Below, piece after piece: positions 1 to 64,000 of a stretch of 64,000 nucleotides of DNA (within the stretch, counting starts at the first letter, position 1; each line of letters opens with the position of its first letter). Origin of the DNA: Nonlabens tegetincola (GTDB lineage Bacteria; Bacteroidota; Bacteroidia; Flavobacteriales; Flavobacteriaceae); contig NZ_MQVV01000017.1 of NCBI RefSeq assembly GCF_002954355.1, positions 248,001 through 312,000 on the forward strand, in the 5' to 3' direction. Below the pieces are notes generated by a model that was not told the origin of the DNA, made no database searches, and saw only the letters and a program-made list of their open reading frames with translations. The translations under genes were made by a program, and so were the position numbers.

Positions 1-1555
1 AAAAAATATTTTAGACAACTGTTATGAGTTAAGTAAAATAAGCTGGGATAAGGAGCACGTTGTAGCTTTTGGACTAGAACCTTACGAAACTTTCTTTCTC
101 AACCTGGATAGTTTATCCACAGCCAAGTTTGAATATCGTAACACAACCATTTATGAATTAAGAGAACCTATCAATACGAGTAGCTTATCTCCTATTTTAC
201 CTCAAAAAAACTATTCATATATTACTGTTTTAGGATCTCACTTTATATTGTCTGAAAAAGCAACTACACCCGAGCAAATCATTGCTGCAATTACCAACAA
301 AAGTACTTTGGCCGATCAAATTTGGTGGCAAGATCTAAACAGTTCGATAAATAGCTCAAGTAGCTACACTTCAATTAGTAGTATAGAATTTTATAAGCAA
401 AACTCTACGGTAAGTAAAAACGACAGCAAGATTTTAAAGCAACTGTCAAGTAAAACTTATCCATTTATTATATCTCAATACGTACATGAAAACGAATACG
501 CTCATTATAATTTCCACATTCCAGTAGTAAACGATGAGTTAAACAGTGGTAGCGTTCAACAGAGTATGACTTATAAATCAGGCTCGAGTATTATTGCAGG
601 ACCATTCCTATTCCCCAATCATTTAACTAAAGGATATGATGTTGCCTTTCAAGACGCCGAATTAAAACTTCACTTAGTATCAGACAAGGGTAAACGACAC
701 TGGTCTAAACAGTTGAAAGGAAAAATATTAGGCGAGATACAAGTTGTTGACGGCTATAAAAATGGTCGCAAACAGTTAGTTTTCACAACTGAAAAAGCAA
801 TTTACTATCTAGATCGCAATGGCAAGGACGTAAATAAATATCCATTAGAATTTAAAAACGGTATAGATCAACCGGTAAGTGTTTTTGATTATGACAACAG
901 CCGTAATTACCGATTTGTTGTAACTCAGGGTTCAAGATTATTCATGTATGATATAAATGGTAATGCTGTTAAAGGCTTTAATTATCAACCTGATGGAGAA
1001 ATTCTAACATCACCACAACATATTAGGGTAAACAACAAAGATTTTATCGCGTTTGCTAAAGCAGAAAATAAAATAGCCCTAATTAATCGTACTGGAAAAA
1101 CCAGAACTAAGGTTACAGTTCCTATTGCGTTGAAAGGTAAACTCAAACAGTTTAAAAATAAATTGGTTGGACTAGATCAAGACGGTAAATTCTTCTCAAT
1201 TAATCCTCTTAATGGAGAAGTAGCATTTGAAAATTTCAATAAGTATGGTAACTCTTTTGATAGCTCAAAGTCCCAAAGAGTGAGTTACAACGATAATAAT
1301 CTGTTTATCAATAAGAATAAAGTTGAAATACCTTATGGTAGCTATGAGCACATTTCGGTTTATGAGAACAAGAACAAAAGCTTCATATCACTAGTTGATA
1401 ACGCAGAAAATAAGGTTTACATATTCTCCCAAAAAGGTGATTTACTTAATGGATTTCCTGTTTACGGTAATACTACGGCGTCTGTAAAAACTGCTGGTAA
1501 ATGGCATTCCCTAGTCACTTTAGATGGTGATGATGTCCTACTATATAAGTGGTAA
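1..1555 (+). CDS. Partial hypothetical protein, beta-propeller-like C-terminus
   Basis: The frame is open from the left edge (first full codon at base 2) to TAA at 1553-1555, so the 5' end lies outside the window. A TTG at 248 is only an internal codon. No catalytic motif is visible. The C-terminal ~300 residues repeat short units of the type 'YYLDRNGK', 'FMYDINGN', 'INRTGK', 'YIFSQKGD', spaced about 40-50 residues apart, as in PQQ- or WD-like propeller blades. The phrase IAFAKAENK near 1050 resembles the peptide encoded by the window's palindrome, but the DNA there is not palindromic. The gene is convergent with topoisomerase IB, 5 bp away. Function unknown; probably an envelope protein (inference). 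Confidence 0.75.
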   Translation, partial: KNILDNCYELSKISWDKEHVVAFGLEPYETFFLNLDSLSTAKFEYRNTTIYELREPINTSSLSPILPQKNYSYITVLGSHFILSEKATTPEQIIAAITNKSTLADQIWWQDLNSSINSSSSYTSISSIEFYKQNSTVSKNDSKILKQLSSKTYPFIISQYVHENEYAHYNFHIPVVNDELNSGSVQQSMTYKSGSSIIAGPFLFPNHLTKGYDVAFQDAELKLHLVSDKGKRHWSKQLKGKILGEIQVVDGYKNGRKQLVFTTEKAIYYLDRNGKDVNKYPLEFKNGIDQPVSVFDYDNSRNYRFVVTQGSRLFMYDINGNAVKGFNYQPDGEILTSPQHIRVNNKDFIAFAKAENKIALINRTGKTRTKVTVPIALKGKLKQFKNKLVGLDQDGKFFSINPLNGEVAFENFNKYGNSFDSSKSQRVSYNDNNLFINKNKVEIPYGSYEHISVYENKNKSFISLVDNAENKVYIFSQKGDLLNGFPVYGNTTASVKTAGKWHSLVTLDGDDVLLYKW

Positions 1556-1560
1556 CGCTC

Positions 1561-2646
1561 TTAAATTGATGGCTTAAATTCAATTTCAAAATCATCTATA
1601 AGCTGTTGAATTCTAGTTTCAATAGCAGTAAAATAGGTACGATCTTTTAATTCTTTAATTTCTTTCCTCTCATCTACAAAACCAGATTGTTTATAAACAT
1701 CAGCGATATGAGGATGAACATAATATTCTCTACATACACTACGCGTGTTACCTAAAGCTTCGGCAGCAGCATCATAGGCTTGCAGTAGATTAGCTTCTCT
1801 ATCTTTTTCAGTATTCAAATCAGGTGATTGTAGTAAAAAAGTATAGAATTCTCTAGTCGCGCCCCATGTTCTAAAATCCTTTGCCGAGAAAATATCTCCT
1901 GCGATGGTATGCAGATAATCGTTGACGTCATGACTTTCAATAGATTGATGGTTCCCGTCATCATCGTAATACTGAAAAAGTTCCCAACCAGGAATTTCCT
2001 CACATTGCTGTATCGCTTTTACCAGCTGTGCATCATCAATTTCAACATGTTGATCAATTTGATGTTTTCCTTTAAAATCAAAGATAATTTTTGATCCTGT
2101 ATCAGTTAAGTGACGCATGCGCATTGTAGACAATCCATATGTCCCATTGCGCTTAGCATATCCTGAACTGCCTATGCGCACATAAGTTTCATCCATTATT
2201 TTTATAACTAGCGCAAGACATTTTTCTCTCGTCATTCCTGCCAATTGAAGACTGTTTACTAGTTGCTTTCTAATTTTTGGTAACGCTTTCGCGAAAGCGG
2301 ACATTTTAAAAAACTTAGTTTGATTACGAACTAAATTCCAGAGGTCATGATAGAGATATACTTTACGGTTTTTAGCATCGCGTCCAACAACTTGCAAGTG
2401 CCCATTATCGATAGCGCTTATTCGCACTTGTTGCCAAGCTGGCGGTATCACTAACGATTTAATCCTTTTAAGTTGAGCCTTATCGGTTAATCTAGATTCA
2501 TTATCAATTAGGTAAGTATATCCACGACCGTATTTTTTCCTATGAATATTTAAATGTTGGTCTGTTACATAAACCAAATCTGCCAGCTGTGCAGCATATT
2601 CAGGCTCTTCAATACAAGCACGTATATCTTCAATTGATAGGGTCAT
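1561..2646 (-). CDS. DNA topoisomerase IB (poxvirus/eukaryotic type)
   Basis: This 361-residue protein matches bacterial type IB topoisomerases, which relax supercoils through a 3'-phosphotyrosine intermediate. Visible family motifs are YVRIGSSGYAKRNGTYGLST and MRMRHL (catalytic Arg region), FRTWGATREF (catalytic region), and VCREYYVHPHI, whose second Tyr (about residue 309) is the expected nucleophile. Length is normal for the family. ATG at 2646 is a good start. Residues around MSAFAKALPK are encoded by a perfect copy of the 16-bp palindrome. It appears monocistronic, convergent with the upstream-edge gene. Confidence 0.9.
   Translation of the reverse strand: MTLSIEDIRACIEEPEYAAQLADLVYVTDQHLNIHRKKYGRGYTYLIDNESRLTDKAQLKRIKSLVIPPAWQQVRISAIDNGHLQVVGRDAKNRKVYLYHDLWNLVRNQTKFFKMSAFAKALPKIRKQLVNSLQLAGMTREKCLALVIKIMDETYVRIGSSGYAKRNGTYGLSTMRMRHLTDTGSKIIFDFKGKHQIDQHVEIDDAQLVKAIQQCEEIPGWELFQYYDDDGNHQSIESHDVNDYLHTIAGDIFSAKDFRTWGATREFYTFLLQSPDLNTEKDREANLLQAYDAAAEALGNTRSVCREYYVHPHIADVYKQSGFVDERKEIKELKDRTYFTAIETRIQQLIDDFEIEFKPSI
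2284..2299. repeat. 16-bp palindrome CGCTTTCGCGAAAGCG, copy 1
   Basis: Perfect copy inside the topoisomerase IB gene, read there as AFAKA. Confidence 0.95.
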
Positions 2647-2750
2647 ACCTATAAAAGTAGTCTAGTACATCATTGAGACTACTTAAGGATATTGTAATTC
2701 ATGTGTAAAGAATGTTAATTCAATTTACATGATCGGCAAGAAGACGAGAA

Positions 2751-3452
2751 TTACTTTTCTACAAGATCTGCTTCAAAAAGCTCAACAAAATAGGTTTTAA
2801 TTTTTTGCTTGATCTCCTCTTGATCTACAGGTCTTTTTAGCTCTGCTGCTAGAGATGTTACTGCTTTATCTTCTATTCCACAAGGAATAATATGGTCAAA
2901 ATAACCTAGATCTGTATTTACATTAAAAGCAAAACCATGCATGGTAACCCAACGACTAGCACGTACTCCTAGAGCACAAATTTTACGTGCAAATGGTGTT
3001 CCTACATCCAGCCATACGCCAGTTTCACCATTGCTACGTTCACCTTTAAGGCCGTAATCGGCCAAAATTTTAATGAAGATTTCTTCTAGTAAACGTAAAT
3101 ATTCATGAATGTCAGTAAAGAAATTTTCTAGGTCAAGAATTGGGTAACCTGTAATCTGTCCAGGACCATGATAGGTGATGTCTCCGCCACGATTAATTTT
3201 ATAAAAATCGGCATTGATTTGTTTAAGGACGGCTTCATTGGCAAGAAGATTATCCAGATCACCACTTTTACCCAGCGTGTAAACGTGATTATGTTCTACA
3301 AATAATAGGTGATTAGGTGTAGGATTCTTGGAATCTTCTTTCCTATTTTCAATTTTAATATCAAGAATTTCTTTAAAGAGTTGTTCTTGATAAACCCAGG
3401 TCTGTTTATAGTCACCGACCCCTAAATCCTGAAAGAAGACCTTTTTATTCAT
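2751..3452 (-). CDS. lipB: Octanoyltransferase LipB
   Basis: 233 residues. LipB moves octanoyl from acyl carrier protein to lipoyl domains, the first step of lipoate synthesis; a client lipoyl domain is present in the E2 at 17981-19306. The family signature RGGDITYHGPGQITGYPILD is present. The catalytic Lys lies in RKICALGVRAS and the catalytic Cys in HIIPCGIEDKA. The length is typical. The ATG at 3452 lies only 4 bp after a TACCTTTG -7 element, which suggests a leaderless or nearly leaderless mRNA (inference). Confidence 0.96.
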   Translation of the reverse strand: MNKKVFFQDLGVGDYKQTWVYQEQLFKEILDIKIENRKEDSKNPTPNHLLFVEHNHVYTLGKSGDLDNLLANEAVLKQINADFYKINRGGDITYHGPGQITGYPILDLENFFTDIHEYLRLLEEIFIKILADYGLKGERSNGETGVWLDVGTPFARKICALGVRASRWVTMHGFAFNVNTDLGYFDHIIPCGIEDKAVTSLAAELKRPVDQEEIKQKIKTYFVELFEADLVEK

Positions 3453-3456
3453 TTTG

Positions 3457-3464
3457 CAAAGGTA
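3457..3464 (-). promoter_or_regulatory. -7 element TACCTTTG for lipB
   Basis: Exact match to the Bacteroidetes -7 consensus TAnnTTTG on the minus strand, ending 4 bp before the lipB ATG. No clear -33 TTG is visible. Confidence 0.5.
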
Positions 3465-3509
3465 ATATTAACTTTGGTTAAACTTATACTAAATCGCTAA
3501 ATATTTATA

Positions 3510-3668
3510 TTATCTGTCAGGGTTATTTAGTATGATCAATGCAGCAATAACACCAGGAACCCATCCTAACAAGGTTAATATCAATACAATCAAAATAGAA
3601 CCACAGCCTTTACCAATTACTGCAAGTGGAGGAAAAATAATGGCCAAAATTACTCGCCAAACGCTCAT
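3510..3668 (-). CDS. Pmp3/YqaE-family small membrane protein
   Basis: A 52-residue protein that standard ORF length cut-offs would miss. It begins MSVWRVILAIIFPPLAVIGK and continues with LLGWVPGVIAALIIL. The FPPLAV block, the following Gly/Cys and the LLGWxPGxIxAL block are the hallmarks of Pmp3 (PF01679), a two-helix membrane protein linked to salt and membrane-potential stress in other organisms. It ends before TAA at 3510-3512 and lies 57 bp upstream of lipB on the same strand. Family assignment rests on motif and topology; physiological role is inferred. Confidence 0.85.
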   Translation of the reverse strand: MSVWRVILAIIFPPLAVIGKGCGSILIVLILTLLGWVPGVIAALIILNNPDR

Positions 3669-3972
3669 ATATTATAATTTAAAGGTGATGTGATTGCAGT
3701 AATATGACTGTATAAAATGACAAATGTTACATTTTTTTCTTCAGCATATTTAATCTAGATGAATTCACAACGATCAGTTTTTAGTAGTGACTTAAACACA
3801 TTTAAATACACTTAGGTTAACTACTTTATAATCAGTTTTTTTGAGCTGAAAAGAACTCGTTAAAAAGCACATGTTTTTTATTTAGCAACAGACTATTAGA
3901 CAATCAAAGTACTCTTAATAATGTTCTTTTCATTTTTCACATTCTTATTAAAGTTACTTTTCTGTTTTAATT
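3669..3972. other. AT-rich intergenic region, Pmp3 gene to lysS
   Basis: This divergent spacer has several T- and A-tracts, but I see no ORF with a recognisable product, no tRNA and no strong inverted repeat. It should hold the Pmp3 promoter on the minus strand and the upstream part of the lysS promoter. Confidence 0.5.
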
Positions 3973-3980
3973 TACCTTTG
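3973..3980 (+). promoter_or_regulatory. -7 element TACCTTTG for lysS
   Basis: Exact TAnnTTTG match 23 bp upstream of the lysS ATG, giving a leader of about 20 nt. Confidence 0.55.
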
Positions 3981-4003
3981 CAGGCTTATAAAAACACCTA
4001 TTT

Positions 4004-5695
4004 ATGCAACTTTCTGAACAAGAAATCGTACGCCGTGAAAAATTGGCAAAACTGCGTGAGATGGGAATAGATCCTTATCCAGCAGCGCTTTATCCCGTAG
4101 ACCATTCTACTAAACAAATTAAAGCCGATTTTAAAGAAGGTAAAAAGGTAAACATCGCTGGTAGATTAACCTCTAGACGTATACAAGGTAAGGCTAGTTT
4201 TGCCGAAGTTCAAGACTCAGAAGGTCGTATACAAGTTTACTTTAATCGTGATGAAATTTGTACCGGTGATGACAAAACGCTTTATAATGAAGTCTATAAA
4301 AAATTATTAGATATAGGTGACATTATAGGAATAGAAGGTGAGCTTTTTAAAACACAGGTAGGTGAAATGACTGTAAAAGTCACTAATTTCACATTGCTTA
4401 CGAAAACCTTGCGTCCACTACCCTTTGCAAAAACGGATGCTGATGGAAAGGTTTATGACAAATTTGATGATGCAGAACAACGTTATCGTCAACGATATGT
4501 GGATTTAGTAGTTAATCCAGATGTTAAAAATGTTTTTGTCAAAAGAACAAAACTTTTTAATGCCATGCGTGAATTTTTCAATTCGCGTGAATATTTTGAA
4601 GTAGAGACTCCAATTTTACAACCTATTCCTGGTGGTGCGGCTGCAAAGCCTTTTATCACACATCACAACTCTCTTGACATTCCTCTTTATATGCGTATTG
4701 CAAATGAGCTGTATCTTAAGAGATTGATTGTAGGAGGATTTGACGGTGTATATGAATTCAGTAAAAACTTCAGGAATGAAGGGATGGATCGCACACACAA
4801 TCCAGAATTTACAGCCATGGAAATTTATGTGGCTTACAAAGATTATAACTGGATGATGGATTTTACCGAGCAATTATTAGAACATTGCGCGGTTGCAGTA
4901 AATGGTACTACTCAAAGTACATTTGGCGATCATACCATTGAATGGAAAGCTCCATACCCTAGAGTCACCATGACTGATGCTATCAAACAGTTCACCGGTT
5001 TTGATATTACCGGTAAGAGCGAGGAAGAGTTGTACGCTTTCGCGAAAGCGGAAGGAATAGAAGTAGATAACACAATGGGTAAAGGAAAGCTCATCGACGA
5101 AATATTTGGTGAAAAATGTGAAGGAAACTTTATTCAACCTACCTTCATTACTGATTATCCTAAAGAAATGTCACCATTAACCAAGGAACACCGTGATCAT
5201 CCAGAACTTACGGAACGTTTTGAATTGATGGTTTGTGGTAAAGAAATAGCCAATGCTTATAGTGAGCTTAACGATCCTATAGATCAACGCGAGCGATTTG
5301 AAGCTCAACTGGCTCTAGCCGATCGTGGTGATGACGAGGCGATGTTTATAGACCAAGACTTTTTAAGAGCTCTAGAATACGGTATGCCACCTACGTCTGG
5401 ATTAGGAATAGGAATGGATCGACTAATTATGTTTTTAACCAACAACCCATCCATTCAAGAAGTTTTATTTTTCCCACAGATGAGACCGGAGAAAAAATTA
5501 AACGTCGACCTCAATGATGATGAAAAAATGGTATATGAACTATTAAAAAAATCAGGCAAAGTAGAGTTGAATGCGCTTAAATCTGACAGTGGATTATCTA
5601 ATAAGAAATGGGATAAAACAGTAAAAGGATTGACTGGTAAAAAGGTAGCCAAAGTTGAGAAAACAGATGATGGACTTTTTATCGATTTAGTGTAG
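4004..5695 (+). CDS. lysS: Lysyl-tRNA synthetase, class II
   Basis: 563 residues; charges tRNA-Lys. An N-terminal OB-fold anticodon-binding domain (about residues 45-145) precedes the class II core. Motif 2 is seen as FRNEGMDRTHNPEFTAMEIY and motif 3 as GLGIGMDRLIMF. After motif 3 there is a C-terminal extension of about 60 residues rich in Lys, as in other Bacteroidetes LysRS. A perfect palindrome copy encodes AFAKAEG in the insertion region between motifs 2 and 3 (about residue 346). A strong terminator follows 27 bp after the stop, so it is probably monocistronic. Confidence 0.97.
   Translation: MQLSEQEIVRREKLAKLREMGIDPYPAALYPVDHSTKQIKADFKEGKKVNIAGRLTSRRIQGKASFAEVQDSEGRIQVYFNRDEICTGDDKTLYNEVYKKLLDIGDIIGIEGELFKTQVGEMTVKVTNFTLLTKTLRPLPFAKTDADGKVYDKFDDAEQRYRQRYVDLVVNPDVKNVFVKRTKLFNAMREFFNSREYFEVETPILQPIPGGAAAKPFITHHNSLDIPLYMRIANELYLKRLIVGGFDGVYEFSKNFRNEGMDRTHNPEFTAMEIYVAYKDYNWMMDFTEQLLEHCAVAVNGTTQSTFGDHTIEWKAPYPRVTMTDAIKQFTGFDITGKSEEELYAFAKAEGIEVDNTMGKGKLIDEIFGEKCEGNFIQPTFITDYPKEMSPLTKEHRDHPELTERFELMVCGKEIANAYSELNDPIDQRERFEAQLALADRGDDEAMFIDQDFLRALEYGMPPTSGLGIGMDRLIMFLTNNPSIQEVLFFPQMRPEKKLNVDLNDDEKMVYELLKKSGKVELNALKSDSGLSNKKWDKTVKGLTGKKVAKVEKTDDGLFIDLV
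5035..5050. repeat. 16-bp palindrome, copy 2
   Basis: Perfect CGCTTTCGCGAAAGCG inside lysS, read as AFAKA. Confidence 0.95.
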
Positions 5696-5722
5696 CCTGA
5701 ACTGGTACGATTTTAAAATTAT

Positions 5723-5752
5723 AAAAACCGCTAGTAAATACTAGCGGTTTTT
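5723..5752 (+). terminator. Rho-independent terminator after lysS
   Basis: Stem CCGCTAGT / ACTAGCGG with loop AAAT, flanked by five A and five T. It suits lysS and would also work on the opposite strand. Confidence 0.85.
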
Positions 5753-5808
5753 CTTTGATTAAACTTTTCAACTATAAGCCAGTCATAAGGACAAATAAAA
5801 TTTTAAAT

Positions 5809-6219
5809 ATGAAAAACATCATTCTAATCGCTACATTTTTTGTGACAGCGATATCCGTAGCACAACGCCCATTTCCAAAAAAAGGAAATGATTTTACACC
5901 ACAACAACGCGCAGAACTTAAAGTTAAAAAAATGGCTGTAGCACTAGATTTGTCGGACAAGCAAATCAATAGTATTGAACCATTAATCGCAAATCAAGAA
6001 TTGGAACGTCAAAGCTTGAGAGAGAATCGCGAGGAAATGAAAAATTTGAGTAATGACGAAAAGTTCAATCGTTTAAACACCAGATTGGATAAAAAACTTG
6101 ATTTTAAAAGAAAAATGAAATCAATTCTAACAGCCGATCAATACGAAAAGTGGCAGAAAATGCATAAAAGAAAGAGAACTGAAGGCAGAAAGAAACATAA
6201 ACGTAGAAGAAATGAGTAA
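5809..6219 (+). CDS. Secreted small helical protein (Spy/LTxxQ-like)
   Basis: The preferred start is ATG 5809, giving 136 residues with an N-terminal signal peptide (MKNIILIATFFVTAISVAQ). The mature part is charged and helical: ALDLSDKQINSIEPLI resembles the LTxxQ element of periplasmic Spy/CpxP-like proteins, and ILTADQYEKWQKM is a second such element. The C-terminus is extremely basic (KRKRTEGRKKHKRRRNE). It pairs with the similar gene at 6295. A periplasmic chaperone or metal-stress role is possible but unproven. Confidence 0.75.
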   Translation: MKNIILIATFFVTAISVAQRPFPKKGNDFTPQQRAELKVKKMAVALDLSDKQINSIEPLIANQELERQSLRENREEMKNLSNDEKFNRLNTRLDKKLDFKRKMKSILTADQYEKWQKMHKRKRTEGRKKHKRRRNE

Positions 6220-6294
6220 TTAAACTAAGTTTTAATTATTGATAAGGCTAGTTTATATTATTTGTTTATTTTTAAACTCAACAAATACCATCAA

Positions 6295-6672
6295 ATGAAA
6301 AAGATCATATTCTTATTAGCCATTGTGTGTTCAGTAAGTGCATATTCACAACAAACTATTACGGCAGAACAACAGGAAGTTTCTGCGCAAACTCATATCA
6401 GAGTTAAAGAATTCAATAAGAAAATAGAAACTAAAGTTCAATTGATTGTTGATGCTGTTAAATTGGATGAGAAAAAGGTAAGCGAGCTACGAGAAATAGT
6501 TAGAGATCGCGAATCAATGGTTATTCGTATAGAAAGAGAAGCGCAAAGAGGAGAAACGAATGACTTGCAAGGAACTTTAAATGATGTACAAAGTAATTAT
6601 GAAAAACGCCTTAAAGAAGTACTAGGTACAGAAAAGTACAACTTATTAAAAAGCAAACAATCTCCTAAATAA
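6295..6672 (+). CDS. Secreted small helical protein
   Basis: ATG 6295 is preferred over an upstream in-frame start because it begins a clean signal peptide (MKKIIFLLAIVCSVSAYSQ). The 125-residue product is mostly amphipathic helix, with VDAVKLDEKKVSELREIV and VLGTEKYNLLKSKQ echoing the two helix elements of its neighbour. It lies 75 bp after that gene and before a shared terminator, so the two probably form an operon. Function unknown. Confidence 0.7.
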   Translation: MKKIIFLLAIVCSVSAYSQQTITAEQQEVSAQTHIRVKEFNKKIETKVQLIVDAVKLDEKKVSELREIVRDRESMVIRIEREAQRGETNDLQGTLNDVQSNYEKRLKEVLGTEKYNLLKSKQSPK

Positions 6673-6695
6673 TAATATAGATTGGTCGATTAAAA

Positions 6696-6729
6696 GAAGG
6701 TTCTCAATTTTGAGAGCCTTCTTTGTTTT
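6696..6729. terminator. Bidirectional terminator between convergent genes
   Basis: Stem GAAGGTTCTCAA / TTGAGAGCCTTC with a short T loop and a T-rich tract after it. It overlaps the last codons of the sterol desaturase-type gene. Confidence 0.7.
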
Positions 6730-7540
6730 TATACTGGATGGTTTTGTTAAAAGGCAAACCTAACTGATACTTCAAATCGTTTGAGCGCTTACTATCGACA
6801 ATGTCCAATCCGTAGTTGATATTTTGGCTATCACCATAGTAATAGGTTCCAAATATGTGATCCCAAATACTCAGAATATTTCCAAAATTTGTATCTGTTA
6901 TAGGCATACTATCATGATGGTGGAATTTATGCATAACAGGTGTTACTATTAGGTAGCTTAATGTTTTATCCAGTTTTTTAGGCAAACTAATATTTGCATG
7001 ACTCCAATAAGTGAAAAATACTGTAATGATCCTATATATAAGATAAAAACCTATAGGCATACCTGTAATCACTACTGCTATCAAAGCCGCAAATTCCCTT
7101 AACATAAAGTCCAAAGGGTGATGTCTAGTCCCACTAGTAACATCTAAAAAAGTATCACTGTGGTGTACCGTGTGAAGCCTCCATAAAACACTACTTTTAT
7201 GTAGTAAAAAATGAATGCCATATTGAGCAACAAGATCTAGTACTAATAAACTTATGCCTAGTTCTAACCATATAGGCAAACTCACATAATTTAATACACC
7301 TAAACTATTTTGCTCTAGAAAAATAAAAACACCAGCAGTCAGTAAACCAAATGCTACATTAATAATCATAGTAAATGAAAGCAAGGCAAGATTTGTTTGA
7401 GCATGCTTCCATTTATCGTAAGGTGATTTTAAAAAACTATAGTATCCTTCAAGAATCCAGAAAAGGGTAATCAAACCTATCAGCCACACCAATTTATAGT
7501 AGATGGGCAATGTTTCAAAGAATTTTAAAAATGCTTCCAT
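6704..7540 (-). CDS. Sterol desaturase / fatty acid hydroxylase family protein
   Basis: 278 residues with about four hydrophobic segments and the tri-histidine di-iron signature of the fatty acid hydroxylase superfamily: HFLLHKSSVLWRLHTVHHSD, then a later HKFHHHD. Such integral membrane enzymes hydroxylate or desaturate lipids, but the substrate cannot be told from sequence. It lies 24 bp after hemL on the same strand. Confidence 0.88.
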   Translation of the reverse strand: MEAFLKFFETLPIYYKLVWLIGLITLFWILEGYYSFLKSPYDKWKHAQTNLALLSFTMIINVAFGLLTAGVFIFLEQNSLGVLNYVSLPIWLELGISLLVLDLVAQYGIHFLLHKSSVLWRLHTVHHSDTFLDVTSGTRHHPLDFMLREFAALIAVVITGMPIGFYLIYRIITVFFTYWSHANISLPKKLDKTLSYLIVTPVMHKFHHHDSMPITDTNFGNILSIWDHIFGTYYYGDSQNINYGLDIVDSKRSNDLKYQLGLPFNKTIQYKNKEGSQN

Positions 7541-7564
7541 CTCACTAAAGTAGCAAAAGTTATG

Positions 7565-8857
7565 CTACCAGCTTTTAACTACTTCCTGAGTAGCCTCAAT
7601 AGTTCTGTCTAGATCTTGATAAGAAAGAGCATCATTTAAGAAGTAGCTTTCAAATGCACTAGGTGGCAAATAAATACCTCGTTCTAGCAATCCATGAAAA
7701 TATTTTTTAAACCACTCATTGTTTCCTTTGGCTGCGCTTTCAAAATCCACTACTGGATCTGGAGTAAAATGAACTGACATCATCGATCCAAATCTATTAA
7801 TCTGATACTCGATTCCCTTACTCTCTAGAACTTCTTGAATTCCCTTATGTAAATACTCCGTTTTTTGAGAAAGACTATCAAACACTTCTGGATGTTTATT
7901 CAAATGATCTAACATTGCATATCCGGCACTCATCGCTAGTGGATTACCACTTAATGTACCAGCCTGATAAACTGGACCTAGTGGCGCTAAATAATTCATA
8001 ATTTCTTGACGTGCTGCAAATGCTCCTACAGGTAATCCGCCACCTATGACTTTACCATAGGTAACAATGTCTGCATTTACACCTGTTACCTCTTGTGCAC
8101 CACCACGAGCTAGCCTAAAACCAGTCATCACCTCATCAAAAATGAGTAGTGCATTATTTTGATCACACAATTCTCTTAATCCTTGTAGAAATCCTTCCTG
8201 TGGTATTATACAACCCATGTTACCAGCAATAGGCTCTAGAATGATACAGGCAATTTGATCCTTATTATGCTCAAATAGCTGTGCAACCTGATCAAGGTTG
8301 TTGTACTGGGCAAGTAAAGTATCTTGAGCTGTTCCTTTTGTTACTCCAGGACTATTTGGACTCCCAAAAGTCACCGCACCACTACCAGCTTGAATTAAAA
8401 AGGAATCACTATGCCCGTGGTAGCAACCTGCAAATTTGATAATTTTATCTCGACCTGTGTAACCTCTAGCTAGCCTTACTGCACTCATACAAGCCTCGGT
8501 ACCAGAGTTTACCATTCTAATTTGATCAATATTAGGAGCCATTTCAATGGCAAGAGCAGCAATTTTGGTCTCCAATTCAGTAGGCATACCATAGGAAGTA
8601 CCACGGTCAACAGCCTCTTTTACCGAATTCACTACGGGCTCAAAGGCATGACCTAATATCATTGGACCCCATGAAGCTATATAATCTATAATTTCATGTC
8701 CATCCTCAGTTTGAAGATAAGCTCCTTTGGCGCTTTTGACATATACGGGATCACCGCCTACTGCGTTAAATGCTCGTACCGGTGAGTTTACACCACCAGG
8801 AATATATTTTTTTGCCTCATTAAATAAGGCACTACTACGTTGATAAATAAATGACAT
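7565..8857 (-). CDS. hemL: Glutamate-1-semialdehyde 2,1-aminomutase
   Basis: 430 residues, a class III PLP aminotransferase-fold enzyme converting glutamate-1-semialdehyde to 5-aminolevulinate in the C5 tetrapyrrole pathway. Motifs: [20 protein letters not shown] at the N-terminus, [18 protein letters not shown] for the PLP phosphate, [12 protein letters not shown], and [16 protein letters not shown] with the Schiff-base Lys near residue 268. The ATG shares one base with the stop of the upstream gene, so translation is probably coupled. Confidence 0.97.
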
Positions 8858-9711
8858 TAAAAATCTTTAGGAAGAGGTTCTACAAATAGTTCTTGACCTA
8901 CACTAATAGTGTTGTCCTTTAAACCATTAAAGGCTTTCAATTGATCTACTGTAATATTATATTTTCTTGAAATACTATAAAGTGTGTCGCCGGCTACAAC
9001 TTTGTGCGATGCTTGTACACTTGGTCTTACATCGGTGATAGTTCTGGTTTTAGAATCCGTAGGGTTTCCTAGTACCATATTATCGTACTTGTATAGCTCA
9101 TAACGCTCAATTAAACTTATGAGTTTTTGAGGGTAACGTCTATCTGTGGCATATCCAGCAGCTCTTAAACCTTTGGCCCAACCTTGGTAATCATCTGGTT
9201 GTAATTTGAATAAACCTGCATATCTTTTCCTATCTCTCAAAAATAGAGAATGATCACGATAAGAATAGTCTGGATCATTATAGGTCCTAAAACATTCTTG
9301 CGCCTTATCATCATCATGATATATGCGTCCACCAGTCCATCCTTTATGACATTTTATTCCAAAGTGGTTGTTAGCCTCTACAGCTAGACGACCTTCACCA
9401 GATCCACTTTCTAGAATACCTTGAGCTAGCGTGATACTAGCTGGTATCTTATAAAGTTTCATCTCTCGCATGGCGGTATTAGCAAATAAATCTATGTAAG
9501 TGGACACCTTATCTTTACTATCAGGCTTTGTAGTTTTAGTAACCTTATCTTCTTCTTGTTGACCTATGGCTTGTGGCGTCGAATCTGGTTGAGTGACTGT
9601 TTGAGTTGTCTTTTTCTTCTTTGTAGTCACTACTTTTTTACTACCACCGCACGATGTTAATAGCATCACTCCAAAGAAAATGATCAGCAAATTTTTAAAT
9701 TTCAAACTCAT
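8857..9711 (-). CDS. Glucosaminidase-LysM lipoprotein (peptidoglycan hydrolase)
   Basis: 284 residues. A lipobox (LLTSC, then GGSKK) marks an outer-membrane or periplasmic lipoprotein. After a Thr/Lys linker comes a glucosaminidase domain ([19 protein letters not shown] with the catalytic Glu, then [15 protein letters not shown], then [15 protein letters not shown]). A C-terminal LysM ([20 protein letters not shown]) binds peptidoglycan. It overlaps hemL by 1 bp and the upstream PLP enzyme by 17 bp. Confidence 0.92.
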
Positions 9712-10630
9712 AAGTAATTTCTTCTCTTCTTTTTCTTTTCAACATTTGATTGTAACCAGCGATCGCCTGTAATCCTCCTGTATGAATTGCTAAAATACGA
9801 GAATCTTTAGGAAAAACACCTTTTAAAATAAGGTCTTCTAGATGGAACATCATTTTTGAAGTGTATATGGGATCAAGTGGTACTCCGCTTTCGCGAAAGC
9901 GTGAATTCATATATTTAATTAGTTCATTATCAGACCTTGCGTATCCTCCAAATCTATCCTCAGAAAACACTTGAAAATTAGAACGAAGAGTAAGCTTGTT
10001 TATTTCCTCCTTTAAAAAACCTCCCTTTAAGGCAGAAAACACTAAAACCTTTTGGTTAGGTGCGCTGCTTTCAATAATACCTGCTGCCGTTCCACCTGTT
10101 CCGCCAGCCACGGCAATAAAATCATAATGAGATTTATCTTGGTCGGTTAATATTTCTTTGGTTCCTTGAATTGCCAGTTGGTTAGTTCCACCTTCTGGGA
10201 TAATCATAAGTTTACCGTGTTCCTTAAAAAGCTCTCGATAGTATTGATCATCCTTTTGCTTGTAAGATTCTCTAGTTACAAAGTGAAATTTCATTCCATT
10301 GTTGTGAGCCGTGAGTAAGGTATTATTACTTGCTAAGGTTTTTTTTAGATTTAAACCCAATTCCTCTCCTCTTATAATCCCGATACTAGATAAACCAGCA
10401 ATTTTTGCAGCGGCGCTTGTGGCTGCTATATGATTTGAAAAAGCTCCTCCATATGTAACTAGGGTATTGATGGATTCTTCTTGTGCATGTAATATGTTAT
10501 ATTTTAATTTCCTAAGCTTATTACCAGATACTTCAGGATGCAATAAGTCTTCTCGCTTAATATCTATTAAAACGTTATTAAGTGTTTTAAAAAACTGATT
10601 TTCAGACTGTATTACTCCATAATCTTGCAT
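9695..10630 (-). CDS. PLP-dependent ACC deaminase / D-cysteine desulfhydrase family
   Basis: 311 residues of the tryptophan synthase beta-like PLP fold. HPEVSGNKLRKLKYN holds the Schiff-base Lys, and VAGGTGGTAAGI is the phosphate-binding loop. Substrate (D-cysteine, ACC or another amino acid) is not decidable. The ATG lies 4 bp after a TACCTTTG -7 element, so this three-gene unit (with the glucosaminidase and hemL) may have a leaderless start. A palindrome copy encodes RFRES in SRFRESGVPL. Confidence 0.88.
   Translation of the reverse strand: MQDYGVIQSENQFFKTLNNVLIDIKREDLLHPEVSGNKLRKLKYNILHAQEESINTLVTYGGAFSNHIAATSAAAKIAGLSSIGIIRGEELGLNLKKTLASNNTLLTAHNNGMKFHFVTRESYKQKDDQYYRELFKEHGKLMIIPEGGTNQLAIQGTKEILTDQDKSHYDFIAVAGGTGGTAAGIIESSAPNQKVLVFSALKGGFLKEEINKLTLRSNFQVFSEDRFGGYARSDNELIKYMNSRFRESGVPLDPIYTSKMMFHLEDLILKGVFPKDSRILAIHTGGLQAIAGYNQMLKRKRREEITYEFEI
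9886..9901. repeat. 16-bp palindrome, copy 3
   Basis: Perfect copy inside the PLP deaminase gene, read as RFRES. Confidence 0.95.
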
Positions 10631-10634
10631 AGGA

Positions 10635-10642
10635 CAAAGGTA
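10635..10642 (-). promoter_or_regulatory. -7 element TACCTTTG for the deaminase-hemL operon
   Basis: Exact TAnnTTTG match on the minus strand, ending 4 bp before the ATG at 10630, the same spacing as for lipB. Confidence 0.5.
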
Positions 10643-10647
10643 GCAAG

Positions 10648-10962
10648 CTAATAATGTAAAAAAGCATAGGGTTTTCGCTTTTTTAAGTATTGTAGCTCCG
10701 TTTCCATATAATAAGCTTCTTTTTCAAATCTTATTGATCTATAGGCTAGATCATGTGATTTACTAACTCTTAATATTAGATATTCCAACAGATACCATAA
10801 ATAGAAAAAGACGATTAAAAGTTCCAGCTGTTGCCTGGCGTGAATTCTTTCATGATTCATAAAAACCGGATCATTTTTAAGCGATTTGGATTTGACTAAT
10901 AAAAATGGATATAGCGTTATACCGTTATAATTTTTAAGAAATGAAATTTCGATCACTATCAT
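10648..10962 (-). CDS. Small membrane protein with HExxH motif
   Basis: 104 residues. The sequence FMNHERIHARQQLE holds an HExxH zinc motif (HERIH), followed by a hydrophobic helix (LLIVFFYLWYLLEYLIL) and a later FEKEAYYME that could give the third ligand. This resembles the core of M56 (BlaR1-like) membrane metallopeptidases, much shortened. I infer a putative metallopeptidase; activity is unproven. Confidence 0.7.
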   Translation of the reverse strand: MIVIEISFLKNYNGITLYPFLLVKSKSLKNDPVFMNHERIHARQQLELLIVFFYLWYLLEYLILRVSKSHDLAYRSIRFEKEAYYMETELQYLKKRKPYAFLHY

Positions 10963-11004
10963 AGTGATAAAGGTAGTATTTATTAAGTCAAAAGCCTATT
11001 ATCC

Positions 11005-11024
11005 TTACGGTCATACCACCGTAA
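11005..11024. promoter_or_regulatory. Inverted repeat upstream of the DUF5522-hutU unit
   Basis: TTACGG-N8-CCGTAA, 18 bp before the ATG at 11042. It could be an operator for the histidine-degradation unit; no regulator is in the window. Confidence 0.3.
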
Positions 11025-11041
11025 AATAGTATTTTTAAGCC

Positions 11042-11203
11042 ATGAAAAAACATATTCCCCTTGAGGAAGGAGATTACTACTTAACACCAGAAGGGTATCG
11101 TTGTTTCACTGAACAATACCATTTAAAAAGAGGTTATTGTTGTGAAAGTGGATGCAGACACTGCCCATACGGTTACAATAAAAAAACAAACAGCCAGAAA
11201 TAA
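11042..11203 (+). CDS. DUF5522-type Cys-rich micro-protein
   Basis: 53 residues. It contains EGYRCFTEQYHLKRG followed by YCCESGCRHCPYGY, the CCxSGCRHCPY signature of the DUF5522 family, likely a small metal-binding motif. The TAA (11201-11203) overlaps the hutU ATG in TAATG, so translation is probably coupled. Function unknown; the tight link suggests a shared expression programme with hutU. Confidence 0.82.
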   Translation: MKKHIPLEEGDYYLTPEGYRCFTEQYHLKRGYCCESGCRHCPYGYNKKTNSQK

Positions 11204-13227
11204 TGAACAACACTATTAATAACAACAGTCAGTTTGATTTAGACATATTTCAACAGAGTATAAAACAGGGTATTCCTGAATCTTTACCAGACCCATATGT
11301 CTATGACAACTCAGTAAACCATGCTCCTAAAAGAAAAAAAATTCTCAATAAAGAAGAAGAACAACTTGCATTGCGCAACGCACTCCGATATTTTAAACCT
11401 GAATTTCACTCCATTTTATTACCAGAGTTTAAACAGGAATTAGACGAGTATGGACGTATTTATATGTATCGTTTCATGCCTAAGGAAGAAATAAAAGCTA
11501 GATCTATCGACGATTATCCAGCTCGTTCTAAACAGGCTGCAGGAATAATGCTCATGATTCAAAATAACCTTGATCACGCGGTTGCACAGCATCCTCATGA
11601 ACTTATCACTTACGGTGGTAATGGTGCTGTTTTTCAAAACTGGGCTCAATATTTACTCACTATGCAATATTTGAGCGAAATGACCGATGAACAAACTTTA
11701 GTCATGTACAGCGGTCACCCAATGGGGTTATTCCCTTCACATAAAAAGGCTCCTCGCTGTGTTGTTACAAATGGAATGATGATACCTAATTATTCTAAAC
11801 CTGATGATTGGGAAAAATTTAATGCACTAGGTGTCTCCCAATACGGTCAAATGACAGCAGGATCCTACATGTATATAGGTCCTCAAGGAATCGTTCATGG
11901 TACCACAATAACTGTATTAAACGCCTTTAGAAAAATTGGAAAATCTCCATTAGGTAATGTATTTGTTACTTCTGGATTAGGAGGTATGAGTGGAGCACAA
12001 CCAAAAGCTGGAAATATTGCAGGTTGTATCACCGTTTGTGCCGAAATGAATCCAAAGGCGGTACAAACTCGACATTCACAAGGATGGGTGGATATTGTAA
12101 TTGACAACACACATGAGTTAGTAGAACGAGTAAAAGTTGCCCAACAACACAAGGAACCTTTATCAATTGCTTATCTAGGAAACGTCGTTCATGTATGGGA
12201 ATCCTTCCATGAAGCAGGAATAGAAATTGCGATAGGTAGCGATCAAACTAGCTTACACAACCCATGGGCTGGCGGTTACTACCCGGTAGATCTATCTTTT
12301 GAACAGGCAAATAAAATGATGAGTGAACAACCTGAAGAATTTAAAAGTCAGGTTCAAAATTCTTTAAGAAGACACGTTGCTGCTGTGAATAAACATACTG
12401 ATCAAGGAACCTATTTCTTTGATTATGGTAATGCCTTTTTATTAGAGTCCAGTCGTGCAGGAGCTAACATCAAAGGAGAAACTACAGAATTCAAATACCC
12501 ATCATACGTACAAGATATAATGGGACCTATGTGTTTTGACTTCGGGTTTGGCCCATTTAGATGGGTTTGTGCTAGTAATGATCCTACAGATCTTAAAAAA
12601 ACAGATGAAATTGCTACTCAAGTTTTAGAAAAACTAGCAGCAAACTCTCCACAAGAGATTAAACAACAAATGCAAGACAATATCCAATGGATTAAGGGCG
12701 CACAACAAAATCAACTTGTAGTAGGGTCACAAGCACGTATTTTATATGCAGATGCTTTAGGAAGAATAGAAATAGCCAAAGCTTTTAATCAAGCCATAGC
12801 GCAAGAAGAAATAGGCCCTGTAATTTTAGGCCGAGATCATCATGATGTATCAGGAACAGATTCACCGTACCGTGAAACATCAAACATTTATGACGGTTCT
12901 AGATTTACAGCAGACATGGCTATACATAATGTAATAGGCGATAGCTTCAGAGGTGCTACATGGGTTTCCATTCATAATGGCGGTGGTGTAGGCTGGGGCG
13001 AAGTAGTTAATGGTGGATTCGGCATGGTTATTGATGGTAGTAAAGAGGCTCAAAATAATTTGGAGAGCATGCTTTTCTGGGACGTTAATAATGGAATAGC
13101 AAGAAGAAACTGGGCTCGTAATGAAAATGCAACATTTGCGATTAAACGAGCAATGGAACTTAATCCAGATTTGAAAGTCACGTTACCAAATAAAGTAGAC
13201 AGTAACTTAATTAAAAATATTAATTAG
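11203..13227 (+). CDS. hutU: Urocanate hydratase
   Basis: 674 residues; converts urocanate to 4-imidazolone-5-propionate in histidine breakdown, using tightly bound NAD. Clear urocanase blocks are TYGGNGAVFQNWAQY, GLGGMSGAQPKAGNIAG, GRDHHDVSGTDSPYRET and NGGGVGWGEVVNGGFGMVID. It is longer than the ~555-residue canonical enzyme, with about 70 extra N-terminal residues and internal additions as in other Bacteroidetes. No other hut genes lie in this window. Confidence 0.95.
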   Translation: MNNTINNNSQFDLDIFQQSIKQGIPESLPDPYVYDNSVNHAPKRKKILNKEEEQLALRNALRYFKPEFHSILLPEFKQELDEYGRIYMYRFMPKEEIKARSIDDYPARSKQAAGIMLMIQNNLDHAVAQHPHELITYGGNGAVFQNWAQYLLTMQYLSEMTDEQTLVMYSGHPMGLFPSHKKAPRCVVTNGMMIPNYSKPDDWEKFNALGVSQYGQMTAGSYMYIGPQGIVHGTTITVLNAFRKIGKSPLGNVFVTSGLGGMSGAQPKAGNIAGCITVCAEMNPKAVQTRHSQGWVDIVIDNTHELVERVKVAQQHKEPLSIAYLGNVVHVWESFHEAGIEIAIGSDQTSLHNPWAGGYYPVDLSFEQANKMMSEQPEEFKSQVQNSLRRHVAAVNKHTDQGTYFFDYGNAFLLESSRAGANIKGETTEFKYPSYVQDIMGPMCFDFGFGPFRWVCASNDPTDLKKTDEIATQVLEKLAANSPQEIKQQMQDNIQWIKGAQQNQLVVGSQARILYADALGRIEIAKAFNQAIAQEEIGPVILGRDHHDVSGTDSPYRETSNIYDGSRFTADMAIHNVIGDSFRGATWVSIHNGGGVGWGEVVNGGFGMVIDGSKEAQNNLESMLFWDVNNGIARRNWARNENATFAIKRAMELNPDLKVTLPNKVDSNLIKNIN

Positions 13228-13247
13228 CAAATCGTGAAAGTTGTTAT

Positions 13248-13263
13248 CGCTTTCGCGTAAGCG
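13248..13263. repeat. 16-bp palindrome, variant copy
   Basis: CGCTTTCGCGTAAGCG: one mismatch (T for A in the right arm). Intergenic, between hutU and the DUF4136 gene. Confidence 0.85.
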
Positions 13264-13278
13264 CAAAATCCAATAGCT

Positions 13279-13812
13279 ATGAAACGATTTTTTACCCTTT
13301 TATTAATAACAATAGTAGCTGCTAGTTGTCAGACAGTACGAGTAACTCAAGATTATGATGTAAATGCAGATTTTAATAAGTATCAAACGTACGCCTACTA
13401 CAAACAAGGTATTGACGAAGCCGATGTAAGCGAACTTGATAAAAAACGTATTCTTAGAGCTATTGATGCGAATATGCAAGCAAAAGGATTTACCAAATCT
13501 CAAAATCCTGATTTTATGATTAATATCTTCACTGATGCCAAGGAGCGTGTTGATGTGTATAACAACTGGGGTTGGAATGTCGGCTGGGGCTGGGGCTGGG
13601 GCGGCTTTTGGGGTGGCCCATGGAGCAATAGTGTAAATCGAGTTACCGAAGGCGTTCTTTATATAGATTTTATAGACACCAATAAAAAAGAGCTTATTTG
13701 GCAAGGTATAGGAACAGCGCCGTTAAAGACCACACCACAAGACAAAATAGAACGAACCAATGAAATGGTTAAAGAAATATTAGAGCAATTTCCACCAGAG
13801 CCAGCTAGATAA
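13279..13812 (+). CDS. DUF4136 lipoprotein
   Basis: 177 residues with a lipobox (IVAASCQ). DUF4136 features are visible: DFNKYQTYAYY near the N-terminus, KRILRAIDANMQAKGF, and a C-terminal LYIDFIDTNKKELIWQGIG. A Gly/Trp stretch (alternating GW, about residues 97-113) comes from short tandem repeats near 13565-13605. Probably a periplasm-facing outer-membrane lipoprotein. Function unknown. Confidence 0.85.
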   Translation: MKRFFTLLLITIVAASCQTVRVTQDYDVNADFNKYQTYAYYKQGIDEADVSELDKKRILRAIDANMQAKGFTKSQNPDFMINIFTDAKERVDVYNNWGWNVGWGWGWGGFWGGPWSNSVNRVTEGVLYIDFIDTNKKELIWQGIGTAPLKTTPQDKIERTNEMVKEILEQFPPEPAR

Positions 13813-14003
13813 CTTTTTTGGAATTAGTATTAAATAGGCTTCATTATCAAGGAATCACATCAAATAATCGTAAGTGTATTGAGAAAACCTCATCTATACA
13901 TCTGATTTTTATACCCTTTAACTGAAATTAACAATAATACGTTGATAAATACGTGATTATGACATTTAAGTTTTTGATTTGTATAATCTAAAATGATAAT
14001 GTT

Positions 14004-15407
14004 TTGAAATTAATTTCAGTTATTTTCCTTTTTTCTTTTGCCACGAGCTTAGCTCAGGTTGGTATAAACACCACTTCTCCTGCCGATGGTACTGCATTGG
14101 ATATCTCATCATCTGATAAAGGAATATTAATTCCTAAAGTATCACTTAACTCAACTAATAGCTTAAGTGGAATAAATTTAGTAGGTAGCACACTTGAAGA
14201 AGGTGTTTTAGTTTATAATACAGCAACCACTTCCGGGACAAATGCCGTTTCACCCGGTTTTTATTATTGGAATGGTTCCAATAGCTGGATTTTATTAACC
14301 AATTTAAAAGATTGGTCGGTAGAAGGTAATAATGCCATTTCAACGGACAGGTTTGGTACAAATAATAACATCCCTGTTATCATTAAAACGAATAATAATG
14401 ATAGATTTCAAATAACTACATCTGGTAGACTTTTGAGTTATTCTAATGGAACCGAATCGTTACCATCCTATTCATTTGCGAATAAAACTAATTCAGGAAT
14501 GTATTTGAACGGATCCGATGAAGGCTTAATGTTTACAAGTGACGGGTATGACTTTTTGAAATTACAAAATTTTGGCACCTCTAGACAGATAACACTTAAT
14601 CCTGATGGAGATGGTGATATGAGTCTGCAAATTCGAGGAGATTCAAATGTAATTCTTAGTGCAAACTCAAGTAGACATAATCTAGACGTAGGCTCTAATG
14701 CTAACCCAGAATACGCTTCGCTTGCCTTAAGTCAGAGTAATCGTGGACTTCTACTAAATAGAGTTAGTTTAACAGCTGCAAATAGTTTCAGTCCATTACC
14801 ATCAAATCCAGCTTCAGGTACAATGGTTTACAATAGAAGTGAAAATTTAACTCCATCAGGATATCTTAACGATGTTCGCCAAGGTGTGTATGTATGGAAT
14901 GGTAGTAGATGGATACCACAATTTGCAGAAACACGCTCAGCAAGGTTTGGTAATGCAGCAAATAGAACTCAAAATTTAAACGATTTCACTTCAAACGAAT
15001 TAGAACTGTTTTCCTTTGCGGAATGGAATGATGATTATAGTTTATTTAACGTAAGCTACGGATCAGGCACAACAAGATTGACAATAGGAGAAGATGGAAG
15101 GTTTGAAATAAAGGTAAATATGTCAATAATTGTCGATTCAGGATCTACTAACGTTGACATTCAATTAGATGCTGAATTAAGGGTAGATCGAGGAGGAACC
15201 ACAATATATCCAGGAACAACAACATCTAACAACTACATGAGAAATAGAAATGGTGTAACAACTTCTAGTATCAACATAAATGAACTTGTTGAATTAGAAG
15301 CAGGTGATCAAGTCTATATTCATGTAGAACAAACAGGGAACACGGGAACAGTTACCATGAGACCCGAGGCAGGAAGTAATTTTTTTACTATTAAAAAAAT
15401 CAAATAA
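14004..15407 (+). CDS. Surface protein of the 'VGINTTSP' family
   Basis: 467 residues, starting at TTG 14004; no in-frame ATG precedes the signal peptide (MKLISVIFLFSFATSLAQ). The mature N-terminus VGINTTSPADGTALDISS and the phrase GFYYWNGSNSWILL are typical of a large Bacteroidetes family of exported proteins that often begin like tail-fibre-type domains. The C-terminal ~140 residues look all-beta (TNF/C1q-like, inferred) and end FFTIKKIK. Two shorter paralogs lie at 47825 and 48643, both ending in an F-I-I-E/F-I-E type strand. Function unknown. Confidence 0.75.
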   Translation: MKLISVIFLFSFATSLAQVGINTTSPADGTALDISSSDKGILIPKVSLNSTNSLSGINLVGSTLEEGVLVYNTATTSGTNAVSPGFYYWNGSNSWILLTNLKDWSVEGNNAISTDRFGTNNNIPVIIKTNNNDRFQITTSGRLLSYSNGTESLPSYSFANKTNSGMYLNGSDEGLMFTSDGYDFLKLQNFGTSRQITLNPDGDGDMSLQIRGDSNVILSANSSRHNLDVGSNANPEYASLALSQSNRGLLLNRVSLTAANSFSPLPSNPASGTMVYNRSENLTPSGYLNDVRQGVYVWNGSRWIPQFAETRSARFGNAANRTQNLNDFTSNELELFSFAEWNDDYSLFNVSYGSGTTRLTIGEDGRFEIKVNMSIIVDSGSTNVDIQLDAELRVDRGGTTIYPGTTTSNNYMRNRNGVTTSSININELVELEAGDQVYIHVEQTGNTGTVTMRPEAGSNFFTIKKIK

Positions 15408-15418
15408 AACCTCTAAGG

Positions 15419-15841
15419 TTACTCAATATCGGTACCGTTTACTATTACTTTATAGTTAATCGCAACTACAGCATCAAAAGTTTTAGAAACACTACAGTAT
15501 TTCTCAAAACTTAAAGCCGCTGCACGAGCAGCCTTTTTATCGTCTATATCTCCTTCCAGATGAATAGCACAAGTGATTGACTTAAATGGTTTTGCATGAT
15601 CCAATTCAAATCGATCTCCTTGCACTTCAACTTTGTAACTAGTGATAGATTGACGTTGCTTTTTTAGAATATCAATAATATCAATTGCGCTACAGCCACC
15701 TACTCCCATTAAAACAAGTTCCATTGGACTTACTCCTTGTACAGGAGTTGCGCCACTATGATCGATCATTACTGTATTTCCTGAGGAGCCTATTGCTTCC
15801 ATCAAAAAATCATCATTCTTACGTTCAATTTGAATTTTCAT
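15419..15841 (-). CDS. OsmC family protein
   Basis: 140 residues matching OsmC/Ohr-fold proteins: GVSPMELVLMGVGGCSAID with the conserved Cys, and a C-terminal AALSFEKYCSVSKTFD with the second Cys. These are thiol peroxidases of organic hydroperoxides. The gene starts 3 bp after the fused E1 gene, as the last of a three-gene operon, so it may protect or repair products of 2-oxoacid oxidation (inference). Confidence 0.9.
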   Translation of the reverse strand: MKIQIERKNDDFLMEAIGSSGNTVMIDHSGATPVQGVSPMELVLMGVGGCSAIDIIDILKKQRQSITSYKVEVQGDRFELDHAKPFKSITCAIHLEGDIDDKKAARAAALSFEKYCSVSKTFDAVVAINYKVIVNGTDIE

Positions 15842-15844
15842 TAC

Positions 15845-17923
15845 TTAATAATTCAATACCTTTTCAATCTTATTCTTTACCTTTTCAGTATTAGGAATCA
15901 TGGTTTGCTCTAGCGTACTATTTAAAGGAATCGCAGGCATATTCTCACTTCCTATAAGCATTACTGGTGCGTCTAACTCTTTAAAACATTCTTCTTGAAT
16001 ACGACCTTGCAATCCTCGCGAAAACCCATTATCACTAGGTTCTTCGGTTACAATTAAACATTTACCGCATTTCTTTACACTGGTAAATACAGTCTGATAG
16101 TCCAACGGATGTAGAGTACGCAGATCGACTACCTCTACTCTATCCTGAACTCCTAATTCTTGAGTAGCATTCATAGCCCAGTGAACACCCATTCCATAGG
16201 TAATTATCGACAAGGTTTCCTCTTCCTCTTGTTTCCAAATTTCTTGTAAAACCCATGCTTTACCAAATGGCAGGACGTAATCCTCGCTAGGCTCTATGCT
16301 AGTTGCTCCTTTTGTCCCGGGCACTTTGGACCAATACAAACCTTTGTGTTCAAAAATCACCACAGGATTAGGATCGTAATAAGCTGCTTTCATCAGTCCT
16401 TTTAAATCGGCACCATTAGAAGGATATGCTATTTTAAGACCTCGTATATTGGTTATAACACTTTCTACAGATGATGAGTGATAAGGACCACCACTACCAT
16501 AGGCACCTATAGGCACTCTTAAAATCATTGATACTGGCCATTTACCATTACTCAAGTAACATGATCTTGAAACCTCGGTAAATAATTGATTCAAACCTGG
16601 CCATATATAATCTGCAAACTGAACTTCAACTATTGGTTTCAATCCTACCGCACTCATTCCTACTGTACTACCTACTATGAAGGCTTCTTGAATAGGAGTG
16701 TTAAAAACTCGATTATCACCAAACTTTTGAGCTAGTGTAGCTGCTTCTCTAAAAACACCACCTAATCTTCCTCCTACATCTTGCCCATAAAGTAAGCATT
16801 CAGGATGCTTGCGCATCAATTCTTCAATAGCAAACAAGGCACAGTCCACCATGACTACTTTCTCTGCGTCCTTTGGCGATCGTTCTCCTTTTTCCTCAGT
16901 AATCGGTGTAGGTGCAAAATCATGCCTAAACAAATCTGCTGGTTCTGGGTCTGGTTGTTCTATTGCACTTTTGAGAGATTGCTCTACTTCTGCTTTCGCG
17001 AAAGCGTCCATCTCATCCAGTTCCAGCTCGCTAAATCCATATTTACCCATGAGCTCACGCATGCGTGGATAAGGGTCACGACTACGTGCCTCTTCAAGAT
17101 CATCTCTATAAAACTCCATGCGAACACCGCTTGTATGATGATTAAGCAAAGGCACCTTGGCATGAACTACAAATGGTCTGCGTTCTGTCCTAATAGTTTC
17201 AATAACTTTTTCAAGGGTTTTATATGATTCCTCAAAGTCTGTCCCATCAATACTTACCGACTCTAAGCCATGAAACCCTGATGCATATTGAGCAGCATTT
17301 TGTGCGCGTGTTTCTGCTTCATTAGCACTTATATCCCAGCCATTATCTTGTACTAGATATAGAATAGGTAATTGTTTAAGGGCTGCCATTTGCCAGGCTT
17401 CCGCTATTTCACCTTCGGTTACACTGGCATCACCTAGTGAACAAACGACGATAGGCATGTCAACATCGTCATCTTGCTTCAATTCTTCAAGACTTTCCTT
17501 GTACCACATTCCCATTGCTACACCTGTTGCAGGAATTGCTTGCATTCCTGTTGCGCTACTTTGATGAGGAATTTTAGGCTTATCCTCGTCATTCAATGAT
17601 GGGTGTGAGTAATAGGTACGACCACCACTGAAGGGATCATCTTTTTTAGCTAATAACTGTAGCATTAAATCATAAGGCTTCATACCTATTGCGAGCAGCA
17701 TGGCATCGTCGCGATAGTAGGGAAATGCAAAATCTTGAGGTAGCAATTGCATTCCGATTGCAGTTTGTATCACCTCATGACCACGGCTAGTGGCATGTAC
17801 ATATTTTGAAACCAGCTTAAAATTGTCTTCGTAATGCTCTGCCATTGCTTTGGCAGTAACTAGATTACGATAGGCCTTTTTAAGGTTTTCCTTAAATTGA
17901 GTATCATTTATAAAATTACTCAT
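15845..17923 (-). CDS. 2-oxoacid dehydrogenase E1, fused alpha-beta
   Basis: ATG 17923 (MSNFINDTQFKENL) is preferred; an in-frame extension to 17950 lacks family support. At 692 residues it fuses the TPP-binding alpha part (CSLGDASVTEGEIAEAWQMA and later DNGWDIS) with the beta part (LLYGQDVGGRLGGVFREA, IQEAFIVGSTVGMSAVGL, RVPIGAYGSGGPYHSSS). It decarboxylates a 2-oxoacid and passes the acyl group to lipoyl-E2. Branched-chain 2-oxoacids are the likeliest substrate given the methylcrotonyl-type carboxylase nearby (inference). A palindrome copy gives DAFAKAEVEQ at the alpha-beta linker. Confidence 0.9.
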   Translation of the reverse strand: MSNFINDTQFKENLKKAYRNLVTAKAMAEHYEDNFKLVSKYVHATSRGHEVIQTAIGMQLLPQDFAFPYYRDDAMLLAIGMKPYDLMLQLLAKKDDPFSGGRTYYSHPSLNDEDKPKIPHQSSATGMQAIPATGVAMGMWYKESLEELKQDDDVDMPIVVCSLGDASVTEGEIAEAWQMAALKQLPILYLVQDNGWDISANEAETRAQNAAQYASGFHGLESVSIDGTDFEESYKTLEKVIETIRTERRPFVVHAKVPLLNHHTSGVRMEFYRDDLEEARSRDPYPRMRELMGKYGFSELELDEMDAFAKAEVEQSLKSAIEQPDPEPADLFRHDFAPTPITEEKGERSPKDAEKVVMVDCALFAIEELMRKHPECLLYGQDVGGRLGGVFREAATLAQKFGDNRVFNTPIQEAFIVGSTVGMSAVGLKPIVEVQFADYIWPGLNQLFTEVSRSCYLSNGKWPVSMILRVPIGAYGSGGPYHSSSVESVITNIRGLKIAYPSNGADLKGLMKAAYYDPNPVVIFEHKGLYWSKVPGTKGATSIEPSEDYVLPFGKAWVLQEIWKQEEEETLSIITYGMGVHWAMNATQELGVQDRVEVVDLRTLHPLDYQTVFTSVKKCGKCLIVTEEPSDNGFSRGLQGRIQEECFKELDAPVMLIGSENMPAIPLNSTLEQTMIPNTEKVKNKIEKVLNY
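16991..17006. repeat. 16-bp palindrome, variant copy
   Basis: TGCTTTCGCGAAAGCG: only the first base differs. Inside the fused E1 gene near the alpha/beta junction, read as AFAKA. Confidence 0.9.
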
Positions 17924-17980
17924 ATTAAATGTTTTACTTGTCCACATCACATTAATGATGTAGACAGTGATTTTATAGTG

Positions 17981-19306
17981 TTATAAATCTTTAAGATCAG
18001 GAACAAGAGCCATATTATCGGCTACCTTTTTCAAAAAGCTACCGCCTAAATAACCGTCAACAACACGGTGATCAAAACTTAAACTTAACATCATCATACT
18101 GCGAATCTCAATGCGATCTTCTCCATTTTCTGTGATTACTTCGGCACGCTTTTTAATAATCCCAGTTGCCAATATTGCGACTTCTGGTTGATTGATAATG
18201 GGTGTTCCCATTAAGGAACCAAAGGTCCCTACATTACTAATTGTAAAGGTGCTTCCTTTTATATCATCACCACCTAGTTTATTATCCCTAGCTAGCCCAG
18301 CAAGTCGATTTACATCGGCAGCTAGTTCAGGTAGTGTTTTTTGATCGGCATTTTTAACTACAGGCACTATTAAATTACCGGTAGGTAACGCCGTTGCCAT
18401 CCCAACATTAATTTCCTCTTTTACGATAATGTTTTTGCCATCCAGACTACTATTAATCATTGGAAATTCTTTGATAGCGCTGGCAACAGCCTTAACGAAT
18501 AATGGCGTAAAGGTCAGTTTGTTGCCGTGTTTTTCTTGGAATTCGTTTTTCACGCTTTCGCGAAAGCGTACTACATCAGTCAAATCTGCTTCAACATAGG
18601 CAGTAACATGTGGACTAGTGTGTTTACTGTACACCATGTGATCTGCAATCATGCTGCGCATGCGGTCCATTTCTACAATACGACCAGTTCCTTTGTCTAA
18701 ATTGAGTTGGGGAATTCTATATGCTGTTGGGTCTGGTTCTGGCGATACTGATTGTGCAAATTGATAAGGCCTGCCTTCATTCAAATATTGTATTACATCA
18801 CTCTTGCGTAGACGATTATCTTTACCAGTGCCGGGAATACGAGCTAATTCCTCATACGAAATATGATGCTCTCTTGCTATACTTTCTACTAACGGGCTTA
18901 TGAACCTATCAACATTGACAAATGAGGTTTGAGAATTACTAATTGAACTGGTTACGGCTTTTTTAGGCTTGAGAGGTGTTTGTTTTGGTTTCTCAGAACT
19001 CGTTTTTTGAGGTGCTTTTTGTGCGGAATTGTCTGTTTTTTTTGTTGAACTTACTGCTCCTTCTACTGGCTCAAATCGAGCAATCACAGCGCCTATTTCA
19101 ACCACGTCTCCTGAATTGAATAAATGCTCCTGCATAATACCACTAGCAGTCGCAGGTACTTCATTATCAACTTTATCAGTACCTACTTCAACAAGAATAT
19201 CTCCTTCTTTAAAGGATTCTCCTGGTTGTACCATCCAATTGAGTACAGTTCCTTCGGTTATACTTTCACCCATTTTGGGTAAAACAAAATCTTCCATTTT
19301 TGCCAT
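17981..19306 (-). CDS. 2-oxoacid dehydrogenase E2 (dihydrolipoyl acyltransferase)
   Basis: 441 residues. Domain order: lipoyl domain (residues ~4-80, lipoyl Lys in VEVGTDKVDNEVPA), a Lys/Ser/Pro linker, a peripheral subunit-binding domain (FISPLVESIAREHHISYEEL, then IPGTGKDNRLRKSDV), and the catalytic domain with SLSFDHRVVDGYLGG holding the active His. It precedes the E1 gene by 57 bp; no E3 is present in the window. A palindrome copy encodes VRFRESVKNEF in the catalytic domain. A CTAAC-N4-GTTAG box lies 20 bp upstream. Confidence 0.93.
   Translation of the reverse strand: MAKMEDFVLPKMGESITEGTVLNWMVQPGESFKEGDILVEVGTDKVDNEVPATASGIMQEHLFNSGDVVEIGAVIARFEPVEGAVSSTKKTDNSAQKAPQKTSSEKPKQTPLKPKKAVTSSISNSQTSFVNVDRFISPLVESIAREHHISYEELARIPGTGKDNRLRKSDVIQYLNEGRPYQFAQSVSPEPDPTAYRIPQLNLDKGTGRIVEMDRMRSMIADHMVYSKHTSPHVTAYVEADLTDVVRFRESVKNEFQEKHGNKLTFTPLFVKAVASAIKEFPMINSSLDGKNIIVKEEINVGMATALPTGNLIVPVVKNADQKTLPELAADVNRLAGLARDNKLGGDDIKGSTFTISNVGTFGSLMGTPIINQPEVAILATGIIKKRAEVITENGEDRIEIRSMMMLSLSFDHRVVDGYLGGSFLKKVADNMALVPDLKDL
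18553..18568. repeat. 16-bp palindrome, copy 4
   Basis: Perfect copy inside the E2 gene, read as RFRES. Confidence 0.95.
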
Positions 19307-19325
19307 GGGATAAAAATAAGAAAAC

Positions 19326-19339
19326 TAACGGTTGTTAGC
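19326..19339. promoter_or_regulatory. CTAAC-N4-GTTAG operator-like box upstream of E2
   Basis: CTAACGGTTGTTAG, a 5-bp-arm inverted repeat, begins 20 bp upstream of the E2 ATG. The same arms occur upstream of paaZ (47648-47661). The layout resembles the CNAACGNNCGTTNG site of the TetR-family regulator PaaR as I recall it. A shared TetR-type regulator is inferred. Confidence 0.45.
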
Positions 19340-19497
19340 TTACTTATAATTCTTAAAGTAGTAATATTTTTAGGTATGAAATAGACTAAAAAATCAAAAG
19401 CTTTTTTAATCATTTTTGATTCAATGTTGGTTTATTGGTTAGTAGTAAGCATCAAATTTTACTTTACGGCATGTAATATTTAATCTAGTAAATAGGG

Positions 19498-21486
19498 CTA
19501 AAAGCTTTTTTGGTGAAAGCGTTTTCCATTAGGATAGAAGGCTTTCCATTTGCCAATTTGCTTACCTAGTTTAAAGCGTCCAGAAATTTTCAACTCACCA
19601 GTGATATAATATTCTCTATATCTACCGTTAGGTAAACCATCACTTAAAGGAACTTTGAATTTAAGCTGACCATTTGAGTAGAATTGCTCATAATCACTAG
19701 CGGTAAAATCTGAAGGAAATAGGTCAAGCTGAAATATTGTTTCTTTATCTAGATTTACCACATTGCGCACCAACTCAATTCCTGGTGAAACCTGTTGCTC
19801 TAATTCTTGCACCTGATTATCATAATCAGGATCATATCTCATTACAGCTCTTGTTTTAAATAAATCCTCCTTTGCCTTTAACTCAAAACCTAGTTGGGTA
19901 AATTGAGAGTAAAAATCGTGTTGCTTATTAAGCAGTAGTTGAGTTTCTTTATTTAAGTATTCACTTCCTACATGAGCTAGTTTATTAGTATCTATATAAA
20001 AAAACACGTTGCTTTGGGTACTGAATTCATCAATAAAATCCATGTAATAATCGCTGTAAATCAAAGTGTTTTTGTCCTCGTAATCATCAATCATCTTTTT
20101 GAGTGTTACTGGACTGTTAGAAAAGACTATATAGTCATCAATAACTGTATAATATGGTTTTTCAATTCGTTCAAACATTCCTCCTAACACCCATTTAAAA
20201 AACCCTTTTATATCAAGAAAATTTATGGCATGTTGTTTATAATTAACCGTCTTGAACATGACAGGAGATTTTTTACGAATTTGTTCTTGAACAAATCGTA
20301 GCCGCTCCTGCATTACATCCTCGTCGTTATATTTAATGGCAGCTATTATACTTTCTTGGTTATTCTTATAATTAGAATTATTGCTATTATCTAATGTAGC
20401 AAAAGCAAATTCATCATCCCACCAAGAGTACATATCACGATCTAGATCTATATCCAGAAATTCCTCTATCTTCTTTTTACCATTTTCATATTCTTCAACT
20501 GTTTTATTTTCTTGTTTCTTTAAAATTGAAATAAAATCCTGTTGCAGAGATTGAAAATTATCAAACCCAAAACTTACATAAAGTGCGGTATCATTTGGCA
20601 AAACAGTAGTGGCATCTAAGCTACCTGTTCCAGAATTGTCTAATGCTTTTATAAAGGCTTGTGCAGTCGAATTACCGCTTATATAACCAGTTGCTTTTAA
20701 CCATCGATCACTTTCTTCTTCTATTAGAAAACCGCTGTAATAAAAATTTCTTTCAAGAATATCAATAATATCACTGGATTCATTAACAAAAAGACCATAG
20801 TAATTACTGAGCTGATTGTGATTCAAGTAAAACCTGAATAAGCCATCATCTTGAATTTCATTTTTCACTTTTATGAAATTCAAGTCGGTACTTAATTTAG
20901 GATTTTTGCTTGTGGTAATACTTCTTTCAACCAGTCGAGGTGTGTAACTTGCTACTAATTGATTTTCTATAAAGGTTATTCTAAGAACCTCATTTGTATT
21001 TGTATCCAATATCTCTTGAATTACATGTCCTTTAAATTCTCTTTTAGAAACACTGTAATTCTCATTTACCAACTGGCTAATGTTATTTTTAATCAAATCA
21101 ATTTTTGAATACTGCCTTAGATCGGCTACGTATAAAAACCCGTAATCATCAAAACTGATTTTATGAGCACTTATAATAAGATCTCTATCTCCTATTTTAT
21201 TAAATAAATTTCTTTCTGACTGAAAAAGAGAATCCAATGAGTTTAACTTCTCACTCATCAATGCAATTTGCTCATTCGATTGCAAATGATCCCATAATTC
21301 ACTTTGAGAAAGAATTTCTAAATTACTAATAGGTTCGCGCGTTTCAATTATAAACATCGCATCATGAGGTACAAGATGAAAAGCGTTTATACGATCTGGT
21401 TCAAAAACAAACCAACTCGCGACCTTGTAAACTATAAAAGCTAAAAGGGCAAATAGCGCAATTTTAAAATACCTCTTTATGGTCAT
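19498..21486 (-). CDS. DUF3352-like membrane-anchored protein with MORN-type C-terminus
   Basis: The start is taken at ATG 21486 (MTIKRYFKIALFALLAFIVY), just before a single N-terminal membrane helix; 662 residues. The body (HLVPHDAMFIIETREP, DTALYVSFGFDN, FFYIDTNKLAHVG) resembles DUF3352-type periplasmic proteins of Bacteroidetes. The last ~60 residues hold YwqK/MORN-like repeats (FYSNGQLKFKVPL, EYYITGELKISGRF, AFYPNGKRF). Function unknown. It lies 58 bp after the carboxyltransferase gene on the same strand. Confidence 0.7.
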   Translation of the reverse strand: MTIKRYFKIALFALLAFIVYKVASWFVFEPDRINAFHLVPHDAMFIIETREPISNLEILSQSELWDHLQSNEQIALMSEKLNSLDSLFQSERNLFNKIGDRDLIISAHKISFDDYGFLYVADLRQYSKIDLIKNNISQLVNENYSVSKREFKGHVIQEILDTNTNEVLRITFIENQLVASYTPRLVERSITTSKNPKLSTDLNFIKVKNEIQDDGLFRFYLNHNQLSNYYGLFVNESSDIIDILERNFYYSGFLIEEESDRWLKATGYISGNSTAQAFIKALDNSGTGSLDATTVLPNDTALYVSFGFDNFQSLQQDFISILKKQENKTVEEYENGKKKIEEFLDIDLDRDMYSWWDDEFAFATLDNSNNSNYKNNQESIIAAIKYNDEDVMQERLRFVQEQIRKKSPVMFKTVNYKQHAINFLDIKGFFKWVLGGMFERIEKPYYTVIDDYIVFSNSPVTLKKMIDDYEDKNTLIYSDYYMDFIDEFSTQSNVFFYIDTNKLAHVGSEYLNKETQLLLNKQHDFYSQFTQLGFELKAKEDLFKTRAVMRYDPDYDNQVQELEQQVSPGIELVRNVVNLDKETIFQLDLFPSDFTASDYEQFYSNGQLKFKVPLSDGLPNGRYREYYITGELKISGRFKLGKQIGKWKAFYPNGKRFHQKSF

Positions 21487-21544
21487 TGTAGGATTTAGCC
21501 TTTGGATCAAGATAATAACTACAGATCATGTAGCAATATTATAA

Positions 21545-23173
21545 TTATGTCTGTATCACCCCAAGATTAAAATCCTTTTCAATAGGTGCATGATTTGCGG
21601 CTTCTATTCCCATAGAAATCCACTTGCGTGTATCGCGCGGATCTATAATAGCATCAGTCCATAATCGTGCAGCTGCATAATAAGGAGAAACCTGATCGTC
21701 ATATCTATTTTTGATTTTGTCAAACAGTGCTTTTTCATCTGCTTCACTCAGTTTCTCACCCGATTTTTCTAGCGATGCTTTTTCAATTTGCATGAGTACT
21801 TTAGCAGCGCTATTTCCAGACATTACTGCCAGTTCTGCGCTAGGCCATGCGACGATTAATCTAGGATCATAGGCTTTACCGCACATAGCATAATTACCAG
21901 CACCATAACTGTTTCCTACTACTACAGTGAATTTAGGAACCACGCTATTTGAAACTGCATTTACCATTTTGGCACCATCTTTTATGATTCCACCGTGTTC
22001 TGACTTGGAACCTACCATAAAGCCAGTCACGTCTTGTAAGAAAACTAAAGGTATTTTCTTTTGGTTACAGTTGGCAATAAAACGAGTTGCTTTATCGGCG
22101 CTATCACTATAGATAACACCACCAAATTGCATTTCACCTTTTTTGGTTTTTACAATTTTCCTTTGGTTAGCCACTATACCAACTGCCCATCCATCAATTC
22201 TAGCATATCCAGTTACGATGGTTTGGCCATAGCCAGATTTATATTCTTCAAATGTATCCGCATCGATCATACGATTGATGATATCCATCATATCATATTG
22301 ATCACTACGCTTTCGCGGAAGCGTACCAAATAACTCTTCTGGATCCAGAGAAGGTTCTACTGATTCCTTTCTATTGAAACCAGCCTTTTCAAAGTCTCCA
22401 ATTTTGTCAAAAATATTCTTGATTTTATCTAAGGCATCTTTATCGTCGCTAGCCTTATAATCAGTAACACCGCTTATTTCACAGTGAGTAGTTGCACCAC
22501 CTAAGGTTTCATTATCGATACTTTCTCCAATGGCTGCTTTAACCAAATAGCTTCCAGCTAAAAAAATACTACCTGTTTTATCAACTATAAGAGCCTCATC
22601 ACTCATTATAGGTAAGTAAGCACCACCAGCAACACAGCTACCCATAACAGCAGCAATTTGAGTGATTCCCATACTACTCATAACTGCGTTATTACGAAAG
22701 ATGCGACCAAAATGTTCCTTATCTGGGAATATTTCATCTTGCATAGGTAAGTACACTCCTGCACTATCTACCAAATAGATAATCGGTAATTTATTTTCAA
22801 TGGAAATTTCTTGGGCTCTAAGGTTCTTCTTACCCGTAATAGGAAACCAGGCTCCTGCTTTAACCGTAGCGTCATTTGCGACTACGATAACTTGTTTACC
22901 TTGAACATGACCAATTTTAACTACTACTCCACCGCTAGGACAACCACCATGTTCCTCATACATTCCTTCACCAGCAAAGGCTCCTATTTCAATAGCATTG
23001 GATGGATCATCCAATAAATAATCGATTCTTTCTCTTGCAGTAAGCTTACCTTTAGCATGGAGCTTATCAATGCGTTTTTGCCCACCGCCTAATGAAACTT
23101 GAGCAAATCTTTTTTTGAGAGTACTTAATAGTAATTTATTGTGATCTTCGTTTTTATTAAAGTTGATATCCAT
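21545..23173 (-). CDS. Acyl-CoA carboxylase carboxyltransferase subunit (methylcrotonyl-type)
   Basis: ATG 23173 (MDINFNKNEDHNKLLL) gives 542 residues. Two crotonase-like halves are visible: the first has AFAGEGMYEEHGGCPSGGVV and DEIFPDKEHFGRIF, then MGSCVAGGAYLPIMSDEALI; the second has FLQDVTGFMVGSKSEHGG and VVGNSYGAGNYAMCGKAYDP. The order and wording fit methylcrotonyl-CoA carboxylase beta better than propionyl-CoA carboxylase, pointing to leucine breakdown; a biotin carboxylase partner is not in the window. A one-mismatch palindrome copy gives LPRKRSD in the linker between halves. Confidence 0.9.
   Translation of the reverse strand: MDINFNKNEDHNKLLLSTLKKRFAQVSLGGGQKRIDKLHAKGKLTARERIDYLLDDPSNAIEIGAFAGEGMYEEHGGCPSGGVVVKIGHVQGKQVIVVANDATVKAGAWFPITGKKNLRAQEISIENKLPIIYLVDSAGVYLPMQDEIFPDKEHFGRIFRNNAVMSSMGITQIAAVMGSCVAGGAYLPIMSDEALIVDKTGSIFLAGSYLVKAAIGESIDNETLGGATTHCEISGVTDYKASDDKDALDKIKNIFDKIGDFEKAGFNRKESVEPSLDPEELFGTLPRKRSDQYDMMDIINRMIDADTFEEYKSGYGQTIVTGYARIDGWAVGIVANQRKIVKTKKGEMQFGGVIYSDSADKATRFIANCNQKKIPLVFLQDVTGFMVGSKSEHGGIIKDGAKMVNAVSNSVVPKFTVVVGNSYGAGNYAMCGKAYDPRLIVAWPSAELAVMSGNSAAKVLMQIEKASLEKSGEKLSEADEKALFDKIKNRYDDQVSPYYAAARLWTDAIIDPRDTRKWISMGIEAANHAPIEKDFNLGVIQT
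22308..22323. repeat. 16-bp palindrome, variant copy
   Basis: CGCTTTCGCGGAAGCG: one mismatch. Inside the carboxyltransferase gene, the only copy here in the third reading frame, coding LPRKR. Confidence 0.88.
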
Positions 23174-23463
23174 CGATTGCGTAGTTTTCCCAAAAATAGC
23201 AAATCTCAACCTGAAACGCAGAATATAACTGGTTTAAACAAGAATTAACATGAATTCAAAAGCCCTTATTAATCAATGAATTAAAACGTAAGCCTCAAGT
23301 CTAAAAACTTAAAATTATGTTAATGAGAGTTCAACACAATTGATTTAAATCACTTCTCGTAACATTATCCAAATTATTATTACGTGAAAATCCATGCAAC
23401 AATGCCATACATTGCACGCATTCTGTGTTAATCAATAATAAGAATTAAATCTACCTGAGAAGT

Positions 23464-23499
23464 GTTTAAAGAGGAAGGTTAAAATATTCTTCCTTAAAC
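23464..23499 (-). terminator. Hairpin at the end of the SulP gene
   Basis: GTTTAA-aga-GGAAG pairs with CTTCC-TTAAAC, overlapping the stop codon. No long T tract follows on the minus strand, so termination strength is doubtful. Confidence 0.4.
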
Positions 23500-25134
23500 C
23501 TCTGCATCTAATAAATCGGTAGCAATATGGTACCGTGGATCCTCAACACTGCTTTCAATAATAGTATCAAATTCAGGATTACGACGCATGAGTAATTCTT
23601 TACACTCAGGACTTAAATGGGTCAGCTTCACTTCTTTTCCTTGTGCTTGATATTTATTTACAACCTCTCGTAGTGCTTCAATTCCTGAATGATCCTGAAC
23701 CCTAGATTCAATAAAATCTATTTTAATTTTTTGTGGATCATTTTTAGGATCAAATTTCTTATTAAAATCAGTCACTGATCCAAAAAATAATGGGCCCCAA
23801 ATTTCATACACCTTGGTTCCATCATCTTCAATACGTTTTCTCGCTCTAATTCTTTTGGCACTTTCCCAAGCAAAAACAAGAGCACTTATAATTACACCTA
23901 CAAAAACAGCAATTGCAAGATCAAAAATAACTGTAACTACTGATACAGTTATCAGAACAGCAGCATCAGATTTTGGAATTTTATTAAGTATCCTGAAACT
24001 TGACCAAGCAAAGGTGTCAATAACCATCATAAACATTACACCTATCAACGCTGCGATGGGAACTTGCTCTATTAGTTTATCTGTAAACAGTAAAAACGTT
24101 AACAAGGTAATTGCCATCATAACCCCAGAAAGTCTACCACGACCACCGGCATTAATATTAATTACTGTTTGACCAATCATTCCACAACCACCTGTTCCTC
24201 CGAAAAGTCCACTCACAATATTACCTGCACCTTGCGCCACACATTCTCGATTACCACTACCACGTGTCTCGGTAAGTTCATCGACTAAATTCATGGTCAT
24301 CAAGGATTCAATTAAACCAACCGCAGCGGCAAGAAAAGCATAAGGAAGGATGAATTGAAAAGTTTTAAAATTGATTGGTAAGTTGCTCCAAAGATCAGTA
24401 TTAAAAGTAGGTAATTCACCCTTTAAACCTGTCCCACCACCTTCAATTATGTAGGAACCTACTGTACTTACCTCCATACCGCTTATCACAACAACAGCAG
24501 TTGTAACTATGATTGCCGTTAATGCAGCTGGTATCTTTTTAGTAAGTTTAGGTAATAACCATATAATTCCCATGGTTAATAACACAAGCGCAATCATCGT
24601 CCACAATTCAGTTCCTTGCATGTAGGTGGATACATATCGTGTAACTCCATCTTCTCCCACAACCGGATTTTTATGTGAAAACATTTTTACTTGCGCGATA
24701 AAAATCACTACCGCAAGACCATTCACAAATCCCATCATTACTGGATGTGGTATTAACCTAACAAATTTACCTATCTTAAAAACACCTGCTCCTATTTGAA
24801 TAACACCCATTAAGATTACCGTGGCAAAAAGGTAGTAAAAACCCATATTTTCTACTGGGTTTTCAAAGGCCATACCCTTTTCATGACCTTTGATGATAAG
24901 ATCAACAAATATCACTGCAACAGCACCAGCAGCACCCGATATTAAACCAGGACGACCACCGAATAAAGCAGTTATTAATCCTATTATGAACGCTCCTGAA
25001 AGTGCCACTAATGGGTCTATACCAGCCACAAATGCAAAGGCCACTACCTCTGGAATCATAGCTAGCGATACCGTAATTCCCGCAAGAATATCGTTTTTAG
25101 GAGATTTTGTAAAGTTGTTGAAAATTTTAGCCAT
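23494..25134 (-). CDS. SulP family anion transporter with STAS domain
   Basis: 546 residues. About 11-12 hydrophobic segments are followed by a cytoplasmic STAS domain (KIKIDFIESRVQDHSGIEAL). The N-terminal NDILAGITVSLAMIPEVVAF and GGTGGCGMIGQTVININAGG are SulP signatures. The family carries sulfate, bicarbonate or other anions; the specificity is not decidable. A TACCTTTG -7 element precedes the ATG by 29 bp. Confidence 0.93.
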   Translation of the reverse strand: MAKIFNNFTKSPKNDILAGITVSLAMIPEVVAFAFVAGIDPLVALSGAFIIGLITALFGGRPGLISGAAGAVAVIFVDLIIKGHEKGMAFENPVENMGFYYLFATVILMGVIQIGAGVFKIGKFVRLIPHPVMMGFVNGLAVVIFIAQVKMFSHKNPVVGEDGVTRYVSTYMQGTELWTMIALVLLTMGIIWLLPKLTKKIPAALTAIIVTTAVVVISGMEVSTVGSYIIEGGGTGLKGELPTFNTDLWSNLPINFKTFQFILPYAFLAAAVGLIESLMTMNLVDELTETRGSGNRECVAQGAGNIVSGLFGGTGGCGMIGQTVININAGGRGRLSGVMMAITLLTFLLFTDKLIEQVPIAALIGVMFMMVIDTFAWSSFRILNKIPKSDAAVLITVSVVTVIFDLAIAVFVGVIISALVFAWESAKRIRARKRIEDDGTKVYEIWGPLFFGSVTDFNKKFDPKNDPQKIKIDFIESRVQDHSGIEALREVVNKYQAQGKEVKLTHLSPECKELLMRRNPEFDTIIESSVEDPRYHIATDLLDAEV

Positions 25135-25163
25135 GCTTGTGAACTGCTGTATTTTAAAGGGCG

Positions 25164-25171
25164 CAAAGGTA
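25164..25171 (-). promoter_or_regulatory. -7 element TACCTTTG for the SulP gene
   Basis: Exact TAnnTTTG match on the minus strand, 29 bp before the SulP ATG. A small inverted repeat AAGGTTT-N3-AAACCTT (25182-25198) lies between this and the divergent promoter. Confidence 0.5.
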
Positions 25172-25210
25172 ATCGCTTTTTAAGGTTTATAAAACCTTGA
25201 ATAAGTTATT

Positions 25211-25218
25211 TATATTTG
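25211..25218 (+). promoter_or_regulatory. -7 element TATATTTG for the zinc-ribbon gene
   Basis: Exact TAnnTTTG match 23 bp upstream of ATG 25242. It lies downstream of the TTG that begins the longest reading frame, which argues that ATG 25242 is the real start. Confidence 0.5.
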
Positions 25219-25241
25219 AAAACCAGTTAACCAAGAACTTC

Positions 25242-25604
25242 ATGAACTTATACACAAGGTGTACCAGTTGTGGCAACCATTTCAATTTAAAGATTAAGGG
25301 AAAAGATCGTGTTGAAATCAAAATGAAATACGGTGATTCAATTGCGTCACAGTGCAGTCATTGCCACACACAACAATCAACACCAATTAAAAAGATTAAA
25401 GCCGAAACAAATCAGCTTATCATCTCGATAGGATTTATAATAGGAGCTGTAGCATTCTTAAGTACATTTTTCTTTATAGGTAAATATTTGGCACTAGGTA
25501 AAGCAGTTTATTTCATTTATGGTGGTTTAACCTCTTTACCGTTTTTATTATGGCGTATTGAAGAGAAGTCTGTCAGGAGTTTTAATAGTACCAACGTAAA
25601 ATAA
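25242..25604 (+). CDS. Small zinc-ribbon membrane protein
   Basis: ATG 25242 (MNLYTRCTSCGNHFNL) gives 120 residues. An N-terminal zinc ribbon is formed by CTSC and CSHC, about 33 residues apart. Two hydrophobic helices follow (IISIGFIIGAVAFLSTFFFI and a second around VYFIYGGLTSLPFLL). Function unknown. It lies 24 bp before the DUF6588-like gene and may be co-transcribed. Confidence 0.72.
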   Translation: MNLYTRCTSCGNHFNLKIKGKDRVEIKMKYGDSIASQCSHCHTQQSTPIKKIKAETNQLIISIGFIIGAVAFLSTFFFIGKYLALGKAVYFIYGGLTSLPFLLWRIEEKSVRSFNSTNVK

Positions 25605-25628
25605 GGTGAATTCCTTAAAAATCAATCT

Positions 25629-26615
25629 ATGAAAAAATATGTCCCGTTAGTTATTGTTTTCCTCGCTTTCGCGAAAGCGGAAACACTACGAGCTCAAAAT
25701 GATATTGAAGTTGTTTTAGAAGATTTACTTGTCTATCTGGATGGGTATATTGAACCAGCAGCTGAAGCCAGTGTTACGCAAGCAGGAGCAGCCTGGTATT
25801 ACAGTGCTAAAGCACTACCAAAATTTAAGACGAGCATAGGCTTACATGCTAATGCGCTAGTTGCTCCTGAGAAAAAGCAATTCTTCACAGTAAATAACGA
25901 TAAATTTAACAATTTGAGAATACGAGGCGGCACAGAGGCTAAAATACCTACTGCCTTAGGTCCGGAACAACGAACGTTTTTTGACTTTACCGTTGAAGGT
26001 GAAGAGTATGAACTTCAAGTTTTTGAAGGCATATCATCCGAAGTACTAGGACATCCATTTTTACAAGCTAACGTGGGTTTATGGGCCGAAACTGAATTGC
26101 TTGTAAGATTTGCGCCAAAAATCACCTTGGATAAATCTAATTTTAGTTTATACGGTCTTGGGCTTAAACATAATTTAAGCCAATATTTCTTTGGTTCAAA
26201 TCGTGATTTTGAGCTAGCAGTTCTAGCCAATTATTCTCTTTTTGATTTTAATTTAATATTTGACCCTTATACTATAGAATCAAATCAAGGAACAGCGCTT
26301 ACAACTATTGATGGTGCTTTAATTGACTCGCATGCTGTTATTGTCCAATTAATTGCAAGTAAGGATTATAACAATTGGACATTTTCTAGTGGTGTAGGTT
26401 ATACAAATAGTTGGATTGATTATCGACTTACGGGAAGTGAAGGTACGTTTCTGAACTTATTTAACCAGGTCCTCGTAGCTCTTGGTGAGACTAAACAGTC
26501 TTATCGATTTGATCTAGGTGCCACTTACAACTGGAATAAATGGAGTGTCACATCTCAATTAAGTGTGGCTCATTATGCTAATTTAAGTTTAGGTGGTGTT
26601 TACAAGATCAATTAA
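25629..26615 (+). CDS. DUF6588-like exported beta-rich protein
   Basis: 328 residues. The product looks like an outer-membrane or periplasmic beta-barrel-type protein of the Bacteroidetes DUF6588 family (LVYLDGYIEPAAEASVTQAG, RVRF-like strands, and a C-terminal LSVAHYANLSLGGVYKIN). The signal peptide is MKKYVPLVIVFLAFAKAETL; its AFAKA is written by a perfect palindrome copy, an unusual place for it since it adds a Lys near the end of the hydrophobic core. The 3' end overlaps the PagL-like gene. Confidence 0.7.
   Translation: MKKYVPLVIVFLAFAKAETLRAQNDIEVVLEDLLVYLDGYIEPAAEASVTQAGAAWYYSAKALPKFKTSIGLHANALVAPEKKQFFTVNNDKFNNLRIRGGTEAKIPTALGPEQRTFFDFTVEGEEYELQVFEGISSEVLGHPFLQANVGLWAETELLVRFAPKITLDKSNFSLYGLGLKHNLSQYFFGSNRDFELAVLANYSLFDFNLIFDPYTIESNQGTALTTIDGALIDSHAVIVQLIASKDYNNWTFSSGVGYTNSWIDYRLTGSEGTFLNLFNQVLVALGETKQSYRFDLGATYNWNKWSVTSQLSVAHYANLSLGGVYKIN
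25664..25679. repeat. 16-bp palindrome, copy 5
   Basis: Perfect copy within the signal-peptide codons of the DUF6588-like gene, read as AFAKA. Confidence 0.95.
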
Positions 26616-27246
26616 TAATTTCATTTTCTTACTTGTTTCAATAGTAAGTATATCGGTTCAAGCACAAGAAACTTCATCAGAAAAATCGGCTAGAAACAGG
26701 AAAATCGGTATCGGATATGGCTGGCACACACAGCAATCTTTTCCTGGAACGAGCAACGATTATATTTATGAAACAAAGTCGGCTCACATATTTTATGAAT
26801 GGCAGCAATGGCAAAGTGGCAAATGGACCTTTCACACCTCAATTGAGACGGCACTATATCAGGTAGATCATAAATTGCTTAATTTTTATTTTATCACACC
26901 CGATCAAGAAAACTTTCAAGAAAGACGTGATCGATTCACACAGGCAAGATCATTTAACGAATACGTAGCACATACAGGACTGAAAACAGTTTACAACTGG
27001 AATTTTGAAATAAAACCATTTATTCAAATTCGTATAGGTCCTATGTACGGCACACAAACTACCGAAAGGCTGAAACGAGGTTTTTCTTTTTCAGATGTTT
27101 TGAGTATTGGAACACAATATCAAGTAGATGAGCATGAATTTATAATAACCTATAGCTTAAGACATATCTCAAATGCAGGTTTAAAATTTCCTAATAGCGG
27201 TCACAACAGTTCAGGATTTCAAATAAGTTATGCTTACTTATTCTAG
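26593..27246 (+). CDS. PagL-like lipid A deacylase (acyloxyacyl hydrolase family)
   Basis: 217 residues from GTG 26593, overlapping the upstream gene by 23 bp. A signal peptide is visible (NNFIFLLVSIVSISVQAQ). The C-terminal block YSLRHISNAGLKFPNSGHNS carries the adjacent His-x-Ser-Asn of the PagL active site, and the protein ends in a beta-barrel-like aromatic terminus (SYAYLF). PagL removes an acyl chain from lipid A in the outer membrane. Activity here is inferred from motif and topology. Confidence 0.8.
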   Translation: MVFTRSINNFIFLLVSIVSISVQAQETSSEKSARNRKIGIGYGWHTQQSFPGTSNDYIYETKSAHIFYEWQQWQSGKWTFHTSIETALYQVDHKLLNFYFITPDQENFQERRDRFTQARSFNEYVAHTGLKTVYNWNFEIKPFIQIRIGPMYGTQTTERLKRGFSFSDVLSIGTQYQVDEHEFIITYSLRHISNAGLKFPNSGHNSSGFQISYAYLF

Positions 27247-27389
27247 AAATAAGTTTAATTAACTTATTAAACTCTTAAAAATTCACACAACTTTATTACG
27301 AGATTACTGTTTAATTAGCACTTCTATCCTACTCTATCCTATAATTTTACATCATCTTAGAATACAATTAAGTAGTAATTATTGTACAA

Positions 27390-27420
27390 AAAAAGGGATG
27401 CTGTGCTTGCATCCCTTTTT
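27390..27420. terminator. Bidirectional rho-independent terminator
   Basis: AAAAAGGGATGC / GCATCCCTTTTT with a 7-nt loop, between the convergent PagL-like and VWA genes. Confidence 0.88.
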
Positions 27421-27450
27421 CATTGATAACCTAATATAAACTCAATACCA

Positions 27451-28905
27451 TTAAAGTCTATCAGCAAGTTGAACAAGCTCTTTAAACTCTTGAATGTATC
27501 CATGTGGATCACTCAATTGTACCGACTGTAAAACCTGTTCTATATCACCGTAATTGAAACTGCCTTTATAGCTAGAGTTCCTAAGATTCATTCCAAAACT
27601 AGCTGCAGCAGCACCTAATTTTTGCTGTGATGAGCTCGCATTAAAATCAAGATTAGAATCTAAGAGTTCTTCCACTAGTAAATTGCTGGTTGAGTTAACT
27701 GGCTCTTTATATCTTAGATTAACCTTGAGACTAGGTTGATTAGCACTTCCTGCTGTTGATGCAGGTGCAATCTCATAAAAGGCGGTAATGGATTGCCCGC
27801 GACCTATTTCCCCAGCATCTTCCTCGTCATCCTCAAACTGATCATCTTGTAGCAATCTGTTTGCATATCCAATAAGTCGATAACTTTGCACTTCAGTTGG
27901 AGAAAATTCTACTTGAATTTTTACATCCTGAGCAGCGGTAAAAAATTTGTTTCGTTCGTGAACAAAAACTTTCAGCAACTGTTCTGTTTTGTCAATATAT
28001 TCATAGGTCCCATTTCCTTTATTAGCCAATTGCTCTAAGGTTCCTTCATTTAAATTTCCTCTACCTACACCTAAAGCTGTTAGAAAGACACCTGATTCTT
28101 TTTTATCTTCTATAAGTTCAATAAGACCTTCTTGATCAGATACTCCAATATTAAAATCACCATCGGTACCTAGAATCACTCTATTATTTCCATTATTTAT
28201 ATAATAGGATTGTGCTATTTCATAAGCCGTAATGATACCTCTTGCACCTGCAGTTCCACCACCAAAACCTAAATCGTCAATAGCTTGTTTTATTCTTATT
28301 TTATCACTTCCTGGAGCGCCATCTAAAACCACCCTATCTGCACCAGCATAAGTAACAATTGAAACAATATCATCATCATTGAGTTCATCCACCAAAAATT
28401 TAAACCCAGATTTAAGCAAACCAAGTTTATCTGGCGAAGACATACTTCCTGAGACATCAATTAAAAAAACATAATTACTACCTGCAACGGTTGTAAGATC
28501 AATATCCTTTCCTTTTATACCTATTCTAGCAAGCTTATGTCCATTTGTCCAAGGACAGCTTGTAATCTCTCCATTTATAGTTATAGGACTAGTTGAAAAA
28601 TCATCATCATAATTCATATCAAAATAATTAATGATTTCTTCAGTGCGCACAGCATTAACAGGTGGCAAAACCGCTTCCTGCTGTAAAAAGCGCCTTACAT
28701 TAGAATAAGATCCACCGTCGGCATCTATTGAGAATGTAGAAATTGGAAATTCAGTAACGTCAAGAAAAGGATTTTCTGTAACTTCATTATACTGATCGCC
28801 TGAAAATGGTTCTGGGAATGACGAGTCATTGTAAAACATTCCTTGATCCTCACAAGAAATCACAAAAAATAGTGTAATAATTAAAAGTGATAGTAATTTT
28901 TTCAT
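27451..28905 (-). CDS. VWA-domain lipoprotein (YfbK-like)
   Basis: ATG 28905 (MKKLLSLLIITLFFVISCED) gives 484 residues with a lipobox at VISC. The von Willebrand A domain holds a MIDAS motif DVSGSMS and a later Thr/Asp loop (LGTDGDFNIGV). The N-terminal part (FSIDADGGSYSNVRRFL, INYFDMNY) and the C-terminal part match the YfbK/DUF3520 arrangement. A cell-surface or periplasmic protein-binding role is likely. The longer in-frame start at 28965 is rejected because it lacks a signal peptide. Confidence 0.88.
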   Translation of the reverse strand: MKKLLSLLIITLFFVISCEDQGMFYNDSSFPEPFSGDQYNEVTENPFLDVTEFPISTFSIDADGGSYSNVRRFLQQEAVLPPVNAVRTEEIINYFDMNYDDDFSTSPITINGEITSCPWTNGHKLARIGIKGKDIDLTTVAGSNYVFLIDVSGSMSSPDKLGLLKSGFKFLVDELNDDDIVSIVTYAGADRVVLDGAPGSDKIRIKQAIDDLGFGGGTAGARGIITAYEIAQSYYINNGNNRVILGTDGDFNIGVSDQEGLIELIEDKKESGVFLTALGVGRGNLNEGTLEQLANKGNGTYEYIDKTEQLLKVFVHERNKFFTAAQDVKIQVEFSPTEVQSYRLIGYANRLLQDDQFEDDEEDAGEIGRGQSITAFYEIAPASTAGSANQPSLKVNLRYKEPVNSTSNLLVEELLDSNLDFNASSSQQKLGAAAASFGMNLRNSSYKGSFNYGDIEQVLQSVQLSDPHGYIQEFKELVQLADRL

Positions 28906-29032
28906 GGTTGCGTTTTTAGAATAGATCCACATTTCCTTAAAAGGTTGCGTAAAAGAGTATATCATTTATGAAGAAAGGAACCTAAATAAGGATCTTCACA
29001 AAAACGCTAGTACAAGTAAATTAAAACGCGCT

Positions 29033-29068
29033 AAAAAAAAATCCCGATCTGATATCAGATCGGGATTT
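29033..29068 (-). terminator. Rho-independent terminator of the thrS-rplT operon
   Basis: A perfect 30-bp palindrome (arms AAATCCCGATCTGAT / ATCAGATCGGGATTT) is followed on the minus strand by nine T. It lies 27 bp after rplT. Confidence 0.92.
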
Positions 29069-29094
29069 AATTTGATGCGAGAGGTGGTTACACC

Positions 29095-29439
29095 CTATTT
29101 TACTTTTTCCACGATAGCTTTAAAAGCCTCTGGATTATTCATTGCTAGGTCTGCAAGAACCTTACGATTAAGTTCTATATCGTTTTTCTTTACAGCACCC
29201 ATAAATTGAGAATAACTCATTCCATGTAAACGAGCACCTGCATTGATACGAGTGATCCATAAACGACGGAAAGTTCTCTTTTTATTTCTTCTATCACGGT
29301 AAGAGTAAGACATTGCTTTCTCAACCGCATTCTTTGCTACTGTCCAAACGTTTTTACGACGTCCGAAGTAACCTTTTGCCTGCTTAAGGACTTTTTTTCT
29401 ACGAGCTCTACGAGCTACAGCATTTACTGATCTAGGCAT
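29095..29439 (-). CDS. rplT: 50S ribosomal protein L20 (bL20)
   Basis: 114 residues, standard length. Begins [20 protein letters not shown], with [20 protein letters not shown] and [20 protein letters not shown]. Last gene of thrS-infC-rpmI-rplT. In other bacteria L20 represses its own operon, and a possible leader hairpin lies just upstream. Confidence 0.98.
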
Positions 29440-29453
29440 AATTTTAATTTTTT

Positions 29454-29499
29454 AATAGTAGGCGACTGTTTGAACAGCACTTTTAAAAGCCTAACTATT
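29454..29499 (-). promoter_or_regulatory. Leader hairpin between rpmI and rplT
   Basis: On the minus strand TAATAGT-T-AGGC pairs with GCCTACTATTA around an inner CTGTT/AACAG stem, ending 15 bp before the rplT start. It could be an L20-binding or coupling structure; binding is inferred. Confidence 0.35.
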
Positions 29500-29537
29500 G
29501 GGTTTTTATTAATTAATAAACCATCAAGGTCTACAGC

Positions 29538-29735
29538 TTACTTAAGATTAAGTTGTAACTTGATATTGTTTTCATCACTCTTGTGCACAAGTGTATCGTG
29601 AGTAAGAGCTAACTTTCTTTTCTTGCTTTTCTTTGTCAGGATGTGACTTTTAAAAGCGTGCTTTCTTTTGATCTTTCCAGTACCAGTAAGCTTAAAACGC
29701 TTCTTTGCACTAGATTTAGTTTTCATTTTAGGCAT
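29538..29735 (-). CDS. rpmI: 50S ribosomal protein L35 (bL35)
   Basis: 65 residues: [20 protein letters not shown] and [20 protein letters not shown], diagnostic of L35. A purine-rich AAAAAAGGAAATT precedes the ATG. It lies 128 bp after infC, with a terminator-like hairpin in between. Confidence 0.98.
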
Positions 29736-29781
29736 AATTTCCTTTTTTAATTTCTCGCATTTCCACTTAAAAAACGACCAT

Positions 29782-29810
29782 AAAAAAACAGCCCTCTTTT
29801 AAGAGGACTG
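29782..29810 (-). terminator. Terminator or attenuator between infC and rpmI
   Basis: On the minus strand CAGTCCTCTT / AAGAGGGCTG (one mismatch) is followed by seven T. No TAnnTTTG element lies between it and rpmI, so the hairpin probably controls readthrough to rpmI-rplT rather than ending the operon (inference). Confidence 0.65.
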
Positions 29811-29863
29811 CAAAAATATTATTTTTCCTTGAATTATTAATGCGATCAAGCAAAAAGTTCGTC

Positions 29864-30415
29864 TTATTTTTTCTTAGGAGCGATAAACATATTCATACGT
29901 TTACCTTCCATTTTAGGCATTTGTTCTACTTTACCTAGATCTTCAAGATCTTGAGCAAGTCTAAGCAACAATATTTCACCTTGATCTTTATAGATTATAG
30001 AACGTCCTTTAAAGAAAACATAGGCCTTTAATTTAGCTCCTTCTTTCAAAAACTTCTCGGCGTGTTTTTTCTTGAACTCATAATCGTGATCATCTGTATT
30101 AGGACCGAAACGTATTTCCTTAATAACCACCTTACTTGCGTTTGCCTTCATGGCTTTTTCACGCTTCTTTTGTTCATAAACAAATTTCTTGTAGTCAAGA
30201 ATTTTAACTACTGGCGGTTCTGCGTTAGGAGAAATCTCAACAAGATCTAGTTCTTGCTCGCGCGCTTCTTTCAATGCGTCACGGGTGTCCATTACTCTAG
30301 GTTCACCTTGACCTACTAATCTAACTTTTCTTGCACGAATTTTCTCATTAATTGCGTGCTTATCTTCTTTAATAATTCGAGCCGGTCCGCGGCTTCTGCG
30401 TCTACGTATTGCTAT
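29864..30415 (-). CDS. infC: Translation initiation factor IF-3, AUA start
   Basis: The first ATG (30292) would delete the N-terminal domain, yet the frame upstream still encodes it: (M)[20 protein letters not shown] then [18 protein letters not shown]. No ATG, GTG or TTG lies between that segment and the in-frame stop. The codon aligned with the usual MAIRRR start is ATA at 30413-30415, so the gene appears to use a rare start, as infC does elsewhere (AUU in E. coli) for self-regulation. The C-terminal domain has [20 protein letters not shown]. 183 residues; starts 16 bp after thrS. Confidence 0.88.
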
Positions 30416-30431
30416 GGCTATATAATTTTAA

Positions 30432-32378
30432 TTAAACTTCAAATTTTTTCATGGTAGCATCGATTTCTTCTTGTATCGCTTTCGCGAAAGCGGAAACATC
30501 CATACTACCTAAATCGTCTCCACCATGTTTACGTACAGAAATAGTGCCATTCTTTTCTTCTTGTTCCCCAACAATGATCATGTAAGGGATTTTATTCATT
30601 TCGGCCTCACGGATTTTTTTACCCATGGTCTCTGCACGATTATCAACAATAGTGCGAATTTCGTAATTTCCTAGAGAATCTGCTACCTTTTTTGCATAAT
30701 TTTCATATTTCTCACTGAGAGACAGTATAGTACATTGCTCTGGCATGAGCCATAATGGGAAGTTACCACCTGTATGCTCTAGTAAAATTGCGATAAAGCG
30801 TTCCATTGATCCAAACGGCGCACGGTGGATCATAACCGGTCGATGTGACTCATTGTCAGCTCCTTTATAAGACAGATCAAATCTTTCTGGCAAATTGTAA
30901 TCAACTTGTATAGTTCCTAACTGCCAGCTACGACCTAGAGCATCTTTTACCATAAAATCAAGTTTAGGACCATAGAAAGCAGCTTCACCTTCTTCAATGA
31001 CATAATCTAAACCTTTATCTCGTGCCGCGCTGATGATCGCGTTTTCTGCAATTTCCCAGTTATTGACGTCGCCTATATATTTTTCTGGTTTTTGCGGATC
31101 TCTTACACTCACTTGCGCGGTGAAATTTTCAAATCCTAATGAACCAAAAACGTATAATACTAAATCTATAACTGCTTTAAACTCTTCATCTAGTTGTTCT
31201 GGCATACAAAAAATGTGAGCGTCATCTTGAGTAAATCCACGTACTCGAGTAAGACCATGTAGCTCACCACTTTGCTCATAACGATAAACAGTCCCAAACT
31301 CAGCAAAGCGTTTTGGTAAATCTCGGTATGACCATTGTGTACTTTTATAAATCTCACAATGATGAGGGCAGTTCATCGGTTTAAGAAGAAACTCTTCATC
31401 ATCAGCTGGTGTAGTAATAGGCTGAAAACTATCTTCACCATATTTAGCATAATGTCCTGACGTTACGTATAATTCTTTTGAGCCTATATGAGGACTTACC
31501 ACCATTTCATAACCAGCTTTCTTTTGAGCTGCTTTTAGGAAGTTCTCTAATCGCTCACGTAATGCAGCACCTTTTGGCAACCATAAAGGAAGACCTTGAC
31601 CTACTCGCTGTGAGAAAGTAAATAACTGTAATTCCTTACCTAATTTCCTATGGTCACGTTTTTTTGCTTCTTCAAGTAATTCTAGATATTCTTTAAGGTC
31701 CTTTTGTTTAGGAAAAGAAATACCATAAACTCTCGTAAGTTGTGTATTATTTTCATCACCACGCCAGTATGCACCAGCAATAGACATGACTTTAACAGCT
31801 TTAATTATTCCTGTATTAGGAATGTGACCACCGCGACACAAATCAGTAAATGAATCGTGATCACAAAAGGTAATCGTCCCGTCCTCAAGGTTTTCTATAA
31901 GTTCTACCTTATACTCGTTATTTTGTTTTTTGTAGAAATCTAGAGCATCTTCTTTTGAAACACTGCGCATTTCAAACTCATGTTTACCTCGAGCGATTTC
32001 CAACATTTTAGCCTCAATTTTTGGAATATCACTTTCAGAAATACTATGCTCTTTAAAGTCTATATCGTAGTAAAATCCATTATCTATAGCTGGCCCTATT
32101 GTTAAACTCACTCCAGGAAACAATTCTTCAATAGCCTGAGCCATAACATGTGAGGTTGAATGCCAAAAGGCTTCTTTACCTTCCTTATCTTTAAAAGTGT
32201 AAAGAATTAGATCTCCATCTTCGGTAAGCTGTGTTTTTGTTTCTACTTTTTTCCCATTGTAGCTAGCACTAATAACATTGCGCGCTAATCCTTGAGAAAT
32301 ACTCATTGCGACATCCATAGGTGTTGAGCCGCTCTCCATTTGTTTGATACTACCGTCTGGTAATGTAATATTAATCAT
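30432..32378 (-). CDS. thrS: Threonyl-tRNA synthetase
   Basis: 648 residues. Domain order: TGS (MINITLPDGSIKQMESGSTP), editing domain with HSTSHVMAQAIEELF, class II catalytic core with MNCPHHCEIY (zinc Cys), FAEFGTVYRYEQSGELHG and HRAPFGSMERFIAIL, then an anticodon-binding domain. A perfect palindrome copy writes VSAFAKAIQEEI close to the C-terminus. First gene of the thrS-infC-rpmI-rplT operon; a TACTTTTG -7 element lies 20 bp upstream. Confidence 0.98.
   Translation of the reverse strand: MINITLPDGSIKQMESGSTPMDVAMSISQGLARNVISASYNGKKVETKTQLTEDGDLILYTFKDKEGKEAFWHSTSHVMAQAIEELFPGVSLTIGPAIDNGFYYDIDFKEHSISESDIPKIEAKMLEIARGKHEFEMRSVSKEDALDFYKKQNNEYKVELIENLEDGTITFCDHDSFTDLCRGGHIPNTGIIKAVKVMSIAGAYWRGDENNTQLTRVYGISFPKQKDLKEYLELLEEAKKRDHRKLGKELQLFTFSQRVGQGLPLWLPKGAALRERLENFLKAAQKKAGYEMVVSPHIGSKELYVTSGHYAKYGEDSFQPITTPADDEEFLLKPMNCPHHCEIYKSTQWSYRDLPKRFAEFGTVYRYEQSGELHGLTRVRGFTQDDAHIFCMPEQLDEEFKAVIDLVLYVFGSLGFENFTAQVSVRDPQKPEKYIGDVNNWEIAENAIISAARDKGLDYVIEEGEAAFYGPKLDFMVKDALGRSWQLGTIQVDYNLPERFDLSYKGADNESHRPVMIHRAPFGSMERFIAILLEHTGGNFPLWLMPEQCTILSLSEKYENYAKKVADSLGNYEIRTIVDNRAETMGKKIREAEMNKIPYMIIVGEQEEKNGTISVRKHGGDDLGSMDVSAFAKAIQEEIDATMKKFEV
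30477..30492. repeat. 16-bp palindrome, copy 6
   Basis: Perfect copy near the 3' end of thrS, read as AFAKA. Confidence 0.95.
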
Positions 32379-32398
32379 AAGTACAAAATATGAATAAA

Positions 32399-32406
32399 CA
32401 AAAGTA
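32399..32406 (-). promoter_or_regulatory. -7 element TACTTTTG for the thrS operon
   Basis: Exact TAnnTTTG match on the minus strand, 20 bp before the thrS ATG. Confidence 0.5.
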
Positions 32407-32589
32407 ATCTTTTAAGCCTATTAACAAAGCATACATGGATTAAACTTATGGTTAATTAAGAAGTTGGAAAAATAGATTATTATTGACTTGAAAGTTTATG
32501 AACAACCATTTATAACTCTGGAGATTTAAATCTATTAGATAAAAGTCATTTTTATTAGATAAACTTTCTCAACTACAACAAATTAGCTA

Positions 32590-32621
32590 TTGGAAAGCCT
32601 GTCATTTTTTATGTAACTTTA
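32590..32621 (+). promoter_or_regulatory. Possible promoter for the coiled-coil gene
   Basis: TTG at 32590-32592 and TAACTTTA at 32614-32621 (7 of 8 to TAnnTTTG), separated by 21 bp, ending 21 bp before ATG 32643. Confidence 0.35.
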
Positions 32622-32642
32622 ACCACTTATAATCAACCTCTC

Positions 32643-33707
32643 ATGAAAGCATTATTAGGGAAATGTAAGTGGGCACTTTTTTTATCATGTTTCTTATTTC
32701 ATTGCAACCTTTATTCTGCGAGCAATGAATCAAAAAACGTTTCTGAATTGATCTATAAAATAGATAAAAGTACCGATCGTGTAACCTTATTTGAGTTAAT
32801 CAAAAAACTTAAGAAAGAACACAATATCTCTGCAAGAATCACATCCTATAAGCGTACAAGTGGAACAACTACTGAACTAGGCCTATACTTTAGTGATAAA
32901 TTGAATAATGAAAAATCATTCAATTTATCAAGTCAAAACGGTATAGCAGACATATGTATTAAGATAGACAGTAAAAAGGATGAACTGTTAACTGCAGGAA
33001 CTTGCAATCCACCAATAAAAGAGCCTACAATCCAAATAGATCAAAATACCTCAACAGCTTCAAACCATACATCTACTGAGTCAACAAGCATAAGAACTAA
33101 ACAAGAACTTAAACAACAAGCAGCTCGAGACCGAGCAAGTATTGCAAGAGAGAAAAAGAAAGCAGCAATCCTTAAAAGGCAAGAGGAAATGCAAGAGCGT
33201 TTACAAGAGCAAAGAATTAAAAAGAACGAATTAGATTCCATTGCTGCTGCAAAAAAATTGAATCGCCTCAAAAAGGTCGAAAACGAAAAACTAGAACGTA
33301 AAAAAGAACTGGAAGCAGCAAGATTAAATAAAATCAATAACGATAAAGAACTTCTCAAACAGCAAATTGAGGCAATAAAAAATAAAAACTTAATCGAGCA
33401 AAGAAGACTGGATTCTATAAGAAAAGAAAGAGAAAAACTACAACGACAAAGCGAATTGAGAGATCAAAAGATTAAAGAAACTAAAGAAACAATTGCCGCT
33501 ATTAAAGAAAGTAGAAAAGAAGCTTTCAGAACCGAAAAAGAAAGGTTACAAAAAGAAGAAGAAATGCGTAGAGAACTGGTTCAAATAAAGCAAGACAGTG
33601 CCGCAATACAACGAGACCAAATTGCGCAACTTAAACTTACTCAAGAAGAAAAGCTAGCATTAATTGAAGAAGAAAAAGAAAAGCACAAGCCATACAAAAC
33701 AAATTAA
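32643..33707 (+). CDS. Secreted coiled-coil protein, N-terminal part before a frameshift
   Basis: 354 residues as read. A signal peptide (LSCFLFHCNLYS type) is followed by a ~100-residue globular part and then from about residue 150 a long coiled coil rich in Lys, Glu, Arg and Gln. The frame stops at 33705-33707, but the coiled coil continues without break in the -1 frame (KAQAIQNKLKEQELKKELER). The shift must lie between a TGA in that frame at 33665-33667 and this stop; the A-runs 33673-33677 and 33679-33682 are the likely place. The intact protein would be about 498 residues. Function unknown. Confidence 0.6.
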   Translation: MKALLGKCKWALFLSCFLFHCNLYSASNESKNVSELIYKIDKSTDRVTLFELIKKLKKEHNISARITSYKRTSGTTTELGLYFSDKLNNEKSFNLSSQNGIADICIKIDSKKDELLTAGTCNPPIKEPTIQIDQNTSTASNHTSTESTSIRTKQELKQQAARDRASIAREKKKAAILKRQEEMQERLQEQRIKKNELDSIAAAKKLNRLKKVENEKLERKKELEAARLNKINNDKELLKQQIEAIKNKNLIEQRRLDSIRKEREKLQRQSELRDQKIKETKETIAAIKESRKEAFRTEKERLQKEEEMRRELVQIKQDSAAIQRDQIAQLKLTQEEKLALIEEEKEKHKPYKTN

Positions 33708-34138
33708 AAGAACAAGAACTTAAAAAAGAGTTAGAAAGAATTCAACGAGAAAGAGACCTAAGCGAGCAAGCACTTATGGAGATTGACAAAAGCTATGAAG
33801 AAAGAATGGTTGGTCTAGAAAAACTACAAGAACTAGTTGTAGAAAATAAGGATGAGGTTGTAACTCAAAAAGTTGATGAAAATAAAATAGCACTTTCCGA
33901 AGGCACACTAATCATTAATGGCGATCAAAGCTTTTATCGCAGTTATAAAAACCGAACCGACATTTATAACTCTCTGGGTAAGGTAATCTTATCACTAGAA
34001 AAAAGTATTACAAAAAATTCGCATTCTGGTTCTATAAACATTAAGGGCCAACCTATTAAATGGCAATTAAAAAACTCCATTCTTATTTTGAAAAATAATT
34101 CTGGTGAATTAGTAAATCCAGACGGTAGTATTTATTAG
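33668..34138 (+). pseudogene. C-terminal part of the frameshifted coiled-coil protein
   Basis: The open frame after TGA 33665-33667 continues the coiled coil and then a ~90-residue domain (GTLIINGDQSFYRSYKNRTD, IKWQLKNSILILKN) that ends with a stop at 34136-34138. There is no convincing start of its own; ATG 33776 is internal to the coiled coil. Either a real one-base indel, a sequencing error in an A-run, or a -1 programmed shift. I favour an indel or error. Confidence 0.6.
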
Positions 34139-34184
34139 AGTTTGGTCTAAAATTTGATGTCATTTCACGATATCAAATAAGAAT

Positions 34185-34589
34185 ATGAAAAAGCTGCTGT
34201 TAATTTTAATTTTAGCTATTACTACAGTCTCGTGTAACATCATAAACGATTGCGACATTTGGGGTGCAAAACCGCAACTAAATGATACAAAACTTTCAAC
34301 AGGCGTTGTAGATTCATATTACGAAGACAGTTTGAATGCCGAAATTGATAATAACCCTAACGACAACGGCTATTACTACTATTTTACCGTTCATCATTTA
34401 CCTGCTGGAATGGATTACGAAGTTTACGGAAGAGAGTTGGTCCTTTTTGGCACTCCATCACAACCTGGACGCTATTCTATTGAGGTTGAACTATACGTAG
34501 AACCTGAGTTTTGGGACGAATCGTATGAAGGTGATGGATTGTGTACAGATACTACAAGCAAATACTACAGTCTTGAAATCAAATCATAG
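34185..34589 (+). CDS. Hypothetical lipoprotein
   Basis: 134 residues with a lipobox (TTVSC). The mature part has YYYYFTVHHLPAGMDYEVYG and LVLFGTPSQPGRYSIEVELY, which look like an Ig/cadherin-like beta-sandwich fold ('putative Ig' type). Two Cys near the N-terminus and one late Cys may form disulfides. Function unknown; probably outer-membrane exposed. Confidence 0.7.
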   Translation: MKKLLLILILAITTVSCNIINDCDIWGAKPQLNDTKLSTGVVDSYYEDSLNAEIDNNPNDNGYYYYFTVHHLPAGMDYEVYGRELVLFGTPSQPGRYSIEVELYVEPEFWDESYEGDGLCTDTTSKYYSLEIKS

Positions 34590-34679
34590 GACATTTATAC
34601 CTGAAATAAGGAAATAATAACCTATAACTAAGGTAGATCATAATAGAACTTTGTAATGTATTTTAAAAGCAAAAACATT

Positions 34680-34817
34680 ATGAAATTCTATGAGACTTCA
34701 ATTTTCAGATTAATTAATTTCTTTACTCAAAATAAAACCATCGGCCCTAAAGTTCTTAACCGTTTAAAATATTGTGAACAGGAAAAAGTCCATGATTTTT
34801 ATTGTAAGAGCAATTAA
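34680..34817 (+). CDS. Possible small ORF
   Basis: 45 residues (MKFYETSIFRLINFFTQNKT, then IGPKVLNRLKYCEQEKVHDF, YCKSN). It fills the gap before the convergent GNAT gene and overlaps that gene's stop by 4 bp. No family is recognised. Low confidence. Confidence 0.3.
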   Translation: MKFYETSIFRLINFFTQNKTIGPKVLNRLKYCEQEKVHDFYCKSN

Positions 34818-35311
34818 AGGTGTTTTTCAAATAATTGATTAGTAGAGTGTGGCATGTGGACTGTTCCCACTGGCTTAAATCCCATACCTTTATAATAAGA
34901 ACATAGTTTTTCATTGTTAGCTAGACAATCCAACCTAAGCACACCTATTCTATGACTAGCAGCCATTTTTTCTATAGCTTTCATCAATTTAACACCTATA
35001 CGATTTCCCGTAAAATCTGGATGAATCACCAACGAATGAATATAGAATGCGGCGATATCTTGTTTTCCCCAATAAGGAATGTCCTCCTTCATTAATCGGT
35101 ACATCCCTACTAGAATTGAATGAGAATAGACTAAGGTAAATTCGGCAGCATTAACTCCTTGTTGCACCCATTGAAGTTTATCCTCTGGTGGTTGTAACCA
35201 ATAGCTCCATTGATCAACACCTGATTCTTTGAGGTGACGTGCCGCTTTTTGTAACAATTCGACCACAACTGGAAAGTCAGATGATTGAGCCGTTACAAAT
35301 TTAAGTTCCAT
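34814..35311 (-). CDS. GNAT family N-acetyltransferase
   Basis: 165 residues. The acetyl-CoA loop is seen in HPDFTGNRIGVKLMKAIEKM (Q/RxxGxG/A-like), followed by RLDCLANNEKLCSYYKGMGF near the C-terminus. Substrate unknown. It starts 9 bp after rimO on the same strand. Confidence 0.85.
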   Translation of the reverse strand: MELKFVTAQSSDFPVVVELLQKAARHLKESGVDQWSYWLQPPEDKLQWVQQGVNAAEFTLVYSHSILVGMYRLMKEDIPYWGKQDIAAFYIHSLVIHPDFTGNRIGVKLMKAIEKMAASHRIGVLRLDCLANNEKLCSYYKGMGFKPVGTVHMPHSTNQLFEKHL

Positions 35312-35320
35312 GATTTATTT

Positions 35321-36625
35321 TTAAGACATAGGCTCTCCATAAAGGTCAAAGTCTTGAGCAGCCGTAATTTTCACATTAACAAAACTACCTACAGACAAAT
35401 AATGATCTGCAGCCTCAATGAGTACCTCATTATCAACATCTGGACTATCAAACTCGGTACGACCTACGAAATAATTACCTCGTTTACGATCAATCATGAC
35501 CTTAAAAACTTGACCTATCTTTTCTTGATTAAGTTCCCACGAAATTTGAGATTGAATTTCCATAATTTCATTGGCTCTTTCCTGTTTAACCTCTTCAGGT
35601 ACATCATCCTCTAATTGATAAGCATGTGTATTTTCTTCATGAGAATAGGTAAAACAGCCTAGTCGTTCAAATCTTTGTTCTTTTACCCAATCCTTCAACA
35701 GCTGAAAATCCTCTTCTGTCTCTCCTGGATAACCTACTATTAAAGTAGTTCTAATTGCCATATTGGGTACGCTTTCGCGAAAGCGTGACAACAACGCATT
35801 AGTCTTCTCATAAGTAGTACCACGACGCATGGACTTCAACAGCTTTGTAGAAATGTGTTGAAGTGGAATGTCTAAATAAAAACAAACTTTAGGTTCTTGA
35901 TTCATAACGTCAAGAACATCCATAGGAAAACCTGTAGGAAAGGCGTAATGAAGGCGAATCCACTCGATACCATCTACTTTTACCAAAGCGCGTAAAAGGT
36001 CTGCCAGTTTGCGCTCTTTGTATAAATCAAGGCCGTAATAAGTTAGATCTTGAGCAATTAGAATGAGTTCTTTAACACCCGATGCAGCTAGCTTTTCTGC
36101 CTCGATTACCAAATTCTCAATTGGTGTACTTCTATGCTTACCTCTCATTAAAGGAATAGCACAAAAAGAACATGGTCTATCGCAACCTTCGGCAATTTTA
36201 AAATAGGCGTAGTTTTTTGGTGTAGTAGTCACTCGCTCTCCTATAAGCTCGTGTTTATAGTCTGCACCAAGTGCTTTGAGAAGTGATGGAAGTTCAGTTG
36301 TACCAAAATATTGATCAACATCTGGTATTTCCTTTTCTAGATCTGGTTTATATCTTTCTGACAAACATCCAGAGACAAATACCTGATCGACCTCACCACG
36401 ATTTTTACGCTCAACAAAATCAAGTATGGTATTAACAGATTCTTCTTTGGCATTATCAATAAAACCACAAGTATTAATTACCACTACATTACCTTCTTCT
36501 TCGTGAACGACATCCTTTCCACTCGCTTTAAGTTGCCCCATTAAAACCTCACTATCGTAAACGTTTTTGGAACATCCTAATGTTACAACATTAATCCTAT
36601 TTTTCTTTCTTGACTTTGTTCTCAT
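35321..36625 (-). CDS. rimO: Ribosomal protein S12 methylthiotransferase RimO
   Basis: 434 residues, a radical SAM enzyme that methylthiolates an Asp of S12. The N-terminal MTTase domain has VVTLGCSKNVYDSEVLMG and NTCGFIDNAKEESVNTIL; the radical SAM cluster is CDRPCSFCAIP; a C-terminal TRAM domain follows (GQVFKVMIDRK to VNVKIT). The 'ILIAQDLTYYGLDLY' block separates RimO from MiaB. A perfect palindrome encodes LSRFRESVPN. A TATTTTTG -7 element lies 8 bp before the ATG. Confidence 0.96.
   Translation of the reverse strand: MRTKSRKKNRINVVTLGCSKNVYDSEVLMGQLKASGKDVVHEEEGNVVVINTCGFIDNAKEESVNTILDFVERKNRGEVDQVFVSGCLSERYKPDLEKEIPDVDQYFGTTELPSLLKALGADYKHELIGERVTTTPKNYAYFKIAEGCDRPCSFCAIPLMRGKHRSTPIENLVIEAEKLAASGVKELILIAQDLTYYGLDLYKERKLADLLRALVKVDGIEWIRLHYAFPTGFPMDVLDVMNQEPKVCFYLDIPLQHISTKLLKSMRRGTTYEKTNALLSRFRESVPNMAIRTTLIVGYPGETEEDFQLLKDWVKEQRFERLGCFTYSHEENTHAYQLEDDVPEEVKQERANEIMEIQSQISWELNQEKIGQVFKVMIDRKRGNYFVGRTEFDSPDVDNEVLIEAADHYLSVGSFVNVKITAAQDFDLYGEPMS
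35770..35785. repeat. 16-bp palindrome, copy 7
   Basis: Perfect copy inside rimO, read as RFRES. Confidence 0.95.
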
Positions 36626-36633
36626 ATCGGCTG

Positions 36634-36641
36634 CAAAAATA
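36634..36641 (-). promoter_or_regulatory. -7 element TATTTTTG for rimO
   Basis: Exact TAnnTTTG match on the minus strand, 8 bp before the rimO ATG. Confidence 0.45.
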
Positions 36642-36716
36642 CGATGAAGTAATGGATATGTTGTTAAAGTAAATTATAGGATAAAATTGTTGTTATTTAG
36701 TTATCTTTAATAATAT

Positions 36717-37601
36717 ATGCGGTATCTTCTTCTCACTTTTCTATTGCTAATATTTACTGGTATAACAACTGCACAAAATCGAACTGTAAGCGGTGTAATA
36801 AGTGATCCTGATGGCCCGATAGGTGGTGCAATCATAACTGTAAAAGGAACAGAAAGATATAGTACGACAAATTTTGATGGATTTTACTCCATCATGGTCA
36901 ATGATGGCGATGTTTTGGTTTTTAGTTATGTAGGTTATGAGAGTCAAGAGGTTAAAGTAGGGTTATTGAATATTATAAACGTAATATTAATTAGCAGCTC
37001 TGAAGAAATAGTGATAGAATGTGGATTGTATCGCACCAATCAAAAAATTAGTTTATTTAAACTAATTAATAACGAATTAATTGGAGTCTCCTACCAGGAT
37101 TATTATCAATTCATTCCAAAAGTAAACTTTGGTATGTCCTTGGGTAGTGATTTTGAAAATGGACTCTTTATAAATGGGTTTATTAGTACTTATATAAAAA
37201 CATCTTCAAGAACCGATCCTTACTATCAGTTTATTGATTTAGACTCAAAATTATTCCGTAATGAATCTTTACAATTCAATTACCACAGTCTAACCCTAGG
37301 GTTTCCGAAGAATTCATCTATATTCAAAAACCACAGCTTATATATAAGATTACCCTATGTGGATTACTCAAATAATCTTAATAATTTTAAAGAGGTTGGA
37401 GTTGGAGTTGGTTTGGCTGGAGAATTGTTTTTAGGTATCGGACACTATACAAACTACGATTACTTTAAAAGTACTAACATATTTTCTACTCAATTTTCAA
37501 GAAGTATCAAAATCGGAGAAGAATATTTTACCGCAATCATTAACTACCAGCACCTTGAACGATTTGAGGAGTTTACAATTGGTCTAGGATATCTATTTTA
37601 A
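36717..37601 (+). CDS. Carboxypeptidase-regulatory-like domain outer-membrane protein
   Basis: 294 residues. A signal peptide (LLIFTGITTAQ) is followed by a CarboxypepD_reg-like domain (NRTVSGVISDPDGPIGGAII, FSYVGYESQEVKV), which usually precedes TonB barrels. Here only ~180 residues follow, with beta-strand character and an aromatic C-terminus (TIGLGYLF). This suggests a small outer-membrane barrel without a plug domain. The stop overlaps the convergent DUF1684 gene by 4 bp. Confidence 0.72.
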   Translation: MRYLLLTFLLLIFTGITTAQNRTVSGVISDPDGPIGGAIITVKGTERYSTTNFDGFYSIMVNDGDVLVFSYVGYESQEVKVGLLNIINVILISSSEEIVIECGLYRTNQKISLFKLINNELIGVSYQDYYQFIPKVNFGMSLGSDFENGLFINGFISTYIKTSSRTDPYYQFIDLDSKLFRNESLQFNYHSLTLGFPKNSSIFKNHSLYIRLPYVDYSNNLNNFKEVGVGVGLAGELFLGIGHYTNYDYFKSTNIFSTQFSRSIKIGEEYFTAIINYQHLERFEEFTIGLGYLF

Positions 37602-38206
37602 AACCTTTTCTTTTTCAAAATTCCCTTTTTCACTCCTGCCTGTAGTTTGGTGTTTAAATGGTTTTCTTTAGGCGGAATAGGACAAGAATATCCATACCTA
37701 TAGGCGCAATAGGGATTGTACGTATTGTTAAAATTGAGAACAACCTTTTTCTTTAATGGAGCTCTTAATTCCAAGTACCTTCCAACCTCATAGGTTTCAT
37801 CACCATTAGTTTGATCAGTAAAATAAAGAGACAAAAAATTGTGATATTCAGGATGATTGCGATATTGTGGCCCATACATGACTAGCAACCTATAACTCTC
37901 TCCTTTTAAATTAAAATCTAAATAACCGTACTTTTCATAATCACTTACTTGATTCATTGTTGTGGTTACTTGAATGGTGGAATCGTCGTCAACAGGAGTG
38001 AAATTTGCCTCAACTACATATTCCGGGTCGTAAGGGTAGTATTTCAACGCAACAAATTCCTTTTTATCATCCTGTGATAATGGTGATTTATCACCAGATT
38101 TAAAAATTGCATTTTGCTTTTTTCTAAATTCAATAGTTTGTTGTCTATAATCAGGTGATTGAGAAAACAGACATAGGAATCCTATAAATATTAGTATATG
38201 TTTCAT
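37598..38206 (-). CDS. DUF1684 protein
   Basis: Start ATG 38206 (MKHILIFIGFLCLFSQSPDY) leaves an 8-bp gap to the gene upstream and gives a signal peptide; 202 residues. DUF1684 hallmarks: LDFNLKGESYRLLVMYGP, VGRYLELRAP, and the C-terminal FNNTYNPYCAYRYGYSCPIP then PPKENHLNTKLQAG. Function unknown. It forms a run with the small membrane protein and the amidase. Confidence 0.87.
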   Translation of the reverse strand: MKHILIFIGFLCLFSQSPDYRQQTIEFRKKQNAIFKSGDKSPLSQDDKKEFVALKYYPYDPEYVVEANFTPVDDDSTIQVTTTMNQVSDYEKYGYLDFNLKGESYRLLVMYGPQYRNHPEYHNFLSLYFTDQTNGDETYEVGRYLELRAPLKKKVVLNFNNTYNPYCAYRYGYSCPIPPKENHLNTKLQAGVKKGILKKKRF

Positions 38207-38214
38207 AGAATTAA

Positions 38215-38544
38215 TCAAAAAGTGGCGTAAACCCAATTTGCAATTTCTTGATACGCAAATCTACAAGCTAGAATTACCGCAATAAGAAATAATGTAACCA
38301 CCCAAGATTGTTTCTTAAGCCATAAAGTTACCACACTAATAAGTAAAACAACAGCGTGAATTGCAGCTATAAAATATACTGGTGTGTATAAGTTATCTGG
38401 CATGAGTACGTTGGACTCTCTTTCGCCCGTTAAAAAAGGAACTATGGAAGTAATTATATAAAATGCAGCGTAAAAAGCTACTATTTTGGTAGTTATATTT
38501 AATCCTTTTGGAGTAAATAAAACAGATTGATTTTCTTGACTCAT
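38215..38544 (-). CDS. Small membrane protein
   Basis: ATG 38544 (MSQENQSVLFTPKGLNITTK) gives 109 residues with three hydrophobic segments (VAFYAAFYIITSIVPFL; FIAAIHAVVLLISVVTLWL; VVTLFLIAVILACRFAY). No family recognised. It lies 9 bp after the amidase gene on the same strand. Confidence 0.7.
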   Translation of the reverse strand: MSQENQSVLFTPKGLNITTKIVAFYAAFYIITSIVPFLTGERESNVLMPDNLYTPVYFIAAIHAVVLLISVVTLWLKKQSWVVTLFLIAVILACRFAYQEIANWVYATF

Positions 38545-38553
38545 ATATTTCAA

Positions 38554-40152
38554 TTAATAACCTTTGGGCGCTTGTCTATGGTTGGTTGCTTTTTCATAAG
38601 CTGCTGCCCACTTGAACAACAAGGCATCCTCTTCGGTAGGTGCAATAAATGTTAAACCGTATGGTTGTCCTGAGTCGTCATATCCCATAGAAACTGTCAT
38701 GGCAGGAAAAAATGCTACAGCTGCTTGTGCCGCAGTGTAATTATTAATGGAAAGAAAACCATCGAGGTTGTTTTTTCTTGTATAATAATAAAAATAATCT
38801 TGAGTTGCCGTGGTAAGCTTTCTTTTAAGGCTTTGCAAATCCTCTTCACTCATTAAATCTTTTTTGATCATATTGTCGAATAAGCGTTGACCATAAGGCA
38901 TGGTTTTCACCGAGTCGATTTTATTAAAATTCACTAAGCGTTCTAAATCATATCCACGATACGATTGGTTTGCATATCCCGTAAAATAGTTAGGCAAATC
39001 CCGTTTCATATCCTGATCAAGTAAGCTTATAAAACCGTCTAATGAAACATCCTTTTCTTCTAGAATCACTACAGTTGCCCCTAAACTCTCTATATCCTTA
39101 ATAGCCTGTGAAAACAATGAGTTCTCTTGAAAGCCAGCAAAAACACCAAAACGTTTTCCTTTTAAACTAGATTCATATAATCCAGCGATTTCCTTTTTAG
39201 ATATTACTTCTACATTTTGAGTCATAGCATTAAGTAGGATTGCATTGTCCATGACATTCTTGGCCATAGGACCGGCAGTATCTAAATAACTAGAAATAGG
39301 TACAATACCGCTTCCGCTTAGTGTTCCTACTGTAGGTTTGTATCCCACGAGCGCGTGTTGCGAGGATGGTGATAATATACTTCCTGCCGTTTCAGAGCCT
39401 ATTGCAACCGCTGCAAAATTTGCAGCAACGCTAGCGCCACTACCACTACTTGATCCACCTGTATCAAATTTTCTAGGCCCATATGGATTTAATGTTTGTC
39501 CACCAACGGCGCTCCAACCACTAGGACAATCACCGCAAAAGTAATAGGCCCATTCACTCAGGTTTGCTTTACCTAGAATAACCGCACCTTCTTCCTTAAG
39601 TCTTGTAATAATTTTTGCATCTCGTGCGTCATTTTCAAGCAATGCAACTGCACCAGCTGTAGTGGCAATTCCCGATACATTGATGTTATCCTTAACTAGA
39701 ACAGGAATACCCCACATACTATATTGAATATCTAGCGCGGTTCCTTTATCCTTTAATTGAGAGTCTGCCTTTTTTGCTTGCTCGATAGCCTCAGGATTAA
39801 TTCGGATTACGGAATTGATCGCTTTTTTATTAAGACGGTCGTACTCGTAAATACGACTTAAATAATACAGTGTAAGTTGTTCATAGGTAAACTTTCCTTC
39901 TGCGATGGCAGTATGAATTTCAGGAATTGATTTTTCAAGGACGTATGGACCTATTAATGTTGAGGACTTCTTTCCTATCTCGCTTTCGCGAAAGCGTAAT
40001 ACCTCATCCAGTACACCTTCAAACACGTCTTGTTTTGAAATATACTGGCTATCAATTACCTTGAATTCTCTGAAATCATCTTTTTTCTTGCTTACATCAG
40101 TGGATTGACACGCTGCAAGCACAGCCAAAAAGAAAATTGAAAAATACCTCAT
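38554..40152 (-). CDS. Amidase-family lipoprotein
   Basis: ATG 40152 (MRYFSIFFLAVLAAC) gives 532 residues with lipobox LAAC. The amidase signature is complete: catalytic Lys in IPVLVKDNINVSG, the Gly/Ser block FDTGGSSSGSGASVAANFAA, and AIGSETAGSILSPSS with the nucleophile Ser. It is a peptide- or amide-hydrolysing amidase on the envelope side, unlike the soluble GatA. Palindrome copy gives LRFRESEIGK near the N-terminus. Confidence 0.92.
   Translation of the reverse strand: MRYFSIFFLAVLAACQSTDVSKKKDDFREFKVIDSQYISKQDVFEGVLDEVLRFRESEIGKKSSTLIGPYVLEKSIPEIHTAIAEGKFTYEQLTLYYLSRIYEYDRLNKKAINSVIRINPEAIEQAKKADSQLKDKGTALDIQYSMWGIPVLVKDNINVSGIATTAGAVALLENDARDAKIITRLKEEGAVILGKANLSEWAYYFCGDCPSGWSAVGGQTLNPYGPRKFDTGGSSSGSGASVAANFAAVAIGSETAGSILSPSSQHALVGYKPTVGTLSGSGIVPISSYLDTAGPMAKNVMDNAILLNAMTQNVEVISKKEIAGLYESSLKGKRFGVFAGFQENSLFSQAIKDIESLGATVVILEEKDVSLDGFISLLDQDMKRDLPNYFTGYANQSYRGYDLERLVNFNKIDSVKTMPYGQRLFDNMIKKDLMSEEDLQSLKRKLTTATQDYFYYYTRKNNLDGFLSINNYTAAQAAVAFFPAMTVSMGYDDSGQPYGLTFIAPTEEDALLFKWAAAYEKATNHRQAPKGY
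39981..39996. repeat. 16-bp palindrome, copy 8
   Basis: Perfect copy inside the amidase gene, read as RFRES. Confidence 0.95.
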
Positions 40153-40210
40153 CTTTGAAAATTTGCTTAAAAATAGCAAACTATCGATAAACAAGATATT
40201 TTGAATGTAG

Positions 40211-41167
40211 TTACTGTTTAAAGAAGCTATCTACAAACTCAACTTTATTGAAGACTTGTAAATCATCCATGCCTTCACCTACACCTATATAGCGCACGGG
40301 TATTTGAAATTGATCTGAAATACCTATTACCACACCACCTTTTGCAGTACCATCTAACTTAGTAACAGCAAGTGAAGTAACCTCGGTAGCAGCGGTGAAT
40401 TGTTTTGCCTGCTCAAAAGCATTTTGACCGGTTGACCCGTCCAAGACGAGCATGACGTCGTGAGGCGCATTAGGCAGCACCTTTTGCATAACTCGTTTAA
40501 TTTTACTGAGCTCGTTCATCAGGTTGACCTTATTGTGCAGTCGTCCAGCGGTATCTAGTAAAACCACATCAGCATTTTGAGCTACGGCACTTTGTAGGGT
40601 ATCAAAAGCAACACTGGCAGGATCACTACCCATCGCTTGTTTTACAATCTCTACTCCTACTCTATTTGCCCAAATATCTAATTGATCGACTGCAGCAGCT
40701 CTAAATGTATCTCCTGCTCCTAGTACGACCTTTTTACCTTTTTGTTTAAACTGGTGTGCCAGTTTTCCAATTGTAGTGGTTTTTCCTACACCATTAACTC
40801 CAACAATCATGATAACATATGGACCATCAGTGTTTGGAATAGTGAAGTCTGTGGCATCACCATAATTGACCTCGCTCATTAATCCAGCGATTTCTTCTCG
40901 CAGGATTGAATTAAGTTCTGAGGTGCCTAGGTACTTATCTCTAGCTACTCGTTCTTCAATACGATCAATTATTTTTACCGTAGTCGCCACGCCTACATCA
41001 CTAGATATAAGTACATCTTCTAGATCATCTAGAACATCCTCATCTACCTTTGATTTACCTGCAACGGCTTTACCTAATTTATCAAAGAAACTGGATTTTG
41101 ATTTCTCAAGACCTTTGTCTAAAGTTTCTTTTTTTTCTTTATTGAATATCTTTTTGAAAAAACTCAT
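40211..41167 (-). CDS. ftsY: Signal recognition particle receptor FtsY
   Basis: 318 residues. A short Lys-rich N-terminus precedes the N domain. The G domain has VGVNGVGKTTTIGKLAHQF (P-loop), GDTFRAAAVDQL, LLDTAGRLHNK and VTKLDGTAKGGVVIGI. It targets ribosome-SRP complexes to the membrane. A TAACTTTG -7 element lies 20 bp before the ATG. Its start is divided from paaY by ~100 bp. Confidence 0.97.
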   Translation of the reverse strand: MSFFKKIFNKEKKETLDKGLEKSKSSFFDKLGKAVAGKSKVDEDVLDDLEDVLISSDVGVATTVKIIDRIEERVARDKYLGTSELNSILREEIAGLMSEVNYGDATDFTIPNTDGPYVIMIVGVNGVGKTTTIGKLAHQFKQKGKKVVLGAGDTFRAAAVDQLDIWANRVGVEIVKQAMGSDPASVAFDTLQSAVAQNADVVLLDTAGRLHNKVNLMNELSKIKRVMQKVLPNAPHDVMLVLDGSTGQNAFEQAKQFTAATEVTSLAVTKLDGTAKGGVVIGISDQFQIPVRYIGVGEGMDDLQVFNKVEFVDSFFKQ

Positions 41168-41187
41168 TAGTAGCTAATTGGTAAATG

Positions 41188-41195
41188 CAAAGTTA
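41188..41195 (-). promoter_or_regulatory. -7 element TAACTTTG for ftsY
   Basis: Exact TAnnTTTG match on the minus strand, 20 bp before the ftsY ATG. Confidence 0.5.
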
Positions 41196-41265
41196 CACAA
41201 GTATATAGAGTTAATAAGTGCTTCTTTTTAGGAATTATAGAATAGCCAGTATGGCTGATTTAGCA

Positions 41266-41862
41266 TTATGATTTTTTAATCTCCTGAAGTGTTTTATAAA
41301 AGTCCTCTTGAACAGGTCTATTTTTAGGTAATTCTCTTAAAGGTTCCACTTGTCCCATCGTATCGTGACAATCATTTGGCAATTGCTGGTACAATCTAGT
41401 TCCTGCTGTTTTCCAATCTATCATTTGATCACTAACGTCTTTGATTTTTTTTGCAGGATTACCGACAATCAAACTACGCGGTTCAAAAATAGATTCTGCC
41501 TTTACAAAGCTCATAGCTCCTACTATACATTCATCGCCTATGACAGCATCATCCATGATGACACTATTCATCCCTATTAAACAATTACGACCTAAATTAG
41601 CTCCATGAATGACCGCGCCGTGTCCTACATGTGCGCTTTCGCGAAAGCGGATACTTTTACCAGGAAACATGTGCACCGTACAATTTTCTTGTACGTTAAC
41701 ACCATCTTCCAAAATGATTTCACCCCAGTCACCACGTATTACCGCACTAGGGCCTACGTAACAATTTTTACCTATGATAACATTGCCTATGACAGTTGCT
41801 TGAGGATGAACAAAACTACTCTCGTGTATGACAGGAATGTGACCTTTAAAAGAATAAATCAT
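41266..41862 (-). CDS. paaY: PaaY thioesterase (gamma-carbonic anhydrase fold)
   Basis: 198 residues, the length of E. coli PaaY (196). Left-handed beta-helix hexapeptide repeats carry the metal-ligand His (VHMFPG, AHVGHGAVIHG). PaaY-specific wording is kept, including IPVIHESSFVHP and GQVEPLRELPKNR. PaaY hydrolyses dead-end CoA thioesters of the phenylacetate path. The gene overlaps the S41-like protein by 4 bp. The palindrome encodes SIRFRESAHVG in the loop before the metal-binding strands. Confidence 0.88.
   Translation of the reverse strand: MIYSFKGHIPVIHESSFVHPQATVIGNVIIGKNCYVGPSAVIRGDWGEIILEDGVNVQENCTVHMFPGKSIRFRESAHVGHGAVIHGANLGRNCLIGMNSVIMDDAVIGDECIVGAMSFVKAESIFEPRSLIVGNPAKKIKDVSDQMIDWKTAGTRLYQQLPNDCHDTMGQVEPLRELPKNRPVQEDFYKTLQEIKKS
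41634..41649. repeat. 16-bp palindrome, copy 9
   Basis: Perfect copy inside paaY, read as RFRES. Confidence 0.95.
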
Positions 41863-43070
41863 TGATTTTCTATATACTTTAAGGTCTGTTCTATCCAGTC
41901 CTCGTTGTTATTAAGTGACACGTCAACAGGCACTCCTCTACTTTCAAATTCATAAAACTCATTGAATTTTAGGTCGGACAAATAAAATGAATAACAATTA
42001 TCGCCTATTATAATTAAATCTCCATAATTCAAACCATAAGCAATTACTCCCATGGACCTGTCACCTAATACTGTACCATTTTTTAATTCACCTATGAAAT
42101 GAGTTGTTTGTTCTGCATTGCTTCCAGACTTACCGTTTACAAGAACATATATATTGTTGCGTTTTGCATACTTTTTGATGGCCTTTCTCAATGGTTTACC
42201 TATTTGATCTGTACCACCACCATTATTGCGCAAATCGATGATAAGGTGATTTACTTCTAAATTTGGAAAAATATCATCTATAAACTTATTTGCTACTGCT
42301 ACATTATCATTGGCCCAACTGAACGTAGCAATACGCATATAACCAACCTTTTTATTTAAAGGTTTGTAATAAAAAAGGCTATCACTTTCTGGTGCATTAT
42401 AATGGTATGGCTGTGTTTTATCTTTATAAATACCGTAGAAAACGAATCTCCCGTTAACTACTCTTTCTGCTCTAGAGCTTGCAAACAGTGAAAAATCGGA
42501 TTTTATAAAGGATATCCTAAACTTATCTCCCAGAGAAGGAATTAATTCAAAAAATTGCATACCTGGTTCCCAATGGTCCATTTGGGTTTTTAATAATATT
42601 CCTAGGTATTTATCTTGATCTTTCACAACCCCAAAGGTGGAACCTTCACTATAATATACGCCTTCAATATCTTCAAATGGCTTCTGGTTGAGCTCAGTTT
42701 TAAGAGCATTTAAATCACCTTGATAGCGCGGAAGATTTTTGTAAAAAATAGAATTCTTAATGTTTATGGTATCAGAAATTCCAGTACCACGTACTCTACT
42801 ATGTTCATCTCTTATTACATCTTTTAAATCTGTAATTTTTATGAAACATTCCCAGTGAGTAGTATTTGAATCAACTTCTGCTAATAGAACATTTAACTTA
42901 GCTGTATAAGCTTCCTCGACCTTTCTATCCTTTGTCTGTTGTTTATAAGAAATGGTTTGTTTGTATTTTTCTGCAAACTCATTCAGCGATGTTTTACAAT
43001 CACAGTTTTGAGCCTTACCGCTCAGGATAGCCGTAAAAACGAAAAGAAAAGAAAGGTAAATTGCCCTCAT
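41859..43070 (-). CDS. S41-family peptidase-like protein
   Basis: ATG 43070 (MRAIYLSFLFVFTAILSGKA) gives 403 residues with a signal peptide. The C-terminal part resembles S41 peptidases: VGYMRIATFSW, HLIIDLRNNGGGTDQIGKPL and GKSGSNAEQTTHFIGE, where the Ser of SNAE aligns with the S41 nucleophile, then VLGDRSMGVIAYG. Substrate unknown. It lies between the enoyl-CoA hydratase and paaY, sharing 4 bp with paaY. Confidence 0.8.
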   Translation of the reverse strand: MRAIYLSFLFVFTAILSGKAQNCDCKTSLNEFAEKYKQTISYKQQTKDRKVEEAYTAKLNVLLAEVDSNTTHWECFIKITDLKDVIRDEHSRVRGTGISDTINIKNSIFYKNLPRYQGDLNALKTELNQKPFEDIEGVYYSEGSTFGVVKDQDKYLGILLKTQMDHWEPGMQFFELIPSLGDKFRISFIKSDFSLFASSRAERVVNGRFVFYGIYKDKTQPYHYNAPESDSLFYYKPLNKKVGYMRIATFSWANDNVAVANKFIDDIFPNLEVNHLIIDLRNNGGGTDQIGKPLRKAIKKYAKRNNIYVLVNGKSGSNAEQTTHFIGELKNGTVLGDRSMGVIAYGLNYGDLIIIGDNCYSFYLSDLKFNEFYEFESRGVPVDVSLNNNEDWIEQTLKYIENQ

Positions 43071-43081
43071 TACCAAATTAT

Positions 43082-43834
43082 TTACTTAAACCTTTTTAAT
43101 GTTTCTTTTGTAAATTCACTCAATACCAATCGCCCAGAGATTTTAGCTCTTTCAATCAATAAAGTATCCCAGTCTTCACAACCTGTCCAAAACATTTTTT
43201 TCATTTCGGCCATGGCATCTGGATTATAAGTCGCTAGATGTTGCGCAAATTTTAGCACTGCCTCATCCATCTCTTCAGTAGATTCATAAACATGAGCAAA
43301 TAAACCGTTATCTTTTGCCCATTGCGGTGAATAGAATTCATTAGCATTAATAGCAATCTGGCTCATACCGGTTAAACCTAATTTACGCTCTACTGCTGGC
43401 CCTACTACAAAAGGACCTATACCTATATTAAGTTCACTTAGTTTTATAGCAGCATATTGAGTGGCAAAACAATAATCGGTAGCAGCAGCTACTCCTACTC
43501 CACCACCAACAGTTTTCCCTTGTACACGCCCAATGATGAATTTGGGACATTTTCGCATGGCGTTAATTACATTAGCAAAACCACTAAAAAATTCCAGACC
43601 TTGCTCCTTATTTTCAATTGCAACCAATTCTTTAAAACTGGCACCTGCACAAAACGTTCTCGCTCCACCAGACTTCAAAATAATCACTTTGGTTTCTTCA
43701 TCTTTACCTGCGTCTTCTATTGATTGTGCAAGATTTGCAAGCACATCACTAGGTAATGAATTGTGTGCTGGGTGAAAAAACTCAATAGTTGTAATCCCAT
43801 TATCAGTTTGAGATGTTACGTAAGGTGCGGTCAT
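43082..43834 (-). CDS. Enoyl-CoA hydratase/isomerase, paaF candidate
   Basis: ATG 43834 (MTAPYVTSQTDNGITTIEFF) gives 250 residues of crotonase fold. The oxyanion loops are seen in GARTFCAGASFKEL and IIGRVQGKTVGGGVGVAAAT, with SELNIGIGPFVVGP where a catalytic Glu is expected. In paa clusters the corresponding enzyme hydrates 2,3-dehydroadipyl-CoA (PaaF). Assignment to PaaF is by context only. Confidence 0.78.
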   Translation of the reverse strand: MTAPYVTSQTDNGITTIEFFHPAHNSLPSDVLANLAQSIEDAGKDEETKVIILKSGGARTFCAGASFKELVAIENKEQGLEFFSGFANVINAMRKCPKFIIGRVQGKTVGGGVGVAAATDYCFATQYAAIKLSELNIGIGPFVVGPAVERKLGLTGMSQIAINANEFYSPQWAKDNGLFAHVYESTEEMDEAVLKFAQHLATYNPDAMAEMKKMFWTGCEDWDTLLIERAKISGRLVLSEFTKETLKRFK

Positions 43835-43902
43835 AATTTTCAATACTTTATTTGTAATTCAAATCTAAGATTTCTTTGGCGTTTTTATAAAGATATAACC
43901 AT

Positions 43903-43930
43903 AAAAAAGCCTCTTGTTTACACAAGAGGC
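43903..43930 (-). terminator. Terminator after the OmpA gene
   Basis: Stem GCCTCTTG / CAAGAGGC with a 6-nt loop, followed on the minus strand by six T. It ends the OmpA-family transcript. Confidence 0.85.
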
Positions 43931-43957
43931 ATAACATTTTCTGTTATTGTTAAACGA

Positions 43958-44818
43958 TTAGTCGTTAGTTCTATCTACTGCCGCTACTTCACTTTCTAAT
44001 AAAGCAAAAAATTTGTCTAGATTAGGCATAATTACGATTTGTGTACGTCTATTTTTAGCCATGTTTTCTCTACTATCATTTGCTACTACTGGATCATAAC
44101 TTCCTCGACCTGCAACAATTAATTGATCAGGCGAAACATTAAATTTGTTTTCTAATCTTCTTACAATTGATGCGCTACGCTCGGTACTCAGGTCCCAATT
44201 GTCTTTAATATAACTTCCTTCTTTTACTGTTCTACTATCTGTATGACCAACTATAAGAACTTCTAACGATGGCTCACTGTTCACTACTTGTGCAATTCGA
44301 TTTAAAATACCATCTGCATCTTTACCTATTCTGTAACTACTGTCTTTGAATAACATGTCGTCATCAATATCTATCATTACAACGGTTTCATCAACCGATA
44401 CATTTAAATCTGAATTTTCAGGTAGCCCAGAAAGCTTTTTGGACATGTTGTGAGCAATAGCGACATTAAGAGAATCTTTTAAAGTGGTTGCTCCGGCTAG
44501 TTTTGCCGCTGGCACATCTTTCAAAGTTGCCCTCATCGCTTTTTTGTTGTTTTCAGACATAACTAGATCACCGTTATCCTGTGAAACTAACATCCCATCC
44601 TTCTCTGTTTTGAGAGAAGCAATCTTGGCATTGTATCGATCCACTCGCATTTCTATTTCATTCATGCGATTTTCTAATTGTTCTTTTTCAACTCGTGTTT
44701 TTTGAAGTTGAGATACAGTGGTGTTGTACTGTGATTCTAGCTCGGTGTATTTCTTTTTTGAAACACAGCTCGTTGTTAACAGAACTACTCCTGTAGCAAT
44801 AAAAATTTTCTTGATCAT
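43958..44818 (-). CDS. OmpA-family lipoprotein
   Basis: 286 residues with lipobox TTSC. A coiled coil (about residues 24-75) connects to a C-terminal OmpA/Pal-type peptidoglycan-binding domain: VLIVGHTDSRTVKEG, DLSTERSASIVRRL, LIVAGRGSYDPVV, KNRRTQIVI. It probably links the outer membrane to peptidoglycan. Two AATCAA-N4-TTGATT sites lie ~90-140 bp upstream. Confidence 0.92.
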   Translation of the reverse strand: MIKKIFIATGVVLLTTSCVSKKKYTELESQYNTTVSQLQKTRVEKEQLENRMNEIEMRVDRYNAKIASLKTEKDGMLVSQDNGDLVMSENNKKAMRATLKDVPAAKLAGATTLKDSLNVAIAHNMSKKLSGLPENSDLNVSVDETVVMIDIDDDMLFKDSSYRIGKDADGILNRIAQVVNSEPSLEVLIVGHTDSRTVKEGSYIKDNWDLSTERSASIVRRLENKFNVSPDQLIVAGRGSYDPVVANDSRENMAKNRRTQIVIMPNLDKFFALLESEVAAVDRTND

Positions 44819-44908
44819 AACTTATTTATTTGATAGCAACATAATGTGATGATCAAACGAATAGTATATAGAAAAGCTTAAAGTGTCGTTAAACAATTTA
44901 TAAACACT

Positions 44909-44955
44909 AATCAATGTGTTGATTTACAGTTATTTAAAATCAATACGTTGATTTA
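44909..44955. promoter_or_regulatory. Tandem AATCAA-N4-TTGATT inverted repeats
   Basis: Two near-identical 18-bp sites, 44909-44926 and 44938-44955, each with perfect 6-bp arms and a TTTA-like tail, spaced 29 bp start to start. They lie between paaZ and the OmpA gene, upstream of the latter. This looks like a double operator; the regulator is unknown. Confidence 0.55.
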
Positions 44956-45010
44956 ATACAATTGTTAATTAATTATATAAATTAAGAGTTACTTAAGAAC
45001 CACGTAGTCT

Positions 45011-47548
45011 TTACAACAGTCCAAATTGTTCCAAATGATGTGTTACATGTTTACGCTCCAGCAAGCTCCATTCGTATTTAGAAAGCGGTCCAAAAACAGC
45101 ATTCTTAGTAGTAGCTTTTGGATTACGCTTAAAGTAATCTATGTACTCATTACGAGCCTCAAAAAGTTTTTCAATAGCGGTTGCCAGGTCTTCATGTTGT
45201 AGCTCCTCTAGGCTTCCATCTTGTTTCATTAATGGCATCTTGAAATCACGCGGCATTTTCTCATAATTCCATAAGGTTGCTGCCACTTTTTCTAGATATT
45301 TTTCTGGTGTTGCTACTTCAAAATCTTGAATCTCACCACTAGCAATTCTGTAACCATGCTCTAGATGCTCGACCATGTGCTGCATGGTCATGCTGCCCCA
45401 TAATGGTTTTGTTTCTGGGTTCGCTTTCGCGAAAGCGGAACGCATAAAACGTTCATTGATTTCTGGAAATGTTGTTTGCTTTTTCTCTACCATCGTAAGA
45501 ATAGTCGCAACCGCAACGAGAGCTTGTGCTTCTTCGTCCGTTTTACCGTTTTCATAATCAACTGGCTCTGCGTCAAAAACCTCAACATACCATTTTACGA
45601 TACCACTAGGATGCTCACGACCGCTTACATCGCGCTCGCGTTTTTCTTTACAAGTTAATCGCACATAAATCGTATCGTTGTGGTATAACGGTCTTAAAAA
45701 ACGAATATCTTCAAGTCCATAATTGGCACTTACTGGGCCTTTATTAGGATAAACGAACAAACCAGCAGCAGCACTAATGATAAAGTAACCATGCGCTGTG
45801 CGCTTTTTAAAAATGCTACCATCTAAACTGGTGATATCTGTATGGGCATAAAAATGGTCCCAAGTAAGATTAGCAAAGTTTTGAATATCCGTATCAGTAA
45901 GAGTACGCTTGTGCGTTTGCAGACTCATACCAGGTTTGATATCTTCATAATGATAGGCAAAAGGATGCTTTTCGGCTTCTTTGTACGCACCATTAGGTTG
46001 GTAAATTCCTGTGACTTCTGTGAGTGTCGTCGGGCTACCTTGAACCGCACAACGTTGCATGTAGTGTTTGATACCGCGCAGTCCGCCCATTTCCTCGCCG
46101 CCGCCGGCACGTCCTGGTCCACCATGCACTAATAACGGTAGCGGTGATCCGTGTCCGGTGGATTGTTTTGCGCTTTCGGCATTTAAACATAGTATTCTTC
46201 CATGATGCGATGCAGCTTCTACAGTGTACGCTTTCGCGAAAGCGTCATCACCAGTAACCACACTGCTCACCAGAGAACCTTTACCCATTTGAGCCAACTC
46301 GATTGCCTCTTCAATCCCATTGTAAGGCATGATGGTACTCACAGGACCAAAAGCCTCAATCTCGTGAACCGCAATGTTTTTGAATGGGTTGTCTTCTCTC
46401 AACAAAATTGGAGACATGAACGAGCCTTTTTGGGCATCGGCGCCATGAACCTCAACATTATCTAAATCACCATAAACGATGTTTGCTGTCTCGGTTAGTT
46501 TTTTAATTTGGCTGATAGTTGTATCACGCTGATCATTATTAATTAACGCACCCATGCGTGTTTCCTTTAGTTTAGGATCACCTATAACAGTACGACTTAA
46601 TTGCTTTCCTAAAGCGATTTGAACATCTTCAACCAGATTTTCTGGAACGATAATGCGACGTATAGCAGTACATTTTTGGCCGCATTTTACGGTCATCTCC
46701 TTGCGCACTTCCTTAATGAACAGGTCAAATTCTGCTGTTCCAGGAACCGCATCTTCTCCCAAAACACAAGCATTTAAACTATCAGCTTCCATTGTAAATG
46801 GAACACTCTCTTCTAGAAGCTGGCTGTGATTTTTAAGTTTACGACCTGTGGCAGCACTACCTGTAAAGGTCACAACATCTTGAGATTGTACAGTGTCTAA
46901 AATACTTGTAGTAAGCCCAGATAACAATTGCAGTGATCCTTCTGGTAAAATACCGCTATTGATAATCTCGCGCACTACAGCCTCTGTTAGGAAAGCTGTT
47001 TGAGGTGCTGGTAATACCACTGCTGGCATTCCTGCCATCCAGTTTACGGCGCATTTTTCTAGCATTCCCCAAACTGGAAAATTAAACGCATTGATATGAA
47101 CTGCTACTCCTCTTTTAGGTACTAAAAGGTGGTGTGCCATAAAGCGTCCACCACGCGATAAATCAATAGGCTCACCTTCTACAGCATAACTTTGGTCTGG
47201 AAAGAGTTTACGCAAACTGGCATTTGCAAATAGATTACCAAATCCTCCTTCTATATCTATCCAGCTATCTACTCTCGTAGCACCAGTGCGGTAACTAATC
47301 TCGTAAAACTGTTCCTTGCGCTTGGTAAGATAAAGTGCTAGTTTCTTTATCATATTACCTCGCTGTTGAAAGGTCATATCTCTAAGGATTTTACCATTAT
47401 CTCTACCATATTGCAAGGCACTAGCGATATCTAACCCTTCTGTACTTGTTAAGCCTATTACGTCACCGGTAATGGCGTCGTACATATTACGAGCATTTCT
47501 ATCATCTCCTGTTAACCATTGTCCATTTATATAAGAAGGTAAAATCAT
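45011..47548 (-). CDS. paaZ: PaaZ ring-opening enzyme fused to a DUF1569/DinB-like domain
   Basis: 845 residues against ~680 in E. coli PaaZ. The aldehyde dehydrogenase part (residues ~1-510) has the catalytic KCGQKCTAIRRIIVPENLVE (second Cys) and VHEIEAFGPVS; the MaoC hydratase part (~525-675) has TWDHFYAHTDITSL. Together they open oxepin-CoA. The last ~150 residues (MTMQHMVEHLEHGYRIASGE, then SLLERKHVTHHLEQFGLL) form a DUF1569/DinB-like four-helix domain. A palindrome encodes SAFAKANPET at this junction, and another lies in the ALDH part (DDAFAKAYT). Confidence 0.93.
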   Translation of the reverse strand: MILPSYINGQWLTGDDRNARNMYDAITGDVIGLTSTEGLDIASALQYGRDNGKILRDMTFQQRGNMIKKLALYLTKRKEQFYEISYRTGATRVDSWIDIEGGFGNLFANASLRKLFPDQSYAVEGEPIDLSRGGRFMAHHLLVPKRGVAVHINAFNFPVWGMLEKCAVNWMAGMPAVVLPAPQTAFLTEAVVREIINSGILPEGSLQLLSGLTTSILDTVQSQDVVTFTGSAATGRKLKNHSQLLEESVPFTMEADSLNACVLGEDAVPGTAEFDLFIKEVRKEMTVKCGQKCTAIRRIIVPENLVEDVQIALGKQLSRTVIGDPKLKETRMGALINNDQRDTTISQIKKLTETANIVYGDLDNVEVHGADAQKGSFMSPILLREDNPFKNIAVHEIEAFGPVSTIMPYNGIEEAIELAQMGKGSLVSSVVTGDDAFAKAYTVEAASHHGRILCLNAESAKQSTGHGSPLPLLVHGGPGRAGGGEEMGGLRGIKHYMQRCAVQGSPTTLTEVTGIYQPNGAYKEAEKHPFAYHYEDIKPGMSLQTHKRTLTDTDIQNFANLTWDHFYAHTDITSLDGSIFKKRTAHGYFIISAAAGLFVYPNKGPVSANYGLEDIRFLRPLYHNDTIYVRLTCKEKRERDVSGREHPSGIVKWYVEVFDAEPVDYENGKTDEEAQALVAVATILTMVEKKQTTFPEINERFMRSAFAKANPETKPLWGSMTMQHMVEHLEHGYRIASGEIQDFEVATPEKYLEKVAATLWNYEKMPRDFKMPLMKQDGSLEELQHEDLATAIEKLFEARNEYIDYFKRNPKATTKNAVFGPLSKYEWSLLERKHVTHHLEQFGLL
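45422..45437. repeat. 16-bp palindrome, copy 10
   Basis: Perfect copy in paaZ, at the MaoC/DUF1569 fusion joint, read as AFAKA. Confidence 0.95.
46229..46244. repeat. 16-bp palindrome, copy 11
   Basis: Perfect copy in the aldehyde dehydrogenase part of paaZ, read as AFAKA. Confidence 0.95.
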
Positions 47549-47646
47549 AATATCGTGTTGTTATCAGGCTTTTAAAGATGATAAAGCCCTTAATTTAAAT
47601 TCGCATGATTGATTGTTACGAAAATAATAAATGATAACAGTACAAG

Positions 47647-47662
47647 ACTAACATTTGTTAGT
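47647..47662. promoter_or_regulatory. ACTAAC-N4-GTTAGT operator-like box upstream of paaZ
   Basis: Perfect 6-bp-arm inverted repeat 99 bp upstream of the paaZ ATG. The core CTAAC-N4-GTTAG is shared with 19326-19339 and is close to known PaaR (TetR) sites. PaaR-like control is inferred. Confidence 0.5.
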
Positions 47663-47802
47663 TAATTTAAATTCTTTAAATTTTTTGTAAGAAATTGGAT
47701 TTACTATTGATTGAAAATAAAACTGTTAAACCTAGAATAATACCGATTATAGATTTAAATAAAACCGCATGATCCATTTACTCGTAAACCTAGACTGTAC
47801 AA

Positions 47803-47810
47803 TACGTTTG
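47803..47810 (+). promoter_or_regulatory. -7 element TACGTTTG for the surface protein pair
   Basis: Exact TAnnTTTG match 14 bp before ATG 47825. Confidence 0.5.
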
Positions 47811-47824
47811 CAAAAAAATAAGAA

Positions 47825-48610
47825 ATGAAATTATTGCGGTTATTATTAATGTGTTCCATACTGTCTTTTTTTGGTCAGGCTCAAGTAGGAATAGGCACTA
47901 CTAATCCTGCAATTGGGACTATTCTTCACATAGATGATTCCAGCGGAATTAGAGGTGTAAAACTACCCGATGCTAACCTCATTGATCTTAATACCATAGA
48001 TCCTTTACCTACAGGCACACATGTAGGAACCATGGTTTATAACATTAACTCCTTCACTGGTCAAGGATTTTTTTATTGGACTGGCCTTGTATGGGCTCCT
48101 TTACAGTTGTTCTCTGAAAGAGCTGCGAAATTTCAGAATCTTAAAAATATAGAGACGACTAACGATGTTAACCTTAATACTCCTGCCGGTGTAGATGTGG
48201 AAATTATGGATGGCGTTGTGTTTAATGATAATCTAGATCTTTTTGAACAAGTAACTGATGCTAATAATCGTGTAACTAGAATTAAAGTAAAAAAATCTGG
48301 CAGATACAAAATCACCGTTTTTATAGGTTTAGAACAAGATGATGCCACAGCAGGATCTTCATCCATACAAGGAAGAATTCGAATAAAAGATTCGATGAAT
48401 TCATTGAGGTTTGAAGGTAGTTCTCACCGAAGTTCTGAGATGGATCGAAATGGTACCGGTGATGATGATGGTACACTTTCATTTTCAGAAATTTTAAATC
48501 TTGATGAAAATGATGAAATCTCTATTAATTGTTCCAATCTAGAAGGTACCGCAGCTGTTTATCAACGAGACAAAAAAGGCTCTGCATTTATAATAGAAAA
48601 AATCAGATAA
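47825..48610 (+). CDS. 'VGIGTT' surface protein, paralog 1
   Basis: 261 residues. A signal peptide ends near GQAQ; the mature N-terminus is VGIGTTNPAIGTILHIDDSS. Then come PLPTGTHVGTMVYN and GFFYWTGLVWAPL, as in the larger protein at 14004. The C-terminal half (GRYKITVFIGLEQDD, FIIEKIR) is all-beta. 32 bp separate it from paralog 2, so the two likely form an operon. Function unknown. Confidence 0.75.
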   Translation: MKLLRLLLMCSILSFFGQAQVGIGTTNPAIGTILHIDDSSGIRGVKLPDANLIDLNTIDPLPTGTHVGTMVYNINSFTGQGFFYWTGLVWAPLQLFSERAAKFQNLKNIETTNDVNLNTPAGVDVEIMDGVVFNDNLDLFEQVTDANNRVTRIKVKKSGRYKITVFIGLEQDDATAGSSSIQGRIRIKDSMNSLRFEGSSHRSSEMDRNGTGDDDGTLSFSEILNLDENDEISINCSNLEGTAAVYQRDKKGSAFIIEKIR

Positions 48611-48642
48611 AACATTCAACTTACGACTTAATCCCTATTCTT

Positions 48643-49398
48643 TTGAAGACAATTACAGTTTTATTAGTAATCCTATTATCCCTACCAATTCATGCTCAAG
48701 TAGGTATAGGAACCAGTCATCCTGCCGCAGGAACTAGCCTGCATATAGAAGATTCTACTGGAACAAGCGGTGTACTTTTCCCCAAAGTAAATATCCTAGA
48801 TTTACAAACGGTAGATCCACTTCCCACAGGTACGGAAAACGGGACCATAGTCTACAATACAAATCTTACTACTGGTGAAGGTTACTACTATTTCAAGGAC
48901 GGTAAATGGGAACCCATTTTTGGGGTTGTAGGCTCTATGGCTAAATTCACGAACCTTCTATTTTCCACAAGTTCCAATAATTTAAATACAGGAGGCTGGA
49001 CAACTACTCAATTATGTACTAGCACTTATTTTAATGACAACGCAACCGTATATCAAGAATCTGGCCATACAACTTTGACTGTAGGCCAAACTGGTAGGTA
49101 TAAGGTTGTTGTTAATATATCGTTAGAAGGATTTTCTAATAATAACAATCAAGCATTGCTAGCTGTAGAATCTACATTACGTATAAATGGCACTCAAACT
49201 GGTGGTATCTATCGCAGTCAAGAAATGATTTCTGCAAATAGCTCTACACCTGATTATAGCAGCATTAGTATCACCGAAATTATTGAATTAAATGCCATGG
49301 ATAAAATTACTGTAGCAACCAGACGTACTCAAGATACTGGTACAGTTTATTTACGCTCTGAAAGGTCCTCGAGCATCTTTATTGAAAGATTAGATTAA
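48643..49398 (+). CDS. 'VGIGTT' surface protein, paralog 2
   Basis: The start is TTG 48643, giving a signal peptide MKTITVLLVILLSLPIHAQ and 251 residues. The longer frame from ATG 48529 would run back into paralog 1 and add 38 non-family residues. The mature protein begins VGIGTSHPAAGTSLHIEDST and shares TVDPLPTGTENGTIVYNT with paralog 1; the end SSIFIERLD matches FIIEKIR. It lies 53 bp before the convergent thiolase gene. Function unknown. Confidence 0.72.
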   Translation: MKTITVLLVILLSLPIHAQVGIGTSHPAAGTSLHIEDSTGTSGVLFPKVNILDLQTVDPLPTGTENGTIVYNTNLTTGEGYYYFKDGKWEPIFGVVGSMAKFTNLLFSTSSNNLNTGGWTTTQLCTSTYFNDNATVYQESGHTTLTVGQTGRYKVVVNISLEGFSNNNNQALLAVESTLRINGTQTGGIYRSQEMISANSSTPDYSSISITEIIELNAMDKITVATRRTQDTGTVYLRSERSSSIFIERLD

Positions 49399-49451
49399 TT
49401 ATCAAACCCCAGTTTAAAATTTAACTAGGATTTGATACTTAGACAGTTATC

Positions 49452-50666
49452 TTACAAACTAGCATTCTCAATGACCATCGCATAACCTTGACCTACACCT
49501 ACACACATGGTAATAAGCGCATAGCGTTTACCGGTAAGTTGTAATTCCAACGCCGCGGTATTTGCAAGCCTAGCTCCTGTCATTCCAAGTGGATGACCGA
49601 TAGCGATGCTTCCACCATTAGGATTAATTCTAGGGTCATCATCTGCCAGTCCCCACGAACGAGTGCAAGCTAGTGCCTGTGATGCAAATGCTTCATTTAA
49701 CTCTATAACATCCATATCATTCATAGTTAATCCTGCTTTTTCAAGAGCACGATTACTAGCTTCTACAGGTCCTATTCCCATTATACGAGGTTCTACTCCT
49801 ACTACAGCACTACTCAATACTTGAGCTCTAGGCGTTAAATTATACTTCTTGACAGCATCTTCACTAGCAATAACTAATGCAGCAGCACCATCATTAAGTC
49901 CGCTAGAATTTCCAGCAGTCACTGATCCACCTTCTTTCTTGAAAGCTGGACGTAACTTTGCAAGTATTTCTTTGGAAGTAGTAGGTTTTATAAATTCGTC
50001 TTGATCAAAGACAATTGGGTCTTTTTTACGTTGCGGTATTTCGACAGCTACAATTTCTTTAGCAAATCTTCCATTTTGTTGTGCAGCAGTAGCTTTATGC
50101 TGTGACCATGCTGCAAAGGCATCTTGATCTTCACGAGATATACCAAATTTCTCTACAAGATTTTCGGCTGTATTTCCCATTCCATCTACTCCATACATTT
50201 CGGCCATTTTGTGGTTTACAAATCGCCAGCCAAAACTACTATCATACATCTTACTGTCATTACCAAAAGCACTACTAGGTTTTGCTATGACGTAAGGACC
50301 ACGTGTCATATTTTCTACACCACCGCATACAAACACATCGCCATCACCAGTCTGAATAGCACGATGAGCGTGTACCACACTACTTAAACCAGAGCTACAT
50401 AATCTATTAACTGTTTCTCCTGGAACGCTCCATGGCAATCCAGCAAGTAATCCAGCCATACGTGCTACATTACGATTATCCTCACCAGCTTGATTAGCAC
50501 ATCCCATAATAACATCGGCATAGGCTTCTTTTGGAATACTAGAGTTCCTGTCAACAACAGTTTTTATAACAAGAGCCGCCATGTCATCTGGACGTACTTT
50601 TGAGAGCGTTCCTTTGTAATTTCCTACTGGCGTTCGTACACCATCGATGATATATGTTTTTTTCAT
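49452..50666 (-). CDS. paaJ: 3-oxoadipyl-CoA thiolase
   Basis: 404 residues, thiolase fold. Motifs: [20 protein letters not shown] (nucleophile Cys), [36 protein letters not shown] (His) and [14 protein letters not shown] (second Cys). [20 protein letters not shown] is typical of the PaaJ/PcaF subgroup, which cleaves 3-oxoadipyl-CoA to acetyl-CoA and succinyl-CoA. Divergent from paaH. PcaF is a possible alternative name; the paa context favours PaaJ. Confidence 0.9.
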
Positions 50667-50681
50667 AAAGTATATAAATTA

Positions 50682-50697
50682 CGCTTTCGCGAAAGCG
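50682..50697. repeat. 16-bp palindrome, copy 12
   Basis: Perfect copy in the divergent paaJ-paaH spacer, 15 bp upstream of the paaJ ATG. Confidence 0.95.
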
Positions 50698-50762
50698 GAA
50701 AAGTAAAATGATTTTCATCAAAAATACAAATAAGAAACTCGGTAGAAGTATCCTCAAACTCT

Positions 50763-50770
50763 TAAATTTG
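50763..50770 (+). promoter_or_regulatory. -7 element TAAATTTG for paaH
   Basis: Exact TAnnTTTG match 17 bp before the paaH ATG, heading paaH-DUF1697-paaI. Confidence 0.45.
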
Positions 50771-50787
50771 AAGATCAAAATTAATCT

Positions 50788-51966
50788 ATGAAAATTAAGA
50801 CAGTAGGAATTATAGGCGCTGGAACAATGGGTCGTGGTATTGCACAAGTTGCAGCTACCGCTGGATGCACGGTTGCACTTTTTGATACGAATCAAGATGC
50901 TCTGGATAATGCCCGTGCCTCTCATGAAAAAATCATGAATCGATTGGTAGAAAAAGGACGTATCGATGAAGATGAGAAAAACCGAATTCTAAGTAATATC
51001 ACGTATGTGGATGCTGTCTCCGCTTTCGCGAAAGCAGACCTCATCATAGAAGCCATTATAGAGAATATTGACATTAAGAAAAAGGTTTTTCAAACTATTG
51101 AAAAAACTGTTTCTGAATCATGTATCATCGCATCAAATACCAGTAGTTTAAGTATCGCGAGTATTGCTGCATCACTAGACAAACCTGATCGTTGTGTAGG
51201 TATTCATTTTTTCAATCCTGCTCCATTAATGAAATTGGTAGAAGTTATACCAGCGGTACAAACTAGTGACTTAACTTTAAACACTAGTGTTGCTACTATA
51301 AAAGAATGGGGTAAGGTTGTGGCAGTAGCAAAAGACACACCAGGTTTTATCGTTAACCGTGTAGCACGTCCTTTTTACGGAGAAGCTATAAGAATTTTTG
51401 AAGAAGGCATTGCCGATATTCCTACCATAGATTACGCTTTAAAGAGTTTAGGTTTTAAAATGGGACCTTTTGAGCTTACAGATTTCATAGGCCATGATGT
51501 AAATTATGTAGTGACTGAGACTGTATTTAAGGCTTTCTATTACGACCCTAGATACAAACCTAACTTTTCTCAAAAAAGGTTAGTTGAAGCTGGATGGTTA
51601 GGCCGAAAAAGTGGTAGAGGTTTTTATGATTATAAAAATGATGAAGCCGCTAATTTCTATGGAAAACAACAACCAAACAAAGAGACAAAACTTATCGAGA
51701 ATATTCAAGATAGAATCCTTGTCATGCTTATTAATGAAGCTGCCGATGCTTTGTTTTTAAATATAGCAAACGCTACTGATATTGATACCGCCATGACTAA
51801 AGGCGTTAATTACCCTAAAGGATTACTCTCATGGGCTAATGAAAAAGGAATTTCATGGTGTGTAAATCAATTAGACTCGTTATACGATCTGTATCGTGAG
51901 GACCGTTACCGCTGTTCACCTCTTTTAAGAAAATTGAATGAGCACGGTAAGCAATTTGATATTTAA
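50788..51966 (+). CDS. paaH: 3-hydroxyadipyl-CoA dehydrogenase
   Basis: 392 residues. The NAD-binding Rossmann motif is GIIGAGTMGRGIAQVAATAG; IASNTSSLSIASIA and GIHFFNPAPLMKLVEVIPA follow, then two 3-hydroxyacyl-CoA dehydrogenase C-terminal domains (GFIVNRVARPFYGEAI and a second after LINEAADALF). It oxidises 3-hydroxyadipyl-CoA. The TAA overlaps the next ATG by one base. A variant palindrome codes VSAFAKADLI. Confidence 0.92.
   Translation: MKIKTVGIIGAGTMGRGIAQVAATAGCTVALFDTNQDALDNARASHEKIMNRLVEKGRIDEDEKNRILSNITYVDAVSAFAKADLIIEAIIENIDIKKKVFQTIEKTVSESCIIASNTSSLSIASIAASLDKPDRCVGIHFFNPAPLMKLVEVIPAVQTSDLTLNTSVATIKEWGKVVAVAKDTPGFIVNRVARPFYGEAIRIFEEGIADIPTIDYALKSLGFKMGPFELTDFIGHDVNYVVTETVFKAFYYDPRYKPNFSQKRLVEAGWLGRKSGRGFYDYKNDEAANFYGKQQPNKETKLIENIQDRILVMLINEAADALFLNIANATDIDTAMTKGVNYPKGLLSWANEKGISWCVNQLDSLYDLYREDRYRCSPLLRKLNEHGKQFDI
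51021..51036. repeat. 16-bp palindrome, variant copy
   Basis: CGCTTTCGCGAAAGCA: only the last base differs. Inside paaH, read as AFAKA. Confidence 0.9.
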
Positions 51967-52493
51967 TGAGATACGTAGGTTTATTAAGAGGTGTTAATGT
52001 AGGCGGCAAAAACAAACTTCCAATGGCTGAATTGAGGAAAGCTTTAAGCTTTCTTCCTTTTGATAACTTAGTGACATACATACAATCTGGAAACATTGTC
52101 TTTGATTCTGATTTTAGCAGTACAGAATGTTCTACTCTCATATCAAACACTATATCTCAAAATTTTAACCTGAACATTCCTGTAGTAGTTTTTGAACAAG
52201 CTAATATTATAGAAATATTAGATTCTAATCCATTTAAAAAGCTATGTGAGGTAGAGAAAAAATTCATGTCTTTTGGATTTCTTGATGAATACCCCAGTAA
52301 GGAAAATTGTGAATTAATGGAGTCTTTTTCTAATGAAAAGGAGTTCATCAAAATAACAGAAAATATCATATTTTTTTACTGCACTATCGGGTTTGGTAAA
52401 ACAAAATTGACTAACCATTTTATGGAGAAGAAACTCAAAGTTTCTTCGACTATGAGAAATTATAACACCACTTTGAAATTATCAACACTGTAG
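51966..52493 (+). CDS. DUF1697 protein
   Basis: 175 residues. MRYVGLLRGVNVGGKNKLPM and LVTYIQSGNIVFDSD are the DUF1697 signature. Coupled to paaH by a TAATG overlap and 3 bp from paaI, so it is translated as part of the paa operon even though no paa role is established for the family. Confidence 0.88.
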   Translation: MRYVGLLRGVNVGGKNKLPMAELRKALSFLPFDNLVTYIQSGNIVFDSDFSSTECSTLISNTISQNFNLNIPVVVFEQANIIEILDSNPFKKLCEVEKKFMSFGFLDEYPSKENCELMESFSNEKEFIKITENIIFFYCTIGFGKTKLTNHFMEKKLKVSSTMRNYNTTLKLSTL

Positions 52494-52496
52494 AAT

Positions 52497-52901
52497 ATGG
52501 ACGGAAAAGAAATACCTAAAAAAATGCTTGGTCTAGATCCTTTTTCACAATGGTTAGGTATCGAGATTTTAGAATGTGAGGTAGGCAAAGTTACATTGGG
52601 AATGACTGTAAGACCCGAAATGCTTAATAGCATGGGTAAAGCTCACGGTGGCATTACCTACTCCTTGGCAGATAGTTGTTTTGGTTTTACTGCAAATACA
52701 CATGGCAAGTATGCGGTCTCTATTGAAACTAGTATCAATCATATTGAAGCACTAGAAGCAGGTGATTATTTGATAGCAACTTGCACTCTTAATGAGACAA
52801 GAAATAAAGTAGGTTTCAATATTGTTGAGGTTTACAAGGGCAAAACTTTAGTTGCGTTATTTAAAGGAGTAGTTTACCGCACCAATAAGAATTGGGAATA
52901 A
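52497..52901 (+). CDS. paaI: PaaI thioesterase
   Basis: 134 residues, hot-dog fold. MLNSMGKAHGGITYSLADSC holds the catalytic Asp region and GKAHGG motif, then TSINHIEALEAGDYLIATC. PaaI hydrolyses ring-hydroxylated phenylacetyl-CoA, relieving CoA sequestration. Length and motifs agree with E. coli PaaI (140 residues). Confidence 0.9.
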   Translation: MDGKEIPKKMLGLDPFSQWLGIEILECEVGKVTLGMTVRPEMLNSMGKAHGGITYSLADSCFGFTANTHGKYAVSIETSINHIEALEAGDYLIATCTLNETRNKVGFNIVEVYKGKTLVALFKGVVYRTNKNWE

Positions 52902-52988
52902 ATCATATTTGTTAAGAAATAACTTAGAAAAATAAACTTATTGAGTATCCAAATATGCAATACCACTAAGTTTTTCTATTTTTACACA

Positions 52989-52998
52989 TTACCGGTAA
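52989..52998. promoter_or_regulatory. Palindrome TTACCGGTAA upstream of the ECF sigma gene
   Basis: Perfect 10-bp palindrome ending 9 bp before ATG 53008; a possible operator. Confidence 0.3.
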
Positions 52999-53007
52999 AT
53001 TGAATTA

Positions 53008-53538
53008 ATGACATCACTAGATAATCTTATAATAAGATTTAAAAATAAAGAGGTTGATGCTTTTGAAAAGCTATACGAAATGTATAGCGATAGTATCTAT
53101 GGTGTCATCATGAATATCGTGAGAAATGAAGAAATGGCGACTGAGCTTTTACAGGATTCATTCTTAAAAGCCTGGAACAACGCAGAAACTTACAATTCTA
53201 AAAAAGGAAGGTTTTTTACCTGGATGCTTAATATAGCGCGTAATAGCGCAATTGACAAGACAAGATCCAAAGCTTTTAAACAATCACGTAAAAACCTAGA
53301 CTCTAGTTTATTCGTAGATATTATACCAGACAATGAAAATCTGGATAACAAGACGGACGCTATAGGCATCAAAAATTATGTAAAAGCCCTTGGTGAAACT
53401 TGTAAACAACTTATAGAATTGCTTTATTTTAAAGGTTTCACTCATAAAGAAGCCGCTGAAGAATTAGGCAATCCTATAGGGACGATTAAAACTAGGAATC
53501 GTAATTGCATCAAACAATTACGCGATATGGTATTATAA
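53008..53538 (+). CDS. ECF-family RNA polymerase sigma factor
   Basis: 176 residues. Region 2 contains FEKLYEMYSDSIYGVIMNIV and GRFFTWMLNIARNSAIDKTR; region 4 has LIELLYFKGFTHKEAAEELG followed by NPIGTIKTRNRNCIKQLRDM. The TAA overlaps the anti-sigma ATG by one base. It is probably the regulator of the adjacent convergent TonB operon or of itself (inference). Confidence 0.93.
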   Translation: MTSLDNLIIRFKNKEVDAFEKLYEMYSDSIYGVIMNIVRNEEMATELLQDSFLKAWNNAETYNSKKGRFFTWMLNIARNSAIDKTRSKAFKQSRKNLDSSLFVDIIPDNENLDNKTDAIGIKNYVKALGETCKQLIELLYFKGFTHKEAAEELGNPIGTIKTRNRNCIKQLRDMVL

Positions 53539-54332
53539 TGAAGGATATTAAAGAATACATAGAATCTGGAATTCTTGAGCTATATGTAGCTGGGAAACTT
53601 AGTGAACAGGAAAATCAAGAAGTTCATGAGATGATGTATGAACATCCTGAAATTAAAAAAGAAGTTGAAGAAATTGAAAAAGCGATTTTGCTATTAACGG
53701 CATCAGTAGCTCCAGGAACAGTTTCCTTCAACAATATTTTAAATCATTTAAACTCAAACGATAAAAGAGTAATACCGTTAAAAACTAGATATAATTGGGT
53801 TACCTATACCGGTTGGGCAGCAAGTATTTTATTAGCAGCTGGCTTAGTTTATAATTATCAGTCCAAAGTTGATTTACAAGGCGAATTAGAACTAACAGAG
53901 AGAGAAAATCGAATTCTTGAAATTAAGTTTGAAGACTCTCAGGAAGCTCTAGTTCAAACACAAAATACCTTAGATGCTATAAGAAGTAAAGACGTCATTA
54001 CTATACCTTTAGGAGGTCAAGGTAATTTTGCCGACTCTTATGCTAAGGTATACTGGAACAAGGAAGATAATTCTATTTATATTGACGGGTCTGGCCTACC
54101 AGAAACTCCAACAGGTAAAGTATGGCAAATATGGTCTTTAACTTTAAATCCGCTTACTCCGACTAGTTTAGGAACTATTGACAGTTTCAATGATGATGAA
54201 GACAAACTATTTAAGTTTGAAAATGAATATAGTAGTGAAGCTTTTGGGATAACTCTAGAACCAACAGGCGGAAGTGAATCTCCTACTATGGACCAACTAC
54301 ATACTCTAGGAGTAGTAAATTCAAATCCTTAA
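53538..54332 (+). CDS. Anti-sigma factor, RskA type
   Basis: ATG 53538 (MKDIKEYIESGILELYVAGK) gives 264 residues. The N-terminal anti-sigma segment (LSEQENQEVHEMMYEH) is followed by one transmembrane helix (about residues 87-107) and a periplasmic RskA domain (GQGNFADSYAKVYWNKEDNS, GKVWQIWSL). Translation is coupled to the sigma gene (TAATG). The longer frame starting at 53505 lies in the sigma gene and is rejected. Confidence 0.9.
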   Translation: MKDIKEYIESGILELYVAGKLSEQENQEVHEMMYEHPEIKKEVEEIEKAILLLTASVAPGTVSFNNILNHLNSNDKRVIPLKTRYNWVTYTGWAASILLAAGLVYNYQSKVDLQGELELTERENRILEIKFEDSQEALVQTQNTLDAIRSKDVITIPLGGQGNFADSYAKVYWNKEDNSIYIDGSGLPETPTGKVWQIWSLTLNPLTPTSLGTIDSFNDDEDKLFKFENEYSSEAFGITLEPTGGSESPTMDQLHTLGVVNSNP

Positions 54333-54647
54333 AGGGTTCATTTTTCATTAATTCTACAATCCTTCTTAAAATAAATTTTTCTCCTTCGTTTAAGGACTTA
54401 TTCATTAATTGCCTTGTCCAGCTATTGAACTTTCTTATATCAAATTTGAAGATTTCGTTTAAACTAGTTCAGTGAATTCTTTTTAATCAATATTAATTGA
54501 AATCAAAAACGCCCGTATTCAATATACGAGCGCTTTTTCAACCAACTAACTAACCAATTAACTATTACAATTAGAAAATAAAAACCTTAAAATTATCTCA
54601 ATCAAACCATCGGCTAGTTATCAGTATATTCTAAACATATAAAGGTT
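54333..54647. other. Intergenic region with terminator, anti-sigma to TonB gene
   Basis: This 315-bp convergent gap holds the terminator at 54505-54538. The rest is AT-rich with no ORF or RNA gene that I recognise. Confidence 0.5.
54505..54538. terminator. Bidirectional terminator between convergent operons
   Basis: CGCCCGTAT / ATACGAGCG (one mismatch) flanked by five A and five T. Confidence 0.75.
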
Positions 54648-56864
54648 TTAAAATTTGTATGTAGCAATACCTCTTATGTAAAAAGGTGTTCCTGGAGTAA
54701 AATGTAATTCTTCTGTACTCGCAGATTCATTTCTTAAACGAGATTCAGTAGCAAACTGCGCCTCATTCCAATCAATATCAAATAGATTTTCTACTCTAAC
54801 TCCAAGGGTGAGCTTATTAAACTCATAAGACACATTTAAATCAAACACTGTATAACCTTCGGCTATTATAGTGTTGTCTTCATTTGCTGGCCTATCATCG
54901 ATGTATCTCATTTGCAGGCCACCTGAGAAATTTTTAATATCCTTAAAATATAAACCAGAGACCAATGTAAAGTCAGGAGCCAAAGGAATAAAATCCTCTC
55001 CATCAAGTTCATCAATAGCTCTTGCTTTAGTATAAGTTGCATCTGCATTTAGAAAAAGCCAATCGTTTAATTGGTATCTAGCACTTAAATCAATCCCGTA
55101 TCTTCTTGTTTTTCCACTAGGCTCAACTATCCCGGCATCACCAACATACACAAACTCTTGTTCTAAAAACAAATACCACAAAGCGCCTTCTACTAATAAC
55201 CTAGGTGCAGGTTTCCAGGTCAATCCTAAATCTGCGTTATAGGATCTTGGTAATATTTCTTCACCTTGATTAGCTACAACTACTCGGGCATCATTAGAAT
55301 GAAATCCTAAACCAGATTTAGCGTAAACTTGAAAATCATTGTTTATAGTATAGTATAAATTTAGTTTTGGATTAAGAAGGGTTTCAGTTTCAGATTGGGT
55401 TTCATAATTTTCTTGTAACTGATCGTTATATAAGAAATTGAAATGATCCAATCTCACACCTGGCTGAATTTTAAACTTACCAAAATCCAACATTGCTTCT
55501 ACATAGGCACTTGTATTGGTTTGATTAATATCACCTAACTGTAACACTTCAAGAGTTGTTTTTCTGTTTGCTGTTCTGGATAATTCAACATCATTATTAA
55601 CATCGTGCCTTAAACTAAAACCATAACTCAAATCAAGATCAAAATTTGAGAAATTCTGGTTGTAGTTAAACTTTGTATTTATACCATATATATCACGATT
55701 CTCACGTTGTTTAATCTGATCACCATTAATAGGATCCTCTAAAAAGAAAGTAAAGTTTGAGAAAAGTTCAAAAGTATAATTAGAATAAAAAGCATTTGCG
55801 GTTAAGGTTGTGTTTTCCGAGAGAATTGACTGGAAACTTACATTGAAATTAGTTCTTGAAGTATCACCACCTTCCGTATCATCTATTGCACCAAAACGTG
55901 TAATAAGTTCTCTATCAACTGCTCGTTGAGGAATTTGACCAGATGCATCCCAACGGCTTGTGAAATGAGATGCCGTAAGTTCTACTCGATCTCCTGAAGC
56001 TAGATTCTTAATATACTTTGTAAATAAATTGATTCTATTAAAATTTTGTGGAGATTCGAATGGACCATCACTCTCTAGGTATTCTACAGCTAGATAAGCA
56101 TTATCAGTGCTCTTTTTATCTAAGAGGTTAAACATACCGACTGTTCTCAGTGTATTAAATTGTCCAAGACTCAGGCTCAAACTATTCTTTTGTAAATAAT
56201 CTTTGGTTTTAAAACTTACATATCCAGCTGTATTGAAATCTCCTTTATCAGCATAATACGCTCCTTTACCAAAGTCGATAACATCTATCGTTTCTGGAAT
56301 TAAAAAATGAAGGTCGCTATAACCTTGTCCATGAGCATGTGATACCATATTCACCGGCATGCCATCCACATCGATTGCCACATCAGTTCCATGGTCAATA
56401 TCAAATCCACGTAAGAAAATTTGTTCAGCTTTACCACCACCAGCGTGTTGACCAATGAAAAGACCTGGTACTTTCCTTAAGATTTCTTGAGATGATGTTA
56501 CAGGTGCAATTTCAAGATCTATTTTGGAAACTGTGGAAGTAAGATTCTTTTGAGAGGCTACAACCAGTTCCTTAAGCTCTACTGGTTTCAACTTCAAAAC
56601 AATTTTATTATCCAACATGGTTTCAACTTCTAATAGTTGGGTAGAATAACCTAAAGACCTATACATGACAGTATCTCCAATTCTTGTATTCAATAATTCG
56701 AACCTACCTAATTCATTACTATGAGTGTGTTCTTGGGTTCGTTGGTTTTCTATATAAACATCCTGTAATGGTTGATTAAATTCTGATACAACTGTTCCTG
56801 AAAACTGTTGTGCATGCAATAAGGAGCTTATTAAAAATGTAGCTAAAAAAAAGGCGTTTTTCAT
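54648..56864 (-). CDS. TonB-dependent receptor
   Basis: 738 residues. Signal peptide, then a carboxypeptidase-regulatory-like domain (SGTVVSEFNQPLQDVYIENQ), plug (VPGLFIGQHAGGGKAEQIFL then RGFDIDHGTDVAIDVDGMPV) and a 22-strand-type barrel ending in FYIRGIATYKF. The plug loop VNMVSHAHGQGYSDLHFLIP is His-rich and may bind metal (inference). Last gene of the DUF4331 operon; its ATG overlaps the TPR stop in TAATG. Ligand unknown. Confidence 0.92.
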   Translation of the reverse strand: MKNAFFLATFLISSLLHAQQFSGTVVSEFNQPLQDVYIENQRTQEHTHSNELGRFELLNTRIGDTVMYRSLGYSTQLLEVETMLDNKIVLKLKPVELKELVVASQKNLTSTVSKIDLEIAPVTSSQEILRKVPGLFIGQHAGGGKAEQIFLRGFDIDHGTDVAIDVDGMPVNMVSHAHGQGYSDLHFLIPETIDVIDFGKGAYYADKGDFNTAGYVSFKTKDYLQKNSLSLSLGQFNTLRTVGMFNLLDKKSTDNAYLAVEYLESDGPFESPQNFNRINLFTKYIKNLASGDRVELTASHFTSRWDASGQIPQRAVDRELITRFGAIDDTEGGDTSRTNFNVSFQSILSENTTLTANAFYSNYTFELFSNFTFFLEDPINGDQIKQRENRDIYGINTKFNYNQNFSNFDLDLSYGFSLRHDVNNDVELSRTANRKTTLEVLQLGDINQTNTSAYVEAMLDFGKFKIQPGVRLDHFNFLYNDQLQENYETQSETETLLNPKLNLYYTINNDFQVYAKSGLGFHSNDARVVVANQGEEILPRSYNADLGLTWKPAPRLLVEGALWYLFLEQEFVYVGDAGIVEPSGKTRRYGIDLSARYQLNDWLFLNADATYTKARAIDELDGEDFIPLAPDFTLVSGLYFKDIKNFSGGLQMRYIDDRPANEDNTIIAEGYTVFDLNVSYEFNKLTLGVRVENLFDIDWNEAQFATESRLRNESASTEELHFTPGTPFYIRGIATYKF

Positions 56865-58141
56865 TATAAAGTTTTAATCTTAGAAGTTGTCACAGGTCCT
56901 AATTCATATGAGCTCGCAAGTAATTCTTTTTTCATTTCTTGAACAATTTCTACACGGTTAACATTTTTATAAATTTTAGCCATGTGTAATAATGCCAATG
57001 GTTCAAAAGTTTTACCATACACCTTGTCATCTATTATTGCAATAGCTTTTTCTGTTTCTCCAAGATTATAATAACTCCAGGCAAGTAAATCATATGCCAT
57101 AGGAGTTGGTCTGTTTGCTACTTCAATTTTTGCTATTTCTAGAGCAACCTCTGGTTGTTTAACCTCATCAATAAAAATTGCGATGTCATAAGCATTATAC
57201 ATATCACCATAATTGTCATCTTTAGTTAACAATTTATATTGGTTTAATGCTGTTTCTTTTTCAACTGCATTACCTGAGTATTCAGAAATTTCGGCTTTTA
57301 ATAGATACAAATCCGGAGACTTATAGTAGGACAAACAATGATCTATAATATCATTTGCATCGGACACTTTATTTTCATGGGAATATAATATCCACGCGAT
57401 ACCTTTTTTAGCATAGGCATCCTCTGGCTTTAACTCTAATGCTTTTAAGTAATGATTATAACTTTTTTCTATTTCACCAGCATGACCATAAAAATCCGCA
57501 AGATTTGTATAGGACCAATATTTGAGAGAAGACAAGTTTGAGGATTCTGCAATTTTGGTAGCCTTTTCCATATTAAAAATAGCATTATCCAAATTACCCT
57601 TATGATCTTCCCATTTTGCTACTCTTATAAAGTAATCAAATCCACCATCGTTTCTTATGGCATCTAACTGTTTTTCTGCTAGAGAATAGTTTCCTAGTTC
57701 CAAATGGACATCAAATAACATTTTTTGAGTAGCTAAAAGACCATCTCCTATATTTTCTGCATCTTCCAATAACGTTAGAGCTTCTTTAAAACGATGTTGA
57801 GATATGTAATTTGAAGCTAGGGATCTTAAGTAGCCCGGTTCTCTATTTTGTGTTAATTCAACAGCTTGATTCAAATCAGCCTCTGCTAATTTTAGATATT
57901 CAATTTTTGCAGTGAGATCAAATAGACTAGAATAGACATTTGCTCTTTTTACGTAATAAGGATGTTGATTAGGTGTTTCATTTATTTTGTTAGTCCAGAA
58001 TAGTGCATCTTCAAGTTGCGACTTTAAATCTGGTGTTTGGTTAAGATACTCTGCATATTCGTCACCAGTTTTGAAGGTGTTTTCACAACTTATAGACATG
58101 GCGAGTAACATTGCGAGCAATGAGTAAATAGTAATTTTCAT
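56864..58141 (-). CDS. TPR lipoprotein
   Basis: ATG 58141 (MKITIYSLLAMLLAMSISC) gives 425 residues with lipobox SISC; an in-frame ATG 15 codons upstream is possible. About eight TPR-like helical pairs are visible, for example YWSYTNLADFYGHAGEIEKS and YNHYLKALELKPEDAYAKKG. It probably acts as a scaffold for its operon partners in the periplasm. Coupled to the TonB receptor gene by a 1-bp overlap. Confidence 0.85.
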   Translation of the reverse strand: MKITIYSLLAMLLAMSISCENTFKTGDEYAEYLNQTPDLKSQLEDALFWTNKINETPNQHPYYVKRANVYSSLFDLTAKIEYLKLAEADLNQAVELTQNREPGYLRSLASNYISQHRFKEALTLLEDAENIGDGLLATQKMLFDVHLELGNYSLAEKQLDAIRNDGGFDYFIRVAKWEDHKGNLDNAIFNMEKATKIAESSNLSSLKYWSYTNLADFYGHAGEIEKSYNHYLKALELKPEDAYAKKGIAWILYSHENKVSDANDIIDHCLSYYKSPDLYLLKAEISEYSGNAVEKETALNQYKLLTKDDNYGDMYNAYDIAIFIDEVKQPEVALEIAKIEVANRPTPMAYDLLAWSYYNLGETEKAIAIIDDKVYGKTFEPLALLHMAKIYKNVNRVEIVQEMKKELLASSYELGPVTTSKIKTL

Positions 58142-58251
58142 TTTTAGGTTTTTAAGATTTTTAATATTAAGAGACGAGCTTTTCATTAAGAGAACCTTTA
58201 AAAAAACTCGCCTCTAAGTAAATGGGGAATAGATATCAACTAGCTACTCAC

Positions 58252-58812
58252 CTACCAAGGTGAAGCTAGGTAAGGGAAAGAACTATCAAATTGTTTATCA
58301 TTAGCATCAACATTGTCATTTGATAAACCAGGATTTTCAGAAAAATCTTCACCTCCAAAAATCAATAAAAGTTCTACTGTAATAACATCATCAGTTAAAG
58401 CACGACCCGTTAACACATTAGTCCCATCAAAAAAGGTTGTAGTCCCATCTAATGATACATTAAGGACATCTGTAGCAAGTAAACCTGTAAAGGCAGCAGC
58501 ATCTTGTCCTAAAGCATTTTGATCACCAGGATTTGCAAAGGCTGGACTCAATCCAGTAAGATTGTTTTCAAACATCGTTTGAAACATTGCATTTTGATTA
58601 GATGGAATTGTGGTATTAAAATTATCTTTCATTCCAGAAGACACAAAGACAGTATTAACCGCTGGTCTTCCCATTTGATCTTGTTGTACAAATGTTCCAG
58701 AAAAATCTGGTCCTTGTGGAGTTGTATTTATATCGTCGTCGTCACTACAGCTAACAGCTGTAAAAGCTAAAGAGACAACTAGAATCGATATCTTAAAAAT
58801 ATTAGATTTCAT
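58252..58812 (-). CDS. DUF4331-type protein, C-terminal-like half
   Basis: 186 residues, lipobox (TAVSCS). The wording MGRPAVNTVFVSSGMKDNFN, TGRALTDDVITVELLLIFGG and NPGLSNDNVDANDKQFDSSF matches the C-terminal half of DUF4331 proteins, which elsewhere are single chains. It sits 17 bp downstream of the N-terminal-like half at 58830. Function unknown. Confidence 0.8.
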   Translation of the reverse strand: MKSNIFKISILVVSLAFTAVSCSDDDDINTTPQGPDFSGTFVQQDQMGRPAVNTVFVSSGMKDNFNTTIPSNQNAMFQTMFENNLTGLSPAFANPGDQNALGQDAAAFTGLLATDVLNVSLDGTTTFFDGTNVLTGRALTDDVITVELLLIFGGEDFSENPGLSNDNVDANDKQFDSSFPYLASPW

Positions 58813-58829
58813 ATTAATTCGTTTTAAGG

Positions 58830-59483
58830 TTATTGTTTTCTTTTAGTCTCTACCCAAGTATTGATAGTTCCTGATCCACCTATCATAGACTTAGGCACCT
58901 CAACTACAATCGACATTACATTAGTACCAGCAAAGGTGTCAGTACCAGGATTATTAAAACTTGTAGCATTTCCGGCGATGATCTCGCCATATTGAGCAAA
59001 ATCCATGAAAAAAGGATCATCTCTAGGACCTGCAAACGCCATCATTCCATTTGAACTTTCAACAATAGCATTTTGACCATACGGCGTAATATCCACTACT
59101 AGTTGATTGTTTGAATTGGTAAGAATACTACTGTTAAGACCAGTTCCCATAGGAGCATCTGGACCAAAAACATACATTTGTCCATCCTTTGGAATAGCTT
59201 GTATTACTAGATCTTCAACATTATCACCATCGGTATCAATGTTGAATTCAACTAACACGTTTTCATCAAAAGATGCTGCTCCAGTTGCATTTGGCGATAA
59301 CAACCCTTGCACGTTTGCAACAAATGCAATGTTATTAGAGTTTTCACCTTGGAAGGCATAAAAATCGGTGATATCACTTGTACCACCTTGTACTGCAGGC
59401 GCGTCAATATGATCTGCTGCGATCACGACTAGACCTACGATTGCCATAGCGGCAAATAGTAAGTAAAATTTATTTTTTTTCAT
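58830..59483 (-). CDS. DUF4331-type protein, N-terminal-like half
   Basis: 217 residues. After a signal or anchor helix (FYLLFAAMAIVGLVVIAADH) comes ADHIDAPAVQGGTSDITDFY, the DUF4331 opening, and FNIDTDGDNVEDLVIQ. First gene of a four-gene run: DUF4331 halves, TPR protein and TonB receptor. The family is exported and of unknown role; the wider arrangement suggests uptake of a small ligand (inference). Confidence 0.82.
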   Translation of the reverse strand: MKKNKFYLLFAAMAIVGLVVIAADHIDAPAVQGGTSDITDFYAFQGENSNNIAFVANVQGLLSPNATGAASFDENVLVEFNIDTDGDNVEDLVIQAIPKDGQMYVFGPDAPMGTGLNSSILTNSNNQLVVDITPYGQNAIVESSNGMMAFAGPRDDPFFMDFAQYGEIIAGNATSFNNPGTDTFAGTNVMSIVVEVPKSMIGGSGTINTWVETKRKQ

Positions 59484-59611
59484 AAGTGTGAGAATTAAAA
59501 GTTAATCGGCTCTCAATTCTATTTACGTCAACTTATGAAAAGTGGTTTTGTTAAAGTTTTATTAAACCATATTAAAGCACTATTTTACAGACTAATAGGT
59601 TCGTTTTTATA

Positions 59612-60391
59612 TTAATTTCCTTTGAACTTTGGACTGCGTTTTTCCATAAAAGCTGCAACACCTTCTTTGTAATCCTCGGTTTGTGCGCTTTCAATTTGAA
59701 GTTTACTTTCTAGGGCTAATTGTTGTTCAACGTTGTTTGAATAACTTGCGTTGAATGCTTTCTTTGTATTAGCCAGGGCAATGGTAGGTAGGTTTGCTAG
59801 TTTTTCTGTTTTAGCTTTCGCAAAAGCTAAAAACTCATCATCTTTTATCGCTTTATAAATCATACCCATTTGTTCAGCCTCGTTTGCGGTAATTTTATCG
59901 GCTAGCATAGCGATAGCACTCGCCTTACCAAAACCAATTAATCGTGGTAAGAACCAGGTCCCAGCACTATCTGGAATTAACCCTATTTTACTAAATGCTT
60001 GAATAAACGCAGCACTTTCTGTCGCAATTACCACATCACAACACAATGCGATGTTTGCTCCAGCACCAGCAGCAACACCATTTACTGCAGCTACAACAGG
60101 TTTTTCTAAATCACGTATCTTAATCACGATAGGATTATAATGGTCGTCTAGTATAGCCTTAAAACCAGGATTGAGTTCTGGATCAGTAATCTCTTGAATG
60201 TCTTGACCAGCACAAAAAGCTTTACCTTCTCCAACAATCATTACAGCACGCACATCATCTTCTTTACAACGATCCAAAGCATCTTGCATCGCATGGGCCA
60301 TTTCTTTATTAAAAGAATTAAAAACCTTGGGTCTATTAAGAGTTATAGTGGCGATATTGTTTTCAATTTTAAGCAAAATACTGTTTGACAT
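59612..60391 (-). CDS. paaG: 1,2-epoxyphenylacetyl-CoA isomerase
   Basis: 259 residues, crotonase fold. GEGKAFCAGQDIQEI and AAVNGVAAGAGANIALCCDV form the oxyanion hole; FSKIGLIPDSAGTWFLPRLI has the Asp that defines PaaG-type isomerases (1,2-epoxide to oxepin-CoA) instead of the Glu of hydratases. A remodelled palindrome copy encodes LAFAKAKTE. Probably monocistronic here. Confidence 0.88.
   Translation of the reverse strand: MSNSILLKIENNIATITLNRPKVFNSFNKEMAHAMQDALDRCKEDDVRAVMIVGEGKAFCAGQDIQEITDPELNPGFKAILDDHYNPIVIKIRDLEKPVVAAVNGVAAGAGANIALCCDVVIATESAAFIQAFSKIGLIPDSAGTWFLPRLIGFGKASAIAMLADKITANEAEQMGMIYKAIKDDEFLAFAKAKTEKLANLPTIALANTKKAFNASYSNNVEQQLALESKLQIESAQTEDYKEGVAAFMEKRSPKFKGN
59811..59830. 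repeat. Remodelled palindrome copy in paaG
   Basis: Arms TTAGCTTT / AAAGCTAA around CGCA. The outer CG pairs of the consensus are replaced, yet symmetry is kept, and the peptide is still AFAKA. Confidence 0.65.
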
Positions 60392-60472
60392 ATGATTTAT
60401 GTATTTCTACCTAGGCTATACCTGGGTTGATGAATAAAGGATTATTAATTTATGTAAAGTTAATAGTTAGTA

Positions 60473-60488
60473 CGCTTTCGCGAAAGCG
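60473..60488. repeat. 16-bp palindrome, copy 13
   Basis: Perfect copy in the divergent paaG-T9SS cargo spacer, 81 bp before ATG 60569. Confidence 0.95.
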
Positions 60489-60568
60489 GAATTAAAATCG
60501 ATGTAGATTTAACTCTAAGTTAATCGAAGAGTTCAAAATCTTTTATATTTTCAAACAAACTACCAGCC

Positions 60569-62707
60569 ATGAAATACTTCTCTGTCATAATAGTGCTATG
60601 GAGCGCTTTAGGATTTTCCCAACAAGGCGATATAGATTTTGAATTAGTGGTGAGTAATGGGCCGATGGGTGGATATGCAGATGTTACTTACTATATATCA
60701 AATTTATCTCCTACAGCAACCTATACTAATGTCACGATCAATCATCCCGATGCAGTTTTACAGAATGTAGTGGTCACTCCATCTACCTTGCCACCTGGTA
60801 TTCAGGTATATTTAACAGGTCGTATACCATTGTCTGGAGACAATTATGCAGGAATAGGATTGCGCAACACTCAAGCTACTCTTACTGCTAGTGATGGAAC
60901 TACTATAATTACAGAACTTTCTGACGGTAGAGATTTTCAAGGAAACAGTATGGATGATGGTCCAACTGATTATTTTGTTTTAGAATCACCTAGTTATGGT
61001 GTCATTTATATTGACGACAATTTGAACGGTCAATACGATGCAGGAATAGATACATTCTTACCACAGGTAAGGATAAATTTATATGATAGTTCTGGTAATA
61101 CAGATTTTTTGATGACAAATGAAACTGGATGGTGGTATTTTGATAATAGTTTTCTACAGAATAATAGTACAGGTAATTTCACTTACGGTGCCATCATAGA
61201 CGTTAATTTACTACCTGCAAATGGTACACGTACCTATCAACTTACAGATGGTGATAATCCCTTTATCCCTAACGGTACTCTTGCCTTTAATTTTAATATG
61301 AGCCACGGTTTTGTATCATCAGATTTTGGTACCATAGAGGCAAGTGCTTTTTTAGATGAAAATAATAATGGTATGCGTGACACAAATGAAGTCAATGTCC
61401 CATATGTCGATTTTGAATTTATTAAAGATAATGATCCAACTAGTGCTTTGATAATTAACTCTGGTAATGATGGTATTGTAAGACGCTTTGATAGTAATCC
61501 AGGGATCCAATTGAACGATGTCAAAGCTATACTTACCAACAATTCAAGTTTTTACACAATAACAACACCAGATTACGACGATATTACCACGACGATCAAT
61601 CAAACATTTTACGCTCCATTTGCCCTGACAGAAAATTCTAGTTCAAATAGAGACACTGCTGTATACCTAACAAATGTGGCATCACCAAATCCAGGATTTG
61701 CCAGTAGATGTAGAATTACAATTGACAACCGCAGCCCTGGAATAAGCACAGGTAATTTACGATTCACCGCAGATTCAAACGCAAGTATTCTAAATGTGTT
61801 TGATCAAAATGGCAATGATTTATTGATGAATGGAGTTGCTACGGCAACAACTTCTGGGTTTATTATGAATTACTCCATACCCTATTTTTCTCAAAAAGAG
61901 ATAGATGTAGTTATGGACACGCCAATCACCGGAGTACAAATGGGAGATGTTTTCACTCATAATTCTACTATATTACCCACATCTATAGATGTAGACACTG
62001 GTAACAACACTCAAAACATTGATGTTAGTGTAATTGCTTCATATGATCCTAACGATATTACTGAAATAAGAGGTCCTTCAATTCCTATTAATTTATTTTC
62101 TACCAGTGATTTTTTAGAATACACCATACGGTTTCAAAATGAAGGAACTGCAAATGCCCAATTTGTACGAATTTTGTCCTCACTAGATGCTATGCTTGAT
62201 TTAACGACACTAGAAATGCTTTCTAGTAGTCATAATTATACTTATACTATAACTGGTAACGAATTAGACTGGTATTTTGATAATATTCAACTAGTTCCAC
62301 AATCGGTAGATGAACAAGCTAGTCAAGGTTATATAAAATACCGTATTAAACCTCGTGCTGGTTTTTCAGTAGGTGATGTTATTAGTGCCCAAGCAAGAAT
62401 TTTCTTTGATTATAATCCCGCTGTTTTTACTGAAGAATGGACCAGCACATTTGATTCGTCAGCGTCGATTAATGATTCTAGAGAAATTGTTACTGTATAT
62501 CCCAATCCTATAAATAACCATAATGAATTACACATTTCACAATCAGAAAATGGAAAATTTGAATTATTTGGGGTAACAGGTATACTATTTTACAGTGGCG
62601 AGTACCACGAAGGTGTCATAAAACTAAATAACCTTTCTCCAGGAATCTTTTTTTTGAAAGTTATCGGTAACGGTAGGTCTGCCGTTATTAAATTAGTTAA
62701 AGAATAA
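60569..62707 (+). CDS. T9SS-exported protein with C-terminal sorting domain
   Basis: 712 residues. A signal peptide (VLWSALGFSQQ) precedes beta-rich repeats with SdrD-type phrases (DDNLNGQYDAGID, LDENNNGMRDTNEVNVPYV) that suggest calcium-binding, followed by a DUF7619-like domain (YDPNDITEIRGP, SDFLEYTIRFQNEGTANAQF, FFDYNPAVFTEEW). The last ~75 residues are a type A sorting domain (VTVYPNPINNHNELHIS to LSPGIFFLKVIGNGRSAVIK). It is displayed or released at the surface; the binding target is unknown. Confidence 0.88.
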   Translation: MKYFSVIIVLWSALGFSQQGDIDFELVVSNGPMGGYADVTYYISNLSPTATYTNVTINHPDAVLQNVVVTPSTLPPGIQVYLTGRIPLSGDNYAGIGLRNTQATLTASDGTTIITELSDGRDFQGNSMDDGPTDYFVLESPSYGVIYIDDNLNGQYDAGIDTFLPQVRINLYDSSGNTDFLMTNETGWWYFDNSFLQNNSTGNFTYGAIIDVNLLPANGTRTYQLTDGDNPFIPNGTLAFNFNMSHGFVSSDFGTIEASAFLDENNNGMRDTNEVNVPYVDFEFIKDNDPTSALIINSGNDGIVRRFDSNPGIQLNDVKAILTNNSSFYTITTPDYDDITTTINQTFYAPFALTENSSSNRDTAVYLTNVASPNPGFASRCRITIDNRSPGISTGNLRFTADSNASILNVFDQNGNDLLMNGVATATTSGFIMNYSIPYFSQKEIDVVMDTPITGVQMGDVFTHNSTILPTSIDVDTGNNTQNIDVSVIASYDPNDITEIRGPSIPINLFSTSDFLEYTIRFQNEGTANAQFVRILSSLDAMLDLTTLEMLSSSHNYTYTITGNELDWYFDNIQLVPQSVDEQASQGYIKYRIKPRAGFSVGDVISAQARIFFDYNPAVFTEEWTSTFDSSASINDSREIVTVYPNPINNHNELHISQSENGKFELFGVTGILFYSGEYHEGVIKLNNLSPGIFFLKVIGNGRSAVIKLVKE

Positions 62708-62715
62708 ACCTCTTC

Positions 62716-63252
62716 TTACTTCAAACACTTGAAATAGTCAAAGGGCTCTAGACAATCATCACATTGAAACATTGCTTTACAAGCTGTTGAACCAAATTGA
62801 CTGACTAGTTTTGTATTAGTAGAACCACAGTTGGTACATTTGACCAACTTTTTATTATTAAGTAAAACATCCTTATCGGCAGTTGGTTCTAGAGGAGCAG
62901 CTATACCATATTCTTCCATAGCTTTACGACCACGTTCTGTAATCCAATCGGTTGTCCATGGTGGCGACATGATAAGTTGTATGGTGGTTGTGTAGCCCGC
63001 TTTCGCGAAAGCGCGATCTAAATCATCTCCTATAACATCCATTGCCGGACATCCACTATATGTAGGTGTAAGTTGAATGGTTACATGATCTTCATCCAAT
63101 TGCACACTTCTGATTACACCTAAATCAATAACACTCAAGACTGGAATCTCTGGATCAGAAACAGACTCTAAAATATCTAAAACATCTTTGGGTAAATCCA
63201 AAAATTGTTCAGAATTTAATTCATAAGAATTTGTTTTAGAATCACTACTCAT
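62716..63252 (-). CDS. paaD: 1,2-phenylacetyl-CoA epoxidase subunit PaaD
   Basis: 178 residues. N-terminal MIP18/DUF59 domain (ILESVSDPEIPVLSVIDLGV, TPTYSGCPAMDVIGDDL), middle SPPWTTDWITERGRKAMEEY, and a C-terminal zinc ribbon (CTNCGSTNTKLVS, then CDDCLEPFDYFKCLK). PaaD is thought to help Fe-S or metal assembly of the epoxidase. A perfect palindrome encodes RAFAKAGYTT. It is separated from paaC by 244 bp, wider than usual. Confidence 0.93.
   Translation of the reverse strand: MSSDSKTNSYELNSEQFLDLPKDVLDILESVSDPEIPVLSVIDLGVIRSVQLDEDHVTIQLTPTYSGCPAMDVIGDDLDRAFAKAGYTTTIQLIMSPPWTTDWITERGRKAMEEYGIAAPLEPTADKDVLLNNKKLVKCTNCGSTNTKLVSQFGSTACKAMFQCDDCLEPFDYFKCLK
62998..63013. repeat. 16-bp palindrome, copy 14
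   Basis: Perfect copy inside paaD, read as AFAKA. Confidence 0.95.
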
Positions 63253-63456
63253 CTCTATGTCTGTAAATATTTTATTTCTTTAGTTAGCCAATACATTGAA
63301 AATAATCTTTGCTTCAATTTAAAAATGGGTTAAACTCAATATTTGAACGCTCACATAAAACTAAGTACTAGTAAAACAATTAAATTTTTAAATACTCTTT
63401 ATTTTAAAAGTCTCACTGCCAGTAATTTAAAACGAAAGTGCTATCAAAAAAGTTTT

Positions 63457-63468
63457 TAACCGCCGTTA
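63457..63468. promoter_or_regulatory. Weak TAAC-N4-GTTA box in the paaC-paaD gap
   Basis: TAACCGCCGTTA keeps the inner arms of the CTAAC-N4-GTTAG box but not its flanks. It lies about 205 bp upstream of paaD. Confidence 0.25.
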
Positions 63469-63496
63469 TAACTTACTGTAGAGGATTCACTCAATA

Positions 63497-64000
63497 CTAC
63501 CATTTGCTATTCGGGTAGGTACGCTGCATATATTGCATTTCTGCAAGGATGTATCCCATGTACTCACTGTGAAGTCCGTTTTTCCCTCCTTTTTGAAAGT
63601 AAGGTACTTCTGGAACTTCCAGGGTTGCCTCTGTTAGCAAGTTTTCTACTTTTTCATAATAGTACTCTCTTAATTGTAGCATATCTGGAGCTACGCCAGC
63701 ATCAATCATTGCTGAATCAGATTCATTTACTTGAAAAAGTTCGTCCGTAAACACCCAAAGATCATTAACCGCTTTTTGAGCTTTATCATGACTTTCTTCT
63801 GTTCCATCACCTAATCTCTTTAACCAATCTCCTGAGAAACGTTCGTGATAACTCGCCTCTTTAATTCCCTTAAATGCTAGTGCTCTCAGTGTTTCATCGG
63901 CGCTTTGTTGCAAGGCATTCAAGAACATTTTATTAAAAACGTCAAAGAAAAACTGTCTTGCAATTACATAGGCAAAATCTGTATTAGGTTGTTGTACCAG
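63497..64000 (-). CDS. paaC: 1,2-phenylacetyl-CoA epoxidase subunit PaaC, partial
   Basis: The frame is open to the right edge, so the N-terminus is outside the window; 167 residues are visible. IKEASYHERFSGDWLKRLGD and ESHDKAQKAVNDLWVFTDEL fit the ferritin-like PaaC, the structural partner of the catalytic PaaA. The C-terminus SEYMGYILAEMQYMQRTYPN is characteristic. paaA, paaB and paaE would be expected further right. Confidence 0.92.
   Translation of the reverse strand: MVQQPNTDFAYVIARQFFFDVFNKMFLNALQQSADETLRALAFKGIKEASYHERFSGDWLKRLGDGTEESHDKAQKAVNDLWVFTDELFQVNESDSAMIDAGVAPDMLQLREYYYEKVENLLTEATLEVPEVPYFQKGGKNGLHSEYMGYILAEMQYMQRTYPNSKW

What the first reader, a model, noticed from the sequence alone, without database searches (positions are those of the whole stretch)
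2284..63013. High-density 16-bp palindrome CGCTTTCGCGAAAGCG
Fourteen exact copies (2284, 5035, 9886, 18553, 25664, 30477, 35770, 39981, 41634, 45422, 46229, 50682, 60473, 62998), four one-mismatch copies (13248, 16991, 22308, 51021) and one remodelled copy (59811) occur in 64 kb of AT-rich DNA, where chance predicts essentially none. Spacing averages about 3.5 kb and is fairly even, with no clustering. Preferred flanks look like TAC before and GGAA after. This is not a mobile IS or a terminator. Candidates are a DNA uptake sequence, an architectural protein site (ParB and Noc sites are also 16-bp palindromes, with different bases), or a methylation target with TCGCGA at its core.
Basis: partly seen in the sequence, partly recalled or inferred. 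Interest (0 to 1): 0.9.

Follow-up and report, generated by a model that had tools for sequence, protein, structure and literature searches.

The report
Genome-wide iterated palindrome with strand-asymmetric flanks
A group of marine bacteria carries hundreds of copies of one 16-letter palindrome, evenly spaced and kept intact over evolution inside a roughly 80-letter DNA site, which points to an unknown machine that reads these sites throughout the chromosome.

Summary
The window has 14 exact and 4 one-mismatch copies of CGCTTTCGCGAAAGCG (expected 0.01). The 3.03-Mb genome has 464; the 22 other genomes searched of its genus have 180-737; the only other high-copy genomes found belong to two genera of one clade with it. 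Copies are evenly spaced: no exact pair under 500 bp where about 20 are expected. They show no replication or gene-orientation bias and are 3.7-fold denser between genes. Between two species 95% identical, 45 of 48 sites are intact, about 21 expected.

A feature not in the finding: each palindrome sits between ~32-nt flanks of opposite strand bias, G-poor and A/C-rich 3' of each strand, C-poor and T/G-rich 5' (p=4e-184). Substitutions point to selection, not mutation. The two halves vary independently: a symmetric ~80-bp site, not a hairpin.

Best reading: palindromic self-DNA recognition site kept by uptake or recombination drive (0.42). Main rival: chromosome-binding architectural protein (0.33). 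No shared methyltransferase (two families searched) or clade-specific ParB paralogue was found; the reader protein is unknown.

The parts
2284..2299 (.). exact palindrome, inside type IB topoisomerase-like ORF (1561-2646, -), read AFAKA
5035..5050 (.). exact palindrome, inside lysine--tRNA ligase ORF (4004-5695, +), read AFAKA
9886..9901 (.). exact palindrome, inside PALP-family ORF (9695-10630, -), read RFRES
13248..13263 (.). one-mismatch palindrome, intergenic
16991..17006 (.). one-mismatch palindrome (outermost base), inside a two-part dehydrogenase E1-type ORF (15845-17950, -), read AFAKA
18553..18568 (.). exact palindrome, inside E2 acyltransferase-type ORF (17981-19306, -), read RFRES
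22308..22323 (.). one-mismatch palindrome, inside carboxyltransferase-type ORF (21545-23209, -), read LPRKR
25664..25679 (.). exact palindrome, codons 12-17 of DUF6588 ORF (25629-26615, +), read AFAKA
30477..30492 (.). exact palindrome near the C-terminus of threonine--tRNA ligase (30432-32378, -), read AFAKA; the same codons carry it in G015 and G234 (exact) and in G250 and G006 (one mismatch)
35770..35785 (.). exact palindrome, inside RimO ORF (35321-36625, -), read RFRES
39981..39996 (.). exact palindrome, inside amidase-type ORF (38554-40194, -), read RFRES
41634..41649 (.). exact palindrome, inside PaaY-like ORF (41266-41862, -), read RFRES
45422..45437 (.). exact palindrome, inside PaaZ ORF (45011-47548, -), read AFAKA
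46229..46244 (.). exact palindrome, second copy inside PaaZ ORF, read AFAKA
50682..50697 (.). exact palindrome, intergenic
51021..51036 (.). one-mismatch palindrome (outermost base), inside 3-hydroxyacyl-CoA dehydrogenase ORF (50788-51966, +), read AFAKA
59813..59828 (.). three-mismatch relative AGCTTTCGCAAAAGCT inside enoyl-CoA hydratase ORF (59612-60391, -)
60473..60488 (.). exact palindrome, intergenic
62998..63013 (.). exact palindrome, inside PaaD-type ORF (62716-63252, -), read AFAKA
18521..18600 (.). example of the whole ~80-bp element around one site: 32 nt of flank, palindrome, 32 nt of flank. The flank bias is statistical and single sites vary; here the first 30 nt on the 3' side hold 2 G and 8 C
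   Evidence: flank extent; sequence; extent applied to this site by coordinates

Best explanation
The palindrome is the core of a symmetric, roughly 80-bp double-stranded recognition site that marks self DNA. Shown: exact core, two strand-asymmetric flanks, even spacing, retention in place, distribution in one clade. Inferred: an unidentified clade-specific protein, acting as a dimer or twofold complex, binds the site when DNA is taken up or recombined, and fragments carrying the site replace homologous DNA lacking it. Such drive would restore mutated sites, leave no advantage for closely spaced copies because one site per fragment is enough, and let sites arise where the protein sequence tolerates them. 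It would work like a DNA uptake sequence of Neisseria or Haemophilus, but it is palindromic and its import machinery must differ; it is not filed as a member of that family.
For: 180-737 exact copies in 22 of 22 other genomes of the genus, plus 630 and 153 in two other genera that group with it on a thrS tree, support 100/94, midpoint-rooted drawing. The 12-mer core occurs 445-917 times in nine of nine clade genomes searched while the outermost base drifts, like a dialect. Even spacing: CV 0.51 vs 0.99 simulated on the 84 listed sites of one contig; 0 exact pairs under 500 bp vs 19.6 expected; a relatively even distribution is called an expected consequence of uptake drive in PMC7811141 (passages seen). 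Retention: 45 of 48 sites intact at 95.1% identity, 21.5 expected, p=6e-13. Mismatch spectrum 239/66/18/16/29 for 0-4 mismatches vs 0/0/0.1/2.1/32 for shuffled palindromes. 3.7-fold denser outside ORFs, no preference among types of gene gap. Counts per 20-kb stretch even along four chromosomes. Two of three sparse stretches looked at hold accessory-type genes. Isolated phages P12024S and P12024L have none. Own-DNA preference in transformation is reported for Riemerella columbina, a Flavobacteriaceae species (PMC7965970, passages seen).
Against: The secretin family, which forms the outer-membrane channel of known uptake-sequence systems (recalled), was found in 1 of 24 genomes (G016, a high-copy one). 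ComEC is in 24 of 24, outgroups included, so it does not discriminate. Known uptake sequences are described as not palindromic and not as evenly spaced as compaction would need (PMC1939737, passages seen). 11 of 30 viral contigs with the motif have 2-6 copies, one a tailed phage with 6 in 37 kb, which uptake drive does not predict. A published uptake sequence shows a more gradual spectrum, 438 exact and 947 one-mismatch (PMC1939737). One search for the genus name with 'uptake sequence' found no paper.
Confidence: 0.42

Rival explanations
1. The site is bound inside the cell by a clade-specific architectural protein that organises, bridges or insulates the chromosome every few kilobases, and selection acts on the cell.
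For: Symmetric site with independent half-sites, as for a dimer; even spacing with an exclusion zone; even counts along chromosomes; strong retention in place; phages carrying copies.
Against: Hundreds of redundant sites would each need their own selective value to be kept in place (inference); restricted to one clade while nearly all other genera sampled have none or few; no ori or ter pattern such as Noc, SlmA or MatP sites have (recalled), at the resolution of 10-20 stretches per genome; no clade-specific ParB paralogue. A 32-nt composition bias on each side is unusual for a site-specific architectural protein (inference).
Confidence: 0.33
2. A two-way Chi-like site: a helicase-nuclease meeting the palindrome from either side switches to recombination, leaving a 3' tail whose T/G-rich 5' flank suits RecA loading.
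For: Each strand's 5' flank is T/G-rich and C-poor over about 32 nt, the kind of strand RecA is said to prefer (recalled); core spacing of about 4-7 kb is close to E. coli Chi, 1008 in 4.64 Mb (PMC1939737); the isolated phages without copies carry ERF- and YqaJ-type recombination genes.
Against: Known Chi sites are 5-8 nt, non-palindromic and strand-biased (recalled); a 16-bp core plus flanks is far more than a Chi reader is known to read (recalled).
Confidence: 0.12
3. A highly iterated palindrome of the cyanobacterial HIP1 kind, kept through a cognate DNA methyltransferase.
For: Palindromic, iterated genome-wide, found in coding DNA.
Against: Density 48-224 exact copies per Mb (counts, contig lengths) against 1000-2000 per Mb for HIPs (PMC4390886, section 3.1 read). 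G008 and G010 have no hit to PF00145 or PF01555; PF02086 and type I families were not searched. HIPs are about 5-8 bp, sometimes extended.
Confidence: 0.05
4. The site works as a hairpin or cruciform, or the flanks are a mutational scar of single-stranded DNA.
For: Perfect palindrome; the flank bias resembles deamination asymmetry; in two of four comparison sets flank identity at 6-32 nt is lower (0.62-0.68) than at 60-120 nt (0.71-0.79), though sites are often intergenic.
Against: Outer bases of the two halves vary independently. In the 95% pair flank identity is not lowered (0.954-0.971 vs 0.949-0.959 farther out) and A-G changes on the 3' side are fewer (20 vs 52 C-T; 515 vs 515 farther out), opposite to a mutational cause.
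Confidence: 0.03

Closest known systems
DNA uptake sequences (Neisseria DUS, Haemophilus USS)
   Same: Hundreds of copies, exact core, even spacing, in coding and intergenic DNA, lineage dialects, flanking bases matter
   Different: Palindromic, 12-16 bp core, ~32-nt strand-asymmetric flanks on both sides, core spacing about 4-7 kb against about 1 kb for USS, secretin found in 1 of 24 genomes, competence of the genus unknown
HIP1 and other highly iterated palindromes of cyanobacteria
   Same: Palindromic, iterated, often in coding DNA, lineage-specific
   Different: Longer core, about 4 to 40 times rarer per Mb, extended flanks, no shared methyltransferase found in the two families searched
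parS / Noc-binding sites
   Same: 16-bp palindromes with TTTC...GAAA halves (recalled)
   Different: Half-sites 2 bp closer, hundreds of copies, no ori or ter pattern seen, single ParB gene as in outgroups
Chi sites
   Same: Similar density, possible recombination role, T/G-rich strand
   Different: Palindromic, long, no strand bias possible

Membership tests
DNA uptake sequence | Genome-wide over-representation of one exact oligomer | tested here: met
   464 copies in the own genome, 180-737 in 22 of 22 congeners
DNA uptake sequence | More even than random spacing | tested here: met
DNA uptake sequence | Preferential uptake of DNA carrying it | not testable with these tools
   needs a transformation assay
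DNA uptake sequence | Competence machinery with outer-membrane secretin (as in known systems, recalled) | tested here: not met
   PF00263 in 1 of 24 genomes; ComEC PF03772 in 24 of 24; pilins not searched
DNA uptake sequence | Depleted from recently acquired DNA | tested here: inconclusive
   two sparse stretches hold accessory-type genes and two isolated phages have no copy, but 11 of 30 viral contigs have 2-6 copies
HIP1-type palindrome | Cognate methyltransferase in every genome with the palindrome | tested here: inconclusive
   PF00145 and PF01555 both without hit in G008 and G010; other families not searched
HIP1-type palindrome | About 1000-2000 copies per Mb | tested here: not met
   48-224 exact per Mb; range for HIPs
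ParB/Noc site | ParB/Noc-type paralogue in the carriers, or clustering near ori / gap near ter | tested here: not met
   single ParB_N gene in 11 of 13 high-copy genomes and 9 of 11 others; even counts along four chromosomes
Chi site | Recombination stimulation by a helicase-nuclease | not testable with these tools
   needs an assay

The most novel reading that the evidence does not exclude
The first self-DNA recognition sequence of the phylum Bacteroidota: a palindromic, two-directional site of about 80 bp whose specificity is shared between a fixed core and a strand-composition code in the flanks, read by a machine with no known relative, and shared by some phages. (That none is known is from my own knowledge and the searches; PMC7965970 lists over-represented k-mers in Riemerella without a test, passages seen.)
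Probability: 0.35. Interest if true: 0.9.

Novelty: new variant of a known kind. Interest (0 to 1): 0.75.

Why it matters
It is a large, clean signal of an unknown DNA-recognising system in a group of marine bacteria. More than 20 species carry it, and neighbouring genera without it serve as natural negative controls, so the search for the reader protein is directly testable. The flank code, kept as composition rather than as sequence, has no counterpart that I know of in uptake sequences, HIP1 or Chi. If it is an uptake signal, it raises the question of how gene exchange works in Flavobacteriaceae without a recognisable secretin.

Tried and rejected
RNA families: no gathering-score match in the window; around one site only matches below the families' cut-offs. 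tRNA or tmRNA: none. Hairpin or cruciform: disfavoured by independence of the two halves. Terminator or promoter: no preference by type of intergenic gap. Insertion element: the thrS site shows in-frame substitution without indel. Mutational origin of flanks: disfavoured by the substitution spectrum of the 95% pair, although flank identity is lower in two more distant sets. Helical periodicity in flanks: not significant (p 0.12-0.66). Half-sites alone or other iterated motifs of similar strength: none in the masked sequences. Other iterated palindromes of 10-14 bp in 79 loci of other genera: nothing comparable, but each locus is only 3-22 kb; one case with three copies, L090, is a local repeat. 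Genus name: nearest named genome is Flavobacteria bacterium BBFL7, whose taxonomy entry gives no genus; 'Nonlabens' is recalled. Literature: the 12-mer core as text is in 0 papers of the library; no paper with Nonlabens and 'uptake sequence'; the 7 papers with Nonlabens and 'palindrom' were seen as a listing only; other searches. Papers: passages of PMC7965970, PMC1939737, PMC4390886 (and its section 3.1) and PMC7811141; abstract and outline of PMC7371117.

The script stopped at a formatting error after printing the flank tests; the rest was rerun. One search was run on re-checking: it showed that the flank bias at viral sites, which I had called weak, is significant.
Full report
Observation. 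The 16-mer CGCTTTCGCGAAAGCG occurs 14 times exactly and 4 times with one mismatch in the window, against 0.01 expected in shuffles. The window is part of a 3,028,293-bp genome with 464 exact copies and 600 with up to one mismatch; the reversed control gives 0.

Distribution. Of 58 other genomes, all 22 of the same genus have 180-737 exact copies; of the 36 others one has 4 and 35 have none. Of 397 genomes of the family (four of the genus, the own included), 48 have at least one copy. Of the 393 from other genera 44 have any, and only two have more than 13: G250 (630) and G234 (153). A maximum-likelihood tree of threonine--tRNA ligase with 64 rows puts the 23 high-copy rows, three genera, on one side of a branch with support 100/94; it is midpoint-rooted, so 'clade' assumes the root lies elsewhere. 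Two genus members are not in it, one without a match (G013) and one with a broken gene (G001). One origin is the simplest reading. The 12-mer core CTTTCGCGAAAG occurs 445-917 times in the nine clade genomes searched and 0-21 times in twelve outgroups. G022 and G234 have fewer 16-mers because their outer bases are looser (for G234).

Low-copy genomes. I took 15 stretches from 10 of the 42 low-copy genomes. By my reading of the translations (no family search), 29 of their 31 copies lie in metal-efflux-like genes (RND pump, outer-membrane efflux protein, P-type ATPase, adaptor) or a Fur-like regulator beside them; the two in L130 do not. Many of the stretches are related to each other, and copies recur at fixed distances, such as 2,446 bp in three genomes. 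Their flanks carry the bias described below (11 distinct sites, G 97 vs C 161, p=8e-5). The simplest reading is that islands shaped in a clade host moved out.

Spacing. The 84 listed sites of contig 10 have mean gap 5.6 kb and CV 0.51, against 0.99 in simulation; 2 of 83 gaps are under 2 kb against 25 expected (the listing is capped). In sampled stretches of the genus no exact pair is closer than 500 bp (19.6 expected) and 4 are at 500-1000 bp (18.8 expected); beyond about 1.5 kb counts scatter around expectation. In G234, 0 of 99 listed gaps of the core are under 1.3 kb (16.4 expected). Counts per 20-kb stretch are even along G020, G002, G019 and G234 (variance/mean 0.16-0.80), with 10-20 stretches per genome, so no ori or ter pattern shows at that resolution. 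Of three sparse stretches looked at, one holds sugar-utilisation genes, one a GHKL-type ATPase beside a C5 methyltransferase (three of five proteins given had no Pfam hit), and one a 5,911-aa repetitive ORF.

Where sites lie. In 1.204 Mb of the genus (near relatives G004 and G008 both included) 152 exact sites lie wholly in ORFs of at least 100 aa and 87 do not, where 13.5% of bases lie outside ORFs; the density is 3.7 times higher outside. Among the 81 assigned to a type of gap the types do not differ (p=0.55). In ORFs the AFAKA frame dominates, 103 of 152. Sites are frequent in the first tenth of ORFs, 40 of 152, partly because ORFs were taken from the first possible start. At the thrS C-terminus the palindrome stands in place of ordinary codons without indel: G000, G015 and G234 exact, G250 and G006 one mismatch, other species other residues.

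Retention. G008 and G004 are 95.1% identical over 188 kb; 48 of 49 sites could be aligned, and 45 are intact where 21.5 are expected without constraint (p=6e-13). Among more distant species, 45 of 61 site-by-species comparisons are identical and 55 of 61 within one mismatch while the flanks are 67-70% identical; these comparisons are not independent. Two other sets gave 10 of 12 and 14 of 18 identical. One G020 site is replaced by a longer sequence in G008 and G004. The mismatch spectrum is close to all-or-none: 239, 66, 18, 16, 29 for 0 to 4 mismatches against 0, 0, 0.13, 2.1, 32 for shuffled palindromes.

The flanks. Averaged over both strands, the 32 nt on the 3' side of the palindrome are poor in G and rich in A and C; by symmetry the 5' side is poor in C and rich in T and G. 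Totals over positions 1-32: genus, 269 sites, G 1849 vs C 4045, p=3.9e-184; G250, 50 sites, G 334 vs C 771, p=2.5e-40; G234, 14 sites, G 183 vs C 241, p=0.0056; window, 14 sites, p=7.5e-4. Positions 61-120 show nothing (p 0.19-1). These tests treat bases as independent. The bias fades at about position 33. It is present on both sides of the coding strand in coding sites and in intergenic sites, so it acts at DNA level, and it is strong at codon third positions. The skews of the two sides are uncorrelated (r=0.05). In the 95% pair flank identity is no lower than farther out, but A-G changes on the 3' side are scarce: 20 against 52 C-T, where farther out both are 515 (p=2e-4). A mutational cause would not reduce A-to-G changes; selection or biased transmission against G would. 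Against this, in two more distant sets flank identity at 6-32 nt is lower than at 60-120 nt (0.62-0.68 vs 0.71-0.79), which may reflect intergenic location. In intergenic sites the first four flank bases prefer AAAT. No helical periodicity is significant.

Symmetry. At the outermost base, pair counts of the two halves are close to the product of their frequencies in the six genome groups, so base pairing between halves is not what is kept. This speaks for a double-stranded site read by a symmetric protein.

Phages. 41 stretches from 30 viral contigs (my count) hold the 16-mer; single copies in GC-rich contigs may be chance, and several contigs are related to each other. 11 contigs have 2-6 copies. 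The contig with 6 copies in 37 kb encodes terminase, portal, head, sheath and baseplate proteins. At 22 distinct viral sites the flank bias is weaker than in the hosts but significant (G 208 vs C 298, p=7e-5). The two isolated phages P12024S and P12024L have no copy within three mismatches in 35.7 kb each. Copies in phages are the main fact that the uptake reading does not explain.

Candidate genes. Secretin PF00263: 1 of 24 genomes, G016. ComEC PF03772: 24 of 24, outgroups included. ParB_N PF02195: 24 of 24, one gene in most, a second in 2 of 13 high-copy genomes and 2 of 11 others. Methyltransferases PF00145 and PF01555: 12 and 13 of 21 genomes, neither in G008, G010 or the outgroup G120.

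Judgement. Shown: a clade-specific, evenly spaced, individually retained, symmetric recognition site with a flank code. Inferred: the mechanism. Uptake or recombination drive explains retention of each single site among hundreds, the exclusion zone, the exact core and the dialects; PMC7811141 calls an even distribution an expected consequence of drive (passage), while PMC1939737 finds uptake sequences less even than compaction would need (passage). The missing secretin and the phage copies weigh against it. An architectural protein is the main alternative.

Noticed in passing
L125-L129, L131-L138, L144 (stretches of G145, G122, G352, G131, G033, G328, G155, G188, G259, G380): Related islands with metal-efflux-like genes in several Flavobacteriaceae genera carry the palindrome, some copies at fixed distances, with biased flanks: apparently a trace of a stay in a clade host.
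   Followed up: partly
L024, L041, L044 (viral contig 3300040781_000495): A tailed phage with 6 exact copies in 37 kb, close to host density.
   Followed up: partly
L126:7036-8334 and L135:9041-10339: In one outer-membrane efflux-type gene the palindrome of the signal-peptide region is replaced by a longer in-frame stretch of other sequence.
   Followed up: partly
G008 and G004 counterpart of the G020 site at 1961 of L187: The site is replaced by a longer sequence in both G008 and G004; an 11-mer of it is not repeated elsewhere in those stretches.
   Followed up: partly
L232 (G019:2130001-2150000): AT-richer stretch with a GHKL-type ATPase beside a C5 methyltransferase and a single palindrome near its edge; possibly a defence island.
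   Followed up: partly
L195:1410-19145 (G020): An open frame of 5,911 aa rich in Asp repeats, with repeated two- and three-mismatch relatives of the palindrome.
   Followed up: no
window 41266-63252: Genes like those of phenylacetate degradation (PaaY, PaaZ, PaaH, PaaD).
   Followed up: no
G001:C20:133709-135649: thrS is split into four matches in this genome, perhaps assembly errors.
   Followed up: no
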